Source: Dietzia sp. B32 (GTDB lineage Bacteria; Actinomycetota; Actinomycetes; Mycobacteriales; Mycobacteriaceae). Taken from it: a stretch of DNA of 64,000 nucleotides. Every line of letters starts with the position of its first letter. Position 1 is the first letter of the stretch. A program made the translations under genes and the position numbers. The stretch covers positions 744,001 through 808,000 of the forward strand of contig NZ_CP093845.1 of assembly GCF_024732245.1 (NCBI RefSeq), read 5' to 3'. Below the pieces are notes generated by a model, which saw nothing but the letters and a program-made list of their open reading frames with translations, did no database searches and had not been told where the DNA came from. Positions 1-64,000 of this stretch are shown piece after piece.

Positions 1-17
1 TCCAGGTTAAGCGAAAG

Positions 18-30
18 TGAGTTCAGCTCA
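18..30. promoter_or_regulatory. TGAA-N5-TTCA operator, site A
   Basis: TGAGTTCAGCTCA, a diverged member of the TGAA-N5-TTCA palindrome family found at ten other places in this window. It lies 41 bp beyond the stop of the acyl-CoA ligase, so it probably controls a minus-strand gene lying to the left of the window. Bound factor unknown. Confidence 0.45.
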
Positions 31-53
31 CACGGTCTTCGACCAACAGATCC

Positions 54-70
54 GGCGGCGGATCGCCGCC
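54..70 (-). terminator. hairpin after acyl-CoA ligase
   Basis: Perfect 7-bp stem GGCGGCG/CGCCGCC with a 3-nt loop, immediately after the ligase stop codon on the minus strand. There is no clear U tract, as is common in GC-rich actinobacteria. Confidence 0.4.
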
Positions 71-71
71 C

Positions 72-1568
72 CTACTCGTCGGTGACGAGCTCGGCCGCCA
101 GCGAGGCCGCACCGCGGCGGTCGAGCTTGCCCACCCGGGACTGCGGGAGCGCGCTGACCGTCCGGACGTATTCCGGCCACTTGAACTTGGGGAAGTCCGC
201 CGCCTCGAGGTGCTGACGGATCTCGTCCAGGCTCAGCGCCTCGCGTTCGGAGACGACGAGGGCCGCCGCCCGCTCCCCGAGCACGGGGTCGGGCACCGGG
301 ACCACACACACCTGGTGGATGCCGGGGATCGCCGCGAGGGCGTCCTCCACCTCGTTGATGTCGATGTTGCGCCCGCCGCGGATGATGAGGTCCTTCTCCC
401 GGCCGCGGATGCTCACGCTTCCGTCGTCGTGGATGAGGGCGCGATCGCCCGTCGCCAGGAACCCCTCGGCGTTGACGTCGGGCGCCACCGGCACTCCCCC
501 TCGGGCGTATCCCAGGAACAGCGAGGGGCCCTTCACCTGGAGGGATCCGGTCTCCCCGGCGCCCAGCGCGGCCCCGTCCTCGCCCACCACGCGCACCTCG
601 GTCCCCGGGAACGGGCGACCGTCACGCCCCAGGCGGGTCTCGACGTCGTCGGACGGGGACGGCGTGGTGTGGCCCAGGCACTCGGACATCCCGAACACCC
701 GCAGCAGGGTCGTGCCCAGCTTGACCTCCGCGCCCCGCAGGGAGTTCTGGTTCATCGGCCCGCCGCCGACCGTCATGGCCTTCATGGCCGACAGCGCCCC
801 GTCGGCGCCGTCGACGAGCGTGAGTTGCAGCGCCATGGTCGGCACCAGCATCGTCCAGGCCACACGGTGCTCGCGCAGGAGTGCGACCGCCGCCTCGGGG
901 TTCCACTTCTCGGACGCGATCATGGGCCCGCCGAGCATCGCCGGCAGGTACATCCCGAAGCAGATCGCGGCAGCCGAGGACAGCGGCACCAGGGCGCCCA
1001 CGGCGTCACCGGCTTCCAGCCCGACGGCCTCGATGGTGGACCGCCCGGCGTAGCGCAGGGCGTCCTCGGTCTGGATGACGCACTTGGGCCGTCCGGTCGA
1101 TCCGGAGGTCATGGCCGCGACGGCCCCTCCGTTCCACCGCCCGACCCCACGGGAGACCCCGTCGGCCGGACCGTGGACACCCCACCCGTCCAGGGCCTCG
1201 CCGGCCGCGACGAAGCCCTGCTCCGCCAGGCCCCACACCGCGGCGGCGTGGGAGTCGGCCACCACGATGTCCGGCTGGAGGTCCTCCATGGCGATGTCGA
1301 ACTCGGAGCGCGTCGCGTGACCGCTCATCACGGCGAGCATCCCGCCGGACAGGCCCACCGCGACCGCGGCCGCGACGGTCCGCCACGAGTTGTCGGCGCG
1401 GATGAGGACCGTCGACGGGGCGTCCGCCGCGGTGTCCAGCAGCTGCGCGAGGTCGCGGGCTGCGCGCACGACCGCCTCGGTCGAGTGGGTCCCGTCGCCG
1501 TCCACGACCGCCACGGCGTCGGGGGTGTGGGCGGCGCGTTCGACGACGTCGCGGGCCAACTGCTTCAT
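72..1568 (-). CDS. AMP-forming acyl-CoA synthetase (class I adenylating enzyme)
   Basis: Predicted to activate a carboxylic acid to its CoA thioester with ATP, the entry step of the catabolic pathway in this locus. The 498-residue protein has the P-loop TSGSTGRPK at about 154-162, a FGMSE adenine-binding motif near 295, a GDRALIHDDG hinge-region aspartate near 375 and the C-terminal GKLDRR containing the catalytic lysine near 480, so it is full length. The ATG follows GAGGAG at good spacing. It is the last gene of a ten-gene minus-strand run that begins with the crotonase; the 126-bp gap to the preceding dehydrogenase is a low-complexity G-rich (plus strand) tract. The substrate acid cannot be told from sequence; aromatic, alicyclic and fatty acids are all possible. 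Confidence 0.9.
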   Translation of the reverse strand: MKQLARDVVERAAHTPDAVAVVDGDGTHSTEAVVRAARDLAQLLDTAADAPSTVLIRADNSWRTVAAAVAVGLSGGMLAVMSGHATRSEFDIAMEDLQPDIVVADSHAAAVWGLAEQGFVAAGEALDGWGVHGPADGVSRGVGRWNGGAVAAMTSGSTGRPKCVIQTEDALRYAGRSTIEAVGLEAGDAVGALVPLSSAAAICFGMYLPAMLGGPMIASEKWNPEAAVALLREHRVAWTMLVPTMALQLTLVDGADGALSAMKAMTVGGGPMNQNSLRGAEVKLGTTLLRVFGMSECLGHTTPSPSDDVETRLGRDGRPFPGTEVRVVGEDGAALGAGETGSLQVKGPSLFLGYARGGVPVAPDVNAEGFLATGDRALIHDDGSVSIRGREKDLIIRGGRNIDINEVEDALAAIPGIHQVCVVPVPDPVLGERAAALVVSEREALSLDEIRQHLEAADFPKFKWPEYVRTVSALPQSRVGKLDRRGAASLAAELVTDE

Positions 1569-1694
1569 GGTGACGTTCTCCTCGGGGGTTGTGGGTGGGG
1601 TCCGCGGGCGACGGCGGGCGATGCGGGCGGGGGCGGTGCTGCTGGGGTGCGGTGTGGTTGCGGTCTGGTGTGGTGCGGTGCGCCGGGCGCGCGA

Positions 1695-2762
1695 TCAGGG
1701 GACGACGACGAGGCGACCGGATGCCCGGCCGTGACGCAGATCCTCATACGCCTCGAGGACGTCGTCCAGGCCCCGCACCTCCACCACCGCGCTCAGGCTC
1801 CCGGCGGCGGCCAGATCGAAGACCTCCCGCAGGTGGTGATGGGGGCCCCAGAAGGGCGCGGACACGCGCCACCCGCGGGGCATCGAACCGGTCTTGTCGA
1901 CGGTCAACCGCCCGCCGGCGGATCCCACGACGGCCAGTGCCCCGCCGGTCGCCATGAGCCCGGGGGCCGCGTCGAGGGTGTCGGGGGACCCGACGAAGTC
2001 CATGACCAGGTCCGCCCCGGTCCCGCCGGACAACTCGTCGACGAGCGAACGTGCCTCGGCGACCGAGCCGACCGCGTGGTGGGCCCCCAGCCGGAGCCCG
2101 AGGTCGCGGGCGGCGGCGCGCGGATCCACCGCGATCACCACCTCCGGGGACCGGGCCGCGAGCACCTGGAGCGCGAGGTGGCCGAGGCCTCCGATGCCGA
2201 CGACCACCACGATCGCCCCCTCGGGGTTGAGCGGCTGGTCGGCGACGGCGTGGTAGGCGGTGAGTCCTGCGTCCGTCAGCGGCGCGAGTGCCGGCCCCGC
2301 GGCCGGGTCGACCTCGACGAGGTGGCGGGGCGACGGGACGAGCATGTAGTCGGCGAGGCCGCCGTCGTACCCCGTCCCGCCTCCGATGGGTCCGGTCAGC
2401 TCGACGCAGTAGTTGTCGCGGCCGCTGCGGCACTTACGGCACTTTCCGCACGACCAGACGCCGTGCACGCCGCAGGTGCGGCCCACCCAGTCCCCGTCGC
2501 GGTCGTCCCCGACGGCGACGACGGTGCCGACGACCTCGTGGCCCAGGGTGAACGGCAGTTCGTACGGCAGGACGCCGGCCGCCGAGTCCATAATGTGCAG
2601 GTCGGAGTGGCACAGTCCGGCGGCGTCCACACGCAGCAGCACCTGACCGGGACCGGGCGTCGGGACGGGGATCCGGTCGAGGGTGGGGGCCGATCCCCAC
2701 TCGTGCAGGCGGACCGCCCGCATGACCTCGGGCAGGCCGGCGGTCCCCGTCGCCCCGGTCAT
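1695..2762 (-). CDS. zinc-dependent alcohol dehydrogenase (MDR family)
   Basis: NAD(P)-dependent medium-chain dehydrogenase oxidising a pathway alcohol to a ketone or aldehyde. Visible marks are the catalytic-zinc Cys in GLCHSD (about residue 51), GHE near 75, a structural-zinc lobe SCGKCRKCRSGRDNYC near 106-121 with four cysteines, and the Rossmann motif GIGGLG near 190. Length 355 aa is normal. The ATG overlaps the stop of the upstream SDR as ATGA, so I start here although in-frame sequence continues further upstream. The second zinc dehydrogenase of the window (16519-17502) lacks the structural-zinc cysteines present here, so the two are not recent duplicates. Confidence 0.9.
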   Translation of the reverse strand: MTGATGTAGLPEVMRAVRLHEWGSAPTLDRIPVPTPGPGQVLLRVDAAGLCHSDLHIMDSAAGVLPYELPFTLGHEVVGTVVAVGDDRDGDWVGRTCGVHGVWSCGKCRKCRSGRDNYCVELTGPIGGGTGYDGGLADYMLVPSPRHLVEVDPAAGPALAPLTDAGLTAYHAVADQPLNPEGAIVVVVGIGGLGHLALQVLAARSPEVVIAVDPRAAARDLGLRLGAHHAVGSVAEARSLVDELSGGTGADLVMDFVGSPDTLDAAPGLMATGGALAVVGSAGGRLTVDKTGSMPRGWRVSAPFWGPHHHLREVFDLAAAGSLSAVVEVRGLDDVLEAYEDLRHGRASGRLVVVP

Positions 2763-3523
2763 CGTGCGGTCCACCCGCCGTCCACCGTGAGGACGTGACC
2801 GGTGACGTAGCTCGAGGCGCCCGAGGCGAGGAAGAGCACCGCCCCGTCGACCTCCCCGGCGCGACCGCCACGACCGAGCATCGAGTTCCGGCGGACCCAC
2901 CCGGCGGACTTGTCGTTGGTGAACAGTCCGTCGGTCATCTCCGTGTCGAACCATCCCGGGACCACGGCGTTGACGCGCACGCCGCGGCGTCCCCACTGCC
3001 CGGCGAGCTCGCGGGTGGTGCCGATGACGGCGGACTTGCTGGCCGCGTATCCGGCGCCCCCGATGGGCGCGGTGGAGACCAGACCGACCACCGACGAGAC
3101 GTTGATGATCGACATCTCCCGGTCCTCGGGCAGCGCCTTGACGGCGGACACCGACAGGTGGAACCCGGAGGTGAGGTTGACGCGCAGGATGTCGTCGAAC
3201 TCCTCGGCGGACTCCGTGAGCGCGTCGGGCGGTCCCGGACGACCGGCGTTGTTGACGAGGATGTCCACCGCACCGTTGATGCCGGATGCGGTGGAGATGA
3301 GGCGCTCGCGGTCGGCGGGGACCGTGATGTCGCATTCGACCGGCACGACGGATGGCAGGTCCGCGGCCAGCGCGGCGAGACGGTCCGCTCGGCGGGCCGC
3401 GGCGACGACGGTCGCCCCGGCCGCGGCGAGGGTCCGGGCGAACCCGTCACCCAGACCCGAGGACGCGCCGGTGACCACGGCGACGCGGCCGGTCAGGTCG
3501 AACAGCTCTGCAGGTGAGGCCAT
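2759..3523 (-). CDS. short-chain dehydrogenase/reductase
   Basis: Classical SDR of 254 aa: cofactor motif TGASSGLG near the N-terminus, NNAG, catalytic Ser in INVSSVVG and the YAASK active-site pair, with the family ending VDGGW. It probably oxidises a hydroxyacyl-CoA or a cyclic alcohol in this beta-oxidation-type operon. The start is the ATG 1 bp after the stop of the next SDR, and the stop overlaps the start of the zinc alcohol dehydrogenase, so translation is likely coupled. The arginine-rich second residue block of the cofactor loop (AARRADR) hints at NADP(H), which is weak evidence. Confidence 0.88.
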   Translation of the reverse strand: MASPAELFDLTGRVAVVTGASSGLGDGFARTLAAAGATVVAAARRADRLAALAADLPSVVPVECDITVPADRERLISTASGINGAVDILVNNAGRPGPPDALTESAEEFDDILRVNLTSGFHLSVSAVKALPEDREMSIINVSSVVGLVSTAPIGGAGYAASKSAVIGTTRELAGQWGRRGVRVNAVVPGWFDTEMTDGLFTNDKSAGWVRRNSMLGRGGRAGEVDGAVLFLASGASSYVTGHVLTVDGGWTAR

Positions 3524-3524
3524 C

Positions 3525-4289
3525 TCAGTACACCGCCGTCCGTCCACCGTCGACCGGGATGAGTGCGCCGGTGGTGTACCCGGCCTGGTCGGAGGCGAGG
3601 TGCACGACCATCCCGGCGAGCTCGCGGGGGTCACCGAGGCGGCCGGCGGGCAGACGGCCCACGACCAGCCCGAGGAACTCGGAGTCCCAGTCCGCCGCCA
3701 TGTCCGAGGCGAAGGCCCCCGGCATGATGCAGTTGACCCGCACCGTGGGGGCGTATTCCTGGGCGAAGGCGCGGGTGAGGGCGTTGAGCCCGTTCTTCGC
3801 CGCCGCGTAGGTGGCCTCCTGCGGGCTGGGTCGCTCGGCACCGATGCTGGAGATGTTGATGATCGAGCCTCCCCCGGCCTTGACCATCCGGTCACCGGCC
3901 ACCGCCATGAGACGGAACGGGCCCTGGAGGTTGACCTCGATCGTCTTGGTGAACAGTCCCTGGGTGACGTCGAGCGAGGTCGGCGCGAGGGGCGCTATCC
4001 CGGCGTTGTTGACCACGATGTCGATCGAACCATGGTCGGCGACGATCTTGTCGACCGCGGGCTCGATCGCGTCCCAGTCCCCCACGTGCAGCGCCAACGC
4101 GTGCGCGGCGGTCCCGGTCGCCTCGGAGATCTCGCGGGCCACGGCCTCGCACTGGTCGGCCTTGCGGCTGGAGACGATCACGGTGGCGCCGGCCTCGGAC
4201 AGAGCCAGGGCCATGGCCTTGCCCAGTCCGCGGGTGGCGCCGGTGACCAGGGCGACCTTACCGGCGAGAAGAGTGGACGGGTAGCTCAT
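3525..4289 (-). CDS. short-chain dehydrogenase/reductase
   Basis: Classical SDR of 254 aa with TGATRGLG, NNAG, INISSIG and YAAAK motifs and a VDGGR end. Probable role: oxidation of a hydroxyacyl-CoA or alcohol intermediate. ATG at 4289 overlaps the stop of the upstream ACAD10/11-like gene (ATGA). It is only distantly similar to the adjacent SDR, so the two probably act on different intermediates. A SSRKAD cofactor loop suggests NADP(H), but this is inference. Confidence 0.88.
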   Translation of the reverse strand: MSYPSTLLAGKVALVTGATRGLGKAMALALSEAGATVIVSSRKADQCEAVAREISEATGTAAHALALHVGDWDAIEPAVDKIVADHGSIDIVVNNAGIAPLAPTSLDVTQGLFTKTIEVNLQGPFRLMAVAGDRMVKAGGGSIINISSIGAERPSPQEATYAAAKNGLNALTRAFAQEYAPTVRVNCIMPGAFASDMAADWDSEFLGLVVGRLPAGRLGDPRELAGMVVHLASDQAGYTTGALIPVDGGRTAVY

Positions 4290-5515
4290 GCCGATGCCTC
4301 CGACGTGGTGGACGGGGTGTACTTCTTCAGCTCCAGGCGGGCCATGGTGCGCAGGTGGACCTCCGACGGCCCGTCCGCGATCTGCAGCGCACGGGTCAAC
4401 GCGAAGAACCGGCCGAGGACGTTGTCGTCGCTGACACCCGCGGCGCCGAACGTCTGGATCGCGCGGTCGACGACCCGGTGGGCGGTCTCCATCGCACTGA
4501 TCTTGATCGCCGCGACCTCGGACCGGGCGGCGGCGTTGCCCTGGGTGTCCATGAGCCAGGCGGCCTTGAACGTGACGAGCCGGATCTGGTCGATCTCGAT
4601 GCGGCTGCGGGCGATCCACTCCCGGATCACGCCGCGCTTGGCGAGCGGTTCACCGAAGGCGACGCGGTCCGTGGCGCGTTGGCACATCATCTCGAGCGCC
4701 CGCTCGGCGATGCCGATGGCGCGCATGGCGTAGTGCATCCGGCCGGGCCCGAGACGCCCCTGCGCGATGGCGAATCCGCCGCCCTCCTCCCCGAGCATGT
4801 TCGTGACGGGGACCCGGACGTTCTCGAACAGGACCTCGCCGTGGCCGAGCCGGTCGTGGTAGCCGAGCATCGGCAGGTCGCGAACGATGGTCACGCCCGC
4901 GGTGTCCGTCGGGACGATGATCATCGACTGCTGGCGGTAGGTGCTCGCCTCCGGGTCCGATTTGCCCATGACGATCATGAACTTGCAGTCCGGGTCGATC
5001 ACCCCGGAGGCGTACCACTTGCGTCCGTTGATCACGTACTCGTCACCGTCGCGGACGATGCTCGTGGAGATGTTCGTGGCGTCCGAGCTGGCGACCGCGG
5101 GCTCGGTCATGGCGAAGGCCGACCGGATCTCGCAGTTGAGCAGGGGCTCCAGCCACTGCTTCTTCTGCTCGGCCGTGCCGTACAGGGCGAGGATCTCCAT
5201 GTTCCCGGTGTCCGGGGCCGAGCAGTTGATCGCCTCGTTGCCGATGAGCGACCGGCCGACGATCTCCGCCAGGGGGGCGTATTCGAGGTTCGTCAGGCCG
5301 GCGCCGAGGTCACCGTGGGCCATGAAGAGATTCCACAGGCCCTGCTCGCGGGCGATGCGCTGCAGGTCGCGCATGATCTGGGGCTGCTCGTGCGGGTTCT
5401 CGTTCTCGGCGACCTGGCGGTCGTACACTGCCTCGGCCGGGTACACGTGTTCGTCCATGAACACCTGCAGCTTCTCGGCGAGCTCCGCCGTCCGCGGGGA
5501 ATACGCGAAATCCAT
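4286..5515 (-). CDS. acyl-CoA dehydrogenase, ACAD10/11 type
   Basis: A flavoprotein of 409 aa that resembles the dehydrogenase half of mammalian ACAD10/ACAD11: the FAD/substrate motif MTEPAVASSDATNI, the central GPGRMHYAMR stretch and the signature ADGPSEVHLR near residue 383, where classical family members have GGTxExxR. In that family (and in LvaC of levulinate catabolism) the enzyme acts on 4-phosphoacyl-CoA, losing phosphate to give an enoyl-CoA. The gene directly upstream encodes the matching kinase domain, in the same order as in the ACAD10/11 fusion. The assignment to the subfamily is by motif; the 4-hydroxyacyl-CoA role is inference from family and context. Its stop overlaps the next SDR start. 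Confidence 0.85.
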   Translation of the reverse strand: MDFAYSPRTAELAEKLQVFMDEHVYPAEAVYDRQVAENENPHEQPQIMRDLQRIAREQGLWNLFMAHGDLGAGLTNLEYAPLAEIVGRSLIGNEAINCSAPDTGNMEILALYGTAEQKKQWLEPLLNCEIRSAFAMTEPAVASSDATNISTSIVRDGDEYVINGRKWYASGVIDPDCKFMIVMGKSDPEASTYRQQSMIIVPTDTAGVTIVRDLPMLGYHDRLGHGEVLFENVRVPVTNMLGEEGGGFAIAQGRLGPGRMHYAMRAIGIAERALEMMCQRATDRVAFGEPLAKRGVIREWIARSRIEIDQIRLVTFKAAWLMDTQGNAAARSEVAAIKISAMETAHRVVDRAIQTFGAAGVSDDNVLGRFFALTRALQIADGPSEVHLRTMARLELKKYTPSTTSEASA

Positions 5516-5542
5516 GGTCTGTCTCGTTTCTCGGGTGTCGCG

Positions 5543-6529
5543 TCAGGCCAGGCGTTCGATGCCGGTGACGATGAGGCGGTTGATCGTGTCGGGGAGGAGT
5601 TCCTGGGCCGGGTCATGGTGCCGGCCCTCGCGGTGGCGCCGGAGGTTGTGGCCCATGATCGCGGCCATCTTGAAGCGGCCGAGCGCGTCGAACCAGGTAA
5701 AGTCGGTGAGTGGACCGGCGGCGGCGCTGTAGGTGTCGATGAGCTCCTCCGGCGTCGGCAGTCCGGCGACCTCGCGACCCACGCCGGGGAAGTTGGTGCC
5801 GTCGGCAAAGACGAGGAACCAGCCGAGCTCGACCCGCGGGTCCCCCGGGCTCCAGATCTCCCAGTCGATGAGCGCGGCCGGCTCGGTGCCGTCGGACAGG
5901 ATGTTGCCCAGTCGGTAGTCGCCGTGCACCAGCACGGGGTCCACCGCATCGGGGATCCGCGCGGTCAGCAACTCCTCGAACCGCGCGGCGTCGGGGACCA
6001 GCTCCGGCGGCACGGCGGCCATGGTGCGGGCCCAACGCCTGAGCTCGTCGGCGGGCGAGAGGACCTCGCCGTCGACCGGGAGAGAGTCCAGCGGTACCGC
6101 GTGCAACACCGGCAGGACCTCCGCGGCGCGGCGCATCCGCGCCGCGGCCAGGGTGGGCTCGACGGCCGGGTCGTCCAGGACCGGCTCGAGGGACTCCCCC
6201 CGCACCAGGTCCATGGCGAACCACGCCGGCTCGGTCTCGTCGGTGGCACGGATTCCGGGCACGGGCACGTCGGTCCCCGCGAGCGCGGTCATGATCCGGG
6301 CCTGACGGAGCATGTCGTGACGCCCGATGGCCTTCTGCCCCGGGGGGACGGACTTGATGACGAACGACTCGTCGGCGCCGGAGATCCGGTAGGTCAGGCC
6401 CGAATGCCCGCCGAGCATCGGGTCGAGCGCTCCGAAGGGCCCGGACACGCCGGCCGCCTCGAGCCCGGCGACCACGCGGTCACGCAGCTGTGTCTCGTGG
6501 GTGGTCTCGGTGGTGTCGGCGGCGGTCAT
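5543..6529 (-). CDS. APH-family kinase, LvaA/ACAD10-11 kinase-domain-like
   Basis: Aminoglycoside-phosphotransferase-fold kinase of 328 aa. The ATP lysine sits in FVIKSVP, the catalytic Brenner loop is HGDYRLGN (about 200-207), and the metal-binding acid is in IDWEIW (about 219-224). Proteins of this branch phosphorylate the 4-hydroxyl of 4-hydroxyacyl-CoAs (LvaA) or form the N-terminal half of ACAD10/11. Sitting 27 bp upstream of the ACAD10/11-type dehydrogenase and overlapping the preceding ACAD stop as ATGA, it is unlikely to be an antibiotic-resistance gene. No small LvaB-like accessory protein was recognised nearby. Confidence 0.85.
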   Translation of the reverse strand: MTAADTTETTHETQLRDRVVAGLEAAGVSGPFGALDPMLGGHSGLTYRISGADESFVIKSVPPGQKAIGRHDMLRQARIMTALAGTDVPVPGIRATDETEPAWFAMDLVRGESLEPVLDDPAVEPTLAAARMRRAAEVLPVLHAVPLDSLPVDGEVLSPADELRRWARTMAAVPPELVPDAARFEELLTARIPDAVDPVLVHGDYRLGNILSDGTEPAALIDWEIWSPGDPRVELGWFLVFADGTNFPGVGREVAGLPTPEELIDTYSAAAGPLTDFTWFDALGRFKMAAIMGHNLRRHREGRHHDPAQELLPDTINRLIVTGIERLA

Positions 6530-7740
6530 GGCCTCGGCTCTCTGGGTAGGCCGAGCACACGCTCGGCGAGGATGTTTCGCTGGATCTCGTCGGTCCCCCC
6601 GGCGATCCGGTAACCCGGGGCGCCCAGGACGTGTTCCGTCCAGGCCCAGGTGCCCCAGCGATCGCCGCGCACCGCGAGCTCGGGACCGAGCAGGGTGCGT
6701 ACCGTCTCGGAGGTGCGGGCCATCGTGTCCGTGGCCAGGAGCTTGCCCACGGAGGCCTCCGGCCCGGGCTCGCGTCCGGCCACGACCGCGGCGGCGACCC
6801 TCATCCCCACCAGACGCTGCACGAAGCTCCGGCAGATCAGGTCGGCCACCTGGTCGCGCTCGAGGGCATCGAGATCGCGTCCGAGGTTCCGCGCGAGCTC
6901 GACCGCCCGGTCGGCGTTCTCGAGACCGAGTCCGCCCGAGTCCAGGCGCTCTGCGGCCAGGACCGTCAGCGCGACCTTCCAGCCGGCGCCGACGGGGCCC
7001 AGACGGTAGCGGTCATCCAGCTCGACGTTCTCCAGGAGGACCTCGTTGAACGAGCTGCCCCCGGTCATCTGGCGGATCGGCCGCACCGTCACACCGGGCG
7101 CGTCCATCGGCACGATGAACACGGTCAACCCCTGGTGCTTGGGGACGTCGGGATCGGTCCGGCACACGGCGACGCCGTAGTCGGACACCGGCGCACCGGA
7201 GGTCCACACCTTCGCGCCGTTGATCACCCAGCGTCCGTCGCGCTCGACGGCCCGGGTACGGACCGCGGCCAGGTCCGACCCGGCCTCGGTCTCGGAGAAG
7301 AGCTGGCACGCGATCAGATCGGTGCGCAGGAGTGCCCGGACGTACTCGGCGCGCTGCTCCTCGGTGCCCCACTGCGCGATGGTCGGGGCGATGAGTTGCT
7401 GCGTGACCGGGAACATCTCGGTCCGCTGCGGCAGGTCGTACTCCGCCTCCAGCCGCCGGAAGGCCAGGTCGAAGGCGATCGGTAGGCCCCGGCCGCCGTA
7501 CTCGGCACCCCAGGTCAGCGCGCCGAAGCCGGCGTCGAACTTGGCCTGCTCGTAGTCGCGGCGCCGGTCGGTCTCCTCGCGCTCCTGCTCGGGGGTCCAG
7601 TTCTCGAACACCACCACCGCGTCGGAGCCCTCACCCCAGGGTCGGGCCTGGCGCGGCGAGGCGACGGTGGACAGCCAGTCGCGGGCGGAGTCGATGAACT
7701 CGGACAGCCCCGCGGGCTGGGTGTCGGTAGCGGCGGTCAT
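6526..7740 (-). CDS. acyl-CoA dehydrogenase
   Basis: FadE-type FAD enzyme of 404 aa, introducing the alpha-beta double bond in an acyl-CoA. Motifs seen are FSETEAGSDLAAVRTRA, INGAKVWTSGA and the C-terminal GGTDEIQRNILAERVLGLP. Both ends overlap neighbours: the ATG lies within the thiolase stop region (ATGA) and the stop overlaps the APH-kinase start, so it belongs to the coupled operon. It is a different subfamily from the two other dehydrogenases here (4286-5515 and 23275-24396), which implies several distinct acyl-CoA dehydrogenation steps. Confidence 0.9.
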   Translation of the reverse strand: MTAATDTQPAGLSEFIDSARDWLSTVASPRQARPWGEGSDAVVVFENWTPEQEREETDRRRDYEQAKFDAGFGALTWGAEYGGRGLPIAFDLAFRRLEAEYDLPQRTEMFPVTQQLIAPTIAQWGTEEQRAEYVRALLRTDLIACQLFSETEAGSDLAAVRTRAVERDGRWVINGAKVWTSGAPVSDYGVAVCRTDPDVPKHQGLTVFIVPMDAPGVTVRPIRQMTGGSSFNEVLLENVELDDRYRLGPVGAGWKVALTVLAAERLDSGGLGLENADRAVELARNLGRDLDALERDQVADLICRSFVQRLVGMRVAAAVVAGREPGPEASVGKLLATDTMARTSETVRTLLGPELAVRGDRWGTWAWTEHVLGAPGYRIAGGTDEIQRNILAERVLGLPREPRP

Positions 7741-8894
7741 CGCCGGCCCCCTTCCAGAACGGTGCAGGCGCTGATCCCGGGCGCGCCGTAGACGTGGGTG
7801 AACCCGAGCCGCGGTGCCCCGGGGACCTGTCGGTCGCCGGCCTCGCCGCGCAGCTGGGTGACGATCTCGTGGACCTGACGGAGGCCGGATGCCCCGATGG
7901 GCTCGCCGTTGGCCAGGCAGCCGCCGTCGGTGTTGACGGGGAGACGTCCACCGATTTCGGTCTCGCCGCGTTCGAGCATGGACTCCTGCTCGCCGTCCTC
8001 ACAGAACCCGCATTCGGCCATGTGCATGATCTCCGCCCCGGACTCGGTGTCCTGGAGCTGCGCCACGTCGATGTCGGCCGGGGCGACGCCGGCGGTCTCG
8101 AACGCCCGGCGGGCCACCTCGGTACTCACGCTGCTCGGCTCGCCGTCGCCCTGCACGGCGGGGCTGAAGACCTCGAACGACCCGAACGGGCGGGTCCCGG
8201 TGGACACGGCCCGGACGGCCACGGCGCGGCCGCCCATCCGGGCCGCCACCTTCTCCGAGGCGAGCAGGATCGCGGCGCCGCCCTCACCCGGGTTGCAGAA
8301 CATGAACTGGGTGAGCGGGTCGTTGACCATCGGCGAGGCGGCGATCTCCTCCAGGGTCTTGGGATCGCGGCGCCAGGCGTTGGGGTTGATGCTGCCGTTG
8401 CGGTAGGCCTTCTCCGCCACCCGTGCGAGCGTGGTCTCGGAGATTCCGTGGCGGGCCATGTACCGGGTGATCTTCATGGCGAAGAACTGGGTGGTGACCA
8501 TGAGCCCGTGGGTGCCGTACCCCTCGGTGAGGCCCCAGTCCTCGGCCCGCGGGTCGAACGCGCCGCGCGGGTGCTTGTCGAACCCCACGGCCAGGGCCAC
8601 CTCCGCGGCTCCGGACCGGATCGCGTTGATGGCCGAGACCAGTGCGCTACCGCCTGTGGCGCACCCGTTCTTGACGTTGGTGAAGGGGATCCCGGTCAGC
8701 CCCAGGTCGGCGACGAGGGTGTCGGCGAGGCCGGAGCCGTCGCTGCCGCCGAAGGCGATCTGCACGTCCTTCCACTCCAGGCCGGCGTCCGCCAACGAGG
8801 TGCGGATGGCGGTCACGGCCATCTGTCGGCCGGTGACCCCGTCCTGGCGTCCGAACTTCGACAGTCCCGCGCCGACGATGAAGACGTCCGACAT
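7737..8894 (-). CDS. thiolase-fold acetyl-CoA acyltransferase/aldolase, SCP-x/Ltp-like
   Basis: Thiolase-superfamily protein of 385 aa of the lipid-transfer/SCP-x type: nucleophile region NGCATGGSA near residue 85, QDTESG near 285, NTDGGCLANGEPIGASG near 325 and a C-terminal YGAPG...AC. Members that are encoded next to a DUF35 protein act as a complex and either thiolyse 3-ketoacyl-CoA or, like Ltp2, carry out retro-aldol side-chain cleavage. The DUF35 partner is directly upstream with a 1-nt TGATG overlap, which fixes the start. Which of the two reactions applies cannot be decided here. Confidence 0.87.
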   Translation of the reverse strand: MSDVFIVGAGLSKFGRQDGVTGRQMAVTAIRTSLADAGLEWKDVQIAFGGSDGSGLADTLVADLGLTGIPFTNVKNGCATGGSALVSAINAIRSGAAEVALAVGFDKHPRGAFDPRAEDWGLTEGYGTHGLMVTTQFFAMKITRYMARHGISETTLARVAEKAYRNGSINPNAWRRDPKTLEEIAASPMVNDPLTQFMFCNPGEGGAAILLASEKVAARMGGRAVAVRAVSTGTRPFGSFEVFSPAVQGDGEPSSVSTEVARRAFETAGVAPADIDVAQLQDTESGAEIMHMAECGFCEDGEQESMLERGETEIGGRLPVNTDGGCLANGEPIGASGLRQVHEIVTQLRGEAGDRQVPGAPRLGFTHVYGAPGISACTVLEGGRR

Positions 8895-9271
8895 CAGTTC
8901 TCCTCGGTGGTGGTGGCCGCCAGGGAGAAGCGCGGCACGGGATGGGCCTCGACGAGGTGGACCTCGCTGCCGATCAGCTCGGCGGGAGAGGTGCCGTCGA
9001 GGAGCGCCTCGACCTTCACGCCCTCGGGCAGTTCGACGTATCCCACGGCGAAGGGGGTGAACCCGCCTGCCGGCGGGACGTAGGGGGGTGACTTGGGCGG
9101 GAAGCGCTGGATCGTCGCGGTCCACACCGTCCCGGTGGTGGACAGGTCGATCCCGGTCGTCTCGGCTCCGCCGCAGCGCTGACAGCTCACGGACGCGGGA
9201 AACGCCACGGTCGAACAGTGGTCACACCGACTCCCCCGCAACCGGGGCGACTCGTTCTCGTTCTGGGTCAT
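8894..9271 (-). CDS. DUF35 OB-fold/zinc-ribbon partner of the thiolase
   Basis: A 125-aa protein with an N-terminal zinc ribbon (CDHC about residues 16-19, CQRC about 30-33) followed by an OB-fold core containing GTVWTATIQRF and PFAVGYVELPEG. Proteins of this family (ChsH2 C-terminal domain-like) bind and support the thiolase or aldolase encoded beside them, consistent with the 1-nt overlap with the thiolase gene. The 58-bp gap to the upstream crotonase shows no promoter, so it is probably in the same transcript. Confidence 0.88.
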   Translation of the reverse strand: MTQNENESPRLRGSRCDHCSTVAFPASVSCQRCGGAETTGIDLSTTGTVWTATIQRFPPKSPPYVPPAGGFTPFAVGYVELPEGVKVEALLDGTSPAELIGSEVHLVEAHPVPRFSLAATTTEEN

Positions 9272-9329
9272 GGTGTGCAGTCCTCCTGTTGTCCTGTGAC
9301 GTTTCCCGCTCCGTGATGAGACCGTCAGA

Positions 9330-10118
9330 TCAGCGGCCGACCCACTTGGGCTCGCGCTTCTCGAGGAACGCCTGGACGCCCTCCTTGCCGTCGGCCGACT
9401 GCAGCGAGTTGCCGACCGCGAAGTGCTCCATGATCATGAGCGACTTGATGTCGGCGTCGAGGCCCTGGTTCACGGCCATCTTGGTGAGCTTCATCATGAA
9501 CGGGCTCTTGTCGGTGAGCTGTCCGATGAAGTTCTCGACGCACTCGTCGAGCTGGTCGGCCGGGGCCGAGTCGTTGATGAGGTCGAAGTCCTTGGCCTCC
9601 TTGCCCGAGAGCAGCTTGCCCGTGAGCATGAGCTCCTTGGTCTTGCGCAGGCCGATCATCCGCGGGAGGCGGTAGATCGGGCCGGCGCCGCCGAACAGGG
9701 CGCGACGGATGTGGAAGTCGCCGATCTTGGCGTCATCCGCGGCGATCGCGAAGTCGCAGGAGATCATGAGCTCGAAGCCGCCGGCGGTGACGTAGCCCTC
9801 GAGGACCGCCACGGACGGCGTGTTCATCGAGTAGAGGCGGTCACAGACCTGGGCCGAGAGGACGCCGACGTCCATGGCGTTGGTGGTGCCGACGAAGTCG
9901 CCCAGCAGCTCGTTGAGGTCGAAGCCCGAGCAGAACTGGTTGTTCACGCCACGGAGGACCAGGACCTTGAGGTCGGGATCGGCGTCGACCTCCTTGATGA
10001 TCTCGTCCAGGCGGTGCAGGAGCTCCACCGTGACGGCGTTCTTGACATGCGGGCGGTTCAGCCAGACGCGGGCGACGTCGCCGTCCTTCTCCAACAGCAC
10101 GTGGTCGGTGTCAACCAT
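9330..10118 (-). CDS. enoyl-CoA hydratase/isomerase family (crotonase) with altered active site
   Basis: Crotonase-fold protein of 262 aa. The CoA-binding FCSGFDLNEL and the first oxyanion/acid segment TAGGFELMISCDFAI carry the Glu of the first catalytic position. The second segment reads IGDFHIRRALFGGAG, where hydratases have a PE pair; the second catalytic glutamate seems to be absent, replaced near a histidine. It may therefore be an isomerase, hydrolase or ring-cleaving member rather than a hydratase. It is the first gene of the ten-gene operon and has two TGAA-N5-TTCA operators in its upstream 120 bp. Confidence 0.85.
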   Translation of the reverse strand: MVDTDHVLLEKDGDVARVWLNRPHVKNAVTVELLHRLDEIIKEVDADPDLKVLVLRGVNNQFCSGFDLNELLGDFVGTTNAMDVGVLSAQVCDRLYSMNTPSVAVLEGYVTAGGFELMISCDFAIAADDAKIGDFHIRRALFGGAGPIYRLPRMIGLRKTKELMLTGKLLSGKEAKDFDLINDSAPADQLDECVENFIGQLTDKSPFMMKLTKMAVNQGLDADIKSLMIMEHFAVGNSLQSADGKEGVQAFLEKREPKWVGR

Positions 10119-10139
10119 GATCGTTCCTTTCGTTGTTCC

Positions 10140-10157
10140 TGAACTGGATTCAGTTCA
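10140..10157. promoter_or_regulatory. TGAA-N5-TTCA operator, site B (best copy)
   Basis: TGAACTGGATTCAGTTCA: TGAA-N5-TTCA nested in perfect outer arms TGAACT/AGTTCA. It lies 21 bp upstream of the crotonase start, where a bound repressor would block the promoter of the main catabolic operon. Confidence 0.65.
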
Positions 10158-10195
10158 TGTCTACAGGGTCGCGGCGAGTCCGTCAACCCATATCT

Positions 10196-10208
10196 CGAAC
10201 TTGGTTCA
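10196..10208. promoter_or_regulatory. TGAA-N5-TTCA operator, site C
   Basis: CGAACTTGGTTCA, one mismatch from the TGAA-N5-TTCA pattern, 56 bp further upstream of the crotonase than site B. Two sites before one operon suggest cooperative or looping control. Confidence 0.55.
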
Positions 10209-10238
10209 ATTTGGCCCCGAAGGGGCGGTTCGCACAGG

Positions 10239-11348
10239 TCAGGCGACCGCGGCGAGCTCCTGGAGCGGGTAGATCTTGAGGCTCTCGGAGCGGAAGCTGA
10301 TGACCACGGGCTCGCCCGGCTCGGCACGCCGGAGCCACGCTCCGTGGGTCGCGGAGGAGGCCCGGAGCCGGTACTTCTCCGGGCCGGCGCCCACCACCAC
10401 GTCGTAGTGTCGACCACCGAACTCGGCGGACAGCAGGGTGGCGTCCAGGACGATCTCCCGGTCGGACACGTCCTCGTCCGTCCGGTGCAGGACGATGTCG
10501 TCCGGCCACAGCCGGGCCGCGATGGCCTGGTGGCCGCCGGTCTCGCAGCGGAGCGGCAGCTCGGTGCCCGCGGCCGTGGTCCACTCGAGCCCCGTGCGGT
10601 GCAACTCGAGCCTGTTGGACATCCCGATGAAGTCCGCGACGTACTCGCTCACCGGGTGGTCGAACACGTCCTGGGGTGTGGCGAGCTGCTCGATCTTGCC
10701 GTGCTTCATGATCGCCAACCTGTCGCCAAGGGCGAAGGCTTCCGAATGGTCATGGGTGACGAACACCGCGCCGAACCCGAGTTCCGAGTGCAACCGGTGG
10801 ATCTCGGTGCGGACCTGGTCGCGGAGTAGTGCGTCGAGATTGCTCAACGGCTCGTCGAAGAGCACCAGGTCGGGCCTGGCCGCCATCCCCCGCGCCACCG
10901 CGATGCGCTGCTGCTGCCCACCGCTGAGCTGGGCCGGATACCGGTCCAGTAGGTGGCCACAGTCGACCATCCCGGCGGCTTCCTCCACCCGTCCGGCGTT
11001 GAGCGCGTCCTTCATCTTGCGCGCCTTGAGCGGGTACGCGATGTTCTTGCGCACGGTCATGTTCGGCCACAGCGCGTAGGACTGGAAGACCATTCCGATG
11101 CTGCGCTTGTTGGGAGGGACGTTCACCCGGTTGGCCGCGTCGAACATCGGGTCACCGTCGAAGGTGATCGATCCCTCCTCCGGGGTCTCGAGCCCGGCGA
11201 GGCACCGCAGCGTCGTGGTCTTCCCACACCCACTGGGCCCGAGCAACACGAGGAACTCCCCCGCGTCGATCTCCAGGTCCAACTGGTCCACGACGACGTT
11301 CGTTCCGTACTTCTTGGTGAGACCGGAGATCTCGATTCTGGCGGTCAT
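10239..11348 (-). CDS. ABC importer ATPase (PotA/FbpC type)
   Basis: Cytoplasmic ATPase of 369 aa energising the importer formed with the permease and lipoproteins upstream. Walker A GPSGCGKTT near 38-46, signature LSGGQQQR near 141, Walker B LVLFDEP near 165, switch histidine in VTHDHSEA, and a C-terminal ~130-aa TOBE-like domain. The class transports ferric iron, polyamines, thiamine or small organic anions; the catabolic context argues for an organic substrate or related acid, which is inference. It is the last gene of the binding-protein/permease/ATPase run, 120 bp before the crotonase operon. Confidence 0.9.
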   Translation of the reverse strand: MTARIEISGLTKKYGTNVVVDQLDLEIDAGEFLVLLGPSGCGKTTTLRCLAGLETPEEGSITFDGDPMFDAANRVNVPPNKRSIGMVFQSYALWPNMTVRKNIAYPLKARKMKDALNAGRVEEAAGMVDCGHLLDRYPAQLSGGQQQRIAVARGMAARPDLVLFDEPLSNLDALLRDQVRTEIHRLHSELGFGAVFVTHDHSEAFALGDRLAIMKHGKIEQLATPQDVFDHPVSEYVADFIGMSNRLELHRTGLEWTTAAGTELPLRCETGGHQAIAARLWPDDIVLHRTDEDVSDREIVLDATLLSAEFGGRHYDVVVGAGPEKYRLRASSATHGAWLRRAEPGEPVVISFRSESLKIYPLQELAAVA

Positions 11349-11430
11349 CAGACTTCCTCGTAGTCGTGCCGGCGGTGAGGCGCGGCGGTGGGACGTGGGT
11401 ACCGGGCGGGCGTCGACCCGCGGGCGGGGC

Positions 11431-13104
11431 TCACAGCTTCTCCAGGACGTTGCGGCCGCCCACGAGCATCGCGACGGCCACGCCTGCGCCGGTCACGGCC
11501 GACATGAGGATGGCCATGGCGGCGACCAGCGTGTAGGAGCCGTTGCTCCAGTGGTCGTAGAGCAGGGTGCCCATGACCTGGGTCGTGGCGGAGCGCACCA
11601 TGAGGGACGCGGCGAACTCGTGGGTGAGCAGGATGAACATGAGCGCGATGGAGCTCAGGATGGTCGGCCTGAGCATGGGCAGGGTCACCCGGAGCATCGT
11701 GGCCACCGGGCCGGCACCCGAGACCGCGGAGGCCTCCTCGTACTTGTCCCCCATGGAGATGAGCGCGGTGAGCTGCATCCGGGTCGCGAAGGGGATCATC
11801 AGCACCACGTAGACCAGGACGATCACGGCCTTGGTGCCGTAGAGGATCAGGGGCGGCTCGGTGTAGGTGAGCAGGAACCCGACGCCGAAGATGACCGCGG
11901 GGATGCCCATGGGCAGGGCGGTGACGAGGTCGGCCAGGGTCCGCAGGATCTTGAGGTCCTGGCGGCGGACCATGAGGTTGGCCACGCCGAACCCGATGGG
12001 CACACAGATGAGGACCGCGATGATCGAGGTCACGACACTGGTGACGACCGAGTCGACGATGCCGGGGGTCGAGATCAGGGCCTCGTAGTTGGCGAGGGTG
12101 AACAGGTCCCAGGACAGCTCGCCGGACCAGTACGGCGTCAGCGAGACGATGATGACCCCGGCCAGCGGGAGCACCAGTGCCACGAGCCCGTAGACCGCCA
12201 CGATGACGGCCGCCCACGGCGAGGACCCACCGACAGGGGCGAACGACTTGCCCCCGTGGGTGACGAAGCGGGACTGGTTGCCGAGCAGCACCTTCTGGCC
12301 GAACACCACGAGGATGCCCACCACCACGAGCGGCGACCCCGCGGCCGCGGCGGCGGCGAAGTTGATGGGCGACTCCGACGCACGGAGGTACATCTCCGTC
12401 GCCAGGACCTTGACGCCCTCGTTCTGTCCCAGCAGCAGCGGGGCGGTGAACTGCCCGAGGCCGAGCAGCAGCGCGACGCCCGCCCCGTAGATGAGCGACG
12501 GCCGCAGCAACGGCAGGACGATCTTGAAGAACGTCCCGATTGTCGTCGACCCGCTGATCTGCGCGGCCTCCAGGTGCTCGCCGCTGATGTTCTGCATGCC
12601 TGCGCTGACGAACAGGTACACGAACGATGTGAGGCTGAAACCGGTGATGATGATGATCCACGTCGGGCTGTAGACGTTCACCGGCCCGGACTGGAGGTCA
12701 CTCCACCAGGGCAGCATCCGGAGCAGGATGTTGATGTAGCCCGGCCCGGGCGAGAGCAGGAAGGCGAAGCCCACGACGTTTGCCACGGACGGGATGACGA
12801 TCGGCAGGATCGGCACGAGCCGCAGGAACCCCATCCGGCGCGGGAGCCGGGAGGTGGCAAAGGCGAGGACGGTCCCGCAGACCATCGCGATCACCAGAGA
12901 GAAGAACGCCAGGGCCGCGGTCGTCTGCAGGGTGTCCAGGATGTCGGCGCGGCCGTACTGGGACCGGTAGCCCCGGGCACCGTTCTCGAACGCCAGGGTC
13001 TGCAGCTTGATCAGCGGCCACACCACCAGGTACCCGAGCACCAGGATCAGCGGCAGGTAGATCAGGCGCTGGCGCCATATCGCCTTGGAACCAAGACCTG
13101 TCAT
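11431..13104 (-). CDS. ABC importer permease, two fused membrane domains (FbpB type)
   Basis: Membrane protein of 557 aa with about 12 transmembrane helices in two halves. Each half holds an EAA-type coupling loop (EAAQISGSTTIGTFFKI near 210 and EEASAVSGAGPVATMLR near 480), so a single gene supplies both permease domains. The start is the ATG at 13104; an in-frame upstream extension is Arg/Ser-rich and lacks membrane character. It lies between the first binding protein and the ATPase on the same strand. Confidence 0.88.
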   Translation of the reverse strand: MTGLGSKAIWRQRLIYLPLILVLGYLVVWPLIKLQTLAFENGARGYRSQYGRADILDTLQTTAALAFFSLVIAMVCGTVLAFATSRLPRRMGFLRLVPILPIVIPSVANVVGFAFLLSPGPGYINILLRMLPWWSDLQSGPVNVYSPTWIIIITGFSLTSFVYLFVSAGMQNISGEHLEAAQISGSTTIGTFFKIVLPLLRPSLIYGAGVALLLGLGQFTAPLLLGQNEGVKVLATEMYLRASESPINFAAAAAAGSPLVVVGILVVFGQKVLLGNQSRFVTHGGKSFAPVGGSSPWAAVIVAVYGLVALVLPLAGVIIVSLTPYWSGELSWDLFTLANYEALISTPGIVDSVVTSVVTSIIAVLICVPIGFGVANLMVRRQDLKILRTLADLVTALPMGIPAVIFGVGFLLTYTEPPLILYGTKAVIVLVYVVLMIPFATRMQLTALISMGDKYEEASAVSGAGPVATMLRVTLPMLRPTILSSIALMFILLTHEFAASLMVRSATTQVMGTLLYDHWSNGSYTLVAAMAILMSAVTGAGVAVAMLVGGRNVLEKL

Positions 13105-13202
13105 GTGGGATCGACCTCTGCTTCGTCGTGCGCGCGGGCGGGTGTCGGCCATGGGCGGCGGGCCCGCGGGAGTTGCCGACCGCTGCGAGGAACTGAGGAG
13201 CG

Positions 13203-14255
13203 TCACCGTAGGAACTTCTGCTCCCACTCGGCCTGGAACTGCTCGACCGACTCGGGGTCGAGCGTGTCCGGGTCACCGAGTTCGACGTCCTGCGCGGTCA
13301 CCGTCGACCCCGGCACACCGGTTCCGGGGACATCCGGGAGCACGGAGAGGTAATCGGCGGAGATGGCGGCCTGACCGGCGGGCGTGAGCAGGAAGTCGGC
13401 GAGCAGCTGCGCGGCGTTGGGGTTGGGCGCCGACGCCAGGACGTGCGAGTACCACGGGACTCCCCACGGCTTCTCCGGCAGCGCGAACCCGACAGGGGCG
13501 CCCTTGTCCTGCTCGGTGACGATGTTGCTGGCCGCCATGGGGGCCGCCCAGACCTCACCGGAGGCGAGCGCCTGCGTGATGGCCACCGCGCTCGGGTAGA
13601 CGCGGGGCTTCACCGTGACGAGGCGGTCGAGGAAGTCGGCGCCGTAGTCGACGTCGATCTTGCGGTACATGTCGACGTAGGTGGCGATCCCGTTGGGGTT
13701 CTGGATGCCGACCTTGCCCTGCAGTCGCGGGTTGAGGACGTCATCGGGGGTGCTGAGCCCCTCGGGGACGTTGGTCGTGTTCCAGCCCAGACCGAAGACG
13801 GTCGCGCTGGTGAGGAAGAACTTGTCCTCGATCACGCTCTCGGCGGCGTCGTACTCGGGGTTCTCGATCGCGGGTGCGACCACCTCGGCCGAGTAGTCGG
13901 TCTCGAGACTGCGGGAGATCCATCCGGCGTCGGTGGTCATGTGCACGTCGGCGACACCGGACCCGGTCGAGTTCTCCACCTCGATCTTGGGCAGGATGTC
14001 GGCATCGGTTCCGCGGACGTAGGTGAGCGAGATGCCCGGGTACTCGGCCTCGAACGCCTTCTTCAGCGCCTCGAGGTTGTCCGGGGAGTGCGTGGAGTAG
14101 ATCGTCACGCTCCCCTCGTCCCGGGCTGCCGTGACGATCTCGTCCCATGAGCCGGCGAGTTCGGAGCCGGAACCGGAGCCGGAGCTGCAGCCCGTGAGGA
14201 TGAGGGCGAGCGCAGCCCCGCTGGCGACGGCGGCCTTGATCTTGGGAAAGCTCAT
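13203..14255 (-). CDS. extracellular solute-binding lipoprotein (family 1), copy 1
   Basis: Periplasm-side substrate-binding lipoprotein of 350 aa for the adjacent ABC importer. It has an N-terminal lipoprotein signal with lipobox LTGC followed by a Ser/Gly linker, then an iron/thiamine-type binding fold (WDEIV, LTYVRGTD, ASGEVWAAP). AAAGGAGG sits at ideal distance from the ATG at 14255, preferred over the in-frame codon eight residues upstream. It shares most of its length with the neighbouring binding protein at 14388-15488, evidence for tandem duplication. A TGAA-N5-TTCA operator lies 40 bp upstream. Confidence 0.88.
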   Translation of the reverse strand: MSFPKIKAAVASGAALALILTGCSSGSGSGSELAGSWDEIVTAARDEGSVTIYSTHSPDNLEALKKAFEAEYPGISLTYVRGTDADILPKIEVENSTGSGVADVHMTTDAGWISRSLETDYSAEVVAPAIENPEYDAAESVIEDKFFLTSATVFGLGWNTTNVPEGLSTPDDVLNPRLQGKVGIQNPNGIATYVDMYRKIDVDYGADFLDRLVTVKPRVYPSAVAITQALASGEVWAAPMAASNIVTEQDKGAPVGFALPEKPWGVPWYSHVLASAPNPNAAQLLADFLLTPAGQAAISADYLSVLPDVPGTGVPGSTVTAQDVELGDPDTLDPESVEQFQAEWEQKFLR

Positions 14256-14294
14256 CGCTTTCCTCCTTTCACGACTCACCCGAGCGAGTCGAAT

Positions 14295-14307
14295 TGAACT
14301 AGATTCA
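14295..14307. promoter_or_regulatory. TGAA-N5-TTCA operator, site D
   Basis: TGAACTAGATTCA, an exact TGAA-N5-TTCA. On the minus strand it sits just downstream of a candidate promoter TTGCAT-17 bp-TATTCT (about 14341-14313), so binding would block the start of transcription of the ABC importer genes. Confidence 0.6.
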
Positions 14308-14387
14308 GATGGAGAATATGACGTGTGTCACCCGTATGCAAGAGCGAGCGGACGTTAACTTCCGGGGACCCACTTACGGGTGCGGAG

Positions 14388-15488
14388 TCACCTGAGGAAC
14401 TTCTGCTCCCACTGCGCGACGTACTGCTCGACCGCCTCGGCCTCGAGCGTGTCCGGGTCGGCGAGATCGAGGTCCTGGGCGACGACGTCCGACCCCTCGA
14501 CGCCTGTTCCGGGGATGCCCGGGAGGGCCGCGATGTAGCTACGGGACAGGGCCTGCTGCCCCTCGGGCGTGATCATGAAGTCGGCGAGGAGCTGGGCCGC
14601 GTTGGGGCTGGGCGCGGCGGAGAGCACGTGTGAGTAGAAGGGGATCCCGATGGGGTTGTCGGGGAGCGCGAAGTCGACCGGCGCGCCCTTGTCCCGCTCC
14701 ACGAGAACGTCCATGGAGGCCCCGGGGGCGGCCCAGACCTCTCCGGAGGCGAGCGCCTGCGTGACGCCCGGTCCACTGGTGTAGACCCTCGGGTCGAGGG
14801 TGGAGAGCCGGTCGACGAAGCCCGCCCTGTAGTCGATGTCCATCCGGCGGTAGATGTGGACGACGGCCGGATACCCGGCCGGCGTGACCACCCCGACCTT
14901 CCCCGTGAGTCGCGGGTCGAGGAGATCCTCGGGGGCCCGCAACCCGTCGGGCACGTGGGTGGTGTTCCACGCCAGGCCGATCGACGTGGCGCTGGTGACG
15001 AAGAAGGTGTCGTCGAGGACCCCGTCGGCCGCCCGGTAGTCCGGCTGGTCGATCGCGGGCGCCACCACCTCGACGGAGTAGTCCCCCGAGTCCAGACTCC
15101 GGTGGATCCACCCGGCATCGGTGGTCATGTGCACGTCCGCGATCCCGTTTCCGGTCCGGCTCTCCACCTCCACCTTGGGGATGAGGTCGGAGTCGGTGCC
15201 GCGGACGTACGTCAGGGTGATGCCGGGGTACCGCGCCTCGAACGCCGCTTTGAGCGCCTCCAGGTTGGCCGGGGCGTGGTTCGAGTAGAGCGTGACCGCC
15301 CCCTCGGCCGTCGCCGCCTCGACGATCTCGTCCCACGATCCCCCGAGCTCCGGACCGGATCCTTCCGCGGACCCACACGCGGTCAGCGCCACCATCGTGG
15401 CGAGAGCGGCGGCCGCGGCCTTCACGCCCCTGCTCCTCCCGCCCGTACTCTTCACGCCCGTACTCTTCACGCCCGTGTCGGCTTTCAT
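14388..15488 (-). CDS. extracellular solute-binding lipoprotein (family 1), copy 2
   Basis: A second binding lipoprotein of 366 aa, clearly homologous along its length to copy 1 (shared WDEIV, LTYVRGTDSD, VADVHMTTDAGW, ASGEVWAAP and the C-terminal QWEQKFLR). Lipobox LTAC lies near residue 40. The N-terminal region before the hydrophobic core is unusually long and repetitive (VKSTG units from a 15-bp tandem repeat). It has its own operator and no permease of its own, so it probably feeds the same transporter with a different or overlapping ligand. Confidence 0.87.
   Translation of the reverse strand: MKADTGVKSTGVKSTGGRSRGVKAAAAALATMVALTACGSAEGSGPELGGSWDEIVEAATAEGAVTLYSNHAPANLEALKAAFEARYPGITLTYVRGTDSDLIPKVEVESRTGNGIADVHMTTDAGWIHRSLDSGDYSVEVVAPAIDQPDYRAADGVLDDTFFVTSATSIGLAWNTTHVPDGLRAPEDLLDPRLTGKVGVVTPAGYPAVVHIYRRMDIDYRAGFVDRLSTLDPRVYTSGPGVTQALASGEVWAAPGASMDVLVERDKGAPVDFALPDNPIGIPFYSHVLSAAPSPNAAQLLADFMITPEGQQALSRSYIAALPGIPGTGVEGSDVVAQDLDLADPDTLEAEAVEQYVAQWEQKFLR
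15441..15480. repeat. 15-bp tandem repeat in binding-protein signal region
   Basis: GCCCGTACTCTTCAC occurs twice head to tail (15441-15455, 15456-15470) followed by a partial third copy. It encodes the VKSTG repeats before the hydrophobic core of the second binding lipoprotein. Confidence 0.7.
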
Positions 15489-15522
15489 CCGAGGCCTTCC
15501 TGCTCTCACGAGTCCACTGACT

Positions 15523-15535
15523 TGAACTCACTTCA
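15523..15535. promoter_or_regulatory. TGAA-N5-TTCA operator, site E
   Basis: TGAACTCACTTCA, an exact match to the pattern, 35 bp upstream of the second binding-lipoprotein start. A CATACT -10-like hexamer on the minus strand lies just upstream of it. Confidence 0.6.
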
Positions 15536-15636
15536 GCAAGAGTATGACAACCGTCACACCGTGGTGGCGAATCGCCGTGATCCCCGCGAGACCGCGGGGC
15601 GGCACGCGGGGCGGTCTCTCGGGAGCAGAACGCTGG

Positions 15637-15652
15637 CGGCACGCGGGTGCCG
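15637..15652 (-). terminator. short hairpin after SDR
   Basis: CGGCAC-GCGG-GTGCCG, a 6-bp stem 10 bp beyond the stop of the SDR at 15662-16456. It is weak and lacks a U tract, but sits where the upstream transcript should end. Confidence 0.3.
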
Positions 15653-15661
15653 TCACCCCCG

Positions 15662-16456
15662 TCAGACGGTGAAGCGCCCGCCGTTGCTGAGCAGTACCGC
15701 GCCCACGACGTTCGAGGCCTGGTCCGAGGCGAGATAGGTGATGTTGTCGGCGAGCTGGTCGGCGGTCGCGTAACCGAACGCGCTGCCCTCGTTCATGCGC
15801 TTGCGGACCGACTCGGGGGTCCGGGCCGCCATCGCCGTGTCGACCGGGCCCGGCGCCACGGTGTTGACGCGGATGCCGAAGTGGATGACCTCCTTCGCCA
15901 CGGACTGACAGAGGGCGTGCACGGCCGCCTTGGACGAGGCGTAGTGCGGGTAGCCGACGAGGGTGTCGAAGGCGGCGGACGACCCCACGGTCACGATCGC
16001 TCCCCCGCCGGTCTCGCGCATCGCCCGCACCGACTCGCGCAGGACGTGGAACGTACCGTCGAGGTTGACCGCGTGGATCCGGCGCCACGTCGAATCCTCG
16101 ACGCGCGTCAGCACGTCGAGGGGCTCGTCCTTCTCGGCCGCCTCGTAGATGTGGCCCTTGGCGATCGGATCGTCGATCCCCGCCGCGTGGACCACCACGT
16201 CCAGGCGCCCGTCCGCCGCCACCACCGACTCGACCAGCCGTCTGACCGCGTCGGGATCCGCGACGTCCACCCCGTGGGCGGCGCCTCCGATCTCCTCGGC
16301 GACCGACCGGGCCGCGTCCTCGGCGAGGTCCACCACGTGGACGCGGCGGGCACCGTCGGCGGCGAGCTGCCGCGCGACGGCCGCGCCGATCCCCGAGGCA
16401 CCTCCGGTGACGAGCGCGACCTTGCCCTCGAATCGCTGCTGTTGTGCTGTGGTCAT
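15662..16456 (-). CDS. short-chain dehydrogenase/reductase
   Basis: SDR of 264 aa with TGGASGIG, HAAG (in place of NNAG), VGSSAAF and YASSK. It contains an insert after the HAAG motif (KGHIYEAAEKDEPLDVL) that is longer than in standard SDRs and may form a substrate lid. It is the last gene of the run FAD-oxidoreductase, OYE-type reductase, zinc dehydrogenase, SDR, and probably interconverts a ketone and alcohol of the same pathway. Aspartate in the cofactor loop (VVDLAED) suggests NAD(H). Confidence 0.87.
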   Translation of the reverse strand: MTTAQQQRFEGKVALVTGGASGIGAAVARQLAADGARRVHVVDLAEDAARSVAEEIGGAAHGVDVADPDAVRRLVESVVAADGRLDVVVHAAGIDDPIAKGHIYEAAEKDEPLDVLTRVEDSTWRRIHAVNLDGTFHVLRESVRAMRETGGGAIVTVGSSAAFDTLVGYPHYASSKAAVHALCQSVAKEVIHFGIRVNTVAPGPVDTAMAARTPESVRKRMNEGSAFGYATADQLADNITYLASDQASNVVGAVLLSNGGRFTV

Positions 16457-16518
16457 GATGTCCGTCCTGTTCTGTTCGCCCGGTCTCGCCGGGTCGGGGT
16501 GGGTGAGGGGTCAGCGGG

Positions 16519-17502
16519 TCACATCGACACGACGAGACGTCCGGTGACCCGTCCGTCGCGAAGCCGGTCGATCCCCTCGGGGACCCTGTCGAAGGTCAGG
16601 TGTTCGACGGCCGGCGTGATCCGTCCGTCCGCCAGGTACCGGTACACGGCGGTGATGTCGTCTTTGGTCCCGCCGGAGGACCCGCGGATGACGGCCTTCT
16701 GGTGGATGACGTCCGCGGTGACGAGCTCGGAGGTGTGCGCGCCCATGCCGATCATCACCACGGTTCCGCCCACCCGGATGGCCCGGACCGCTGCCTGCGC
16801 CGTGGAGCCGAACCCGGCGAAGTCGATGACGGAGTCCAGGCCCGCGCCGGCGAGTTCGGCGGCATCGCCCACAACCCGGGTCACGCCGAGGGACTCCCCG
16901 AGTTCGCGCGCGGCCGGGCTGGGGTCCGCGGCGTGCACCTCGGCGCCCAGCAGCACGGCGATGCGCGCGCCCACCTGTCCGAGACCGCCGAGCCCGATGA
17001 TCCCCACCCGGTCGCCGGCCTTCACGCCCGCCACCACGGCCACGCCGTGGTGCGAGGTCATCCCGGCGTCGGTTCCCAGGGCCCCGAGCTCGTAGGACAG
17101 GCCGTCCGGGAGCGGGACGAGGTCGGCGGCCGGCGCCAGGTGGTAGGCCGCGTATCCGCCGTCGCGGCCGTATCCGGGCACCGTCGCGCCCAGCGGGTGG
17201 ACGCCGCACCGGTCCCCCACCGCGATGCCCGTGACCCCGGACCCCACGGCGACGACGTCGCCGGCGATCTCGTGGCCCAGCGTGATGGGGTTCCGGTGGA
17301 TGTTCTCCGCCCACGACGGCTCGTCCAGCTCCCCCACGTCGGAGTGGCACATCCCCGCCGCGCGCACGCGCAGCAGCACCTCGCCCGCCCTCGGCCCGGT
17401 CACCGGCACCGTCGCCAGGGTAAGGGGCCGCCCCGTTCCGGTCCACTGCCAGGCCTGCATCCGAGCGGGGATCCCCGTCGCGTTCGTGTCCACTCCCACC
17501 AT
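16519..17502 (-). CDS. zinc-type alcohol dehydrogenase lacking the structural zinc lobe
   Basis: MDR-family dehydrogenase of 327 aa. Catalytic zinc ligands are present (GMCHSD near 52, GHE near 78), and the cofactor motif GLGGLG is near 170. The segment that normally carries four structural-zinc cysteines instead reads GVHPLGATVPGYGRDGG, without cysteines. This is known in some family branches and need not impair catalysis. The start at 17502 is the first in-frame start after the upstream gene; the MQAWQW methionine 14 residues in is a possible alternative. Confidence 0.87.
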   Translation of the reverse strand: MVGVDTNATGIPARMQAWQWTGTGRPLTLATVPVTGPRAGEVLLRVRAAGMCHSDVGELDEPSWAENIHRNPITLGHEIAGDVVAVGSGVTGIAVGDRCGVHPLGATVPGYGRDGGYAAYHLAPAADLVPLPDGLSYELGALGTDAGMTSHHGVAVVAGVKAGDRVGIIGLGGLGQVGARIAVLLGAEVHAADPSPAARELGESLGVTRVVGDAAELAGAGLDSVIDFAGFGSTAQAAVRAIRVGGTVVMIGMGAHTSELVTADVIHQKAVIRGSSGGTKDDITAVYRYLADGRITPAVEHLTFDRVPEGIDRLRDGRVTGRLVVSM

Positions 17503-17563
17503 CCTTCTCGTCTGTGTCCGTCCGGTCGTCTGTGTCCGTCCGGGCGTGCCGGGCCGGGCCCGG

Positions 17564-19531
17564 TCAGATCTCCGCGCCGAGCCGGTAGCCCTCGGCGATG
17601 GCGTGGCTGATCCGACGGGGCGTGAGCGCGTCGCCGATCACGCTGACGTCGTCCCGGCGTCCCAGCGTCCGGGCGAGGCCGTCCACCGCGACGCGCGGCC
17701 GGTGCCACACCACGAGGTCCGCCTCGAGCGGCGAGACCTCGCCACCGAAGACCGGGACGAGTCGACCCACCTCGTCGTCGTCGTTATCGTCGGCGCCACC
17801 GCCGCCGGCGCCGGGCAGTTCCAGCCCCGTCGCCACGTGGAACCGCGCCCCGGCCGAGCCCAGGCGCCCGAGCATGGGCCCGACGCTCTCTGCCGGCACC
17901 CGGGAGGCGAGTGCGGTGAGCGGGGTGACCACGCGCGTGTCCCAGCCCCGTGCGACCAGGGCCTCGGCCGCGCTGTAGGCGGGCCAGAACCCGTCGCTCT
18001 CGTCGTAGACCACCGCGCGCCCCGGGGCGCCGGGGATCGCGCCGGTGAGGACGTCGTCCACGGTGACGACGGCCGGTCCGCGCCCGCCCGTCGGCGCGGG
18101 GCCGGGGCGGGATCCGGTGGCGACGACGACGTGGTCGGCGGCGTCCACGAGTTCGGCCAGATCGTCGGGCGCGATCTCGGCTCCCAGGTTGACGTCCACC
18201 CGCAGGCGGCGCATCTCCCCGGCGAGGTAATCGATCACGTCGATGATCGTGGCCCGGTGCGGCGAGGCGGCGGCCACCCGCACGGCGCCGCCGAGCTCCG
18301 CCGCGGCCTCGAACAGGGTCACCCGGTGCCCACGTCCCGCGGCCACCCGCGCCGCCTCCAGCCCGGCGGGACCGCCACCGATCACGAAGACGTCCTTGGG
18401 CGAGGCCGCACGGACGCCGACGCCGGGGTGGCGACCGCGGCCGATCTCCGCGTTGACCGCGCAGTGCAGGTGCGGGTCGAACGCCCGGCAGTCCTGGTTG
18501 ATGCCCAGGCAGCCGCGGATCTCGGTGAGCCGGCCCTCGGCCGACTTATTGGGCAACTCGGGATCGGCCAGTAGCGCGCGGGCCATGCCCACCAGATCCG
18601 CCTTGCCGCTGCGGACGACGTGGTCGGCCGTGGCGACGTCGCGGATGCGCTGACCAACCAGCACCGGCAGACCGGTCTCCGCCCGCACGCGGGCCGCCGA
18701 GTCGACGGCGACGGCGTCCGGGTGGGACGCGTCCTTGACGTACTTGCCGCGCGTGCCGTGGGTGATGCTGAAGTAGTCGACCGACCCCGAGTCCGCGAGG
18801 TGGCGGGCGATCCGCACGCAGTCCTCGATGTCCATGCCGCCGGGGATCTCCTCCTCCCCGCTGAGGCGGACGCCCAGGACCATGTGTGCGGGCATCGCGT
18901 CGCGCATCACGGCCACGACCTCGTCGAGGAACCGCATCCGGCCGGCGAACGAGCCGCCGTAGGAATCGGTGCGCAGGTTGGTGGCGGCCGACATGAACTG
19001 GGCGGGCAGGTACCCGTGGGCGGCGTGGATCTCGGCGCCGTCGTACCCGGCACGGGCCAGGTTCGCGGCGGACACCCGCCAGCCGTCGACGATGTCGGCG
19101 ATCTCCTCCACGGACAACTCGTGCGGGGGGTAGGCGTCACGGACGGTCTTCAGCGCGGACGGGGCGCTGGGCGGCGAGTCGGATTCCCCACCGATGAACT
19201 CGCGGCCCAGGTGGACGAGCTGGCCGATGATCTTGGCGCCGTGACGGTGCACCGCCGCCGCCTTGTCGGCCAGCGCGGGGACGACCTCGTCGATGTAGGC
19301 CTCCACGAGCTTGCGCGAGCGCAGCGTGGTGGTGGGGTGCACGACCGTCGCCCCGCCCACGATGAGGCCGACCCCACCCTGCGCCAGGCGCTCGAAGTGG
19401 TCCTGGTCCCCGTGGGTGGGAACGCCGTCGGTGGCCATGCTCGTGCCGGCCGGCAGCGCCACCAGGCGGTTGCGCAGGGTGAGCGGGCCGATCGAGAACG
19501 GGGAGAACGCGGAGGGGAACGGGGTGTCCAC
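17564..19531 (-). CDS. Old-Yellow-Enzyme-type NADH:flavin oxidoreductase (2,4-dienoyl-CoA reductase/BaiCD-like)
   Basis: A 655-aa fusion of an FMN TIM barrel (about 1-340) with an NAD(P)/FAD pyridine-nucleotide domain (GGGPAGLEAARVAAGRG near 375), as in 2,4-dienoyl-CoA reductase and BaiCD/BaiH. It would reduce an enone or dienoyl-CoA. The iron-sulfur region reads GCLGINQDC then HLHC: the family has four cysteines, and the second is isoleucine here, so the 4Fe-4S cluster would be missing a ligand. GTG at 19531 is taken as start, 11 bp after the previous stop. A Gly/Asp-rich insertion (GGGGADDNDDDE) lies near residue 580. Confidence 0.85.
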   Translation of the reverse strand: MDTPFPSAFSPFSIGPLTLRNRLVALPAGTSMATDGVPTHGDQDHFERLAQGGVGLIVGGATVVHPTTTLRSRKLVEAYIDEVVPALADKAAAVHRHGAKIIGQLVHLGREFIGGESDSPPSAPSALKTVRDAYPPHELSVEEIADIVDGWRVSAANLARAGYDGAEIHAAHGYLPAQFMSAATNLRTDSYGGSFAGRMRFLDEVVAVMRDAMPAHMVLGVRLSGEEEIPGGMDIEDCVRIARHLADSGSVDYFSITHGTRGKYVKDASHPDAVAVDSAARVRAETGLPVLVGQRIRDVATADHVVRSGKADLVGMARALLADPELPNKSAEGRLTEIRGCLGINQDCRAFDPHLHCAVNAEIGRGRHPGVGVRAASPKDVFVIGGGPAGLEAARVAAGRGHRVTLFEAAAELGGAVRVAAASPHRATIIDVIDYLAGEMRRLRVDVNLGAEIAPDDLAELVDAADHVVVATGSRPGPAPTGGRGPAVVTVDDVLTGAIPGAPGRAVVYDESDGFWPAYSAAEALVARGWDTRVVTPLTALASRVPAESVGPMLGRLGSAGARFHVATGLELPGAGGGGADDNDDDEVGRLVPVFGGEVSPLEADLVVWHRPRVAVDGLARTLGRRDDVSVIGDALTPRRISHAIAEGYRLGAEI

Positions 19532-19542
19532 GCGGCGGCCCC

Positions 19543-20859
19543 TCAGGCCCCGGCGGCGGCGTCGCCGGCCCGCAACCCGAACACCAACGCGGGGGCCAGG
19601 CCTCCGGCGTAGGCGCGTCGGTAGACGCCACCGGTGTCCGAACCGGCGGCGAGCAGCCCCGGGATCGCCGTGCCGTCCTCGCGCAGGACGGAGGCGTCGG
19701 CACCGATCCGGATCCCCACGAACGGGAACGTCACGGCCGGCGTGGTCTCGATGATGTAGTACGGACCCCGGTCCAGCGGGGCGAAGTCGTACTCGCGCGG
19801 GGGCACGACCTTCTGGCCGGTCTCGTTGACGCGGCGGATCCCCTCGGCGATCTTCGCGCCGTCGTATCCCCACTCCTCGGGCAGGTACTCGAACTCCTCC
19901 AGCGACTCCGCCAGACCGCAGCGCCCACCGCGCTTGGAGGCCTCGGTGTACTTGTCCACGGCGACCGCGCCCTCGACATAGGAGCCACAGATCCAGTCGC
20001 GGTAGACGCGCTCGTCCGCGATCAGCAGGCCGCGTGCCTCGAGCTGCTCCATCAGCGCCATCGCGGTGAGGTGGTCCCCCTGGGTCTCGTCGACGAACCG
20101 CTCGCCGTGGAGGTTGAACAGGAGGGCGTGCTCGGAGTAGTACAGGGACAGGCCGACGTAGTCGCCGGAGTCGCGGAACGGCAGGCCCGACGGGATGAGG
20201 TGGCCGTAGAAGCCGGCGTCGGGCAGGCCGATCGCGGCGTCGACCGACTCGGCGAGCGCCAGTCCGCCGCCGTCACTGTGGGGGTTGGACCGCAGCGGGA
20301 ACGACGAGGCCAGGGGATGCAGGTGCTTCTCGACCAGCTCGGTGTTCGCCTGGAACCCGCCGGTGGCGAGCAGGACGTGGCCGGCCCGGATCTCGCGGGA
20401 TCCGCCGTCGGCGGACCGGACCGTCGCCCCCACCACCGCCCCGTCGGAGGTGAGCAGGCCCTCCACCGTCGTCCGCGTGTGGATCTCTCCCCCGGCCGCC
20501 TTCACCTCCCGGGCGCAGGCGTCGAGGTACTGGTTGGTGTCGAAGGCGTGGCCGATCCCGTAGCGCAGGACCGGGACGCCGTCGGCGCACTCGACCCCGC
20601 GGCCGCGGATCCAGTCGAGCCCGGCCGGGAAGTCGTCGACCACCGCGTTGCGCAGGTCCTCCTCCCCGTGGGGGTTGATCTCGGCCATGATCTGCCGGGT
20701 GGGCGCGGTCCAGGCATATCCTGCGAATCGCGCGGATCCGCCGATCTCCCCGGCCTTCTCGATCACGACCACACGGGCGCCGCGGGACGTCGCCCGCGCG
20801 GCGGCGGTGAGGCCGGCCATGCCGGCCCCGATGACGAGAAGATCGACGGCGTTATCCAT
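19543..20859 (-). CDS. FAD-dependent oxidoreductase (3-ketosteroid dehydrogenase/fumarate reductase flavoprotein superfamily)
   Basis: Flavoprotein of 438 aa with an N-terminal dinucleotide fold (VIGAGMAGLTAAARA, EKAGEIGGSARFAG) and a C-terminal FAD-closing motif (GLLAAGSDTGGVYRRAYAGG). This superfamily desaturates 3-keto compounds next to the carbonyl, or reduces enones. Together with the adjacent OYE-type reductase it suggests redox chemistry on a cyclic ketone or enone. ATG at 20859 follows a GGGAG; the ATG 13 codons upstream is less likely. First gene of its operon, with an operator 53 bp upstream. Confidence 0.85.
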   Translation of the reverse strand: MDNAVDLLVIGAGMAGLTAAARATSRGARVVVIEKAGEIGGSARFAGYAWTAPTRQIMAEINPHGEEDLRNAVVDDFPAGLDWIRGRGVECADGVPVLRYGIGHAFDTNQYLDACAREVKAAGGEIHTRTTVEGLLTSDGAVVGATVRSADGGSREIRAGHVLLATGGFQANTELVEKHLHPLASSFPLRSNPHSDGGGLALAESVDAAIGLPDAGFYGHLIPSGLPFRDSGDYVGLSLYYSEHALLFNLHGERFVDETQGDHLTAMALMEQLEARGLLIADERVYRDWICGSYVEGAVAVDKYTEASKRGGRCGLAESLEEFEYLPEEWGYDGAKIAEGIRRVNETGQKVVPPREYDFAPLDRGPYYIIETTPAVTFPFVGIRIGADASVLREDGTAIPGLLAAGSDTGGVYRRAYAGGLAPALVFGLRAGDAAAGA

Positions 20860-20911
20860 GGGCACTCCCGGTTGCATCGTGACTGTGACGGTCCCCACCC
20901 TAGCACCAACC

Positions 20912-20924
20912 TGAAGTCAGTTCA
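20912..20924. promoter_or_regulatory. TGAA-N5-TTCA operator, site F
   Basis: TGAAGTCAGTTCA, exact in the outer half-sites, 53 bp upstream of the FAD-oxidoreductase start and 21 bp beyond the stop of the MFS gene. Confidence 0.55.
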
Positions 20925-20944
20925 CTTTGTTTCCCGCGTGGGGG

Positions 20945-22591
20945 TCAACGGTTTCTCGCATCCACCGCGGTGAGCCGGGGGCCGGAGACCGAGTCGGCCA
21001 GGGACGCGACCCGCAGACGCAGCCGGGTCTCCGGAACCGTCAGTCGATCGCTCTCCTGCTCGGTGAACTCGGCGACGCCGCTGACGACGTAGGTCTCCAC
21101 CAGGAGCGACGGATCGGTCCGGTCGCACTCGAGACGCCAGCGGCGGCCCCCCAGGCGCAACCGCGACCGACGCAGGTCCCTCATCGCCGCCCGGAACTCG
21201 GCCTCCCCCGCCGGCGGGACGCGGTACTCGTACGTCACGAGGACCCGGTGCGACGCCGCGGCGCCGGTCGCGGGCGTCCCGGACTCCGGGGAGCCGAGCC
21301 CCGGCGGCGTGGTGACGCCGTCTCCGGCGGCGAGCACGGGTTCGATCCCGGACTCCGCGCCCAGGCCGATCACCGCCAGGGAGACGCAACTCAGCGTCAT
21401 GATCGCGGCGGCGGCGAGCAGTGCACCCTGCAGCCCGATCGCGTCCGTCACCACGCCCCACAACAGCGACCCCACCGCCTGGGTGCCCTGGAAGATGAGC
21501 AAAATGAACGCGATCAGCCGGGGCCGGACCCAGTCGGGGAAGAACTGATGCCCCATCGACATCCAGGTGCTCTGCACACTCACCCACGCCGCGCCGGCGA
21601 AGAGCATCGCCACGGCGACCAACGCGGTCGAGGTCGACAGCGCGAGAACCGCCAGGGCGAGGCCGTAGACCAGCGCCCCGATCGCGGCGAACACCGTGAC
21701 GCGCAGGCGGCGCCGGAGCCCGCCGAACCCCACCACCGCGACGACGGCGCCGGCCCCGATCAGGGCCATGATCGCGCCGAAGCCTGCTGATGACATGCCC
21801 AACCGCTCGTGCACCGCCAGCGAGATCAGGGCCCACAAGGCGCTTGACGGGATGCCGAAGAGGAACAGTTGGAACAGCAGGCGTGTGGTCCACGCGGAGT
21901 AGGTGACGAAGCGCAGGGCCCCGACCAGCTCCGGCAGGATCGGCCGGCGGGGTGCCGTCCGGTCGGGGGAACCCCGCTCCCGCAGCCACAGGGCCAGGCA
22001 GCAGCCCGCGGACAGGACGGCGACCACGGCGAAAGTCCACGCGGCACCGACCACTCCCAGCCCGATCCCGGCGAGGAGCGGCCCGACGGACCGGGCCGTG
22101 TTGAACACGGCTCCGTCGACCAGCGCGGCGGTGGGGATGAGACGCCGGTCCACGGTCTCGGGCAGCAGCGACTGCCAGGACACGCCCACCGCGACCAGCG
22201 CCACCCCCACGAGGACCACCGTGACGATCATGGGCGCGGAGCCGTCGGCGCCCGTCACGGTGAGGACGAGCGCGGTGAGCGCCGCGAGGGTGGACAACGC
22301 GGTGGCCCCGGCCATGAGCCGGGTCCTGGAGGCGTGGCCCGCGACCACTCCCAGTGGGAGCGCCAGGACGAGGAACGGCACCGCCATGGCGGCGGGGGCG
22401 AGCGAGATCACCGACGCCGGCTCCCCGCGCTCGGTGAGCACCCACTGCACCGACACGACGTGGATCCACACCGCGACGGCGTTGGCCAGCTGCACGGGCA
22501 TGAGCGCCCGGAAGGCACGCTCGCGCCAGAGCGCCGAGGCAGGGGATGTGGCCGGGTGCGGCGGCGGAGCGCCGGGCCCGGAACTCACCAT
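20945..22591 (-). CDS. MFS transporter of the MFS_3 (EntS-like) type with C-terminal soluble domain
   Basis: Protein of 548 aa: roughly 12 transmembrane helices in residues 30-430 and a ~95-aa soluble C-terminal domain (VTYEYRVPPAGEAEFR) of the kind found in MFS_3 family exporters. It is expected to export a pathway intermediate or toxic substrate; import cannot be excluded. ATG at 22591 overlaps the nitroreductase stop by 7 nt. Operon: acyl-CoA dehydrogenase, nitroreductase, this gene. Confidence 0.85.
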   Translation of the reverse strand: MVSSGPGAPPPHPATSPASALWRERAFRALMPVQLANAVAVWIHVVSVQWVLTERGEPASVISLAPAAMAVPFLVLALPLGVVAGHASRTRLMAGATALSTLAALTALVLTVTGADGSAPMIVTVVLVGVALVAVGVSWQSLLPETVDRRLIPTAALVDGAVFNTARSVGPLLAGIGLGVVGAAWTFAVVAVLSAGCCLALWLRERGSPDRTAPRRPILPELVGALRFVTYSAWTTRLLFQLFLFGIPSSALWALISLAVHERLGMSSAGFGAIMALIGAGAVVAVVGFGGLRRRLRVTVFAAIGALVYGLALAVLALSTSTALVAVAMLFAGAAWVSVQSTWMSMGHQFFPDWVRPRLIAFILLIFQGTQAVGSLLWGVVTDAIGLQGALLAAAAIMTLSCVSLAVIGLGAESGIEPVLAAGDGVTTPPGLGSPESGTPATGAAASHRVLVTYEYRVPPAGEAEFRAAMRDLRRSRLRLGGRRWRLECDRTDPSLLVETYVVSGVAEFTEQESDRLTVPETRLRLRVASLADSVSGPRLTAVDARNR

Positions 22592-23271
22592 GTGTCCCAG
22601 TGGATGAACTCCTCCGCCGGGGGCCGCCACGCCTGCTTGAACGCGGTACCCGTGTGATGGGCGACGGGGATCATGCACACCTGCTCGACCACCGCCGGGT
22701 CGATTCCTGCGATCCGTGCGACCTCGGCCTCCCGGCCCAGCGTCATCCCGGTCCAACAGGTCCCCAGTCCGCGGAGGCGGGCGGCGAGCATGAAGTTCCA
22801 CACGGTCGGGTAGACGGTCCCCAGGCGATGCTTGGCCGCCAGCACGTCCCCGTCCGCGAGCCGCGGCGTCAGACACGGGATCACGATGGCCGGCACTCGC
22901 GACATCACGGTCGCGAGATGCTCGGCCGAGTCCCGGGTACGACGGCTCTGGGCCGCGTGTCGGGGGTCGGGATCGACGCGGTTGAACAGTCCGGCCTCGC
23001 TGGTGCGGTAGAACCGGTCGAACTCCTCCCGGTAGATCGCGCCGATGGCCGCGATCCGGTCCGGGTCGCGCACGATCACGAACTCGGTGCGCATGAGGTT
23101 CGACCCCTGTGGCGCCTGGAGAGCGTCGGCCACACAGTCCCTGAGTAAATCGGGTTCGACGTCACGGTCCAGGTCGAGCCGCAGACGGACGGCCCGGGTC
23201 GTGGTGATGAGTTCGTGCGCGCCGATGTGCTCCAGCGCGCTCCCGCTCGTGTCCGCGGGCCCGGCCGCCAC
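22585..23271 (-). CDS. nitroreductase-family flavoprotein
   Basis: FMN-dependent nitroreductase-fold protein of 228 aa, starting with GTG at 23271. The N-terminal RAVRLRLDL region, a SNLMRTEF FMN-contact segment, WNFMLAARLRGLGTCWTG and a final HWDTW fit the family. In a catabolic locus these enzymes often reduce enones, quinones or flavin rather than nitro groups. Only 3 bp separate it from the upstream dehydrogenase stop, so the two are co-transcribed. Confidence 0.82.
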   Translation of the reverse strand: MAAGPADTSGSALEHIGAHELITTTRAVRLRLDLDRDVEPDLLRDCVADALQAPQGSNLMRTEFVIVRDPDRIAAIGAIYREEFDRFYRTSEAGLFNRVDPDPRHAAQSRRTRDSAEHLATVMSRVPAIVIPCLTPRLADGDVLAAKHRLGTVYPTVWNFMLAARLRGLGTCWTGMTLGREAEVARIAGIDPAVVEQVCMIPVAHHTGTAFKQAWRPPAEEFIHWDTW

Positions 23272-23274
23272 GAC

Positions 23275-24396
23275 TCAGACCCCGACCAGGTCGGCGACGG
23301 CGCGGCGGGCCTCCCGGCCCCCTCCGAACGCCCCCTCGTCCCCGAGGACGCGACGCAGGTAGAAGTGGGCGGAGTGTTCCCAGGTGAAGCCGATCCCGCC
23401 GTGCAGTTGGATGGCCTCGTAGGCGCTGCGGGTGGCGGCGTCGGCGCACACGGAGGAGGCGACGGCCACCGCGATCTCGGCATCGGGGGCGTCGGGCTCG
23501 TCGAGGATCGCCATCGCGTACATCGCGGCGGCGCGGGCCCGCTCGCGGTCGACCAGCATGTCGGCGAGCCGGTGTTTGATGGCCTGGAACGACCCGATGG
23601 TCCGGCCGAACTGCTGACGCTGCTGCACGTAGGCGACCGTGGCGTCCACCAGATGTGAGGCGATCCCGGCGTGCTCGGCCGCGAGGGCCGCGGACTGAAC
23701 GCGTCGGAGTTCGGCGAGCACCTCCCCGAGCCGCTGCGGACCCACGATGACTCGTGCTGGTGCGCCCGCGAGGTCCACGTCGGCCCGCCGTCGGGTGAGG
23801 TCCATGACCTCCCTGGGGTGACGGGAGGCGTCAGCGAGGTCGATCACCGCGAGGACGTCGGAACCGTTGTCGGTGGCGACGACGACGAGGTGGTCGGCCG
23901 CGGCACCCCAGAGCACCCCCTCGATCTTCTGCTCGGCTCCCACCCCGCCGTCGCCGTCGAGGGCCACGGTCGCGTCGAGCGCCACCGCGAGGGTGGCCCG
24001 CCCAGCGATGACGTCCCCGAGCAGCCCGGAGATCGCGTCGGTGTCGTCCGCCCGGACCAGGGCCCGGCACCCGACCACCGCGCTGGCGAGGATCGGCTCG
24101 GGCAGCAGTGCGGCACCGGTCTCCTCGAGCACCACCCCGAGGTCGCCGAAGCCGAACCCGTGCCCGCCGAGCTCCTCGGGGACCGCCAGGGCGGAGATCT
24201 CCAGCTCGTCGTTGAGGGTGGCCCACCTGGCCCGGGAGAAACCGGGGTCCGTCTCGGTCGAGGTACGCACCTGCTCGTGGGTGGCGTGGCGAGCGACGAA
24301 CTGGGCGATGACAGACCTCAGCTCCTCCCGTTCCTCGGAGGGGAGGATGATCGAGGGATCAGCTTCTGGCTGGGCCGTCCGACGGTGCTGGGTCAC
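23275..24396 (-). CDS. acyl-CoA dehydrogenase, heteromeric-subunit type
   Basis: A 373-aa acyl-CoA dehydrogenase starting with GTG at 24396 after GGAGG. The C-terminal motif LHGGIGFTWEHSAHFYLRR is typical of actinobacterial FadE proteins of steroid-type pathways, several of which function as alpha2beta2 heteromers. The central FAD/substrate region is weakly conserved, in keeping with a non-classical subunit. No partner dehydrogenase is adjacent. It heads a three-gene operon with an operator 25 bp upstream and is divergent from the NTF2-like pair. Confidence 0.85.
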   Translation of the reverse strand: MTQHRRTAQPEADPSIILPSEEREELRSVIAQFVARHATHEQVRTSTETDPGFSRARWATLNDELEISALAVPEELGGHGFGFGDLGVVLEETGAALLPEPILASAVVGCRALVRADDTDAISGLLGDVIAGRATLAVALDATVALDGDGGVGAEQKIEGVLWGAAADHLVVVATDNGSDVLAVIDLADASRHPREVMDLTRRRADVDLAGAPARVIVGPQRLGEVLAELRRVQSAALAAEHAGIASHLVDATVAYVQQRQQFGRTIGSFQAIKHRLADMLVDRERARAAAMYAMAILDEPDAPDAEIAVAVASSVCADAATRSAYEAIQLHGGIGFTWEHSAHFYLRRVLGDEGAFGGGREARRAVADLVGV

Positions 24397-24421
24397 GGGG
24401 TTCCTCCACTTACGCTGCAAT

Positions 24422-24434
24422 TGAGCCGAGTTCA
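24422..24434. promoter_or_regulatory. TGAA-N5-TTCA operator, site G
   Basis: TGAGCCGAGTTCA, extended to an outer AGTTCA arm. It lies 25 bp upstream of the acyl-CoA dehydrogenase start in the 117-bp divergent region shared with site H. Confidence 0.55.
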
Positions 24435-24496
24435 GTTCATCCCATGACAGCACGGTGAGCCGCGTCACGCAAGCCCCTTGAAAACCGGGCGCCAAC

Positions 24497-24509
24497 TGAA
24501 CTAAGTTCG
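24497..24509. promoter_or_regulatory. TGAA-N5-TTCA operator, site H, overlapping promoter
   Basis: TGAACTAAGTTCG ends 4 bp before the ATG of the first NTF2-like gene. A candidate promoter TTGAAA-18 bp-TAAGTT has its -10 inside the operator, so the leader would be very short and binding would directly occlude RNA polymerase. Confidence 0.55.
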
Positions 24510-24513
24510 ATTC

Positions 24514-24891
24514 ATGTCGCTGACCGAATCCACGCTCGTCTCCTATTACGCGAAGATCGACGCGGGCGACCTCGACGGGGGGCTGGAACTCCTGGCGCCC
24601 GGGGTCTCGTTCGCCATCATCCTCCCCGGCGCCGCTGTCCGTGGCGAGAACCGACAGGGGGTACGCGAGTACCTCGAGGGCCGGGGCCCGGTGGATCGTC
24701 GCCACGTCCCCACCCACGCGACCCGTGAGGGTGAACTCGAGTTCGTCTACGGGGCGGTCGTCGAGGACGGGGTGACCATCACCGGGCACTTCCTGGCCTC
24801 CGCGAGGATCGGCGACGACGGACTGATCGCCGGGTACCAGGTCGCCTTCGACCCGGAGCTCGGGCTCGTCTCCCCCACCCTCGACCGATGA
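24514..24891 (+). CDS. NTF2-like (SnoaL-type) small protein
   Basis: A 125-aa protein with the NTF2-like pattern: an N-terminal helix ending YYAKIDAGDLDGGLELLAPG, then strands containing GREYLEG-like and FVYGAVVEDG segments. The fold is shared by ketosteroid isomerases, limonene-epoxide hydrolases and polyketide cyclases, but no catalytic set can be assigned. First of two plus-strand genes divergent from the dehydrogenase operon; no separate ribosome-binding site is visible because the operator occupies the leader. Confidence 0.75.
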   Translation: MSLTESTLVSYYAKIDAGDLDGGLELLAPGVSFAIILPGAAVRGENRQGVREYLEGRGPVDRRHVPTHATREGELEFVYGAVVEDGVTITGHFLASARIGDDGLIAGYQVAFDPELGLVSPTLDR

Positions 24892-25274
24892 ACGGAGCAC
24901 CACCCATGTCCACCGACACCCCCCTGCTGCACGCCTGGTTCGAGATCATGGACTCGGACGACCCCGACCGGGTGCTCGACCACATCACCGACGACTTCCA
25001 GCTGTCCATCCTCTTCTCCAAGGGCGAGTCCGCGGCCGAGTTCGACGGTGACCGCGCCGGTCTGGTGGTCTACCTCGAGCAGCGTGAGAAGAGCGTCCTG
25101 ACGCACCACATCCTCAGCGGCACCCGCGTCGGGGACACCGAGCTGTGCCTCGGGGAGACCCGCAGGGACGGCGAGTTCGAGGCGAGCTTCAACGCCAGCG
25201 CCCAGCTCACCGAGGGCGACAAGGTCCGGCGCCTGCTCATCTGCCGCAGCCCCAAGGTCCGCTTCACCGACTGA
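24888..25274 (+). CDS. NTF2-like (SnoaL-type) small protein
   Basis: A 128-aa NTF2-like protein (LHAWFEIMDSDDPDRVLDHI at the N-terminus, FEASFNASAQLTEGDKVRRL near the end). The ATG at 24888 overlaps the previous stop (ATGA); ATG 24906, six codons further and preceded by GGAGC, is an equally good start. Probably forms a homodimer or a heterodimer with the preceding NTF2-like protein. The function is unknown; an isomerase, hydrolase or binding role is possible. Confidence 0.75.
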   Translation: MNGAPPMSTDTPLLHAWFEIMDSDDPDRVLDHITDDFQLSILFSKGESAAEFDGDRAGLVVYLEQREKSVLTHHILSGTRVGDTELCLGETRRDGEFEASFNASAQLTEGDKVRRLLICRSPKVRFTD

Positions 25275-25305
25275 ATCACCGCCACCGGGTCACCCCCGGG
25301 ACGGC

Positions 25306-25338
25306 AGAAACCCCCGCAGCCGGGCTGCGGGGGTTTCT
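25306..25338. terminator. bidirectional terminator
   Basis: Perfect 15-bp stem AGAAACCCCCGCAGC with a 3-nt loop and A/T-rich outer ends (AGAAA...TTTCT), serving the convergent NTF2-like pair and glyA. Confidence 0.9.
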
Positions 25339-25356
25339 CGTCTACGCGGGGGCGCG

Positions 25357-26661
25357 TCAGCCCAGGATCTTCCAGTCCTCGAGCCCCTCGTACAGCGGCT
25401 TCGACGCGGCCAGCGCGGACACGCGCTCGCGCAGGGCGGTGACGTCCGCACCCGAGCCCGCGGCCAGCGCGGTGCCGATGATGTCCGCGACCTCACGGAA
25501 GTCGGCGGTCTCGAACCCGCGGGTGGCCAGCGCGGGCGTGCCGATCCGCAGGCCCGAGGTCACCATCGGCGGACGCGGGTCGAACGGCACCGCGTTGCGG
25601 TTCACCGTGATGCCCACCTCGTGGAGGAGGTCCTCTGCCTGCTGGCCGTCGAGCTGGGAGTCGCGGAGGTCGACCAGCACCAGGTGAACGTCGGTGCCGC
25701 CGGTGAGCACGGAGACGCCGGCGTCACGGCAGTCCTGGGCGGTCAGCCGCTCGGCGAGGATCGCGGCGCCCTCGAGGGTGCGCTGCTGACGCTCGCGGAA
25801 CTGCTCGGTCCCGGCGATCTTCATCGCGGTCGCCTTGGCGGCGATCGCGTGCATGAGCGGGCCGCCCTGCTGGCCCGGGAACACCGACGAGTTGAGCTTC
25901 TTGAACAGGTCGAGGTCGTTGGTGAGGATCATGCCCGAGCGCGGCCCGCCGAGCGTCTTGTGCACGGTGGTGGACACGACGTCGGCGTGCGGGACGGGGC
26001 TCGGGTGCAGGCCGGCGGCCACGAGGCCGGCGAAGTGGGCCATGTCCACCCACAGCTTGGCGCCGACCTCGTCGGCGATCTCGCGGAACTTGGCGAAATC
26101 CAGGGTCCGCGGGTAGGCCGACCAGCCGGCGATGATGACATCCGGCTTCTCCGCCAGCGCCATCTCACGGACGGTGTCCATGTTGACCTGCATGGTCTCC
26201 GGGTCCACCTCGTAGGCGGCGACCTCGTAGAGCTGGCCGGAGAAGTTGAGCTTCATCCCGTGCGTGAGGTGCCCACCGTGAGCCAGCGACAGGCCCATGA
26301 TCTTGGAGCCCGGCTTCGCGAGCGCCATGAGCACCGCGGCGTTGGCCTGGGCGCCCGCGTGGGGCTGGACGTTCGCGTACTTGGCGCCGAAGACCTCCTT
26401 GGCGCGGTCCCGCGCGAGGTTCTCCACCACGTCGACGTGCTCGCACCCGCCGTAGTAGCGCCGGCCCGGGTAGCCCTCGGCGTATTTGTTCGTGAGCACG
26501 GAACCCTGCGCCTGCAGGACCGAGCGCGGCACGAAGTTCTCCGACGCGATCATCTCGAGCGTGTCTCGCTGTCGTGCGAGCTCGCCGGCCATCGCCTCGG
26601 CGACCTCCGGATCGAGCTCGGACAGGGAGGCAGTGAACACGTCGGTGTTCGGGTCGGTCAT
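25357..26661 (-). CDS. glyA: serine hydroxymethyltransferase
   Basis: PLP enzyme of 434 aa converting serine and tetrahydrofolate to glycine and methylenetetrahydrofolate. The PLP lysine is in [13 protein letters not shown] near 235, with the substrate-binding IASENFVP near 40 and [13 protein letters not shown] near 60. Full length. Divergent from coaA over a 136-bp region, the same glyA-coaA neighbourhood as Rv1093-Rv1092c. A TAGACT (-10-like, complement of 26736-26741) may be its promoter. Confidence 0.97.
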
Positions 26662-26783
26662 CGTTGCTCCTCGCGCGTGGGCTTCTCACTGCGTACGAAT
26701 CGTGTGGGGCCACGGCTCGTCTCGTCGTCGTCGTCAGTCTAGTGCCACGCCACCCTGACACCCCCTCCCCCGTGGCCACCTGC

Positions 26784-26789
26784 CACAAT
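26784..26789 (+). promoter_or_regulatory. candidate extended -10 of coaA
   Basis: CACAAT preceded by TGC, ending 8 bp before the GTG start of coaA. If used, transcription would begin at or next to the GTG and the mRNA would be leaderless, common in actinobacteria. No convincing -35 and no Shine-Dalgarno sequence are seen. Confidence 0.4.
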
Positions 26790-26797
26790 CGGGAACC

Positions 26798-27730
26798 GTG
26801 AGCAGACATGCCGGCGACTACACGCCGTACGTCGAGTTCGACCGCCGGAGCTGGCGGCGGCTGCGTCGTGCGATGCCCATGGTGCTCACCGAACAGGACC
26901 TCGAGGGCCTGCGCGGCCTCGGCGAGCACCTCGATCTGGACGAGATCGCGGAGATCTACCTGCCACTTAGTCGACTCATCCACCTGCAGGTTTCCGCCCG
27001 GCAGCGGCTGTTCCAGTCGACCAACCTGTTCCTCGGCGAGACCGTGGACGCCCCCATGCCGTTCGTGATCGGGGTGGCCGGATCGGTGGCGGTCGGTAAG
27101 TCCACCTCCGCCCGTGTGCTGCGCGCGCTGCTCACCCGCTGGGACTCCCACCCCCGGGTGGACCTCATCACCACCGACGGTTTCCTCCACCCCAACCGCG
27201 AGCTCCAGCGGCGTGGGCTGATGCACCGCAAGGGCTACCCGGAGTCCTACGACCGACGCGCCCTCCTACGGTTCGTCACCGAGGTCAAGTCCGGTGCACC
27301 GGTCGTGCGTGCCCCCGTGTACTCACACACCAAGTACGACATCGTGCCCGACGAGTTCATCGAGGTCCGCCGCCCGGACATCCTCATCGTGGAGGGCCTC
27401 AACGTCCTGCAGACCGGGCCGCGCCTCATGGTCTCGGACCTGTTCGACTTCTCGCTCTACGTCGACGCGCGCATCGAGGACATCGAGCAGTGGTACGTCG
27501 AGCGCTTCCTCGAACTGCGCAGCACGTCGTTCTCCAACCCCAACTCGCACTTCGCGCACTACGCGGACCTGTCCGACCAGGCGGCCCGGCTCGCCGCCCG
27601 CGAGATCTGGATGTCGATCAACCGCCCGAACCTGGTGGAGAACATCCTGCCGACCCGGCCGCGCGCGACGCTGGTGCTGCGCAAGAACTCGGACCACTCC
27701 ATCCAGCGACTGCGTCTGCGCAAGATCTGA
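26798..27730 (+). CDS. coaA: type I pantothenate kinase
   Basis: First committed enzyme of CoA synthesis, phosphorylating pantothenate with ATP; regulated by CoA in this family. 310 aa, GTG start, P-loop [12 protein letters not shown] near 92-103, DGFLHPN near 130, KGYPESYD near 150 and C-terminal [19 protein letters not shown]. The last ~70 bp are the place where the 27.7-36.2 kb islet begins, and a decayed copy of this end recurs at 36.16-36.23 kb. The reading frame here is intact and normal, so the enzyme should be active. Confidence 0.97.
27686..27707 (+). repeat. att-like direct repeat, left copy, inside the coaA 3' end
   Basis: A 22-bp block beginning AACTCGGACCAC and ending ATCCAGC, repeated at 36186-36207 with one mismatch, exactly 8,500 bp away and in the same orientation. 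Weaker similarity extends over about 70 bp (27661-27730 versus 36161-36230; I count 54 identities). It encodes NSDHSIQ near the coaA C-terminus. Confidence 0.7.
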
Positions 27731-27767
27731 CGCCGGGCCGCGGGCTGTGGGCCCCGGATAGACGACA

Positions 27768-27803
27768 GGGCCGCAGCCCTCGCGAGGAGGAGGGCTGCGG
27801 CCC
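27768..27803. terminator. terminator between coaA and the islet operon
   Basis: Perfect 13-bp stem GGGCCGCAGCCCT/AGGGCTGCGGCCC with a 10-nt loop, 37 bp after the coaA stop. It also lies 29 bp beyond the end of the convergent NTF2-like gene, so it may act in both directions. Confidence 0.8.
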
Positions 27804-27832
27804 GCGATCAACGGGGTCCAGTCGTTGTTCTC

Positions 27833-28309
27833 CTAAAAGGTGCGTTCCGGCCAGAGGAACTCGAGCCGGACACGGGAGATCAGCCACTCCCCGTCGACCT
27901 TTCGATACTCGTCCTGATAAATCCCCAGGTAGAACAGTGGGTTCTCGTGCCCGCCCGGGGAGCTCAACGTGCCCTGTCGAGTGAGGTATTCAATCAGGTA
28001 CCAGCGGCCCTTGGCCGTGTTTTCTCCCGTCAGCTCGATCCACGGATTGGTGACCGCATGGATCGCGTTGTAGGGCGCACCGACCTGCTCGGCCACGGCG
28101 GCGTAGTTCGCACGAATGGTCTCCCTGCCCACCCAGTCACCGCCGTACTGCTCGTCGAACTCGCAGACCGCGTCCTCGGTGAAGATCGAGCCGAGCTTCT
28201 CGATGTCTTGGTTGTCGAAGTAGGCTGAATAGGCCAGCCGCAGATCCTTGATCTCCTCGATCGCCAGCATGCGGTCGATCCTGTCCTGCCTCGACATGTC
28301 AGACGCCAT
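27833..28309 (-). CDS. NTF2-like (SnoaL-type) protein
   Basis: A 158-aa protein of the larger SnoaL_4-like kind: helix IEEIKDLRLAYSAYFDNQDIEKLGSIF at the N-terminus, FTEDAVCEFD, then HAVTNPWIEL and a C-terminal EFLWPERTF. Such proteins include dehydratases and isomerases as well as non-catalytic binders; no catalytic residues can be assigned with confidence. Last gene of the six-gene P450 operon, 5 bp after the aldehyde dehydrogenase. Confidence 0.78.
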   Translation of the reverse strand: MASDMSRQDRIDRMLAIEEIKDLRLAYSAYFDNQDIEKLGSIFTEDAVCEFDEQYGGDWVGRETIRANYAAVAEQVGAPYNAIHAVTNPWIELTGENTAKGRWYLIEYLTRQGTLSSPGGHENPLFYLGIYQDEYRKVDGEWLISRVRLEFLWPERTF

Positions 28310-28314
28310 GGCGA

Positions 28315-29877
28315 TCAGGCTCCCTTCCGGACGCCGGTTGTCACGACGTCCGCCTGCTCGACCACCGACTCCGGGATGATCATCGACGGATCAACCGAGA
28401 TGGTCTTGGGGATGAGGTACCCCTCCAGGCCGGCGACACCGTGCTCACGACCGATACCAGACTGCTTGAAGCCGCCGAAGGGCGAGTTGAAGTCCGCCGA
28501 GAAGGAGTTGACGGAGAACGTTCCGGTACGGATCTTCCGCGCGATCGCGAAACCGCGCTCGACGTCGGTGGTGTAAACCGAGCCCGCGAGACCGTAGCGG
28601 CTGTCGTTGGCGATCCGGATCGCGTCCTGCTCGTCCTTGTAGGCGACCACGGCAACGACGGGACCGAAGACCTCCTCCTGCGCGATCTCCATGTCCGGGG
28701 TGACGCCGGTGAGCAGCGTCGGCTCGACGTACCAGCCCTTGTCGAGCCCCTCGGGCACACCGCCGCCGAACGCCACCGTGGCGCCCTGCTCTACGGCGCG
28801 CCGGATCATGCCGAGAACACGCTCGCGATGGGTCTCGGTGATGAGCGGCCCCATGTCCACATCAGGGTCGTGGGGGTCCCCGACCTTGATGTCCGCCATC
28901 GCGGTGACCAGGCGGTCGACGAGATCGTCGTGTCGAGCCTCGGATACCAGGAACCGGCTCTGGCACACACAGCTCTGCCCGCTCGAGGGGATCACGCTGA
29001 CGCCCAGCAGAGTCGGCACGGTCGTGTCGAGGTCGGCATCGTCCAGGACGATCGCCGCCGACTTGCCGCCGAGCTCCAACACGACCGGGCGGATGAGCGA
29101 GCCGCACTCGCGCCCGATATGCGACCCGACCGTGGTCGATCCGGTGAAGCTGACCATGTCGACGTCCGGGTGTGAGACGAGGTATGCGGACTCCTCGGGG
29201 CCGGCCGCCACGATGTTGATCACGCCGGGAGGGAATCCGACCTCGTGGACGAGTTGGCCCAGCGCGAACACAGCGAGCGGGTCGGGCTCGGGGACCTTGA
29301 TCACAACCGTGCAGCCCGCGACGATCGCTGGCGCGACCTTCTGCGAGGTCCCAGGCATGGTGAAGTTGTAGGCGACCATGGTCGCCACCACGCCCACCGG
29401 TTCCTTCACCACGAGCGCCTGAGTCTCGTAGGGCATGATCATGCCTCCCGCCGAGCCTCCGGCCAGCGGCCCGAGGTCGGCGGTCCGGACCTCTTGGAAC
29501 GGGTAGTTCCGGCCCACCTCCGCGTTGTAGTTCCAGTGCAGGGTGGGCGCCACGGCTTGGTAGACGTCCGCGAGCATGCGGGTGCACCCCAACTCGTCCA
29601 CCAGGAGTTCGGCCATTTCGTCCTTGACCTCGTACAGCCTCGTCGCGAGCGCCTCACACAGTGCGGCGCGCTCCTCGACGGGCCGCGTGGCCCAGTCGGT
29701 CTCGTAGAACGCGCGCCGCGCGGCCTCGACCGCCGCATCGATGTCGCCGCGTGTCGCCCGGGGCACATCACCGATCGGTTCACCGGTGGACGGGGACACG
29801 ACCGTGAATTTCTCGGTCGAGTCCGTTGACCGCCACTGTCCGTCGATGTAGAACTCGCTGTAGCTCCTGGGGAGCAT
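28315..29877 (-). CDS. NAD(P)-dependent aldehyde dehydrogenase
   Basis: ALDH-superfamily enzyme of 520 aa oxidising an aldehyde to the acid. Seen are the catalytic glutamate in VLELGGKSAAIVLDDAD near 265, the catalytic cysteine in SSGQSCVCQSRFLV near 300 (two cysteines two residues apart), and EEVFGPVVAV near 400. ATG at 29877 follows AGGAGG, preferred over upstream in-frame codons. In the operon it would oxidise the aldehyde formed from a P450-generated alcohol and supply the acid for CoA activation. Confidence 0.9.
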   Translation of the reverse strand: MLPRSYSEFYIDGQWRSTDSTEKFTVVSPSTGEPIGDVPRATRGDIDAAVEAARRAFYETDWATRPVEERAALCEALATRLYEVKDEMAELLVDELGCTRMLADVYQAVAPTLHWNYNAEVGRNYPFQEVRTADLGPLAGGSAGGMIMPYETQALVVKEPVGVVATMVAYNFTMPGTSQKVAPAIVAGCTVVIKVPEPDPLAVFALGQLVHEVGFPPGVINIVAAGPEESAYLVSHPDVDMVSFTGSTTVGSHIGRECGSLIRPVVLELGGKSAAIVLDDADLDTTVPTLLGVSVIPSSGQSCVCQSRFLVSEARHDDLVDRLVTAMADIKVGDPHDPDVDMGPLITETHRERVLGMIRRAVEQGATVAFGGGVPEGLDKGWYVEPTLLTGVTPDMEIAQEEVFGPVVAVVAYKDEQDAIRIANDSRYGLAGSVYTTDVERGFAIARKIRTGTFSVNSFSADFNSPFGGFKQSGIGREHGVAGLEGYLIPKTISVDPSMIIPESVVEQADVVTTGVRKGA

Positions 29878-29934
29878 CGATCCTCCTGATTGCATGTGAT
29901 GTGGCACGGGGTCTTTCCGTGACCAGGGCGGGGG

Positions 29935-30936
29935 CTAGAGGTCCAGTACGAGGCGGGGACAGGACGCGCGCGAGACGCAGATCATCATGGTCTCCTGCGC
30001 CGCCTGCTCCTCCGGGGACAGAACGACGTCCCGGTGCTCGGCGGTGCCCTCCAGGATCGGGGTCTCACAGGACCCACACGTCCCCTCGGTGCAGGACGTC
30101 GGCACGTAGACGTCGGCCTCCGTCACCACCTCGAGGATCGTCTGGTCCTCCCCCACGTGAAGCGTGATCCCGGTCTGCTCGAGCACGACCTCGAACCCGG
30201 TGTCGGCCGACGTGTCGACCTCCACCGCCGAGAACCGCTCGAGATTCAACGTGCCCCGGGGCCAGGACATGCACTGCTCCTCCACAGCTGCCAGCAGAGG
30301 TTCGGGGCCACAGCTGTAGACGAGGGTCTCCTCCGTCGGCGTCCCGAGCACAGCCTCAAGGTCGATCAGGCCGTTGCGATCCGCCGGCCAGAAGGTCACC
30401 CGGTCGCCCAGCGCCCTGAGCTCGTCGACGTACGCCATCGACGCCTCTGACCGACCGCCGTAGACCAGTCGCCAGTCAGCGCCAGCCTGCTCGGCGGCCC
30501 GCACCATCGTCAGTATCGGGGTGATCCCGATGCCACCGGCGATGAAGAGGTACCGAGGTGATTCGTGGAGCGGAAAGTGGTTCCGCGGGCCCCTCACCTC
30601 GACCTTCGATCCGGGTTCGAGTGACTCGTGGATCCGTCGAGACCCGCCCTTGCCTTCCGGCTCGAGGAGGACTGCGACCCGGTACGACCTCCGGTCCGCG
30701 GGATCACCGCACAGGGAGTACTGCCGGATGAGGTCGTCGTCGAGGACCAGGTCGACGTGCGCGCCGGGCTTCCAGGCGGGGAGATCGAGGCCGGCGGCGG
30801 ACTCGAGGACGAGTTCGACGACTCCGTCGGCGCACTCTCGCCGACCGGCGATCACAGCGAGGAGCGAGGCGTCGCCCTCGGGGAGATCGCCGGTATCGAC
30901 GAGCGGGTCGTGCAGTGGTTCCTGAACCATGGTCAT
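29935..30936 (-). CDS. ferredoxin reductase with C-terminal 2Fe-2S domain (PDR/VanB family)
   Basis: A 333-aa electron-transfer protein: FMN/FAD-binding RQYSLCGDP near 92, NAD-binding GGIGITP near 150, then a plant-type 2Fe-2S domain with CTEGTCGSC near 283-291 and the last cysteine in MICVSRASC. It carries electrons from NAD(P)H and probably passes them to the 3Fe-4S-type ferredoxin encoded next to it, or directly to a P450. No strong ribosome-binding site precedes the ATG at 30936; ATG at 30930 is an alternative. Confidence 0.88.
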   Translation of the reverse strand: MTMVQEPLHDPLVDTGDLPEGDASLLAVIAGRRECADGVVELVLESAAGLDLPAWKPGAHVDLVLDDDLIRQYSLCGDPADRRSYRVAVLLEPEGKGGSRRIHESLEPGSKVEVRGPRNHFPLHESPRYLFIAGGIGITPILTMVRAAEQAGADWRLVYGGRSEASMAYVDELRALGDRVTFWPADRNGLIDLEAVLGTPTEETLVYSCGPEPLLAAVEEQCMSWPRGTLNLERFSAVEVDTSADTGFEVVLEQTGITLHVGEDQTILEVVTEADVYVPTSCTEGTCGSCETPILEGTAEHRDVVLSPEEQAAQETMMICVSRASCPRLVLDL

Positions 30937-30964
30937 CTCTAACTCACCTAGTCGTCTAACTCAG

Positions 30965-31156
30965 TTACTCGCGCACGATCGAGATCGCGGCTTCCGGGCA
31001 CGCCCTGACGAGTCGGCGCGCCGTCTCGGGAGACATCTCCGGGGCGTCCTCGCGCACCACGCCGCGGCCGCGCTCGTCCTCGGCGATGTAGTCCGGCTCG
31101 AGGGTGTAGCAGCGGGCGTGGCCCACGCAGAACTCGTAGTCGATCTTGACCTTCAT
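30965..31156 (-). CDS. 3Fe-4S-type ferredoxin, P450 redox partner
   Basis: A 63-aa ferredoxin with a CVGHARC motif (residues 10-16) and a third cysteine in RACPEAA near 53. The second cluster cysteine is replaced by histidine (CxxHxxC), the pattern of actinobacterial single-cluster ferredoxins that serve cytochromes P450. AAAGGA at the right distance fixes the ATG at 31156. It lies 31 bp after the P450 gene and before the reductase, giving a complete electron chain. Confidence 0.92.
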   Translation of the reverse strand: MKVKIDYEFCVGHARCYTLEPDYIAEDERGRGVVREDAPEMSPETARRLVRACPEAAISIVRE

Positions 31157-31187
31157 GCTGTGTCCTTTCGGGTTTCCGGCGTGGGCC

Positions 31188-32447
31188 TCAGCGAGCCGAC
31201 GCGGCAGGGATGATCTCGTCGACCGATACCTCGAACTCGGTGAGTCCGCGCGTCGGCATGGAGTGGGTGTGGATCTCCTGGTCCGGGACGAGTGCGATGC
31301 CCGGCATGCGGGTGAGAACCGCGGTGAAGGCCACCCGCAGGAAGATCCGGGCGAGGTTCGACCCCAGGCAGCGATGGATGCCGGCCCCGAACGAGACGTG
31401 GCGCTTGTTCTCGCGGTGCACGTCCCAGGTGTCAGCATCGGGGAACACCGACTCGTCGCGGTTGGCCGAACCCGGGAGGTTCCAGATCTTGTCCCCGGGC
31501 TTGAGGTCGTAGCCGTTGAGTGTCGTTTCCTTGGTGACGGTCCGCTGGGTGAGCGTCACGTTGACGAACAGACGCAGAGCCTCCTCGATCGCCTCATCGA
31601 GTAGGGACATGTCGTCCTGGAGCTCCTTGAGGTCGTCGGGATGCGTGGCCATGTGGTGGATCGTGCCGCTCAACACGGTTCCGGTGGACTCGAGTCCGCC
31701 CAGGGTGAGCGCAATCATGATCTTGAGGAGATCGCCGTCGTCCGGGACCTCGCCGCCGGGCCTGCAGTTGGACAGTACGGTCACGATGTCGTCATCGTCG
31801 CGCGGGTTGGTCCGCCGTTCCTGGAGGATCTCGTTGAGCGCTTCGGTGAGCTTCCCGAAGGCCTCGACCGCCCGCTCGGGAACGATCAGCGCATCTTGCG
31901 CCCACTCAGAGAATTGGATGATGCGGTCGCTGTCGGCGGGCACGCCCAGGATCACGGCGAAGATCGCCCGTGCCTGCAAGGGGCGGACGAACTCGTCCAT
32001 GACATTGAAGGTGGTGCGCCCCTCGAGTCCCGTGAGCAGGTCGTCCGCGATGCTCTCGATCAGCTCGGCGTGCGCTTCCATCTTGTTGAGCGTCATCAGC
32101 GGCTCGAGGATCTTGCGCCACTCGCTGTGGACCGGCGGGTCGGTGTCGAGCGGGACGAAGGTGGGGTCATCATTCGGGTCGTCGTACCGACGGTCGGCCA
32201 GATGTGAGGCGGCGCGACCGGACTGGAAGGTCCTCCAATCACGATGGATCTTCCACAGGTCCTTGTAGCGGGTCACGAGCGGGACGGTGGTGTTGCCCTG
32301 CTTGTGGAAGGCGAGATCATGCTCCTCGCGGAGATGCTTGAGGAGCTCCAGGTTCTTCTCGTTGTACTCCTCGGACCACATGTCGACGAACGGGCACTTC
32401 GGCTGGTCGGCGACGACAGTGTTCGGATCGGGCAGTTCCTTACCCAT
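31188..32447 (-). CDS. cytochrome P450 monooxygenase 1
   Basis: Soluble class-I P450 of 419 aa. Heme loop FGAGIHRCLG with the thiolate cysteine near 357, K-helix EALR near 290, and I-helix LTLGGLEST near 246: here the residue usually Thr in (A/G)Gx(D/E)T is Ser. Related bacterial enzymes hydroxylate terpenes, alkyl chains or steroids, but the CYP family is not identifiable by eye. AAGGAG precedes the ATG. Its ferredoxin and reductase follow in the same operon. Confidence 0.93.
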   Translation of the reverse strand: MGKELPDPNTVVADQPKCPFVDMWSEEYNEKNLELLKHLREEHDLAFHKQGNTTVPLVTRYKDLWKIHRDWRTFQSGRAASHLADRRYDDPNDDPTFVPLDTDPPVHSEWRKILEPLMTLNKMEAHAELIESIADDLLTGLEGRTTFNVMDEFVRPLQARAIFAVILGVPADSDRIIQFSEWAQDALIVPERAVEAFGKLTEALNEILQERRTNPRDDDDIVTVLSNCRPGGEVPDDGDLLKIMIALTLGGLESTGTVLSGTIHHMATHPDDLKELQDDMSLLDEAIEEALRLFVNVTLTQRTVTKETTLNGYDLKPGDKIWNLPGSANRDESVFPDADTWDVHRENKRHVSFGAGIHRCLGSNLARIFLRVAFTAVLTRMPGIALVPDQEIHTHSMPTRGLTEFEVSVDEIIPAASAR

Positions 32448-32503
32448 TTTGGTGTTCTCCTTGGGGCTTGAGGGGATGAGGGTGTCGGCGGCTCGCCGGG
32501 TTG

Positions 32504-32974
32504 TCAGGACCTGAGCCCCTCGGGCAGGAGCTCCGACTCCTCCGCCTCCTGCAGGGTTCCGCCGAGTGCACGGAACAGGATGATCGAGTCGTAGTACTCG
32601 ACGAATCGAGCGATCTTGCCGTCGCGGCAGACAAAGCGCGAGATGTACTCGTTCGTGTACTGCACACCGCTGCGGAGCTTCATGTCGCTCTTGTAGGTGG
32701 CGATCACGACGTCCGGGTCCGAAGCGAGGGTGTCCATCTGCATGTCGTGCAGGTTCTCTGAACCGTCGATCATGTGGTCCCGAGCCTGGGCGAGAACCTC
32801 CATGTACGCGTCGCGACCCACAGTCTCGCGCTCGAACGTCGGCGGACGGAACGGGAGTTCAAAGACGACGTCCTCGGTTGACAGGTCCCGCATGGTGTCG
32901 ATGTCCCACTTGTTGAGCGCATCCGTGTACGCCTGCACCAGGTCCAAGTTCTTGCCTCGTCGATCGTCTGACAT
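32504..32974 (-). CDS. NTF2-like (SnoaL-type) protein, first gene of the P450 operon
   Basis: A 156-aa NTF2-like protein (VQAYTDALNKWDIDTMRDLSTEDV N-terminus, a FELPFRPP loop, and YISRFVCRDGKIARFVEYYD near 120, a common SnoaL strand-turn). It is well preceded by GGAGGGG. The gene opens the operon NTF2-like, P450, ferredoxin, reductase, ALDH, NTF2-like, with an operator 26 bp upstream. Possibly an isomerase or hydrolase acting on the P450 product; this is inference. Confidence 0.8.
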   Translation of the reverse strand: MSDDRRGKNLDLVQAYTDALNKWDIDTMRDLSTEDVVFELPFRPPTFERETVGRDAYMEVLAQARDHMIDGSENLHDMQMDTLASDPDVVIATYKSDMKLRSGVQYTNEYISRFVCRDGKIARFVEYYDSIILFRALGGTLQEAEESELLPEGLRS

Positions 32975-32999
32975 GTCGTACCCCTCCGTACATCCGAGT

Positions 33000-33012
33000 T
33001 GAATTCACTTAG
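33000..33012. promoter_or_regulatory. TGAA-N5-TTCA operator, site I (weak)
   Basis: TGAATTCACTTAG, two mismatches in the right half-site, at the same distance from the first gene of the P450 operon as better copies elsewhere. The rest of the 319-bp gap 32975-33293 holds the inverted repeat and terminator listed next and no gene I can see. Confidence 0.4.
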
Positions 33013-33076
33013 GGCGACTGTAACCTCCGCCACACTGTGATGCAAGACATATTGACTAAATACTTGGAAGTCCTCG

Positions 33077-33097
33077 CTTGTTCGCACAGCGAACAAG
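33077..33097. repeat. perfect inverted repeat in intergenic region
   Basis: CTTGTTCGC-ACA-GCGAACAAG, a perfect 9-bp palindromic pair 103 bp upstream of the P450 operon. It could be an operator for a second regulator or a hairpin in the read-through transcript from the upstream operon. Confidence 0.5.
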
Positions 33098-33235
33098 TTC
33101 GCAGGTCAGAGCTATTTCCGAATGTTGCCAATGGTCCTTGCTGGTAGGCCCGGAAATTTGCTGATGCGACACCCAAGAGGACAAGCGTCCATTCAAGTGG
33201 GAACCTCGGAGCGCTCCGAGGCGCCTTCCAGGCAA

Positions 33236-33274
33236 GCAGAACGGGCCCGGGGGGTGCCCCCGGGCCCGTTCTGC
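33236..33274 (-). terminator. strong hairpin terminator
   Basis: Perfect 18-bp stem starting GCAGAACGGGCCCGGGGG with a GTG loop, 19 bp beyond the stop of the EthD-like gene. It separates the 35397-33294 operon from the P450 operon downstream. Confidence 0.85.
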
Positions 33275-33293
33275 CTCGTCGTCGGACAAGGCC

Positions 33294-33659
33294 CTACTCG
33301 CGGCCCTCCTCAGCTACCAGCTGGACTCGCGACACGTCGTACACATCGATGTGCTGGACGAAGCCGGTGTTGTCGCCGTTGGCGGCCGCCCACCCCTCAC
33401 TCTCAGGTGCCTTGGCCAGCGCCTCCTGCGACTCAAACGCCATGATCGAGAACGCATCCGGCTTGGGGGCCCCTTCCGGGAGCCCCCAGTTCACCATCGA
33501 GTTGTTATTGAGGAAGGTGTGCCACCAGGCCACGCCCGGAATGGACTTTCCTATGTCGGCGTGCTTGCTCAGGTAATGGTCACGGAACTCCTCGGGGGAG
33601 GTACCCGCCCACCGGTAAAGCGCGAAGAGATACGTGGGCTGATTCTCGATGTGGGCCAT
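33294..33659 (-). CDS. EthD-family small protein
   Basis: A 121-aa dimeric alpha/beta-barrel protein with the EthD hallmark EEFRDHYLSKHADIGKSIPG (about 23-42) and a beta strand at FSIMAFES. The founding member, EthD, is needed for ethyl tert-butyl ether degradation by the P450 system EthABC, and others are decarboxylases or cyclases. Its presence behind a P450 gene echoes that arrangement. Last gene of a three-gene operon closed by the terminator at 33236-33274. Confidence 0.82.
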   Translation of the reverse strand: MAHIENQPTYLFALYRWAGTSPEEFRDHYLSKHADIGKSIPGVAWWHTFLNNNSMVNWGLPEGAPKPDAFSIMAFESQEALAKAPESEGWAAANGDNTGFVQHIDVYDVSRVQLVAEEGRE

Positions 33660-33736
33660 TTTCCGGTCCTTTCGGATTTACGCCGGCAGCGACTGACCTG
33701 CCGGGCTTAGGGTCTGGGGGTGATACTGGCGCCGGG

Positions 33737-35011
33737 CTAGGCGACGAACCGCACCGGGAGCGCGGCGGGCCCGTAGAAGTTGAAACTCTTCTTGGCGGCC
33801 GGATCCGGGTCCACCAGTTCGACGCCGGAGAACCGGGTGATGATCTTCTCCAGCACCATTCTCAGCTCCATGCGGGTCAGCGACGTACCGGGGCAGACAT
33901 GCGGCCCGCCGCCGAACGCGACGTGACTGGCCGCGAGCTGCTTCCGGTCAATGTCCATGCGGTCGGGGTCCTCGAAAACCTTCGGGTCGCGGTTCGAGGT
34001 ACCCATACCTACCCAGAGCATGTCGCCGGCCCTGAGCTGCTGTCCGCCGAGTTCGATGTCCTCGGTGACAGCTCGGAACGACCCCTGGACCGGGGAGAAC
34101 ATGCGCAGCATCTCCTCCATGAACTGCGGAATCCGTTCGGTGTCCGCCTTCAGTTCGGCCCACATCTCAGGATGGCGGCCGAGGTACTCGACCATCTTCG
34201 ACAGGGCGGTAGCCGAGGTCTCGCTGCCACCGACCATCGTCAGCTGGAGCACTTGGAACAAGTCGTCCCGGTTGAGCGGGCTCTCGCTGGCGGTATTGAG
34301 TTTCACGATCCTCGAGATGAGGTCTTCGGTCGGGTTCACCTCCCTGTCATCGATCTGTTTGTTGCAGTAGGCGTCGAATCCGTACCTGGTATCGACGAGC
34401 GCCTCGATCTGCTCGTCGGTCTGGTCAGGGTTACCGACCATTGAGTTGAACCCCTCGGTCCAGTCGAGCATCTGAGGGACCATGTCCCGCGGGAATCCGA
34501 GGATGTCGGCGATGACAGTCATTGTGTACTTGTTGGCGAAGTCATCGACAAACTCGACCTCCTCGCCGGCATCGACTCCGTCGACGAAGATGTCCGCGGT
34601 CTCCTCGATGCGCGGAGCCCAGGACTTGAGCGCGTTCGGCGTGAGCGCGCCCATGATCAGCCGGCGATGGCGACCGTGCTCAGGCGGGTCGGCGAAGAGC
34701 AGGACCTTCCGGTCACTCGACCCGTAGTCGTCACCCAGTTCCTTCTTGGCCCCGGGACGTTTGGCAGCCATCTCGACCATCCGCTGCCACTCATCGGAGA
34801 CCTGCTCCCCCAGCATCTTCTTTGTCGAGAACACCGAGGCATCTTTGAAGACCTTCTGTGCGTTCTCGTGGTCGGCCACAACCCAGAACCCCAGGGCGTC
34901 ACTGCGAGAGACCGGGCATTCCGAGCGCACCTCGTCGAAGGCGGTGTGCGGGCACTTGAGTTGCTCGGCGTCTAACCCGAAGAATTTCTCGTACTCGTAG
35001 CTGGTGGTCAC
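33737..35011 (-). CDS. cytochrome P450 monooxygenase 2
   Basis: A 424-aa class-I P450 with heme loop FGGGPHVCPG (thiolate Cys near 378), I-helix MVGGSETSATAL near 250 with the normal acid-Thr pair, and K-helix EEMLRMF near 305. It differs from P450 1 in the heme loop and I-helix, so it is not a recent duplicate. It has no ferredoxin of its own and may share the chain at 29.9-31.2 kb. ATG at 35011 overlaps the preceding small-protein stop (ATGA). Confidence 0.93.
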   Translation of the reverse strand: MTTSYEYEKFFGLDAEQLKCPHTAFDEVRSECPVSRSDALGFWVVADHENAQKVFKDASVFSTKKMLGEQVSDEWQRMVEMAAKRPGAKKELGDDYGSSDRKVLLFADPPEHGRHRRLIMGALTPNALKSWAPRIEETADIFVDGVDAGEEVEFVDDFANKYTMTVIADILGFPRDMVPQMLDWTEGFNSMVGNPDQTDEQIEALVDTRYGFDAYCNKQIDDREVNPTEDLISRIVKLNTASESPLNRDDLFQVLQLTMVGGSETSATALSKMVEYLGRHPEMWAELKADTERIPQFMEEMLRMFSPVQGSFRAVTEDIELGGQQLRAGDMLWVGMGTSNRDPKVFEDPDRMDIDRKQLAASHVAFGGGPHVCPGTSLTRMELRMVLEKIITRFSGVELVDPDPAAKKSFNFYGPAALPVRFVA

Positions 35012-35397
35012 CTGACGCCTCCGATGTGCGTGAAACCACTGACGAAGTCGAAGGTCCTGACGCTTCCGAAGCCCTCCAGTAGACCGTGAAGCTCGTCGTT
35101 CATGGGGCCGTAGATCCGCAGATCCAGCACATCGACGGTCGACATGAGCTGCCCGATCTTGTCCTGATCCATCTCCTTGAGGTGCCGAAGCATCGCGTCG
35201 GCGTCCGCATAGTGCTCGTGGGCGAAGAGGATCCGAGCCTCCTCATCCAGGTAGAAGTTGTGGCCGCGAATGTGCTCCCCCTCGGCCGAGGAGCTGGCGC
35301 TCACCTCGGCGAGTATCGCCCGGAGATCGTCGATCGTGACGTCGTCGTGGATCTTCATTTCCGAGGTGGCTCGAACCTCGTTGCTACTGTCCGCCAT
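35008..35397 (-). CDS. small ABM-like (dimeric alpha/beta barrel) protein
   Basis: A 129-aa protein: N-terminal strand/helix DDVTIDDLRAILAE, then HNFYLDEEARILFAHEHYADADAMLRHL, the characteristic strand-helix unit of antibiotic-biosynthesis-monooxygenase and related barrels. I recognise the fold pattern, not a specific family. Translationally coupled to P450 2 (ATGA). It heads the operon and has an operator 22 bp upstream. It could be an accessory, cyclase or oxygenase protein. Confidence 0.7.
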   Translation of the reverse strand: MADSSNEVRATSEMKIHDDVTIDDLRAILAEVSASSSAEGEHIRGHNFYLDEEARILFAHEHYADADAMLRHLKEMDQDKIGQLMSTVDVLDLRIYGPMNDELHGLLEGFGSVRTFDFVSGFTHIGGVR

Positions 35398-35419
35398 ATC
35401 GGCATCCCTTCGAATGAAT

Positions 35420-35432
35420 TGAACTCGCTTCT
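35420..35432. promoter_or_regulatory. TGAA-N5-TTCA operator, site J
   Basis: TGAACTCGCTTCT, one mismatch, 22 bp upstream of the ABM-like gene in the 229-bp divergent region to the next plus-strand start. The spacing to the start matches sites B and I. Confidence 0.55.
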
Positions 35433-35573
35433 GGACCATATGTGACGAACAGCACACTGTCAACGACGGAGCCCGCACTAGCCTTGGGCGAAGAACACGC
35501 AGGTCAAGGCGCAATTGTCGTCGATTTGCTCAAGTTGTCTACACGGTGCCGCCTCCACCACTACGGTTCGGCG

Positions 35574-35586
35574 CAACTTCAGTTCA
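35574..35586. promoter_or_regulatory. TGAA-N5-TTCA operator, site K
   Basis: CAACTTCAGTTCA; on the complementary strand it reads TGAACTGAAGTTG. It lies 40 bp upstream of the plus-strand mini-ORF and NTF2-like gene, so the divergent intergenic region has one operator per direction. Confidence 0.45.
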
Positions 35587-35626
35587 GGTCCTACCGCGCC
35601 TGAACGCACCTCCGAGAGGACCCCTC

Positions 35627-35710
35627 ATGAGCCCAGAATCACCCTCCGACGCCATAGTCCAGATCACCCACGGGCACTCCGCCGCCCTGACCGCATCCGG
35701 CAAGGCTTGA
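35627..35710 (+). CDS. possible 27-aa leader or remnant ORF
   Basis: ATG after GAGAGGACC, 27 codons (MSPESPSDAIVQITHGHSA at its start), TGA two bases before the ATG of the NTF2-like gene. It may be a coupled leader peptide or the stump of a larger gene; I do not recognise it. The rest of 35398-35712 contains operators J and K and no other gene. Confidence 0.3.
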   Translation: MSPESPSDAIVQITHGHSAALTASGKA

Positions 35711-35712
35711 CC

Positions 35713-36153
35713 ATGGCTCAGCTATCCGAAACCGATCGGTGGGAGATCTTCACGCTCGGATCCCGGTACGCCCATGCGCTGGATCGCCGCGACTGGGCTC
35801 AACTTGCGATGGTCTTCTCCGAGGACGCGGTGATGGAGTTCGCCGGGCTCCCTTCAGCGACCGGCCCCGAAGCGATCGGGCGAGTCTGCGCCCGGGCACT
35901 GGCCCCGCTGGAGGGGAGCCAGCACCTCGTCGGCTCCCCTCTCGTGGAGTTCGGAGCCGAGTTCCATTCCGTGTCGTACTACTTCCACGCCCAGCACGTC
36001 CGGATCATCGACGGAGACCTCGCCCTCTTCACCGTCGCGGGAGGCTACGACGACCGCGTCGAGCGCCGCACTGAGGGATGGCGAATCGTCCATCGTCGAC
36101 AGACGGTCTCGTGGAGCTCCGGAGACCCGCGCGTAATGGAGGGTGTCGACTGA
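35713..36153 (+). CDS. NTF2-like (SnoaL-type) protein
   Basis: A 146-aa protein with the SnoaL pattern: RWEIFTLGSRYAHALDRRDW, FSEDAVMEFAGLP, a HLVGSPLVEF strand, a FHAQHVRIIDGD strand and a final EGWRIVHRRQTVSW. The only plus-strand gene of the islet, divergent from the P450 2 operon and facing the coaA-end remnant, which begins directly after its stop. Fifth NTF2-like protein of the putative regulon. Reaction unknown. Confidence 0.8.
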   Translation: MAQLSETDRWEIFTLGSRYAHALDRRDWAQLAMVFSEDAVMEFAGLPSATGPEAIGRVCARALAPLEGSQHLVGSPLVEFGAEFHSVSYYFHAQHVRIIDGDLALFTVAGGYDDRVERRTEGWRIVHRRQTVSWSSGDPRVMEGVD

Positions 36154-36160
36154 GACGGGC

Positions 36161-36230
36161 GCGCGAGACGCAGGTGCTCTGCTACAACTCGGACCATTCC
36201 ATCCAGCTGCTGCTCTTGCGCACAACCCGA
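36161..36230 (+). pseudogene. decayed second copy of the coaA 3' end (att-like, right)
   Basis: Aligns without gaps to coaA 27661-27730, with a 22-bp core (36186-36207) differing by one base. In the coaA frame it still reads NSDHSIQ flanked by diverged residues (VLCY before, LLLLRT after) where coaA has VLRK and RLRLRK. It is not part of any complete gene. It marks the right edge of the islet, 22 bp before the tocopherol-cyclase-like gene. Confidence 0.7.
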
Positions 36231-36251
36231 CAACGCGCACTCAGTGCACAA

Positions 36252-37352
36252 CTACACCGGCGGCGCCCCCGTCTCGCCCTCCGGAACACCCCGCCGCCGC
36301 AGCTCGGCCTCGGCCCGGTCGAGTCCACCGTGCTCGAGGGCGGCCAGAGAGCTCCGGTCCGACCACACCAGCCGACCGTGCCGTCGCACCTCCACCTCGA
36401 GCTCTCCAGCGAGGTGCTCGATCGACCCGGCGGAATTCCGTTTCTCCGACGGCAGCGGGACCGGCAACACGTGCGCACGATCCAGGGGCGAACGCCCGCT
36501 GATGCGCACCTGCCAGCCGTAGCCGCGACCCTCGAACTCCCACCGCTCATCGGTGACCCCGGCGCGGACCGGCGAGACCACCGGGTTGCCCAGCCGGATC
36601 ACCTTCCCGCCGGGTAGTCGCACGACAACGGCCGTCACCTCGGTGCGCAGGGGCCCGGAGTGGATCTGCCCGCCGGCGAACGCCACGCACGTGTTCGGCT
36701 CGGAGAACGCCTGCGCCTGCCCCCACCACCACGAGTCGGGGAAACCCTCGGCGCCCCAGTTCTTTTCCCCGTACACCTCGGCGCCGGCGAACTCCCAGCG
36801 CTCGCCGTCGAGCTCGGCCCACCCGGAAGCGCGACCGCCGAGCAACCAGGGATGCCAGTACTGGTTGAGCGCGGGGACGGACTGGAAGATGCTCGAGCCG
36901 CCGACGGCGTGGTGCGGCCACTGCACCGGGTCGGTGATGTCCACGTGCAGGCGAGCGCCCTCCCCCATGTCGACGCGGACCCCGTCGGGTCGGTACTCGA
37001 ACAGTTCGCCGGAACGGGCGCCGATCCGGCCCGGGTCGGCCCAGCCGTCGGGCGCGGCCATGAGGCGCAGCGTGGAGGACGACGAGAACGACGACGACGA
37101 CGAACCCCCGTCTCCGTCCCTGCGCGACCCACCGGCCTCGATCGGGATCGGCGCCTCGTCGGAGGCGAGCCCGAGCGTCGCCCAGTGCCCGTCGGGTCCC
37201 CGGTTGACCCCGATGAGGGCGATCACGACGCGCCCGCGCTCGCGGTCGGTGACGCGGAGGAAGTACCCCTCCATGGCCACGTCGTGTGCGCGGAGCGGAT
37301 CGCCGAAGGGCAGGTCTGCGCCGGTCGCCCGGTATCGCCGGAGGAGTCCCAT
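36252..37352 (-). CDS. tocopherol-cyclase-like protein
   Basis: A 366-aa protein with the tocopherol cyclase family signature GEKNWGAEGFPDSWWWGQA near 195 and IFQSVPALNQYWHPWLLGG near 155. In plants and cyanobacteria this family closes the chromanol ring of vitamin E; in non-photosynthetic actinobacteria the substrate is unknown and may be a prenylated quinone or lipid. An unusual Ser/Asp-rich low-complexity insertion (SSSSSFSSSS) lies near residue 85. Divergent from the PH-domain genes; no signal peptide seen. Confidence 0.8.
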   Translation of the reverse strand: MGLLRRYRATGADLPFGDPLRAHDVAMEGYFLRVTDRERGRVVIALIGVNRGPDGHWATLGLASDEAPIPIEAGGSRRDGDGGSSSSSFSSSSTLRLMAAPDGWADPGRIGARSGELFEYRPDGVRVDMGEGARLHVDITDPVQWPHHAVGGSSIFQSVPALNQYWHPWLLGGRASGWAELDGERWEFAGAEVYGEKNWGAEGFPDSWWWGQAQAFSEPNTCVAFAGGQIHSGPLRTEVTAVVVRLPGGKVIRLGNPVVSPVRAGVTDERWEFEGRGYGWQVRISGRSPLDRAHVLPVPLPSEKRNSAGSIEHLAGELEVEVRRHGRLVWSDRSSLAALEHGGLDRAEAELRRRGVPEGETGAPPV

Positions 37353-37389
37353 GCGGATCAGCGTCCCATAATCGGCTTAGGGTGGAGCC

Positions 37390-37890
37390 GTGAATGCGAC
37401 TCAACTCGGGACTCGACTCGGCCTCCGTCCGCCCCGGAATCACGTCGATCCCCGGTGCCGACGATGGTGGACGGCGCAGGTCGCGCTGTGGACGCTCTGG
37501 CCCCTGCCTGTGCTGTTCGTACTGGGCCTGCTGCTCACCCCGTGGCTGCTCGCAGCGGCGGCCGTGTGGGCGGTCCTCACCGTCGCCGCGCTTGTCGTGG
37601 TCCCGCGGGTCCGGTGGGCCATCCACCGCTGGGAGGCCACCGACACCGCTGTCTACAGCCGTAGTGGGCTGTTCTGGGAGGAGTGGCGGGCGGCTCCCCT
37701 GTCGCGTGTCCAGACCGTCGACAAGACCCGCGGCCCGCTCCAACGACAGTTCGGACTCGCCACCGTGGTGGTCACCACCGCCTCGTCCAAGGGCGCGGTG
37801 CGCATCAGCGCCCTCGACGCAATGCAGGCCGAGGAGATGGCCGACCGACTCACCCTCCTCGCCGAGGACGATCAGCGGGACGCGACATGA
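37390..37890 (+). CDS. bacterial PH-domain membrane protein (YdbS-like)
   Basis: A 166-aa protein, GTG start, with two N-terminal transmembrane helices (WTLWPLPVLFVLGLLL and AAAAVWAVLTVAALVVV) followed by a bPH_2 domain (GLFWEEWRAAPLSRVQTVD near 95). YdbS/YdbT pairs lie in the membrane of Gram-positive bacteria; in Bacillus they protect against certain bacteriocins. Its stop overlaps the next gene's ATG by 4 nt, so the pair is co-produced. Confidence 0.87.
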   Translation: MNATQLGTRLGLRPPRNHVDPRCRRWWTAQVALWTLWPLPVLFVLGLLLTPWLLAAAAVWAVLTVAALVVVPRVRWAIHRWEATDTAVYSRSGLFWEEWRAAPLSRVQTVDKTRGPLQRQFGLATVVVTTASSKGAVRISALDAMQAEEMADRLTLLAEDDQRDAT

Positions 37891-39362
37891 CCACCCATGA
37901 CGACGGTTGGGTACGCCTGGACCCCCGAACGATCCCCGCCACGACGACGGTGGCGGCCGCCGCGTTAGCCGCCACGGCGGTGCCAGTCGCCCTGGGCATG
38001 CTGCTCAGCGGCCTCGGCCTCGGCTGGGTACTGCTCTGGACGGTAGGAGGCACCCTCGTCGGTACCGCCGCGGCCGCCGTCGGCGAGACCGTCCGTCTGG
38101 CTGTCACCCGGTACCGGGTCGATCCCCACCGCATCGAGCGCCGCGTCAGCTTCCTATCGAGCACCACCACGACACTGTCCACTAGCAGGGTGCGCAACGT
38201 CGAGATCTCCGCGGACATCGTCCAACGCCGGCTGGGCATCGCCACGGTCCGCCTGGCCAGCGGCGAGACCGACGGATCGCGTATGACCCTCGGCGCGCTC
38301 GACCGCGTGGCCGCCGAGGACCTGCGTCGACGCCTGCTCGCCGAACGGGCCACCACCGACACCAGCGAGATTCTCCGCCTCGACCCGCGGTGGGTCCGCT
38401 ACGCCCCCGCCAGCGTCATGACGCCGCTGTTCGGCCTCCTGGGGATCGGGCTCGTGCTGCAGGTCGCCGACTGGTTCGGCGCCGTCCCCGAGGTGCTGGC
38501 ATGGATCTGGAACCGCATCGGCGGCCTGCCGATCCCCGTCATCGCTGTCGGGGTCCTGGTGCTCGCCCTCCTGGCGGGGACGATCGCGTCGGTGGCCCTG
38601 TTCATCGAGAACTGGTGGAACCTACGACTCGACCATCACGAGGACGGATCACTGGAATTGCGGCGCGGTCTGGTGGTGGGTCGTCACACCACCTTCGACG
38701 GCCGGCGTATCCGAGGAGTGACGCTCCACGAACCCCCGGGGTTCCGCGCTCTGGGCGCCGCACGGCTCGATGTGATCGCCTCGGGCGTCGGTATCGGCAA
38801 GGACGAGGACGGCAAGCAGAAGCAGAGCCCCGGGCTCGTACCTGCGGCGCCGCGCGACGTACCGACCGGCGTCGCCCGGCAGGTTCTCGGGGAGCCCGTG
38901 CCCACCGGTCTCGTCGCCCATCCGTCCGCCGCTCGCCGCCGCCGACTCGTACGCGCGACCGCGGTCATCGCCGTCCTCACGGCCGTGGGGCTGGTGCCGG
39001 CGGTGATCTGGGTGTGGCTCTGGTGGGTCCCCGTGCTCGCGTTCGCGACGAGCGCGGCCGTGGCGCTCTGGGCCGCCGTCGACAACGCGCGAGGGCTCGG
39101 GCACGCGGTCACCGGAGGGGTGGTAGCCCTGCGCAAGGGGTCGCTGCTGCGGCGCACGGACATCCTCGAGCGCGAGGGGATCCTCGGCTGCAACATCCGG
39201 CGCTCACCTCTCCAGCGGCGCGCCGGACTGGCCACCCTTGTCGTCACAGCTGCTGGCGGCGGCGGTGCCTTCCGGTTACCCGACGTGGGCCTCGAGCAGG
39301 CGCCCGAGTTGTGGCGTACCGCGGGTCCGGTGTGGGACCACCTGGCCGAGCCCCGCAGCTGA
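37887..39362 (+). CDS. bacterial PH-domain membrane protein (YdbT-like)
   Basis: A 491-aa membrane protein with three PH-like repeats, each preceded by paired transmembrane helices: TTLSTSRVRNVEISADIVQRR near 95, VGRHTTFDGRRIRGVTL near 270 and LLRRTDILEREGILGCNIRR near 425. It is the larger partner of the preceding YdbS-like protein. A role in envelope protection or lipid handling is likely by family; nothing in the sequence is specific. Confidence 0.87.
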   Translation: MTTHDDGWVRLDPRTIPATTTVAAAALAATAVPVALGMLLSGLGLGWVLLWTVGGTLVGTAAAAVGETVRLAVTRYRVDPHRIERRVSFLSSTTTTLSTSRVRNVEISADIVQRRLGIATVRLASGETDGSRMTLGALDRVAAEDLRRRLLAERATTDTSEILRLDPRWVRYAPASVMTPLFGLLGIGLVLQVADWFGAVPEVLAWIWNRIGGLPIPVIAVGVLVLALLAGTIASVALFIENWWNLRLDHHEDGSLELRRGLVVGRHTTFDGRRIRGVTLHEPPGFRALGAARLDVIASGVGIGKDEDGKQKQSPGLVPAAPRDVPTGVARQVLGEPVPTGLVAHPSAARRRRLVRATAVIAVLTAVGLVPAVIWVWLWWVPVLAFATSAAVALWAAVDNARGLGHAVTGGVVALRKGSLLRRTDILEREGILGCNIRRSPLQRRAGLATLVVTAAGGGGAFRLPDVGLEQAPELWRTAGPVWDHLAEPRS

Positions 39363-39404
39363 GCGATTCCGCGGCCGAGCCACTCCGCGCGGGCGCAGGC
39401 CCGG

Positions 39405-40097
39405 TCAGTCCGCGTCCACGGGCCTGTCGTCGGTGGCCGGATCCAGCTTCCGGACCAGACTGGGCGCCAGGTCGGACAGCGCGTACTCGTCGAGGAGCCG
39501 CCGGGCCTCGTCGTCGTCGACCCCGGCGAAGACCCGCCCGATCGTGACCCCGTGCGTGGGCACGGCGACCACCCGGATCTCATCCCCGGCCTCGACGGGG
39601 CCCGCGGTGAGGACCCGCGCGTACGCGCCCGGCCGCCCGCCCTCGGTGAAACGACGCACCCAGCGCGGCTTGCCCACGTGGTGGCCGAAGGTCTGACACG
39701 GGATCCGCGGGGTGGTGACCTCCATGCGCAGGCGGCCCACCTCCAGCACGGTGCCGATCTGCAACTGCGAGGTGTCGACGCCGGTCACGCGCAGGTTCTC
39801 ACCGAAGAACCCGGGTGGGATCGGGCCGCCGAACTCCGGCTCCCACTGCTCGACGTCGGACTCCGACAGCAGGTAGACGGCCTTCCACATCCCTCCGTGG
39901 TGCTGGCGGTCGGCCTGCACGTCACCGTGGAGTCCGTACTCGCGCACCTGGACGGGTCCGTCGACGGGCCGCTTGTCGATCGCCGTGACGCCGACCCGGC
40001 CGGGCACCTCGATCAGGTGGTCGACCACGCACACGGCGCGGACGGTGAACACCTCGCCCACCCCGACCGGTGCCCGCGTCGCCTCCGCGTCGGCCAT
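39405..40097 (-). CDS. MOSC-domain protein
   Basis: A 230-aa protein with a MOSC core: VQADRQHHGGMWKAVYLLSE near 60, GFFGENL near 95 and the conserved cysteine in TTPRIPCQTFGHH near 130, the position that binds sulfur or metal-bound sulfur in YiiM/MOSC proteins. These proteins detoxify N-hydroxylated compounds or transfer sulfur to molybdenum cofactor. The ATG overlaps the stop of the prenyl synthase (TGATG), so it is translationally coupled to it. Confidence 0.85.
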   Translation of the reverse strand: MADAEATRAPVGVGEVFTVRAVCVVDHLIEVPGRVGVTAIDKRPVDGPVQVREYGLHGDVQADRQHHGGMWKAVYLLSESDVEQWEPEFGGPIPPGFFGENLRVTGVDTSQLQIGTVLEVGRLRMEVTTPRIPCQTFGHHVGKPRWVRRFTEGGRPGAYARVLTAGPVEAGDEIRVVAVPTHGVTIGRVFAGVDDDEARRLLDEYALSDLAPSLVRKLDPATDDRPVDAD

Positions 40098-40864
40098 CAC
40101 TGTCCGAACCGGCGGTTGCGGGCTCCGTACTCGCGCATCGCCCGGAGGAAATCCACCCGCCGGAACGCGGGCCAGTACGCCTCGGTGAACCAGATCTCCG
40201 AGTACGCGCTCTGCCACAGGAGGAAGCCCGAGAGCCGCTGCTCGCCAGAGGTGCGGATGACGAGGTCCGGATCGGGTTGGCCCGAGGTGTAGAGGTGCTC
40301 GCCGATGCCGTCGACGGTGATCGCGTCGACCAGCTCCTGCCCGCTGCAGCCCTTGTCGATCAGTTCCTGGACCAGCTCGCGGGCGGCGTCGGCGATCTCC
40401 TGCCGCCCGCCGTACCCCACCGCCACGTTGACCTTGACGCCCGGCCTGCCGCTGCTCACCCGCTCCGCGTGACGCAGCCGATCGGCCAGCCAGTCCGGGA
40501 GCACCTCCAGGCGCCCGACGATCCGGACCTCCCAGTTCTTGCCCGGGGCGGTGATCTCGTCCACCACGTCCGCGATGATCTGCAGCAGTTCATCGAGTTC
40601 CTCGGCATCGCGACCGAGATTCTCCGTGCTGAGCAGGTAGATGGTGGCCACGTCCACGCCGAGGTCGTCACACCACCCCAGCATCTCGGCGATCTTGACC
40701 GCGCCCGCCCGGTGACCGTGCGCGACGTCGGTGAACCCCGCCTCCTTGGCCCACCGGCGATTGCCGTCGCACATCACCGCGACGTGACGCGGCAGCTTCG
40801 CACCCTCGAGCGACGAGCGCAGTCGCGCCTCGTAGATCGAATACAGGGGGAAGGAGACGGCCAC
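40097..40864 (-). CDS. uppS: short-chain Z-isoprenyl diphosphate synthase (cis-prenyltransferase, Rv1086-like)
   Basis: Cis-prenyltransferase of 255 aa adding isopentenyl diphosphate to give a short Z-prenyl diphosphate, precursor of decaprenyl phosphate for arabinogalactan and peptidoglycan. The diphosphate loop CDGNRRWA is near 32 and the C-terminal RTSGEQRLSGFLLWQSAYSE near 205. It closely recalls Rv1086, including the ELRL/EARLR-type start region, so a C15 product is likely. GTG at 40864 has no strong ribosome-binding site. Same neighbourhood as in mycobacteria (mca, coaA, glyA). Confidence 0.93.
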   Translation of the reverse strand: MAVSFPLYSIYEARLRSSLEGAKLPRHVAVMCDGNRRWAKEAGFTDVAHGHRAGAVKIAEMLGWCDDLGVDVATIYLLSTENLGRDAEELDELLQIIADVVDEITAPGKNWEVRIVGRLEVLPDWLADRLRHAERVSSGRPGVKVNVAVGYGGRQEIADAARELVQELIDKGCSGQELVDAITVDGIGEHLYTSGQPDPDLVIRTSGEQRLSGFLLWQSAYSEIWFTEAYWPAFRRVDFLRAMREYGARNRRFGQ

Positions 40865-40989
40865 GCGAAAAGGGTACCGCGCGCCGCCGCCTGCCCCGTC
40901 GTGCCCCTCGCCGGTCCGGGCCCGGCCGGCGAGCCGCCGGCGAGCGGCCGACGAGCGGTTAGCGAGCGGCCCGCGAGGTGCAGTGGGGC

Positions 40990-42063
40990 TCAGCCGCGTC
41001 GGCCCCGCCGGACGGCGGTGGCGAGCGCGCGCAGGCTGTCGGCGGTGGTGTCCCACCCGATGCACGCGTCCGTGACGGACTGGCCGTAGACCAGTTCGTC
41101 GGCCTCCACCGACTGGGCACCCGGCTCGAGGAAGCTCTCGATCATCAACCCGGAGATCCCCGGCTCCCCCGCGCCGATCCGCTCGGCGAGCTCGGCCACG
41201 ACCTCGGCCTGCCGCTCGTGCGACTTGCCCGAGTTGGCGTGGCTCGCGTCCACCATCACAAGACCGGGCAGCCCGACCTTCCCGACCGCCGCCACCGCCG
41301 AGGCGACGGACTCGGGATCGTGGTTGGGCCCCGCGGTGCCACCACGCAGAATCACGTGGCAGTCGGTGTTGCCCGCGGTCTCCACGACCGCCGCGCGCCC
41401 CTCGGCGTCGGTGCCGAAGAAGACGTGCCGCGCCGCCGACGACCGGCAGCCGTCCACCGCGACCTGGACCTCGCCGTCGGTCCCGTTCTTGAAGCCCACA
41501 GGCATCGACAGGCCCGAGACGAGCTGGCGGTGCACCTGGCTCTCCGTGGTGCGGGCGCCGATCGCGCCCCAGGACACGGCGTCGGCGATGTACTGCGGGC
41601 TGGTGGGCTCGAGGAACTCGGTGCCCACGGGCAGGCCCAGGTCGAGCACGTCGAGCAGCAGCTTGCGGGCGGTGCGCAGGCCGCGCGGGATGTCGTAGCT
41701 GCCGTCGAGCGCGGGGTCGTTGATGAGACCCTTCCACCCCACCGTCGTGCGCGGCTTCTCGAAGTACACGCGCATGACGATCAACAGGTCCTCGGCCGTC
41801 TCCTCGGCCAGCGCCGCGAGTCGCGCGGCGTAGTCGAGCGCGGCCTCGGTGTCGTGGACGGAGCAGGGTCCAACGACCACGATCAGACGGTCGTCGCGGC
41901 CGGCCAGCACATCGGCGACCTCGGCGCGGCTGCGCTCGACCAACGCCTCACGGGCTTCGCCCAGCGGGAGCTCGCCGAGGATCTCGGTCGGCGTCGGCAG
42001 CGGAGAGTAGGACAGGACGCGCCGGTCGGCGGTCTGGGTGGGATTCTCGGCGGTGATGGTCAC
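40990..42063 (-). CDS. 3-deoxy-7-phosphoheptulonate (DAHP) synthase, class I
   Basis: First enzyme of the shikimate pathway, condensing PEP and erythrose 4-phosphate. 357 aa of the AroF/G/H type: VVGPCSVHD near 65, KPRTTVGWKG near 105, MPVGFKNGTDG near 190, a metal-binding DASHANSGK near 270. GTG at 42063 is chosen after GGAG; in-frame sequence upstream is not protein-like. Which aromatic amino acid inhibits it cannot be seen. Long 5' leader with hairpins (see next entry). Confidence 0.93.
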   Translation of the reverse strand: MTITAENPTQTADRRVLSYSPLPTPTEILGELPLGEAREALVERSRAEVADVLAGRDDRLIVVVGPCSVHDTEAALDYAARLAALAEETAEDLLIVMRVYFEKPRTTVGWKGLINDPALDGSYDIPRGLRTARKLLLDVLDLGLPVGTEFLEPTSPQYIADAVSWGAIGARTTESQVHRQLVSGLSMPVGFKNGTDGEVQVAVDGCRSSAARHVFFGTDAEGRAAVVETAGNTDCHVILRGGTAGPNHDPESVASAVAAVGKVGLPGLVMVDASHANSGKSHERQAEVVAELAERIGAGEPGISGLMIESFLEPGAQSVEADELVYGQSVTDACIGWDTTADSLRALATAVRRGRRG

Positions 42064-42163
42064 GGCTGTGCACTCCTGGCGGTGTGGTCGTGGCGGGCCG
42101 GATGCCGTGATCTCTTCGGTGCCCTGTGACTCGCGCACCCGGACCCGCCCTCTGGAAAGGCGG

Positions 42164-42192
42164 GAGGCGGCGACCATGGTGGTCACCGCCTC
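42164..42192. promoter_or_regulatory. hairpin in the DAHP synthase leader region
   Basis: GAGGCGG-C-GACCA-TGG-TGGTC-A-CCGCCTC, a 12-bp stem with one mismatch; another GGGCTCC-ACCC-GGAGCCC stem lies at 42245-42262. Both would be in the leader of the DAHP synthase mRNA if it starts near 42290. There is no U tract. The remainder of 42064-42528 holds a 9-bp inverted repeat (ATGGCGTCT at 42409, AGACGCCAT at 42440) and no gene I can support. Confidence 0.3.
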
Positions 42193-42528
42193 TGGGCTCC
42201 GGGTGTCGAGACGTCCGACTAGCGGACGCGTGCGCTCGCGGCGCGGGCTCCACCCGGAGCCCACATAAAGCGCCAATATGCGCGAGCGTTCGACATGGCT
42301 GACACCGTAGCAGACGGACCCGGGCCGGCCGGAGTCACCCCGCAGCCGCTCCCGCGCCTGGCGTCTTGCTCGCGCGCCTGATCGTCCAGGGCACAGCCGC
42401 CCGCCGCCATGGCGTCTGGCGTGTACCGATGCGCAGGCGAGACGCCATCCCCACGGGCGGCTGCGAATCCGTCCACGCCGGGGCCGCCAGGCACGCCGCG
42501 GCCCGCGCGGCTTGATGCCGACCGGGCG

Positions 42529-42840
42529 TCAGCGTTCCCAGGTGGTCGACCGCCGGGCCACCTCATGGATCGCGTCGATCTCGCGCAAGCCCAGGCGACG
42601 CGGTTGAGTCGTGAGGAATCGGCCGATCCCCCGTCGCGGGACAACAGCAACCGCACCGTCTGCAGGCTGGGCCTTCACCGTGAAGCCGCGTCGCGCGCCC
42701 ACGACCGCTATCAACCCGATAACCGGCACCGGGAACCCGACGTGCTCTGCGAGCATTCGGGACGCCCGCTTCGCCTCGAACCTGCTGTTACGGACATAGG
42801 GGACTCGTCGACCGTTCACCATGACGGTGTCTTCGCGGCC
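42529..42840 (-). pseudogene. C-terminal fragment of a NERD-domain (nuclease-related) protein
   Basis: About 100 residues (VNGRRVPYVRNSRFEAKRAS, GFPVPVIGLIAVVGARRGFT, ending EVARRSTTW) match the C-terminal part of actinobacterial NERD-domain proteins as I remember them. The N-terminal nuclease-like half is missing, and the upstream part of the frame is unrelated. ATG at 42822 could still start a ~98-aa product, but no ribosome-binding site is visible. Best read as a truncated gene remnant. Confidence 0.5.
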
Positions 42841-42942
42841 CGAAGTCGTTCCGCGCGACAAAGGGTCACCGGACTCGCTCAGAGTCGAGGCCGGGCGGCA
42901 CCCGACATGTGAGGGGGGAATACCGCGTCCCGGCCTTTTGTT

Positions 42943-42952
42943 TGACATGTCA
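42943..42952. promoter_or_regulatory. palindrome in the promoter of the luciferase-like operon
   Basis: TGACATGTCA, a perfect 10-bp palindrome within TTTGACATGTCAGCAA, overlapping a TTGACA hexamer 43-52 bp upstream of the monooxygenase ATG. Likely operator of a local regulator. Confidence 0.4.
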
Positions 42953-42994
42953 GCAAGTTACGATGGGATCACCAACAGACGAGAGGCCATCATC

Positions 42995-44245
42995 ATGCAG
43001 TTCGGAATCTTCAGCATCGCCGACATCACCCCGGACCCCACCAGCGGGCGGATACCCACCGAGCACGAGCGGCTGGAGTCGATCGTCGAGTACGCCACTC
43101 TGGCCGAGCAGGTGGGCCTGGACGTCTTCGCGCTGGGTGAACACCACAACCCGCCGTTCGTGACGTCCTCCCCCACCACGACCCTGGGCTACGTCGCCGG
43201 CAGGACCTCCGAGATCATCCTGTCGACGGCCACCACGCTCATCACCACCAACGACCCGGTGAAGATCGCCGAGGACTACGCCATGCTGCAGCACCTGTCC
43301 GGTGGCCGGGTCGACCTGACGATGGGCCGCGGGAACACCGGGCCGGTGTACCCGTGGTTCGGCCAGGACATCCGGCAGGGGCTGCCGATCGCGATCGAGA
43401 ACTACGAGCTGCTCCACCGCCTGTGGCACGAGGACGTCGTGGACTGGGAGGGCAAGTTCCGCACGGCGCTCCAGCAGTTCACCTCGACCCCGCGCCCGCT
43501 GGACGGCGTCGCTCCCTTCGTGTGGCACGGATCGATCCGCTCGCCGCAGATCGCCGAGCAGGCCGCGTTCTACGGTGACGGCTTCTTCCACAACAACATC
43601 TTCTGGCCGATCCACCACACCAAGCAGATGGTCGAGCTGTACCGCCGCCGCTACGAGCACTACGGGCACGGCTCCGCAGACCAGGCGATCGTCGGCCTCG
43701 GCGGCCAGTTCTTCGCGCGCGCCAACAGCCAGGACGCGGTCAACGAGTTCCGCCCGTACTTCGACAACGCCCCGGTCTACGGCCACGGCCCGTCGCTCGA
43801 GGACTTCACGGCCCAGACCCCGCTGACCGTCGGCTCGCCGCAGCAGATCATCGACCGGTACATGACCATGCGCGAGCACGTGGGCGACTACCAGCGCCAG
43901 CTGTTCCTCATCGACCACGCCGGCCTGCCCCGCACGACCGTGCTGGAGCAGATCGAGATCCTGGGCACCGAGATCGTGCCGACCCTCCGCCGCGAGCTCG
44001 ACGCCCTGCGCCCGGCCCACGTGCCGGACGGCCCCACCCATTCGGCGCGGGTCGCCGCCCGCGACGCCGATCTGGCCGCCGCAGGCGATCCCGCCTACTC
44101 CGACGCCTACCGCTTCGGAACCGGTGACAACTGGACGGGCCTCACCGCCGAGGGCGGGCAGCTCGCCCAGGAGCAGTCGCTGGCCCGCGCACGCCGGAAC
44201 CAGGCCCGCCTCGCCGAGGCGCCGGCCGGGAAGGAGTCCAAGTGA
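42995..44245 (+). CDS. luciferase-like FMN-dependent monooxygenase (CE1758 type)
   Basis: LLM-class flavin-dependent oxygenase of 416 aa with the start MQFGIFSIADITPDP, flavin-barrel motifs ALGEHHNPPF and LSGGRVDLTMGRGN, and a C-terminal extension ending QSLARARRNQARLAEA that matches the CE1758 family as I know it. The gene directly downstream encodes the CE1759-type flavin reductase, the regular partner. It oxidises an unknown substrate with reduced FMN and oxygen. ATG at 42995 is preceded by GAGAGG. Confidence 0.87.
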   Translation: MQFGIFSIADITPDPTSGRIPTEHERLESIVEYATLAEQVGLDVFALGEHHNPPFVTSSPTTTLGYVAGRTSEIILSTATTLITTNDPVKIAEDYAMLQHLSGGRVDLTMGRGNTGPVYPWFGQDIRQGLPIAIENYELLHRLWHEDVVDWEGKFRTALQQFTSTPRPLDGVAPFVWHGSIRSPQIAEQAAFYGDGFFHNNIFWPIHHTKQMVELYRRRYEHYGHGSADQAIVGLGGQFFARANSQDAVNEFRPYFDNAPVYGHGPSLEDFTAQTPLTVGSPQQIIDRYMTMREHVGDYQRQLFLIDHAGLPRTTVLEQIEILGTEIVPTLRRELDALRPAHVPDGPTHSARVAARDADLAAAGDPAYSDAYRFGTGDNWTGLTAEGGQLAQEQSLARARRNQARLAEAPAGKESK

Positions 44246-44952
44246 CCACCACGCACCACGACCATCCCGGTAGCACTACCGAGCGACCGCTTAACCTCGT
44301 CGTCGTCGCCGCCGGAACCTCCGTGCCCTCCAGCACCCGGATGCTCGCCGACCAACTCACCGTCGCGACCCGGGACGCCCTCGCACGCCACGGCCGGGCG
44401 GTCGACGTGACGGTCCTCGAGGCGCGCGAACTGGCGCACGAGGTCGTCGACGCCACCTTCACCCGCTTTCCCGGGGAGAAACTCTCCGCGGCGATCGACG
44501 AGATCGGCCGGGCGGACGGACTGATCGCGGTGACGCCGATCTACAACCAGTCGTACTCGGGCCTGTTCAAGTCACTGTTCGACGTCATTGACCCGGGCAC
44601 GCTCGCCGGGGTGCCGGTCGCGCTCGGCGCGACCGGCGGGACCGGGCGGCACTCGCTCGCGGTCGACTACGCACTGCGGCCGATGTTCGCCTACCTCAAG
44701 GCCGACATCGTCCCCACCACCGTGTTCGCGGCGGCGGAGGACTTCGGCGCCGTCGCCACCGACGGGGAGGAGGACTCACTGCGCACCCGTACGGCCCGGG
44801 TGGGCACCGAGCTCTCCGATTACATGCTGAGGTTCGCGGGGGTCACCGCCGGCGCGGTGGCACCGACGCGCGCGGACTCCGGTCGGGGACGCAAGACCGA
44901 CGACGACGAGTTCAGCGACTTCGTCCCGATGGGCGACCTCCTGGGCCGCTGA
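44242..44952 (+). CDS. NAD(P)H-dependent FMN reductase (CE1759 type)
   Basis: Flavodoxin-like reductase of 236 aa (LVVVAAGTSVPSSTRMLAD near 20, PIYNQSYSGLFKSLFDVI near 95, GATGGTGRHSL near 130). GTG start within the stop of the monooxygenase gene (GTGA) and AAGGAG upstream show tight coupling: it supplies reduced FMN to that enzyme. The C-terminal tail is acidic and disordered-looking (RGRKTDDDEFSDF). Confidence 0.87.
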   Translation: MTTTHHDHPGSTTERPLNLVVVAAGTSVPSSTRMLADQLTVATRDALARHGRAVDVTVLEARELAHEVVDATFTRFPGEKLSAAIDEIGRADGLIAVTPIYNQSYSGLFKSLFDVIDPGTLAGVPVALGATGGTGRHSLAVDYALRPMFAYLKADIVPTTVFAAAEDFGAVATDGEEDSLRTRTARVGTELSDYMLRFAGVTAGAVAPTRADSGRGRKTDDDEFSDFVPMGDLLGR

Positions 44953-44976
44953 ACCGGCGGGCAGGTCCCGCCCCAT

Positions 44977-45050
44977 CACGATCCGCCCTTCAGACGTCGA
45001 TTCGCTCGCGGGACCCGCAGGGCGGATCGACATCTGAGGGGCGGATCGTG
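44977..45050. repeat. dispersed palindromic repeat, copy 1
   Basis: A 74-bp element with near-perfect 25-bp terminal inverted repeats (outer end CACGATCCGCCC, right end GGGCGGATCGTG, two mismatches) around TTCGCTCGCGGGACCCGCAG. The inverted complement of 61165-61240 matches it closely, including the TCGCTCGCGGG-like centre. It lies between the convergent FMN reductase and Rv1083-like genes and may also act as their terminator. Confidence 0.7.
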
Positions 45051-45072
45051 TGCTGGATTCGGAATGTCGGGC

Positions 45073-45399
45073 TCAGCGGGGGTCGGGCTGCCCGTCGGAC
45101 TGAGACAGGGGCGGGACGGCTCCACGGTCGGTGCCCTCGTCGGCGAGCTGATCCGGCTCGGGGTGCTCGGCGTCGAAGCTCTCCGGCAGGTTCTTGATGT
45201 GCTTGTTCATGTTGCGGATGAGCAGCACGGTGGCGATGAGCAGCAGCAGGATCACGGGAATGCCGATCGGCGAGGCCTTGCCGAACTCCGGCCCCACCGG
45301 GTTGTCGTTGTACCCGGGCGTACCGGGCGACTGGTTCTGCGCGAGCACCATCACCGACTGATACGCCAGGATCTGGACGTCCGGTCCCAGGGTGATCAT
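45073..45399 (-). CDS. single-pass membrane protein (Rv1083-like)
   Basis: A 108-aa protein with one transmembrane helix ([17 protein letters not shown] near 45-61) and a polar, acidic C-terminal tail. Its place directly behind mca, with an ATGA overlap, matches the position of Rv1083 in M. tuberculosis. Function unknown; a role near mycothiol metabolism is suggested only by position. Confidence 0.75.
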
Positions 45400-46319
45400 C
45401 GTGCGTCCTCACTCGTGCTCGGGCCGACGGGGAGCGCGACGTACGGGTCGACTCCCGCGAACAGGTCTGTCTCGTATTCTCCCTCACCGAGCTCAGGGAA
45501 GCCCACCCGGCTGGCGGCGAGCTCGAACTCCTCGGTGGGCCACACCCGCTGTTGCATCTCCACGGGTGCGGCGAAGAACCAGCCGTTCGGGTCGATCTGA
45601 GTGGCGTGCGCCAGCAGAGCAGAGTTGCGCTGCTCGAAGTAGCCCGCGCACTCCACCCGTGTGGTGACCCGCTCCATGATGTCCGGGCGGTCGCCCCATC
45701 GGGACAGGAACTCCTCGAAGTGGCGGACGCCGTCGCGGGCGAACAGCTCCTCGTCCAGCAACTGGAGACGGCTCTTGGGGAAGCCGTGGGTGTAGTAGAC
45801 CTTCGCGATCGCCCACGGCTCGCCGGCATCCGGATACCGGGCGGGGTCGGCGGCGGCCTCGTACGCGGCCATCGACGCCGAGTGCACCTTCAGGTGATCC
45901 GGGTGGGGATACCCGCCGTTCTCGTCGTAGGTGATCATCACGTGCGGGCGGAACTCACGGATCCTGCGGACCAGGGCCTCGGTGACCTCGTCGTCGTCGG
46001 CCAGTGCGAAGCACCCCTCCGGCAAGGGCGGCGTGGGGTCACCCTCCGGCAACCCCGAGTCCACGTACCCCAGCCAGTGGTGGTCGACCCCCAGGATGTC
46101 GGCGGCGCGCGCCATCTCGCGCACCCGCACGGCGGGCAGGTCCGCGGTGATGTCGGGGCGGTCCATCGCGGGGTTGAGAATGTCACCGCGCTCACCCCCG
46201 GTGCACGTCTCCACCAGTACGTGGACGCCCTCGGCGGCGTACCTGGCCATGGTCGCCGAGCCCTTGGACGACTCGTCGTCGGGGTGGGCGTGGACCGCCA
46301 TCAGCCGCAGACCGGCCAT
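45396..46319 (-). CDS. mca: mycothiol S-conjugate amidase
   Basis: Zinc amidase of 307 aa cleaving mycothiol S-conjugates to mercapturic acids, a detoxification step of actinomycetes. The metal motif AHPDDE is at residues 10-15, with [10 protein letters not shown] near 38, the catalytic-side [13 protein letters not shown] near 130-142. ATG 46319 preferred; a GTG eight codons upstream is possible. Divergent from the DUF4307 gene, as Rv1082 is from Rv1081c. Confidence 0.95.
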
Positions 46320-46454
46320 CGGAGCACCTGCCGTTCTCTTCACGTAGTGGATGACCGCACCATTCTATGGGCGGCGAGGTCGGCGGTGCCCGCGGCGGGC
46401 CCCGGCGACGACCCCCGACCGCTGACCGCGCGCCACCCGGATACCCTGGCTCCC

Positions 46455-46913
46455 ATGAGTGAGCCGAGGTCGGACGCCCCGTCGCAGCACCCCGTGGGCC
46501 CGCCCGCCGACCGCTACGGAGACGCCGACCGCGGGTCGCGCGTGATGGGCAAGGTCATCGCCGTGGTGCTCGCACTGCTCGTGGGCGGCCTCCTGGTCGC
46601 GGGCGTCTACACCATGTGGAGGCTCAACCAGACACCGGACATCACCGGCGAGGCGATCGGGGTGGAGGTCGTCGACGACACCCGGGTCGATCTGTCGTTC
46701 ACCGTCACCCGGGAGGAGCCCGGCACGCCCGCCTACTGCATCGTCCGGGCCCAGGAGGAGTCGAAGGGCGAGCTCGGCCGGCGCGAGGTGTACGTCCCGC
46801 CGTCCGAGAACAACACGATCCAGATCGACGCCTCCGTCTTCACCACCGGGCGCGCGTTCGTCGCCGACGTCTACGGGTGTGGCGACGACGTCCCCGACTA
46901 CCTGCGCCGGTAG
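46455..46913 (+). CDS. DUF4307 membrane-anchored protein
   Basis: A 152-aa protein with a hydrophilic N-terminus, one transmembrane helix ([19 protein letters not shown] near 34-52) and an extracytoplasmic domain containing two cysteines (AYCIVRA and YGCGDD) that may form a disulfide. Ortholog position of Rv1081c between mca and greA. Function unknown. Confidence 0.85.
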
Positions 46914-46972
46914 GGCCAGGGACGGGACCGTCGTCGGGTCCAGCTCCGCCGGCCGACCGGCGGCGGGCCCTG

Positions 46973-46981
46973 TGTTAGAAT
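46973..46981 (+). promoter_or_regulatory. extended -10 promoter of greA
   Basis: TGTTAGAAT: a perfect TGN extension followed by TAGAAT. No clear -35 is present, typical of extended -10 promoters. Predicted transcription start near 46988, which places the terminator-like hairpin at 46993-47024 at the very start of the greA leader. Confidence 0.55.
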
Positions 46982-46992
46982 CGGCGCATCAG

Positions 46993-47024
46993 CACGGCCC
47001 CTATCTACGCGGGGCCGTGTTTTT
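46993..47024 (+). terminator. intrinsic terminator/attenuator in the greA leader
   Basis: CACGGCCCC-9 nt-GGGGCCGTG followed by five U, a textbook intrinsic terminator. It is 38 bp before the greA ATG and downstream of the likely greA promoter; it may also stop transcripts from the DUF4307 gene. Confidence 0.8.
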
Positions 47025-47061
47025 CTTACATCTACGCACGCGAACAGATTGGAGTGCGCTC

Positions 47062-47559
47062 ATGGCGAACGACACCCAGGTCCACTGGTTGACCCAGGAA
47101 TCGTACGACCGCCTCATGGCCGAGAAGGAGGCGCTGATCGCTAACCGTCCGGTCATCGCCGCCGAGATCAACGAGCGGCGCGAAGAGGGCGATCTCAAGG
47201 AGAACGCCGGCTACCACGCCGCGCGTGAGCAGCAAGGCCAGGAAGAGGCCCGCATCCGGACGATCGACGACCTGCTGGCCAACGCCCAGGTCGGCGAGAC
47301 GCCCACCGAGTCCGGCGTCGCGCTCATCGGCTCCGTCGTCCGCGCCTACTACAACGGCAACGAGGACACCAAGGAGACCTTCCTCATCGGTACCCGCGGC
47401 GAGGGCTCCGGCAAGGACGACCTGGAGATCTACTCCCCCGAGTCCCCGCTGGGCAAGGCCGTGCTCGGCGCCAAGAACGGTGAGTCCCGCGAGTACACCG
47501 CCCCCAACGGCAAGAAGGTCTCCGTCACCATCGTGACCGCGGAGCCGTACCAGAGCTGA
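47062..47559 (+). CDS. greA: transcription elongation factor GreA
   Basis: 165-aa GreA that rescues backtracked RNA polymerase by stimulating transcript cleavage. N-terminal coiled coil with the tip motif [13 protein letters not shown] near 37-49, where the acidic residues enter the polymerase secondary channel, and a C-terminal FKBP-like domain ending in [18 protein letters not shown] precedes the ATG. Its leader carries an intrinsic terminator (see above). Same place as Rv1080c. Confidence 0.96.
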
Positions 47560-47653
47560 CCGGCCCCGACCGGACCCGGTGGTAGGTTCTTCACGAATGT
47601 CGGGTCGCCTTCTGGCGGGCCCGAATCCGCCCCGGCGTCAGCAGGAGTTCCAC

Positions 47654-49906
47654 GTGTCAGACGGTTCCCAGGACAGGCCCCACGGCCCGGCCCCGACTAT
47701 CGAAGCGGCGGCCGGGCGGGTCCTGGGACCGGCACTGCGGACCGGTCAGTCCCCCTTCGAGGACGACCTCTACACCTGGACGCCCGAGGTGGCCGAGGAG
47801 CTGGCCCGCCGTCTCGACGCGGACCCCGAAGAAGGCACGGCGGGCGCGGCGGGCGCCGCCGCATCGGGGTCGACCCGCTCCCCCGTGATGCAGGCCCTGC
47901 ACGATCAGCTCGAGGGCGCCCCGCGCCCCGTGGTCCTGCTCGCCGCGGAGCTGCTCTTCATCCAGCAGTTGCCCCTGTCCACGGTCACGGCCCGCCTCAA
48001 GCGCGGCCGTGTCCGGGACGTGCTGTCCTGGATCGAGGACGCCCCCGAGATCCCGGCCGATCTGGACGAGGTCCTCAGCGAGAAGGGCCCGCTCACCGGC
48101 GGGCTGGGTTTCAACGTGCAGATGCGCGAGCACCTGCGCTGGCTGTGCTCGTTCGTCATCCACTGGGCCGAGCTCGACGCGTCCGTCCGCGACGCCGCGC
48201 TCTCGGACCCGTGGGAGTTCCAGCGCGCCGCCCGTTCCACTCCCGGTGACTGGCGGGCCATCCGCTACAGCCTCCAGTACCTCGTGTGGCCCGGGTACTT
48301 CCAGCCGATCGTCAAGCACGAGCACAAGACCCGCATCCGCGACGCGTTCGCCGACCTCATCGGCGGCCCGTCGGGCATCGACGAGCTGGACATCGACCAG
48401 GACCTGCACCGGATCTCCGAGGTCCTGTCCGCGCAGCTCGGCCAACCTGTCGACTGGTACCGCGGGTCCGTGGCCAACCAGTGGCAGCGCCACCGCGACG
48501 ACCACTCTCGGCGCGCCTGGCTCGTACGGCCCGGCCGGGGCGGCGTCGGTCAGGCAGGCCAATGGGTCGCCCAGAACCGCATCGCGTTGCCCGCCTCGCA
48601 CCTTCCGCGGATCCCCGCGCACGCCAGTCGCCTCGAGGTGTCCCAGGCCGTCGAGCAGGGCTACCCCCACCTGGACTACCAGGCCCGGTTCCAGCTCACC
48701 GCCGAGCTGCACACCTTTTTGTCCCGGATGAACCCGCAGGACGTGGTGGCGACGGTCGCCGACGCCAAGCTGCACCTGGGCACCCTCACCGACGACCTCG
48801 GCTACGTCGACGACGGCGGCCAGCAACTCGAGCGCTCGGTGCTGTGGAGCGCCGTCACCCTCGACCTGGAGACACTGCCCAGCCCGCTGTCCGAGCTGAT
48901 CGGCGAGCCCGGCACGGTCGTCGACCTCACCGACGGACTCGACGCGATGCTGTCGGCCATGCACCCCGGCCGCCACTCCGCGGCGTCGCAGGTCGCCGAG
49001 GCACCCGCCGCCGGCGCGGTGCCGACCCTGCCCGAGGTCACCGAGGAGCTGGCCGACAGCCTGCACATGCCCCGCGCGGAGCTGCAGGAGATCGTCGACA
49101 CCCTGCAGCAGAGACAGCAGATCGTGTTCTACGGCCCGCCCGGCACCGGCAAGACCTTCCTCGCCCAGGAGCTGGCCCGCTTCCTCGCCGGCCCCGACGA
49201 CCCCAGCCGCGTCCAGCTGGTGCAGTTCCACCCCAGCTACGCCTACGAGGACTTCTTCGAGGGCTACCGGCCCACGCTCACCGAGTCGGGCCAGCCGGGC
49301 TTCGCCCTCCAGGCCGGGCCGCTGCGGCGCCAGGCCGCGCGGGCGACCTCGGAGTCGGGTCGCGAGCACCCGAGTTTCCTCATCATCGACGAGATGAACC
49401 GCGCCGACCTGGCACGCGTGTTCGGCGAGATGTACTTCCTGCTCGAGTACCGAGATCGGACCGTGCTGCCCCAGTACTCCCCCGACACCTCGTTCCGGCT
49501 GCCGCGCAACCTGTTCATCATCGGCACCATGAACACCGCCGACCGGTCGATCGCCATGGTCGACGCCGCCATCCGGCGACGCTTCGCGTTCATGGAACTG
49601 CACCCCGACACCCCGCCGGTGGCCGGCGTGCTGCGCCGCCACCTGGAGGCCCGCGGCGTGACGACCGAACCCGCCGAGCTGCTCGAGGCGCTCAACTCCG
49701 AGATCGACGACTCCGACCGCGACCTGCGCATCGGGCCGTCATACTTCATGAAGGACCAGGCCACCGAGCCGGGCGGACTCGAGGCGATCTGGCGCTTCGA
49801 CCTGCTCCCGCTGCTCGAGGAGCACTACTACGGACGGCTCACCCGGGCCGAGGTGCACGAGCGATTCGGTCTCGCGGCACTTCGCCGCAAGATCGGGCGG
49901 GCGTGA
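47654..49906 (+). CDS. McrB-like AAA+ ATPase
   Basis: A 750-aa protein: an N-terminal ~460-residue region of unknown fold and a C-terminal McrB-type AAA+ module with Walker A GPPGTGKT near 494, the post-Walker LVQFHPSYAYEDFFEGYRP, Walker B/sensor segment LIIDEMNRADLARVFGEMY near 575 and the McrB signature MNTADRSI near 625. GTG at 47654 with GGAG upstream is chosen over an ATG 19 codons earlier. In McrBC systems this subunit recognises modified DNA and drives translocation; the N-terminal region is not an McrB-N DNA-binding domain that I recognise. Overlaps the McrC-like gene (GTGA). Confidence 0.85.
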   Translation: MSDGSQDRPHGPAPTIEAAAGRVLGPALRTGQSPFEDDLYTWTPEVAEELARRLDADPEEGTAGAAGAAASGSTRSPVMQALHDQLEGAPRPVVLLAAELLFIQQLPLSTVTARLKRGRVRDVLSWIEDAPEIPADLDEVLSEKGPLTGGLGFNVQMREHLRWLCSFVIHWAELDASVRDAALSDPWEFQRAARSTPGDWRAIRYSLQYLVWPGYFQPIVKHEHKTRIRDAFADLIGGPSGIDELDIDQDLHRISEVLSAQLGQPVDWYRGSVANQWQRHRDDHSRRAWLVRPGRGGVGQAGQWVAQNRIALPASHLPRIPAHASRLEVSQAVEQGYPHLDYQARFQLTAELHTFLSRMNPQDVVATVADAKLHLGTLTDDLGYVDDGGQQLERSVLWSAVTLDLETLPSPLSELIGEPGTVVDLTDGLDAMLSAMHPGRHSAASQVAEAPAAGAVPTLPEVTEELADSLHMPRAELQEIVDTLQQRQQIVFYGPPGTGKTFLAQELARFLAGPDDPSRVQLVQFHPSYAYEDFFEGYRPTLTESGQPGFALQAGPLRRQAARATSESGREHPSFLIIDEMNRADLARVFGEMYFLLEYRDRTVLPQYSPDTSFRLPRNLFIIGTMNTADRSIAMVDAAIRRRFAFMELHPDTPPVAGVLRRHLEARGVTTEPAELLEALNSEIDDSDRDLRIGPSYFMKDQATEPGGLEAIWRFDLLPLLEEHYYGRLTRAEVHERFGLAALRRKIGRA

Positions 49907-51330
49907 CCGCACCCTCGACCGACCCGGGGGCGTCGACGGCGCCGGCACAGTCGACGGCGTCCACGGTGGCCCTTGAGTTCGACGAGTTCGACCGCCGGGG
50001 CCGGCTCGTCACGCTCAGCTGGGAGGGCGCCCAGCACCTCTCGCAGACCGGACTGGTGGAGGTGCTGCCCGCCGGCCGCGACACGTGGCGGCTCATCCCC
50101 TGCGGCGCCGTGGGTTCGGTCCGGGTCGAGGGCCTGTCGGTGCGGGTCATGCCCGCCGCGAGCCTGGGGCTGACGCAGCTGTTCTTCCTGCTCGACCACG
50201 CGGCCGACGACCCCTTCCTCGCCTCGTCGGTGCAGGCCAGGGACGACGACGAGCTGTGGACCTCCGTCGCCGAGTCCATGGCCCGGTTGGCGCACCAGGC
50301 GCTGGCCCCCGGACTTCTGCGCGGGTACCGCAGGGTCGACGAGGCGCTGACCACGGTGCGCGGCAGGATCCGCCTGGGTGACCAGATCCGCCGCCATCCG
50401 GGCATGACCATCCCACTCGAGGTCACCTACTCCGAGTTCACCCCGGACATCGCCGAGAACCGCATCCTGCGCACGGCCGCCCACCGCCTGCAGTTCCTGC
50501 CCGAACTGCCCGACGCCACCCGCCGCCGACTGGCCATGGTCGACGCTCGACTGTCGGATGCCACACTCATCGGCCAGGGCTCACCCGTGCCCGCGTGGAC
50601 GCCCAGCCGGCTCAACGCCCGCTACCAGGACGCGCTCGCGCTGGCGGACCGCATCGTGCGGCGGATCTCGGTGGAGGTCGAGGACGGCCACGCCGCCTCG
50701 GCGGCCTTCGTCACCGAGATGCCGTCGCTCTTCGAACGCTTCGTGGAGGCCGAACTGACCGCCGCCCTCGACGGCCACGGGGGCCGACTGCTGCAGAACC
50801 CCGTCGTCAATCTGGACTCCGGTACCGAGGCCGGTGACGCGCCGTCGGGGCGCCACAGCGCGCCGCCCGACGACGGTGACCACATCTCCGTGCGCACGGG
50901 GTTGGTCTACGAGGTCGACGGCGAGCCGGTCACCACGTTCGTACCGACCTATCCCACGGACCGCCGGGCTCGCGCCGCCGAGCACTATCGACTGTTGGCC
51001 GCCTGCACCGCGCTCGGGGTGGATCGGGCGTACCTGGTCTACCCGGCCCAGCGGCGCGACGACGCCCCCCAGCCGCGGCGGATCGTGCACACCGACATCT
51101 CGATCGTGGAGTACCCGGTGGACCTCTCCCGCGGCCCCGCCGAGAGCCAGCGGGCTATCGTCGAGTTGGCCGAGCACGCCCGTGAGCTGGCCGCACCGCC
51201 CGCCGCGCGCCACCGAACCGAATCGCGGCACCGCACCGGGTCACGTCATCGCACGGAGCCAGGTCACGGCACAGGGTCAGATCACAGCACAGGGTCACAC
51301 GACGCCGAAGGGAGACGACACGCCCGATGA
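49903..51330 (+). CDS. McrC-like protein with degenerate nuclease site
   Basis: A 475-aa partner of the McrB-like ATPase (start GTG overlapping its stop). The McrC N-terminal module (LVTLSWEGAQHLSQTG, LEVTYSEFTPDIAENRILRTA near 165-185) and the conserved LFERFVEAEL near 277 are present. The PD-(D/E)xK core is not: where McrC has PD and DxK (as in PDLV...DAKYK) this protein has RTGLV near 332 and FVPTYP near 345, losing both acids and the lysine. It is predicted not to cut DNA. The C-terminus is a His/Arg/Ser-rich repetitive tail. Its stop overlaps the SGNH gene start. Confidence 0.78.
   Translation: MTAPSTDPGASTAPAQSTASTVALEFDEFDRRGRLVTLSWEGAQHLSQTGLVEVLPAGRDTWRLIPCGAVGSVRVEGLSVRVMPAASLGLTQLFFLLDHAADDPFLASSVQARDDDELWTSVAESMARLAHQALAPGLLRGYRRVDEALTTVRGRIRLGDQIRRHPGMTIPLEVTYSEFTPDIAENRILRTAAHRLQFLPELPDATRRRLAMVDARLSDATLIGQGSPVPAWTPSRLNARYQDALALADRIVRRISVEVEDGHAASAAFVTEMPSLFERFVEAELTAALDGHGGRLLQNPVVNLDSGTEAGDAPSGRHSAPPDDGDHISVRTGLVYEVDGEPVTTFVPTYPTDRRARAAEHYRLLAACTALGVDRAYLVYPAQRRDDAPQPRRIVHTDISIVEYPVDLSRGPAESQRAIVELAEHARELAAPPAARHRTESRHRTGSRHRTEPGHGTGSDHSTGSHDAEGRRHAR
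51208..51302 (+). repeat. repetitive His/Arg-rich tail of the McrC-like gene
   Basis: Degenerate ~15-bp units (CAC-CGx-xCx-GGG-TCA type) encoding RHRT.S / GHGTGSDH repeats at the end of the McrC-like protein. Such slippage-prone tails vary between strains and are probably unstructured; metal binding by the histidines is only a possibility. Confidence 0.5.
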
Positions 51331-52553
51331 CCGACGCCGACGACGCCTCGCGACGCATGTGGATGAGCCTCGGGCTGGCAGCCGTGGGCACGGTGGGGGC
51401 GTACCGCGGCGCGTACGAGGTGCTGGCTCAGCAGGCCAGGATCGCGCGCCGGGTGATCCCCAAACCCACCTCCCGGCCCTATGAGGGCGACGGGCTCTAC
51501 CGACCCGGGGCCCGCTCCCCGGAACCGTGGCGGCCCGGCATGACGTGCGACGTGCACATGATGATCTTCGGCGACTCGCTCGCCGCTGGCCTCGGTGCCG
51601 ACTCCCCGGACGAGCTGCCCGGCGTGCTGCTGGCGCGCGGCCTGGCCGAGGAATCGGGCTGGAACGTACGGCTGAGCATCAAGGCGATCGTGGGTGCCAC
51701 CTCCAAGGGACTGCCCGGGCAGGTCGAGGCCATGCAGATCGCCCACGGCGACCCTGACATCTCGGTGATCCTCATCGGCGGGAACGACATCACCTCCCGC
51801 AACGCGATCGGCCCGTCGGCTCGCCGGGTGGGCGAGGCGGTTCAGGCGCTGCGCGGGAACGGCTCCCACGTCGTGGTGGGAACCTGCCCCGATCTGAGCA
51901 TCATCAAACCGGTCCCCCAGCCGCTGCGCTCGGTCATGTCCGGGCTGAGCCGGCGTCTCGCCGCCGCGCAGGCCGTGCAGGCGCGCAAGGCCGGCGGCGT
52001 CCCCGTCTCGCTGGCCGAGACGCTCGCGCCCGAGTTCCACCGACGCGGCGAGAGTCTGTTCTCGCCCGACCGCTTCCACCCCAACTCCGCCGGGTACGAG
52101 CTCGCCGCAGGGCTGTTGTTGCCCGCCGTGTGCGTGGCCCTGGGTGTGTGGGACGAGGTGCCCGAAGACCTCCGGCCCCGCGGCGCCGACGAGGCCGCCG
52201 CCTCGCTCGTGGAGGCCGAGCGCGCAGCCGACGAGGCCGGGAATGCGACCGAGCACGCAGCTGAGCCCGCGGTCGACGAGGGCACGGACGTGGACGCGCG
52301 CGACCGGTCCGCTGCGCACATCGAGCACCGCGAGTCCGTGGTCGCCCGTCTGACCACACGCCTCACCGACTTCGTCCGCACCCACGAGGATGCGGACGAC
52401 GGGGAACGGAACACGTTCCTGCATAATGAGGGCGTGGACGGTGACCCAGAGAACACGGGGTACGCCCGCGTGGCCGCGGACACACTCCGCCGCCGTAGCC
52501 GGATCCTGAGGCTGACCCGCTCGACGCGGGACGACCCGGACCGGCAGGACTGA
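51327..52553 (+). CDS. SGNH/GDSL-family esterase (Rv1075c-like)
   Basis: A 408-aa protein with an N-terminal hydrophobic segment (LGLAAVGTVGAYRGAYEVLA) that may anchor it to the membrane, then an SGNH hydrolase domain: nucleophile block GDSLAAGL near 87, GGND near 151, and the Asp/His pair in DRFHPNSAGY near 250. It is followed by a ~130-aa acidic, Ala/Glu-rich tail not found in minimal esterases. The neighbour downstream is a thiolase, as Rv1075c neighbours fadA3 (Rv1074c). ATG within the McrC-like stop region (ATGA). Confidence 0.85.
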   Translation: MTDADDASRRMWMSLGLAAVGTVGAYRGAYEVLAQQARIARRVIPKPTSRPYEGDGLYRPGARSPEPWRPGMTCDVHMMIFGDSLAAGLGADSPDELPGVLLARGLAEESGWNVRLSIKAIVGATSKGLPGQVEAMQIAHGDPDISVILIGGNDITSRNAIGPSARRVGEAVQALRGNGSHVVVGTCPDLSIIKPVPQPLRSVMSGLSRRLAAAQAVQARKAGGVPVSLAETLAPEFHRRGESLFSPDRFHPNSAGYELAAGLLLPAVCVALGVWDEVPEDLRPRGADEAAASLVEAERAADEAGNATEHAAEPAVDEGTDVDARDRSAAHIEHRESVVARLTTRLTDFVRTHEDADDGERNTFLHNEGVDGDPENTGYARVAADTLRRRSRILRLTRSTRDDPDRQD

Positions 52554-52594
52554 TCCGACCACAGCAGCACTCACCCGCAACGAAGGAGCTTTCC

Positions 52595-53815
52595 ATGCCG
52601 GAAGCCGTGATCGTCTCGTACGCCCGTTCCCCCATCGGGCGCGCCAACAAGGGTTCCCTCGTGGGCATCCGCTCCGACGACCTCACCGCCCAGATGGTCA
52701 AGGCCGCACTGGACAAGGTCCCCGCGCTCGACCCCACCCAGATCGACGACCTCATGCTGGGTTGTGGCCTGCCGGGTGGCGAGCAGGGCTTCAACATGGG
52801 CCGTGTCGTCTCCGTGCTCGCCGGCCTGGACACCGTTCCGGGCACCACCGTGAACCGCTACTGCTCCTCCTCGCTGCAGACCACCCGTATGGCGCTGCAC
52901 GCGATCAAGGCCGGCGAGGGTGACGTCTTCATCTCCGCCGGTGTGGAGACCGTCTCGAACTTCGCCAAGGGCACCGCCGACCACTGGCCGGACACCCACA
53001 ACCCGATCTTCGCCGACGCCGAGGCCCGCACCGCCAAGCGCGCCGAGGGTGGCGCCGAGACCTGGACCGACCCGCGGGTGAACGGCCAGCTCCCGGACGT
53101 CTACATCCCCATGGGCCAGACCGCCGAGAACGTCGCCCAGATGACGGGCATCACCCGCGAGGAGCAGGACCGCTGGGGCGTGCGCTCGCACAGCCGGGCC
53201 ATCGAGGCCATCGAGCGTGGACACTTCGCCAACGAGATCTCCGCGGTCACGATGCCCGACGGCACCGTCGTCACCACCGACGACGGCCCCCGCGCCGGCA
53301 CGACCTACGAGAAGGTCTCGCAGCTCAACCCGGTGTTCCGCCCCGACGGCACCATCGCGGCCGGCAACTGCTGCCCGCTCAACGACGGTGCCGCCGCCCT
53401 GGTGATCATGTCCGACACCAAGGCCAAGGAGCTGGGCCTCACCCCGCTCGCGCGCGTCGTCTCCACCGGCGTGTCCGGCCTGTCGCCCGAGATCATGGGC
53501 CTGGGCCCGATCGAGGCCGTCAAGAACGCCCTGCGCATCGCCGGCAAGTCGATCTCCGACATCGACCTGTTCGAGATCAACGAGGCGTTCGCCGTGCAGG
53601 TGCTCGGTTCGGCCCGCGAGCTCGGCATCGACGAGGACAAGCTCAACATCAACGGCGGCGCCATCGCGCTGGGCCACCCCTTCGGCATGACGGGCGCCCG
53701 CATCACCGCATCGCTCATCAACAACCTGCAGGCCGAGGACAAGCAGTTCGGCGTCGAGACCATGTGCGTCGGCGGCGGCCAGGGCATGGCGATGGTGCTC
53801 GAGCGCCTCAGCTGA
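52595..53815 (+). CDS. acetyl-CoA acyltransferase (thiolase, FadA3-like)
   Basis: Degradative thiolase of 406 aa completing beta-oxidation. Nucleophile Cys in VNRYCSSSLQ near 90, NEAFA near 327, GGAIALGHPFGMTGAR with the active-site His near 357, and the C-terminal Cys in CVGGGQG near 388: the full catalytic set. AAGGAG lies at ideal distance from the ATG. Not under a TGAA-N5-TTCA operator, so it is more likely a housekeeping fatty-acid thiolase than a part of the 1-36 kb regulon. Confidence 0.94.
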   Translation: MPEAVIVSYARSPIGRANKGSLVGIRSDDLTAQMVKAALDKVPALDPTQIDDLMLGCGLPGGEQGFNMGRVVSVLAGLDTVPGTTVNRYCSSSLQTTRMALHAIKAGEGDVFISAGVETVSNFAKGTADHWPDTHNPIFADAEARTAKRAEGGAETWTDPRVNGQLPDVYIPMGQTAENVAQMTGITREEQDRWGVRSHSRAIEAIERGHFANEISAVTMPDGTVVTTDDGPRAGTTYEKVSQLNPVFRPDGTIAAGNCCPLNDGAAALVIMSDTKAKELGLTPLARVVSTGVSGLSPEIMGLGPIEAVKNALRIAGKSISDIDLFEINEAFAVQVLGSARELGIDEDKLNINGGAIALGHPFGMTGARITASLINNLQAEDKQFGVETMCVGGGQGMAMVLERLS

Positions 53816-53843
53816 TCCCACGCCCCCTCTCGCGGGGCCACGC

Positions 53844-53895
53844 GAAGAGCGTTCCGACCACGATTCCCCAGAGGAACGTGGTCGGGACGCTCTTC
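53844..53895. terminator. terminator after thiolase gene
   Basis: A 19-bp stem with one mismatch (GAAGAGCGTTCCGACCACG against CGTGGTCGGGACGCTCTTC) and a 14-nt loop, 28 bp after the thiolase stop. Confidence 0.8.
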
Positions 53896-54030
53896 TCGTT
53901 GTGGCGGCGGTGTCGCCCGATGGCCGTCGCGTCGGAGCTTTCCGATGGACGTTCGCACAGACCGGGCGGGCGGAATGTCGCAGGTGCGTATTACTCTTTT
54001 GTCAGTCACCGCCATTCACATCGGAGTCCC

Positions 54031-55203
54031 ATGTCCCCGCGTTCTTCCCTCCCCCACCGCGCCCTCGGCTCCAGCGCACTCGCCCTCGCCCTCGTCGCGG
54101 GCTCGGTCATGCCGGCCGTAGCCGAGGACGGGCAGGCCGGATCCTCGTCCTCCGTGGGCGAGGTGGCGTTCGACGCGGTCGCCGGGAGCCTCGAGCAGAC
54201 TCCCGTCGGCTCCACCGCCGAACTGTTGGGCTCGGTCGGATCGGCGAACGTCCCGATCGTCCCCGCGTCCGTCGAGGAGGTCGGCGTCCCGACGAGGGTC
54301 GACCCTTCCATCAGGACGACCGAGTTCCTCGGCGTCGATCGCTACGACGGCCCGGACAACGTGTACGAGTACTGGTCCGTCCAGTCCGCAGCCATGCAGC
54401 GGGTGGTCACCGTGGAGGTCGTCAGGTCCCGCGGCACGGGGCCGGCACCTGTCCTGTACATGCTCGACGGCGTCGGGGCACCCGAGTACAGCACGGGCTG
54501 GAACCACGTCGCGGACATCCACGAGGTGATGGCGGACGAGAACGTCCATATCGTCAACCCGGCGGGCGCGTTCGCCTCCTTCTACTCGGACTGGGAGAAA
54601 GTGGACCCGGTGCTCGGCAACCACAAGTGGGAGACTTTCCTCACCGAGGAGCTGCCGCCCATCGTCGCGGAAGAGCTGGACACCAACGGCAAGTCGGCCA
54701 TCGCGGGCAACTCGATGGGCGCCCAGGCGGCGATGCATCTGGCCGCCCAACATCCGGATCTGTACGACGCGGTGATGGCATTAAGCGGCAACTACTCGAC
54801 AATGGACCCGCTCGGATATCAAACGGTGCGGCTGAGCGTCGTGACCCGTGGCGGCGATCTCGACAACATGTGGGGGCCGTACGGAAGTGAGCGGTGGCGG
54901 TATCACGACACCATCTCGCACCCGGAGAAGCTGCAGGACACGGCCGTCTACATGTCGGCCGGCACCGGTGACATCGGTCCGGCGGATCCGGGCGAGTACG
55001 GAAGCGAGAAGTTCGCGATGTGGTTCGGCATCGTCCTCGAGCGTGGCGTGCACGAGGCGACACAGGCGTTCTCGCGGGCGTTGACGGACGCCGGGGTCGA
55101 CCACCGTGCGGACTACGGAGACAACGGCCTGCACAACTGGGCGACCTTCATGCGGCACTTCGACGCCGGATGGGAGTACATCGAGCCCGCACTCCGGGAC
55201 TGA
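54031..55203 (+). CDS. secreted esterase of the mycolyltransferase (antigen 85) superfamily
   Basis: A 390-aa exported protein: signal peptide with core LALALVAGSVMPAVA and cleavage after AVA near residue 31, then an alpha/beta-hydrolase domain with YMLDGVGAPEYSTGW near 140, nucleophile elbow AGNSMGAQAAMHLA near 228 and a C-terminal HNW histidine near 371. Such enzymes transfer mycolates to trehalose or arabinogalactan in the cell envelope. The nucleophile elbow is GNSMG rather than the GLSMG of Ag85. Monocistronic, between two terminators. Confidence 0.85.
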   Translation: MSPRSSLPHRALGSSALALALVAGSVMPAVAEDGQAGSSSSVGEVAFDAVAGSLEQTPVGSTAELLGSVGSANVPIVPASVEEVGVPTRVDPSIRTTEFLGVDRYDGPDNVYEYWSVQSAAMQRVVTVEVVRSRGTGPAPVLYMLDGVGAPEYSTGWNHVADIHEVMADENVHIVNPAGAFASFYSDWEKVDPVLGNHKWETFLTEELPPIVAEELDTNGKSAIAGNSMGAQAAMHLAAQHPDLYDAVMALSGNYSTMDPLGYQTVRLSVVTRGGDLDNMWGPYGSERWRYHDTISHPEKLQDTAVYMSAGTGDIGPADPGEYGSEKFAMWFGIVLERGVHEATQAFSRALTDAGVDHRADYGDNGLHNWATFMRHFDAGWEYIEPALRD

Positions 55204-55265
55204 CCCGGGGCGGCGGCGCACGGGTTTTCTCGGGCCGCGCCGGAACACTGCTCCCGAAATGCCGA

Positions 55266-55298
55266 CGGCCCCGGCTCCCCTCGCGGGGGCCGGGGCCG
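55266..55298. terminator. bidirectional terminator
   Basis: CGGCCCCGG...CCGGGGCCG, a 9-bp GC stem with a 15-nt loop (itself able to pair further), between the convergent esterase and BI-1 genes. Confidence 0.7.
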
Positions 55299-55334
55299 TG
55301 GTGTTCGCGGGTCAGACCCGCGCCAGACGCGAAC

Positions 55335-56198
55335 TCAGTCGCGGAAGTAGCTCATGAGACGCAGGATCTCGACGTAGAGCCACACCAGGGTGACCGTCAG
55401 GCCGAGCGCAACGCCCCACGCCATCTTGGACGGGGCGCCGGCGCGCACGAGGCGGTCGGCGTTGTCGAAGTCCATCAGGAAGCTGAAGGCGGCCAGGCCG
55501 ATGCACAGGAGGCAGAAGCCGATCGCGATCGGGCCACCGTTGTACAGCGGGTTGGTGCCGGTGAACAGGCTCAGCACGATGCTGCCCAGGGCCGCGAACA
55601 GCACGCCGATCAACGCCGCCGACATGAAGCGGGTGAACTTGGGCGTGACGCGCACGGCGCCGGTCTTGTAGACGAAGAGCATGCCCACGAACACGCCGAT
55701 GGTGCCGAGGATCGCGGCACCCACCGCGCCGAGGACGCCGCCGGTGCCCTGCAGGTCGATGGTGAACAGGTACGTCGCCGCTCCGACGAACAGGCCCTCG
55801 AGGGCACCGTAGGTCAGGGTGACGGGGGCCGAGTCCATCTTGCGCGCGAAGGTGGCGATCAGCACGGTGACCAGGCCACCAATACCGCCGACCAGGATGA
55901 ACGGGAACAGGAGTCCCGGGTTCATGGTGATCAGGTAGAAGGCGATCGCGCCGACGATGCTGAGCAGACCGAGGGTCATTCCGGTCTTCGCGACGACGTC
56001 GTCGATCGTCATGGGCCGCGTGTCGGCGGCGAACTGCGGGTGCGCCTGCGGTGCACCGTAACCGGCCTGGCCGCCGAAGCCCTGCTGGCCGTACTGGCCC
56101 TGCTGGAACGCGCCGCGGCCGGCACCACCGAGGTGAGTGGCGCCACGGGCGCTGTCCGTGGACAGTGAACTGAAGACCGGGTTGCTGCTTGTGCGCAT
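55335..56198 (-). CDS. Bax inhibitor-1/YccA-family membrane protein
   Basis: A 287-aa integral membrane protein with about seven transmembrane helices (from LLSIVGAIAFYLITM near 78 to VALGLTVTLVWLYVEIL near 265) and the C-terminal EILRLMSYFRD. A cytoplasmic N-terminal extension of ~60 residues is Gln/Gly-rich (QQGQYGQQGFGGQAGYG). Family members are pH-sensitive ion (calcium) leak channels or stress proteins; the bacterial role is unclear. Confidence 0.9.
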   Translation of the reverse strand: MRTSSNPVFSSLSTDSARGATHLGGAGRGAFQQGQYGQQGFGGQAGYGAPQAHPQFAADTRPMTIDDVVAKTGMTLGLLSIVGAIAFYLITMNPGLLFPFILVGGIGGLVTVLIATFARKMDSAPVTLTYGALEGLFVGAATYLFTIDLQGTGGVLGAVGAAILGTIGVFVGMLFVYKTGAVRVTPKFTRFMSAALIGVLFAALGSIVLSLFTGTNPLYNGGPIAIGFCLLCIGLAAFSFLMDFDNADRLVRAGAPSKMAWGVALGLTVTLVWLYVEILRLMSYFRD

Positions 56199-56383
56199 CG
56201 AGGTCCCTTCGGAATTGTCGGGGAAGGTCGTTGATCGAGAGTCCCCGCCGGGTCACCGACGAATCACTCGTACCAGTGCAACGCGCGGGCCCACCTGTGT
56301 GTTCCCGGCGCCGGAACCCATCCTGCCGCACGAGCACGACGGGCGGATGGTCCTCTATCGAGACCTGCGCTAACGATATGTCG

Positions 56384-56412
56384 TTGACAGTCTTTGTCAT
56401 GGCGTGGATACT
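56384..56412 (+). promoter_or_regulatory. sigma-A-like promoter with inverted repeat upstream of padR-type gene
   Basis: TTGACA (56384-56389), 17 bp, GATACT (56407-56412). The inverted repeat TGACA-GTCTT-TGTCA at 56385-56399 starts inside the -35 and fills the spacer; likely the site of autoregulation by the PadR-type protein. Confidence 0.6.
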
Positions 56413-56461
56413 CGTCGCAAGAGGACTCGACTCCCGAGTCCGCACCCCAGAGGAGACGACG

Positions 56462-57190
56462 ATGCGTGACTACGACATCAGTCATGACCCGGGCGAGTAC
56501 GACCGTCCGGGACCCCGCGGACACGGAGGCCACCCCCGCCGCGGCGCAAGGCCCGGCCACCACCGCGGCCACCAGCGCGACCGTCGACACGACCACGGGC
56601 ACGGTGGAGGCCCGTTCGGTCCGGGCGGCCCCTTCGGCCCCGGGGGTCCGTTCGGCCCGGGCGGCCCCTTCGGACCCGGAGGTCCGTTCGGTTCGTTCGA
56701 CCAGCCACGAGGGTCGCGGCGCGGCCCCCATCAACGACGACGACGAGGAGATGTCCGACACGGCGCTCTCCTGCTGATCGCCGAGAGCCCCCGCAACGGT
56801 TACAGCATCATCCGCGAGCTGGCCGAGCGCAGTGGCGGGACCTGGCGACCCAGCTCCGGCGCCGTGTACCCCGCCCTGTCACTGCTTGAGGACGAGGGGC
56901 TGATCGAACCCGCAGAGGACGCCGGCCCCAAGCACTACCGACTCACCGACGCCGGTCGGGACGAGGTCGACGCACTCAAGGACCGCCCGGCGCCCTGGGA
57001 GGACGCCACCCAGGAAGCCACCGCCGGACTCGGCGGGAGCGTGGAGTTGTGGAAGGCGCTCGGCGATGCCGCCGTGGCCGTGCGGGCCGTGGTGCAGACC
57101 GGGGACGCTGCCGCCGGCTCCGCCGCGACCGACGAACTGGTCGCACTGCGCAAGCGCCTCTACGGCCTGCTGGCGGACGCCGGCGAGTAG
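56462..57190 (+). CDS. PadR-family transcriptional regulator with Gly-Pro-Phe repeats
   Basis: A 242-aa regulator. The winged helix lies at about 95-170: GALLLIAESPRNGYSIIRELAERSGG, WRPSSGAVYPALSLLEDEGLI (PadR signature) and KHYRLTDAGRDE, followed by a C-terminal helical dimerisation region. The first ~90 residues are His/Arg/Gly-rich and carry five GPGGPF-type repeats, a tail that is seen in some actinobacterial PadR proteins but is unusually regular here. Probably autoregulated through the TGACA inverted repeat in its promoter. Confidence 0.87.
   Translation: MRDYDISHDPGEYDRPGPRGHGGHPRRGARPGHHRGHQRDRRHDHGHGGGPFGPGGPFGPGGPFGPGGPFGPGGPFGSFDQPRGSRRGPHQRRRRGDVRHGALLLIAESPRNGYSIIRELAERSGGTWRPSSGAVYPALSLLEDEGLIEPAEDAGPKHYRLTDAGRDEVDALKDRPAPWEDATQEATAGLGGSVELWKALGDAAVAVRAVVQTGDAAAGSAATDELVALRKRLYGLLADAGE
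56609..56692 (+). repeat. tandem 12/24-bp repeats encoding GPGGPF
   Basis: Five to six head-to-tail units of the CCGTTCGGTCCGGGCGGC type inside the PadR-family gene; slippage here would change the repeat number without shifting the frame because units are multiples of 3. Confidence 0.7.
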
Positions 57191-57215
57191 GCCCCGGCGT
57201 TCTCGCGCACCGCCG

Positions 57216-58028
57216 TCACTCGCAGGCGACACCGTCGTTGTCGCGGTCGAGCTTCGAGGCGTACCCGGGCTGGCCGCGGTAGAGCGGGGCTGCCCCGGCC
57301 GCGCGGGCCGCGGAGCAGTTGGGGTAGTAGGTCGCCTGCTGGACCGGCTCCGCCAGCGGGGCGGGCGCGTAGGTCTGCGGCGGCGCATAGGTCGGCTCGG
57401 GGGCGGGCTCCGGAACCGGCGCGTAGGTGGACTGAGGGACGCCGGTCGCGACCGGCGTCGCCGATTCCGGTGAGCTCGCCGGGGCCTGGCTCAGGGTGGT
57501 CGGCGCGGTTGTGGTCGGCGCGGTGGCCCGGGCCGTGGTGGTGACGGTGCTGGTCGCGGCCACCGGACTCGAGGCCGGGGTCGCTGCCGGCTCGGGAGTG
57601 GGCATCAGCGCCGCGCCGAGGACGAGCATGGCGACCGAGACCGCGCCGACCACCGGCCAGCGGCGGACGAACGGGGCCAACGGGGTACTCCAGGTCAACG
57701 GGCTCAGCGCATCCGGGGAGACGTAGCCGGACATCGACCGGGCGGCCTCCGCCGACTGCCGGTCGAGCAGGAAGTCCTCCTCGGCGCGCGTGCGGTCCTC
57801 GCGCTCGCAGTGGACCCACCAACCGCCGGGCACTGCCATGGCCAGGCCGATCAGCGCCATCGCGACCGACTCGATGACGCCGCTGCCGAGCGTGCCGAGC
57901 GCCGCCACCACGACGAGCCCACCCACGACCAGGCCGGCCCAGGCCAGGACCGGCTTCCAGGCCGGGGGCGCGACGTAGGCCGGTTCGGTGAGGGTGGGAC
58001 GCGCCATGGAGGGCAGGACGATCGGCAT
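57216..58028 (-). CDS. membrane protein with C-terminal Excalibur calcium-binding domain
   Basis: A 270-aa protein: two helices near residues 30-70, a cytoplasmic stretch, a third helix near 125-140, a long Ala/Pro/Thr/Ser-rich extracytoplasmic linker, and a C-terminal Excalibur domain (YPNCSAARAAG ... LDRDNDGVACE) with the DxDxDG calcium loop and two cysteines. Probably surface-exposed. ATG at 58028 has no obvious ribosome-binding site. Confidence 0.85.
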   Translation of the reverse strand: MPIVLPSMARPTLTEPAYVAPPAWKPVLAWAGLVVGGLVVVAALGTLGSGVIESVAMALIGLAMAVPGGWWVHCEREDRTRAEEDFLLDRQSAEAARSMSGYVSPDALSPLTWSTPLAPFVRRWPVVGAVSVAMLVLGAALMPTPEPAATPASSPVAATSTVTTTARATAPTTTAPTTLSQAPASSPESATPVATGVPQSTYAPVPEPAPEPTYAPPQTYAPAPLAEPVQQATYYPNCSAARAAGAAPLYRGQPGYASKLDRDNDGVACE

Positions 58029-58072
58029 GTTCGCGGACTTTCGAGGGAGGTGAGGGGCCCGCGGTAGCGAGA

Positions 58073-58120
58073 GGACGACGCGCGGTGAGAATGTGAACAT
58101 TACTCCACCGCGCGCCGTCC
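58073..58120. terminator. large inverted repeat between ABC operon and Excalibur gene
   Basis: 15-bp arms GGACGACGCGCGGTG and CACCGCGCGCCGTCC with one mismatch around an 18-nt loop that holds a smaller dyad AATGT-GA-ACATT. Probably the terminator of the GntR-ABC operon; the inner dyad could be an operator for the Excalibur gene. Confidence 0.5.
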
Positions 58121-58180
58121 GCCAAAGATTCCTTATCAACCCGGACGCGTCAGCCCATCCCCGTCAGCAGCCCATCCCTG

Positions 58181-59014
58181 TCAACCGAGGGCCACCTTGC
58201 GGTTCCACGACCGCGCGGTGCGCCACAGGCAGTACGCCGCGAGCGCCACCAGCGAGACCACGAAGCCGATCGGCATGACCTCGCTGGTCGCGTTCCCCGC
58301 CGCGAGCTCGCCGACCAGGTCGAACCTCACCAGGCCCAGCGTCTCGCCGTCGGCCTCCCCCACCCCGAACGGCAGCACGAGCATGCCGAGCAGGGCGAGC
58401 GCCTGGGTCGCCAGGTAGACCACCACGAACACCACCACGGGTCCGCCGGCGCCGAGCCCGGCCAGTCGCCGCTCGTGCCCCACCGAGATCGAGAAGTAGT
58501 AGTACACCGGCCACACCAGGACCGAGGCGACCAGCAGGACGACGCCCGCCACGATCATCCACGCCGGGGACACGGCGGTGAGGGTCGCCCACGCGTCGCC
58601 CAGTATCGACCACGACGGCGGGGCACCCCCTGACCGCTGCGCGTTCGCCCACCACGCAAGCACCACGAGTACGACCGTCAGAACGATCGCGACCAGCGAG
58701 ACGAGCATCGTCCACGCCAGCTTGGCCCAGAAGATGCGGGACCCACGGACCGGGATGGAGTGCGTGAAGTACCCGGTGCGGCCGTAGCCGGACCGCCAGT
58801 AGTCGGCGGCGAGCGCCAGCTGGACGGCCGGGACCGCGACAACTGCCGCGAGGATGCCCGCGGCCAGCCCGAGCTCGGACAACAGCGGCCATCCCGAGGC
58901 ACCGAGCAGGCTGCCCACCACCCCGACCAGGCTGACCAGGCCGAAGAGGGTCGCGAGCGGACCGCGCGTGCGCAGCCACTCGTGCTTGAGGAGTGTTGTC
59001 GTCGTCGCTCTCAT
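58181..59014 (-). CDS. ABC transporter permease (YtrC/D-like)
   Basis: A 277-aa membrane protein with about six helices (for example LFGLVSLVGVVGSLLGA near 25, PVVVFVVVYLATQALALLGML near 195). Partner of the ATPase gene just upstream, whose stop it overlaps (ATGA). Likely an envelope-stress exporter or peptide-resistance transporter, as GntR/YtrA-linked cassettes commonly are. Confidence 0.82.
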   Translation of the reverse strand: MRATTTTLLKHEWLRTRGPLATLFGLVSLVGVVGSLLGASGWPLLSELGLAAGILAAVVAVPAVQLALAADYWRSGYGRTGYFTHSIPVRGSRIFWAKLAWTMLVSLVAIVLTVVLVVLAWWANAQRSGGAPPSWSILGDAWATLTAVSPAWMIVAGVVLLVASVLVWPVYYYFSISVGHERRLAGLGAGGPVVVFVVVYLATQALALLGMLVLPFGVGEADGETLGLVRFDLVGELAAGNATSEVMPIGFVVSLVALAAYCLWRTARSWNRKVALG

Positions 59015-59742
59015 CGGTAGGTCTCCCTGAAGATCTGGTCGAGGCTGGCGCCGCGGCTGCCGCGGAGGTCGTCGGCGTCGCCGGAGAGCAGGACGCGGCC
59101 GTGGCGCATCATGACGGCGGCGTCGAGGATCGGCTCGAGGTCGTGGACAAGGTGGGTGGTGATGAGCAGGAGCGAGTCCTCGGAGAGGTTGCGTACGATC
59201 CCGTCGAGGATCACCTGACGCGCGGCCGGGTCGACGCCCGAGATGGGCTCGTCGAGGAGGAACACGCGCGCGTCGCGGGACATGGCCAGTGCGATCTGGA
59301 CCTTCTCGCGCATGCCCTTGGACATCTGCTTGAGCCGCGCGGACTCGCTCAGGCCGAAGAAGCCGATGAGGTCGCGCGCCTTCTCGGGCTGGAAGTCGGC
59401 GAAGAAATCCGTGTACAGCTCGAGGCAGTAGCTCACCCGCGCGGCGTCGGGCAGGAAGCTGGTGTCGGGCAGGTAGGACACCAGTGCCTTGGACTCCGGA
59501 CCGGGGACGTGACCGGCGATCCGCACGTCGCCGGAGTACCCGGCCAGGACGCCGGCGAGGATCTTGAGCAGCGTGGTCTTGCCGCAGCCGTTCTCGCCCA
59601 GCAGGCCCACGATCTGCCCCGGGGCCAGGGCCATGTCCAGGCCGTCGAGAGCGGTGGTGGCGCCGTACGTCATGCGGAGCCCGGTGGCCTCAACGAGTGT
59701 AGTGGCGGGGCTCGCGGTGGAGGCATGATCGGTGGCGCTCAT
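59011..59742 (-). CDS. ABC transporter ATPase (YtrB-like)
   Basis: A 243-aa ATPase: Walker A GENGCGKTT near 48-56, signature MSKGMREK near 145, Walker B VFLLDEP near 165, H-switch TTHLVHD. The signature is SKGM rather than SGGQ, as in other YtrB-type ATPases. ATG at 59742 follows GGAGGT and lies 1 bp after the regulator stop, so it is preferred over in-frame ATGs upstream that would overlap the regulator gene. Confidence 0.87.
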   Translation of the reverse strand: MSATDHASTASPATTLVEATGLRMTYGATTALDGLDMALAPGQIVGLLGENGCGKTTLLKILAGVLAGYSGDVRIAGHVPGPESKALVSYLPDTSFLPDAARVSYCLELYTDFFADFQPEKARDLIGFFGLSESARLKQMSKGMREKVQIALAMSRDARVFLLDEPISGVDPAARQVILDGIVRNLSEDSLLLITTHLVHDLEPILDAAVMMRHGRVLLSGDADDLRGSRGASLDQIFRETYR

Positions 59743-59743
59743 G

Positions 59744-60142
59744 TCAGGCACCTCCGTCGTGCTCATCGGTAGTGGTGTGTTCATGGGTGTCCCATCTGTG
59801 GTCGAGCAGCGTTCGGGCTTTGTCGTGCGCCATTCCCAGGCCGCGGACGCGTCGGATATAGGCGTCGGCGGCGTCGGTGGCGAGGTCGGCGCGGACCTCG
59901 TCTATCCGCTCGGAGTCCAGCGTCACGAACCGCCCGGTCGCCCGCTCGGACCGGCACAGTTCGAGCCGTTCCAGTTCCGCGAGGGCCCGCTGGGCGGTGT
60001 TGGGGTTGACGCCGAGATCGGCCGCCAACTCCCGGACGCCGGGCATCTTGTCCCCGGCCTCCCATTCCCCGGTCACGATGCGTCGCGAGAACTCCTCGAC
60101 GAGCTGCACCCAGATCGGGGACGAGTTGTCGAACTGCATCAT
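59744..60142 (-). CDS. GntR-family regulator, YtrA subfamily
   Basis: A 132-aa repressor with the short YtrA layout: winged HTH SPIWVQLVEEFSRRIVTGEW to GVNPNTAQRALAELERLEL and only a ~50-residue C-terminal helical tail, too short for an effector domain. It controls the ABC genes that follow. The operator CTGTATTA-N6-TAATACAG lies 20 bp upstream. ATG 60142 and the adjacent ATG 60139 are both possible. Confidence 0.9.
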   Translation of the reverse strand: MMQFDNSSPIWVQLVEEFSRRIVTGEWEAGDKMPGVRELAADLGVNPNTAQRALAELERLELCRSERATGRFVTLDSERIDEVRADLATDAADAYIRRVRGLGMAHDKARTLLDHRWDTHEHTTTDEHDGGA

Positions 60143-60161
60143 CGCCCCACTTCCGTGTTGC

Positions 60162-60183
60162 TGTATTAGGTGATTAATACAGT
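60162..60183. promoter_or_regulatory. GntR/YtrA operator
   Basis: Perfect inverted repeat CTGTATTA-GGTGAT-TAATACAG directly upstream of the GntR-type gene, in a stretch distinctly A+T-rich for this genome. The expected autoregulatory site of the cassette. Confidence 0.75.
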
Positions 60184-60287
60184 GACATCCACCGGTGGTG
60201 CTTGTCAATAAATGGTTTCTGACGAGCCGTTGTGCGAGGCTCGGCCGAGGCGCAGACTGAGTTCAGGATCTGCGGAAAGGGCCAGCC

Positions 60288-60779
60288 ATGAGCGCGCTCG
60301 TCGTGTACGAATCCGCGTGGGGGAACACCAGGCTCGTCGCCGAGGCGATCTGCGACGGCCTGTCCCCCCACCTGCCGGCGGAGGTGGTGGCCGCACACGA
60401 GGCCCCGCCACTGGCCGACCTACACGTGGACCTGCTCGTGGTGGGCGCGCCGACCCACGCGTTCGGACTGCCCAGGGACGGCACCCGCGAGGACGCGCAC
60501 GCCCGCGGCGGCGAGTTGATCCCGTCCGGAGTGCGCGAGTGGCTCGACGCCGCCGGCTCCGCCTCCCTGGCCGTGGCCACTTTCGACACCCACGTTCGCC
60601 ACCCCGATCTGCCCGGTCACGCCGGCAGGAAGGCCGCCAAGAAGCTGCGCAAGCTCGGGTGTCACCCGGTGGCGGATGCCGAGACCTTCTACGTGGACGG
60701 CTACGAGGGCCCGCTCCTGCCCGGCGAGCTGGAACGGGCGCGAGCATGGGGCGACGGCCTAACCCGCGGCGACTGGTGA
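60288..60779 (+). CDS. flavodoxin-family protein
   Basis: A 163-aa flavodoxin-fold protein: FMN phosphate loop YESAWGNTR at 7-15, second loop GAPTHAFGLPRDGTRED near 53, third ATFDTHVRH near 98. The T/S-x-T-G-x-T loop of electron-carrier flavodoxins is replaced by ESAWGN, typical of the stand-alone actinobacterial flavodoxin-like proteins of unknown partner. AAAGGG lies upstream. Monocistronic. Confidence 0.87.
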   Translation: MSALVVYESAWGNTRLVAEAICDGLSPHLPAEVVAAHEAPPLADLHVDLLVVGAPTHAFGLPRDGTREDAHARGGELIPSGVREWLDAAGSASLAVATFDTHVRHPDLPGHAGRKAAKKLRKLGCHPVADAETFYVDGYEGPLLPGELERARAWGDGLTRGDW

Positions 60780-60808
60780 GCTGGACCGGACGCGGCGAAC
60801 CGGCAGGG

Positions 60809-60836
60809 TTGACCGATACCCCTAGGGGTATGTAAT
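60809..60836 (+). promoter_or_regulatory. promoter with CsoR-like operator filling the spacer
   Basis: TTGACC (60809-60814), 16 bp, TGTAAT (60831-60836). The perfect 16-bp palindrome ATACCCCTAGGGGTAT (60816-60831) occupies the spacer. G/C-tract palindromes of this form are bound by CsoR-family metal or persulfide sensors. The downstream gene is the Cys-rich mini-protein at 60922. Confidence 0.7.
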
Positions 60837-60921
60837 CTCGGGGCATCAGCCAGTCGGATCATCGGCCGGCGGTCGGCGCGATTCACGCCGACGACAACCC
60901 CACCCCCTGAGGAGTCTCATA

Positions 60922-61092
60922 ATGTGCCGTCCCGCCACCTGCAAGAAGTGCGGCAAGACCACCTGGGCCGGATGCGGAATGCACGTCGACCAGGTGATGG
61001 CCGGTGTGCCCAAGGCCGACCGCTGCCCGGGCCACGAGTCGGACGTCCCCGCCGTCAAGGACGGCTTCTTCGCGAAGATGTTCAGCAGGTAG
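60922..61092 (+). CDS. Cys-rich mini-protein of unknown function
   Basis: A 56-aa cytosolic protein with five cysteines and two histidines, arranged MCRPATCKKCGKTTWAGCG then H and RCPGH. The spacing suggests binding of a metal ion. GAGGAG precedes the ATG. I recall similar short MCRPxTC...TTWxGCG proteins in many actinobacteria without an assigned function. Its only promoter candidate carries a CsoR-like operator, which points to copper or sulfur-stress control. Confidence 0.75.
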   Translation: MCRPATCKKCGKTTWAGCGMHVDQVMAGVPKADRCPGHESDVPAVKDGFFAKMFSR

Positions 61093-61137
61093 TCCCGGCC
61101 GCCGCCGCCGTCGAGCCTGGCGGAGTTCGATCCGTCT

Positions 61138-61240
61138 TCGATCCGCCCCCTGGATTTCGACCTGCACTCGATCCGCCCCTCGGATTTCGATCCACGCTGC
61201 GGCCCCCGCGAGCGGACGAACATCCGAGGGGCGGATTAAT
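61138..61240. repeat. dispersed palindromic repeat, copy 2, with a tandem half-unit
   Basis: 61165-61240 matches the complement of the 44977-45050 element: outer TCGATCCGCCCCTCGGAT and inverted ATCCGAGGGGCGGAT ends with a CCCCGCGAGCGGACG centre. A ~30-bp left half-unit is repeated in front (61138-61167). Intergenic, between the Cys-rich mini-protein and the glucosidase gene. Confidence 0.65.
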
Positions 61241-61295
61241 GCGTGCTGCCAAGGGCTCCGCGTCTGGTCGGCCGGGGGCCGTCAGTCGGGGCTCG

Positions 61296-61436
61296 TCAGC
61301 TGGCAATACCGAACCGAGAGGCCAGGTACGGGATCAGGCCCATGCACTCCGGTGTGAGAGCGAGGCACGCGGAGTCATCCGGCCCGGGGCCGAACAGAAA
61401 ACGCAGCGGATTCTCGATCGAGCCGGCGGGAAACAT
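61296..61436 (-). CDS. doubtful 46-aa ORF
   Basis: A short frame starting MFPAGSIENPLRF after GAGAGG at 9-bp spacing and ending with YLASRFGIAS; codon usage looks coding-like but I recognise nothing. It is beyond the stop of the glucosidase gene on the same strand. Apart from this and the repeat element, the 409-bp gap 61093-61501 shows no gene. Confidence 0.25.
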   Translation of the reverse strand: MFPAGSIENPLRFLFGPGPDDSACLALTPECMGLIPYLASRFGIAS

Positions 61437-61501
61437 CTCATCGGTCCTCTCGTCGTCAACGGGCGGGTCCACTAGGGCAATCGCGTGTGAGGTCGATCCT
61501 G

Positions 61502-62884
61502 TTATCGCCCTGCCAGCGTCGTCAAGGGCCCTTCTGCCGACACCGGCCCGATGCAGCTGTCCGGGATCGTGGCCAGCGAGCACCACGCCGCCGGCAGCAC
61601 CGGACGGTATCCGTCGGGCACTCCCCCGCCCGCGATGATCTCGCGGTAGGCGTCGACCCCCGACGTGGGTTGGCGTGTCAGGGTCGGGTCTCCGAGCACG
61701 TCCACCCGGTACAGCCCGAAGCGGGCGGAGTAGTCGCCCCATTCGTAGTTGTCGACCAGCGACCAGTGGTTGTAGCCGATCACCGGGTACCCGTCGGCCA
61801 CGGCCCGCTGGAGCCAGAACACCGTGTCGCGCAGGAAGTCGCCCCGCTCGATCCCGTCGGCGCGCCCACCATTGAGAGTCGGCATTCCGTTCTCGACGAT
61901 GTAGATCGGTTTTCCCGGGTAGGCGTGGGCGTAGTGCGTGATCGCCTCGTAGATCCCCTCCGGCTGTGGCCGCACGGCCGCGAAGTCGTCCCACGCCGCG
62001 TTGATGGCGGTGAGGTTGTTCAGCGCGACGCCGTAGTAGTAGTCGATGCCCACGTAGTCGACCGCGTCGGCCACCCGGTCCCCGATCAGCGTGTCGGTGA
62101 ACCCGGTGGCCATCGGAAGGTAGGCCTCGTTCATCGTGACCATCGCGTCCGGGTCGGCCCGGTGGGCGGCCGCATAGCCGAGTCGGTGGGCGGCCTCGAT
62201 GGTGGCGAGGAAGCGGGAGAAGTCGGCGAACTGAACCCGTCCGATGGTCATCTCGTGCTTGAAGAACACCAGCGGCTCGTTGAACGTCACCCACATGGTG
62301 CCGTCGCCCGCCCACCGGTCGGTGATGAGGTCCGCGAAGCGGCCGAACGATTCCACCGCGTTGTCCGCGAGCATCCCGCCCCGGTCGGCCAGCCACCCGG
62401 GATAGACGAAGTGCACCATCGTGATCATGGGGGTCATGCCATGTCGGCGGACCGTGTCGATGATCCGGTCGTAGTGTCTGAGGGCCTCGTCGTCGTACTC
62501 CCCCGGCGCGGGTTCGATCCGCGCCCACTCCACGCTCAGCCGGAAGGTGTTCACGCCCATCGCCGCGGCGTTGGCGATGTCCTCCTCATAGCGGTTCCAG
62601 AAGTCCACCGCGTCGCCCACCGGGTCCGTCTGACCCCTTGGCGAGGTCGCGCCGACGTAGCGCTTCCAGTTGGAGTCCGGATTCGAGCCCTCCACCTGGA
62701 AGCCCGACGTCGCGACGCCCCAGTGGAAGCCGGAGCCCGGTTCGGCCGGTCCCCCACCAGGCTGGGCCGCTGCGCCCGGCTGCAACTGGGGGGCCACCGC
62801 CACGGCGAGCACGAGCGCCAGCAGCAGTGGAAGTGCCCTCCGGATGATCGTCGGATGTCCTGCCCGTCGCGCGCGCCCGCTCAT
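61502..62884 (-). CDS. exported GH1-family beta-glucosidase
   Basis: Glycoside hydrolase family 1 protein of 460 aa with a signal peptide (RRALPLLLALVLAVAVAPQL, then AAAQPGG), so it is secreted or surface-located, which is uncommon for GH1. The domain begins FHWGVATSGFQVEG near 62; the acid/base is in WVTFNEP near 195, and the nucleophile is in YIVENGMP near 345. Likely hydrolyses a beta-glucoside or glycolipid in the envelope. Divergent from the MFS gene across the TGGCCA-type operator. Confidence 0.88.
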   Translation of the reverse strand: MSGRARRAGHPTIIRRALPLLLALVLAVAVAPQLQPGAAAQPGGGPAEPGSGFHWGVATSGFQVEGSNPDSNWKRYVGATSPRGQTDPVGDAVDFWNRYEEDIANAAAMGVNTFRLSVEWARIEPAPGEYDDEALRHYDRIIDTVRRHGMTPMITMVHFVYPGWLADRGGMLADNAVESFGRFADLITDRWAGDGTMWVTFNEPLVFFKHEMTIGRVQFADFSRFLATIEAAHRLGYAAAHRADPDAMVTMNEAYLPMATGFTDTLIGDRVADAVDYVGIDYYYGVALNNLTAINAAWDDFAAVRPQPEGIYEAITHYAHAYPGKPIYIVENGMPTLNGGRADGIERGDFLRDTVFWLQRAVADGYPVIGYNHWSLVDNYEWGDYSARFGLYRVDVLGDPTLTRQPTSGVDAYREIIAGGGVPDGYRPVLPAAWCSLATIPDSCIGPVSAEGPLTTLAGR

Positions 62885-62979
62885 GGGGTGAACCCTAGGA
62901 AGCACCCACGCGGACGGCAGCGGAATGATCCAAGTGCGCGAACCGCGAGCGCTCCCGCCGGTGGCATTCCCCGCACTTA

Positions 62980-63015
62980 TGGCCACCTGGCCAAACCGAG
63001 TTGGCCAGATGGCCA
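62980..63015. promoter_or_regulatory. four-box TGGCCA double dyad
   Basis: TGGCCACCTGGCCAA (62980-62994), 6 bp, TTGGCCAGATGGCCA (63001-63015): 15-bp arms that are inverted repeats with one mismatch, each built of two TGGCCA palindromes 8 bp apart. It lies between the divergent glucosidase and MFS genes and probably controls one or both. Confidence 0.6.
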
Positions 63016-63109
63016 ACCCCGTGCCAGGATGGCTCTCGCCGGGCGCAGAACACCCCGGCATCGCTGCGTGCACACCGTCCCGCAGTCCGACCGCCCTGGA
63101 GAGGCGCCC

Positions 63110-64000
63110 GTGTCCCCCGTACGCCGCTGGACGGCCCTGCTCGTCCTCGTCCTTCCCGTTTTGCTGATCTCGATCGACATGTCGGTTCTCGGCATCGCCG
63201 TGCCGGCGCTGTCCGCCGATCTGCAGCCGACGTCCAACCAGCTGCTCTGGATCATCGACCTCTACTCGTTCCTGCTCGCCGGCCTGCTGATCTTCACCGG
63301 TTCGCTCGGGGACCGGATCGGTCGCAAGCGCATCCTCATGATCGGCGCACCGCTGTTCGGTGCCGCCTCCCTGGTCGCCGCCTTTGCCACCAGCCCGGAG
63401 ATGCTGATCGTCGCCCGTGCACTGCTCGGCATCGGTGGCGCCACCCTCATGCCCTCCACACTCGGTCTGATCCGCGCGATCTTCCCGGACCGCACCGAGC
63501 GCCGCACCGCGATCGCCGTGTGGGCGACCGCGTTCTCCGGCGGCGCCGCCCTGGGCCCCGTCGTCGGCGGGTTACTGCTGGAGCATTTCTGGTGGGGCTC
63601 GGCGTTCCTCCTGAACGTGCCGGTGATCGTGCTGTTCCTCCTCTCCGCCCCGTTCCTGCTGCCCGAGGCGAAGGACCCGAACCCGGGACCGTTCGACCCG
63701 ACCTCCGTGATCCTCTCGATCGTCGGCATGATCTCCCTGGTCTTCGCCCTCAAGACCGGTGTGAAGGGAGTCGATGCGGCGGTGCTCGCCGCCCTCGTCC
63801 TCGGTGTCGCCGCGCTGACCTGGTTCGTGTCCCGCCAGCGCCGCCGAGAGAACCCCATGATCGACGTCTCGCTCTTCGGGAACTTCGCGTTCACGTCGGC
63901 GGTGTCGATCAACGTGATCTCCGTGTTCGCGTTCATGGGGCTGATGTTCTTCCTCCCGCAGTACCTCATGCTCGTGCGCGGCATGGGTACGGCCGAGGCC
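63110..64000 (+). CDS. DHA2-type MFS drug-efflux transporter (partial, runs off the window)
   Basis: The first 297 residues of an EmrB/QacA-like drug:H+ antiporter, GTG start after GGAGAGG. About nine helices are present; motif C-like SGGAALGPVVGGLL is near residue 145, motif A GDRIGRKR near 64-71, and helix 1 ISIDMSVLGIAVPAL near 21-35 with the DHA2 acidic residue. The frame is open to the last base. The substrate is unknown; the four-box TGGCCA site upstream suggests repressor control. Confidence 0.88.
   Translation, partial: MSPVRRWTALLVLVLPVLLISIDMSVLGIAVPALSADLQPTSNQLLWIIDLYSFLLAGLLIFTGSLGDRIGRKRILMIGAPLFGAASLVAAFATSPEMLIVARALLGIGGATLMPSTLGLIRAIFPDRTERRTAIAVWATAFSGGAALGPVVGGLLLEHFWWGSAFLLNVPVIVLFLLSAPFLLPEAKDPNPGPFDPTSVILSIVGMISLVFALKTGVKGVDAAVLAALVLGVAALTWFVSRQRRRENPMIDVSLFGNFAFTSAVSINVISVFAFMGLMFFLPQYLMLVRGMGTAEA

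Follow-up and report, generated by a model that had tools for sequence, protein, structure and literature searches.

The window, a 64,000-nucleotide stretch of Dietzia sp. B32 (contig NZ_CP093845.1, positions 744,001 to 808,000), carries catabolic gene runs, an ABC importer and two P450 operons, with short palindromes upstream of them. The features are as follows, in window coordinates unless marked:

Genome 743349-743969 (650 to 31 bp before window position 1), minus strand: TetR1, proposed regulator, 206 aa, domains TetR_N and TetR_C_24
13-30, minus strand: predicted operator of TetR1 (site 18-30, extended), 44-49 bp upstream of the TetR1 start; 11.5 and 14.3 bits; conserved in six aligned Dietzia
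72-10118, minus strand: gene run of crotonase, ChsH2-type OB-fold protein, thiolase, ACAD-B, APH-type kinase, ACAD-A (ACAD11-type), two SDRs, ADH and AMP-ligase
10140-10157, minus strand: predicted proximal operator of the crotonase operon; all 18 bp unchanged across an alignment of six Dietzia
10158-10186, minus strand: putative crotonase promoter TTGACG-17-TAGACA, directly adjoining the operator; found by eye, missed by the promoter scan
10196-10208, minus strand: predicted distal operator of the crotonase operon; 17.6 bits; present in genomes G034, G055, G063 and G075
10239-15425, minus strand: ABC importer (ATPase, permease, two solute-binding lipoproteins)
14290-14307, minus strand: predicted operator upstream of solute-binding protein 1; 21.1 bits; conserved in Dietzia relatives
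15518-15535, minus strand: predicted operator upstream of solute-binding protein 2; 22.3 bits; conserved in Dietzia relatives
20912-20924, minus strand: predicted operator upstream of the FAD-dependent oxidoreductase/OYE genes; 22.3 bits; conserved in Dietzia relatives
24422-24439, minus strand: predicted operator upstream of the acyl-CoA dehydrogenase ACAD-C; 16.8 and 15.1 bits; conserved in Dietzia relatives
24497-24514, plus strand: predicted operator upstream of an NTF2-like gene pair; 20.2 bits; conserved in Dietzia relatives
32995-33012, minus strand: weaker predicted operator of the P450-1 operon (NTF2-like, P450, ferredoxin, reductase, ALDH); 14.6 and 13.0 bits
35415-35432, minus strand: predicted operator of the P450-2 operon; 14.6 and 13.8 bits
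35435-35463, minus strand: putative P450-2 promoter TTGACA-17-TATGGT from the promoter scan, ending 2 bp before the operator
35574-35586, strand unassigned: earlier-listed site, unsupported; 8.9 bits; missing from aligned relatives

The original prediction described eleven sites of one palindrome family, TGAA-N5-TTCA. All 11 coordinates carry sequence of this kind, but the literal pattern holds at only four of them (10140, 14295, 15523 and 20912), with 0.17 exact matches expected by chance in the window from dinucleotide shuffles. The other seven deviate, by one mismatch at 10196, 24422, 24497 and 35420, by two at 18 and 33000, and by three at 35574. One-mismatch matches at 5323, 30923, 37391 and 10145 (the last within 10140-10157) were missing from that list, and three further sites lie beyond the left edge of the window (genome 740487, 741017 and 743285). 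The core of the motif is the palindrome TGAACT-N-AGTTCA, mostly accompanied by a third half-site 5 bp outward of it; 39 of 52 sites (4.4 with random flanks) and 124 of 156 (14.7) match this half-site at no fewer than four of its five positions. By computation, three half-sites usually form an 18-bp array, TGAAY-TGAAC-TNA-GTTCA, whose 5-bp step makes most operators a pair of overlapping palindromes. At the sequence level, overlapping palindromes with three matching half-sites, as expected of a DarR-like array, are present. An Rfam search of the window gave no match.

Ten of the eleven sites recur at the equivalent position in Dietzia relatives, while 35574-35586 does not. Since the latter is absent from aligned relatives and scores at chance level (8.9 bits, with scores of at least 8 bits expected 22-36 times per 196 kb of Markov sequence), we discarded it as an operator. 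The claim that the sites are intergenic is true of all of them by our gene calls, and the ten supported sites lie 5-98 bp upstream of called start codons. No site was found before glyA or coaA, as had been stated.

Across the 3.73-Mb genome, 30 places match the motif with no more than two mismatches, and 11 of them cluster in 28 kb (740487-768509), an interval picked after the sites were known and in which two of the 11 places overlap (754140 and 754145). Seven of the 19 loose matches beyond the cluster were inspected, and none lay by a convincing regulon gene; one, at 2973087, is probably a chance match, because the surrounding DNA, read from its letters, resembles a repeat-rich surface-protein gene. 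The weight matrix was built from own-genome seed sites, so its scores in this genome are circular. In five relatives, the scored motif occurred 52 times before mapped genes, never inside and once elsewhere (permuted controls, 0.2 each); an equal frequency within genes, named in advance as the outcome that would refute the regulon, was thus not seen. In 73 loci of other genera, it occurred 177 times before genes, 14 times inside and 29 times in other places (controls ≤2.0). Here, "inside" refers to homology-mapped genes in relatives and other genera, and to our own gene calls in the genome of the window. The motif is clustered, confined upstream of genes and conserved. That the family arose by chance from similar words, as the seven deviating sites might suggest, is hardly credible: the shuffle expectation, the clustering and the upstream-only distribution reject a chance origin, and conservation across genera also argues against it.

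The reader of the motif is very probably the TetR gene starting 31 bp outside the left edge of the window. The protein has a TetR_N helix-turn-helix domain (42.9 bits, Pfam cut-off 24) and a C-terminal ligand/dimer domain, TetR_C_24 (46.3 bits, cut-off 26.4), and its palindromic operator is one that we infer from conservation only. The proposal of one regulon under one regulator absent from the window is well supported, with TetR1 encoded just past its boundary; TetR1 also fits the autoregulated TetR gene that had been anticipated, though at 14.3 bits the operator before it ranks with the weaker ones.

TetR1 was present in 11 of 23 Dietzia genomes, our own included. Strict sites averaged 3.6 in these 11 genomes versus 0.58 in the 12 without TetR1, a comparison that ignores the kinship of the genomes. 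The seven of 23 genomes with crotonase are exactly those with at least four strict sites, and the oxidoreductase target carried a site in 6/6 genomes, every one with TetR1. From genome to genome, the count of sites goes with the presence of TetR1 and of the core genes linked to it. Some cases speak against this. Genome G066 kept the ACAD-C/NTF2 operator, with neither TetR1 nor crotonase found; G072 and G073 have TetR1 and lack the main cluster, G073 having no operator upstream of TetR1; and G074 (83% complete) has TetR1 and zero strict sites. Another regulator could in principle read the motif, for example TetR2 (genome 739066-739680), a Dietzia-conserved gene ~3.7 kb away from TetR1. We regard this as highly improbable, because TetR2 occurs in 22/23 genomes and high site numbers in just seven; in other genera, moreover, motif and core genes accompany TetR1, in a sample gathered with TetR1 as bait.

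That sample comprised 80 loci and, being baited with TetR1, cannot reveal the motif without it. Relatives of TetR1 were found in 11 other genera, mostly adjoining the same core genes. A site lay upstream of crotonase in 51/51 testable loci of other genera (46 of them Streptomyces), and upstream of TetR1 itself in 20/26 non-Streptomyces loci and 0/47 Streptomyces loci. The same motif, repressor and core genes are thus shared with other actinobacteria.

The predicted operators of the P450 arm are conserved yet weaker, at 13.0-14.6 bits; the best core at each remaining supported site (TetR1's own excepted) scores 16.8-24.2. Together with genome G003, in which the main arm is present and the P450 arm is absent beside coaA, this leaves room for TetR1 governing the main arm alone, the P450-arm sites being decayed or read by another regulator. 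We consider that unlikely. At the P450-2 operator, G055 and G063 match the window base for base and G034 departs at one base, in contrast to the variable flanks; each of the two P450 sites scores as a pair of overlapping palindromes set 5 bp apart and is preceded by a promoter ending 2-4 bp upstream. The P450-1 operator has a related counterpart in the corresponding position of G034 and G063 (≥13.5 bits); in G055 one appears in the alignment only. The original proposal that the two arms together make up one pathway is at most a possibility, given G003 and the weaker P450-arm operators.

Promoter layout suggests repression by TetR1. By scan, the operators lie 2-5 bp downstream of the -10 element at three promoters. 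TetR1 acting instead as an activator of these genes seems quite improbable: the scan found a clear upstream promoter at only 3/13 operators, leaving operator position clear at few promoters, and FasR, a named TetR-type activator, is among the weak NCBIfam matches of TetR1, but at the visible promoters the operator begins 0-5 bp downstream of -10, a position suiting a repressor. Overall, the sites are likely to be operators of a repressor, TetR1, governing catabolic genes. In the ligand-free state, TetR1 would occupy DNA at or next to the promoters, either as a dimer or as a dimer of dimers. It would block the operon running from crotonase to the ligase, both P450 operons, the genes for the ABC importer, FAD/OYE and acyl-CoA dehydrogenase and, in genera other than Streptomyces, the TetR1 gene as well. 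An intermediate of the pathway, probably an acyl-CoA thioester, would release TetR1 from the DNA.

The gene content hints at the pathway. ACAD-A matches ACAD11 chains at E of about 1e-122 to 1e-123, and the kinase gene aligns with the kinase portion of ACAD11 at E 6e-17; an ACAD11-type dehydrogenase and a kinase are encoded together. These two enzymes point to a 4-hydroxyacyl-CoA step. The predicted pathway would import an acid, activate it with CoA, pass via a 4-hydroxyacyl-CoA and end by thiolase cleavage. A bile acid as substrate is conceivable but not supported; the lithocholate-linked motifs of Nocardioides simplex VKM Ac-2033D, in the accessible portion of that report, are those of KstR, KstR2, Lcin1 and Lcin2 (PMC7593942). 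It is possible, though we lean against all of it holding, that TetR1 heads an undescribed, widespread actinobacterial pathway via 4-hydroxyacyl-CoA, that two dimers occupy the 18-bp operator, whose palindromes are shifted half a helical turn from each other, and that the Dietzia regulon was extended to two P450 operons by gain of degenerate operator copies.

Among the titles and abstract openings returned by searches of non-subscription literature, none was recognised as describing this regulon; in the same literature, one of six motif spellings, TGAATTCAGTTCA, occurred in a single paper, an unrelated human mRNA study (PMC5300761), and the other five in none. The findings link one operator, one regulator and a large gene set to a putative pathway, in Dietzia and 11 other actinobacterial genera. 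One reporter could be used to search for the inducer, which might in turn lead to the substrate acted on by the linked P450s, the importer and the ACAD11-like enzyme. The operators are graded, some having the third half-site and others lacking it, and form a natural set to probe TetR dimer pairing on DNA.

Among known systems, the KstR2 regulon of mycobacteria and rhodococci has, in the published text available, a 14-bp operator, AnCAAGnnCTTGnT, mostly 22-82 bp upstream of the start codon (PMC3068626). It shares with TetR1 a local TetR-type repressor, a palindromic operator first found at its own promoter and a conserved catabolic regulon, but differs in operator consensus, AnCAAGnnCTTGnT versus TGAACT-N-AGTTCA with a third half-site. 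KstR2 structures match TetR1 weakly (E 1.5e-7), and with the other consensus this rules out identity with KstR2. KstR of mycobacteria is also of TetR type, but TetR1 matches its NCBIfam model weakly, and identity with KstR is rejected (38.9 bits, cut-off 280). In the KstR motif TnnAACnnGTTnnA, AAC and GTT are 2 bp apart, compared with 3 in the TetR1 motif. FadR of Bacillus is the best NCBIfam match, likewise ruled out (47.3 bits, cut-off 200). The outer half-sites of a FadR operator, TGAAT-N8-ATTCA, match the outer pair of the TetR1 motif.

DarR of mycobacteria and rhodococci provides the second and third best PDB matches. According to the parts of the DarR study available, two dimers bind overlapping palindromes, with 3/4 half-sites matching in the wild-type operator (PMC10636190); for TetR1, the two-dimer mode is putative. 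DarR differs in its motif, ATACT-N4-AGTAT, and in its cyclic-nucleotide ligands (PMC10636190). KstR3 of Mycolicibacterium neoaurum, like TetR1, adjoins a DUF35 gene, in the section available (PMC10398937), a likeness by gene neighbour alone. Finally, the ACAD10/ACAD11 route for 4-hydroxy acids combines, in the available extract, a kinase with an unusual acyl-CoA dehydrogenase (PMC12440821); in Dietzia, by contrast, the predicted activity would be divided between two separate genes within a larger regulon.

As an exact pattern, the TGAA-N5-TTCA palindrome originally described at eleven places held at four of them and failed at the rest (0.17 exact matches expected in the window); the consensus of the motif is TGAACT-N-AGTTCA. 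Across the Dietzia sp. B32 genome (one contig of 3,725,606 bases, genes called with a simple codon-usage caller), TGAACTNNNTTCA was found at six places, five of them within 741017-764924, and its reversed control at none. Allowing up to two mismatches gave 30 places, 11 inside 740487-768509, against five genome-wide for the reversed control (binomial P ~2e-16 for clustering in this interval, which was picked post hoc, with two overlapping places both counted). The context of seven of the 19 places outside the cluster was inspected. At 2728349-2728375, TGAACGCCGTTCA occurs twice with one base between copies. Among the matches listed, three motif-like words at ~77108-84646 are repeated 5157 bp further on, suggesting that a ~5.2 kb stretch is present twice.

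The cluster extends to the left of the window, where three further predicted operators and a TetR-family gene, our proposed regulator TetR1, are located.

Features left of the window (genome coordinates; the window spans 744001-808000, so a window position is the genome coordinate minus 744000)
740487-740504, operator flanked by a MaoC-type gene and a divergent LysR-substrate-domain gene, 21.1 bits
741012-741029, operator before an SDR gene, 24.2 bits, core perfect
743285-743297, operator before an EthD-domain gene, 21.9 bits
743349-743969, minus strand, TetR1, 206 aa, its start 31 bp left of the window

The first of the eleven original sites lies 49 bp before the TetR1 start. The LysR substrate-binding domain gene (739745-740461) has its operator in common with the divergent MaoC gene, and its product has no DNA-binding domain identifiable by Pfam. 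Further left, a second beta-oxidation gene set (731416-739680) adjoins TetR2, the other local TetR gene, and contains no sites of at least 14 bits.

A weight matrix was built on ten sites of the own genome, each also as its reverse complement, and used at a threshold of 16 bits. Over 196 kb of own-chromosome sequence it gave 11 upstream matches, none in genes and one elsewhere, a circular result given that the matrix was seeded with these sites. The expectation that the motif would not be equally common inside genes was borne out in five Dietzia relatives (G003, G034, G055, G063, G075), with 52 matches upstream versus none in genes and one elsewhere; the 73 loci from other genera gave 177 upstream, 14 in genes and 29 elsewhere. 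Six column-permuted palindromic controls averaged, in any class, at most 0.2 matches in the five Dietzia genomes and at most 2.0 in the 73 loci.

Of the 23 Dietzia genomes, 11 have TetR1 and 22 have TetR2; in a family sample, 8 of 61 genomes have TetR1 (own genome counted in both sets). Strict sites, those with no more than one mismatch, averaged 3.6 per Dietzia genome with TetR1 and 0.58 without, a few of those counted being distant from the cluster. The seven Dietzia genomes with crotonase are exactly those with at least four strict sites, the other 16 having 0-2. Scanning named genomes for TetR1 relatives gave 143 matches, 80 of which were retained, from Dietzia, Streptomyces, Nocardioides, Pimelobacter, Nocardia, Williamsia, Gordonia, Rhodococcus, Rhodococcoides, Aeromicrobium, Tomitella and Sphaerisporangium. 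Ten core genes adjoin TetR1 in 64-71 of these 80 loci (at least 45% identity), and a site of at least 14 bits precedes crotonase in all 51 other-genus loci with at least 60 bp of upstream sequence (46 Streptomyces, three Nocardioides, one Nocardia, one Aeromicrobium). TetR1 itself is preceded by a site in 20/26 non-Streptomyces and 0/47 Streptomyces loci; in Streptomyces it appears to sit within an operon. In Nocardioides immobilis a single contig holds two TetR1-like genes with ~20 kb between them (L095, L115), and no operator precedes that of L095.

Within Dietzia, operators are kept in place before crotonase (18 bp, identical across six genomes), both binding proteins, the FAD-dependent oxidoreductase FADox, the acyl-CoA dehydrogenase ACAD-C and the NTF2-like pair. 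Conservation in place is looser for the operators of TetR1, SDR-A, MaoC and the P450-1 operon, and for that of EthD-A, which is kept in four of the five relatives, the exception being G075. The P450-2 operator is the same in the own genome, G055 and G063 and differs by one base in G034; the predicted site at window position 35574 lacked conservation in the relatives. On another contig than the cluster's (contig 18, L050:1765-2877), G063 has a further solute-binding protein paralogue with a perfect operator, TGAACTTAGTTCA, upstream. G066 carries a strict operator between NTF2-like and ACAD-C genes (contig 142, L055:387-3073); neither TetR1 nor crotonase was found in this genome, which may reflect an assembly gap.

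Scanning placed promoters directly upstream of 3 of the 13 own-genome operators (solute-binding protein SBP-1, P450-1, P450-2), ending 2-5 bp before the operator. Putative promoters read by eye adjoin the proximal crotonase operator (TTGACG-17-TAGACA, 0 bp away) and that of ACAD-C (TTGCGT-17-TGTCAT, 4 bp), and the best candidate at the NTF2-like pair has its -10 within the operator; the seven other operators had no clear promoter. This layout would suit TetR1 acting as a repressor.

A further predicted target is an oxidoreductase gene with an upstream site of at least 21 bits in all six Dietzia genomes carrying it, all of which also have TetR1; it adjoins the P450 arm (the P450-1/P450-2 operons) in G034, and a search of the own genome at E 1e-80 or better did not recover it. 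Three genomes with TetR1, G071, G072 and G073 (L045, L046, L076), gave no match for crotonase, and no operator precedes TetR1 in G073. G071 and G073 retain both TetR1 and the oxidoreductase target, which may account for the retention of TetR1 there.

On the far side of glyA-coaA, the P450 arm is present in G034, G055 and G063 and absent in G003; the G075 contig stretch stops at coaA. Since this arm varies among relatives, and TetR1, glyA and coaA are neighbours in G072 and G073, glyA-coaA appears to be a stable core, with catabolic blocks acquired or lost to either side. Judging from sequence, both arms are likely under one regulator, and we hypothesise that they form one pathway. The crotonase run comprises genes for an AMP-ligase, an ADH, two SDRs, two acyl-CoA dehydrogenases, an APH-type kinase, a ChsH2-type OB-fold protein and a thiolase best matching SCP2-thiolases, then a benzoylsuccinyl-CoA thiolase subunit. 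Two of these products resemble ACAD11: the dehydrogenase ACAD-A matches its chains (E ~1e-122 to 1e-123), and the kinase its kinase part. This points to a putative 4-hydroxyacyl-CoA step (PMC12440821). The nearest PDB entries are an ancestral CYP125 for P450-2 and macrolide-type P450s for P450-1, neither match fixing the substrate.

After overlap removal, 52 upstream sites from Dietzia (own genome included) and 156 from other genera were retained. An additional half-site matching at least four of five positions lies 5 bp out from the core at 39/52 and 124/156 (random flanks 4.4 and 14.7), and an exact one on at least one side at 24/52 and 49/156 (0.6 and 2.9). The usual operator is made of three half-sites, not four, since exact outer half-sites are frequent on one side and flank both sides in only 0/52 and 1/156. 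For DarR, which provides the second and third best PDB matches to TetR1, two dimers bind overlapping palindromes in which three of the four half-sites match (PMC10636190); this is a precedent for a binding mode that TetR1 may share.
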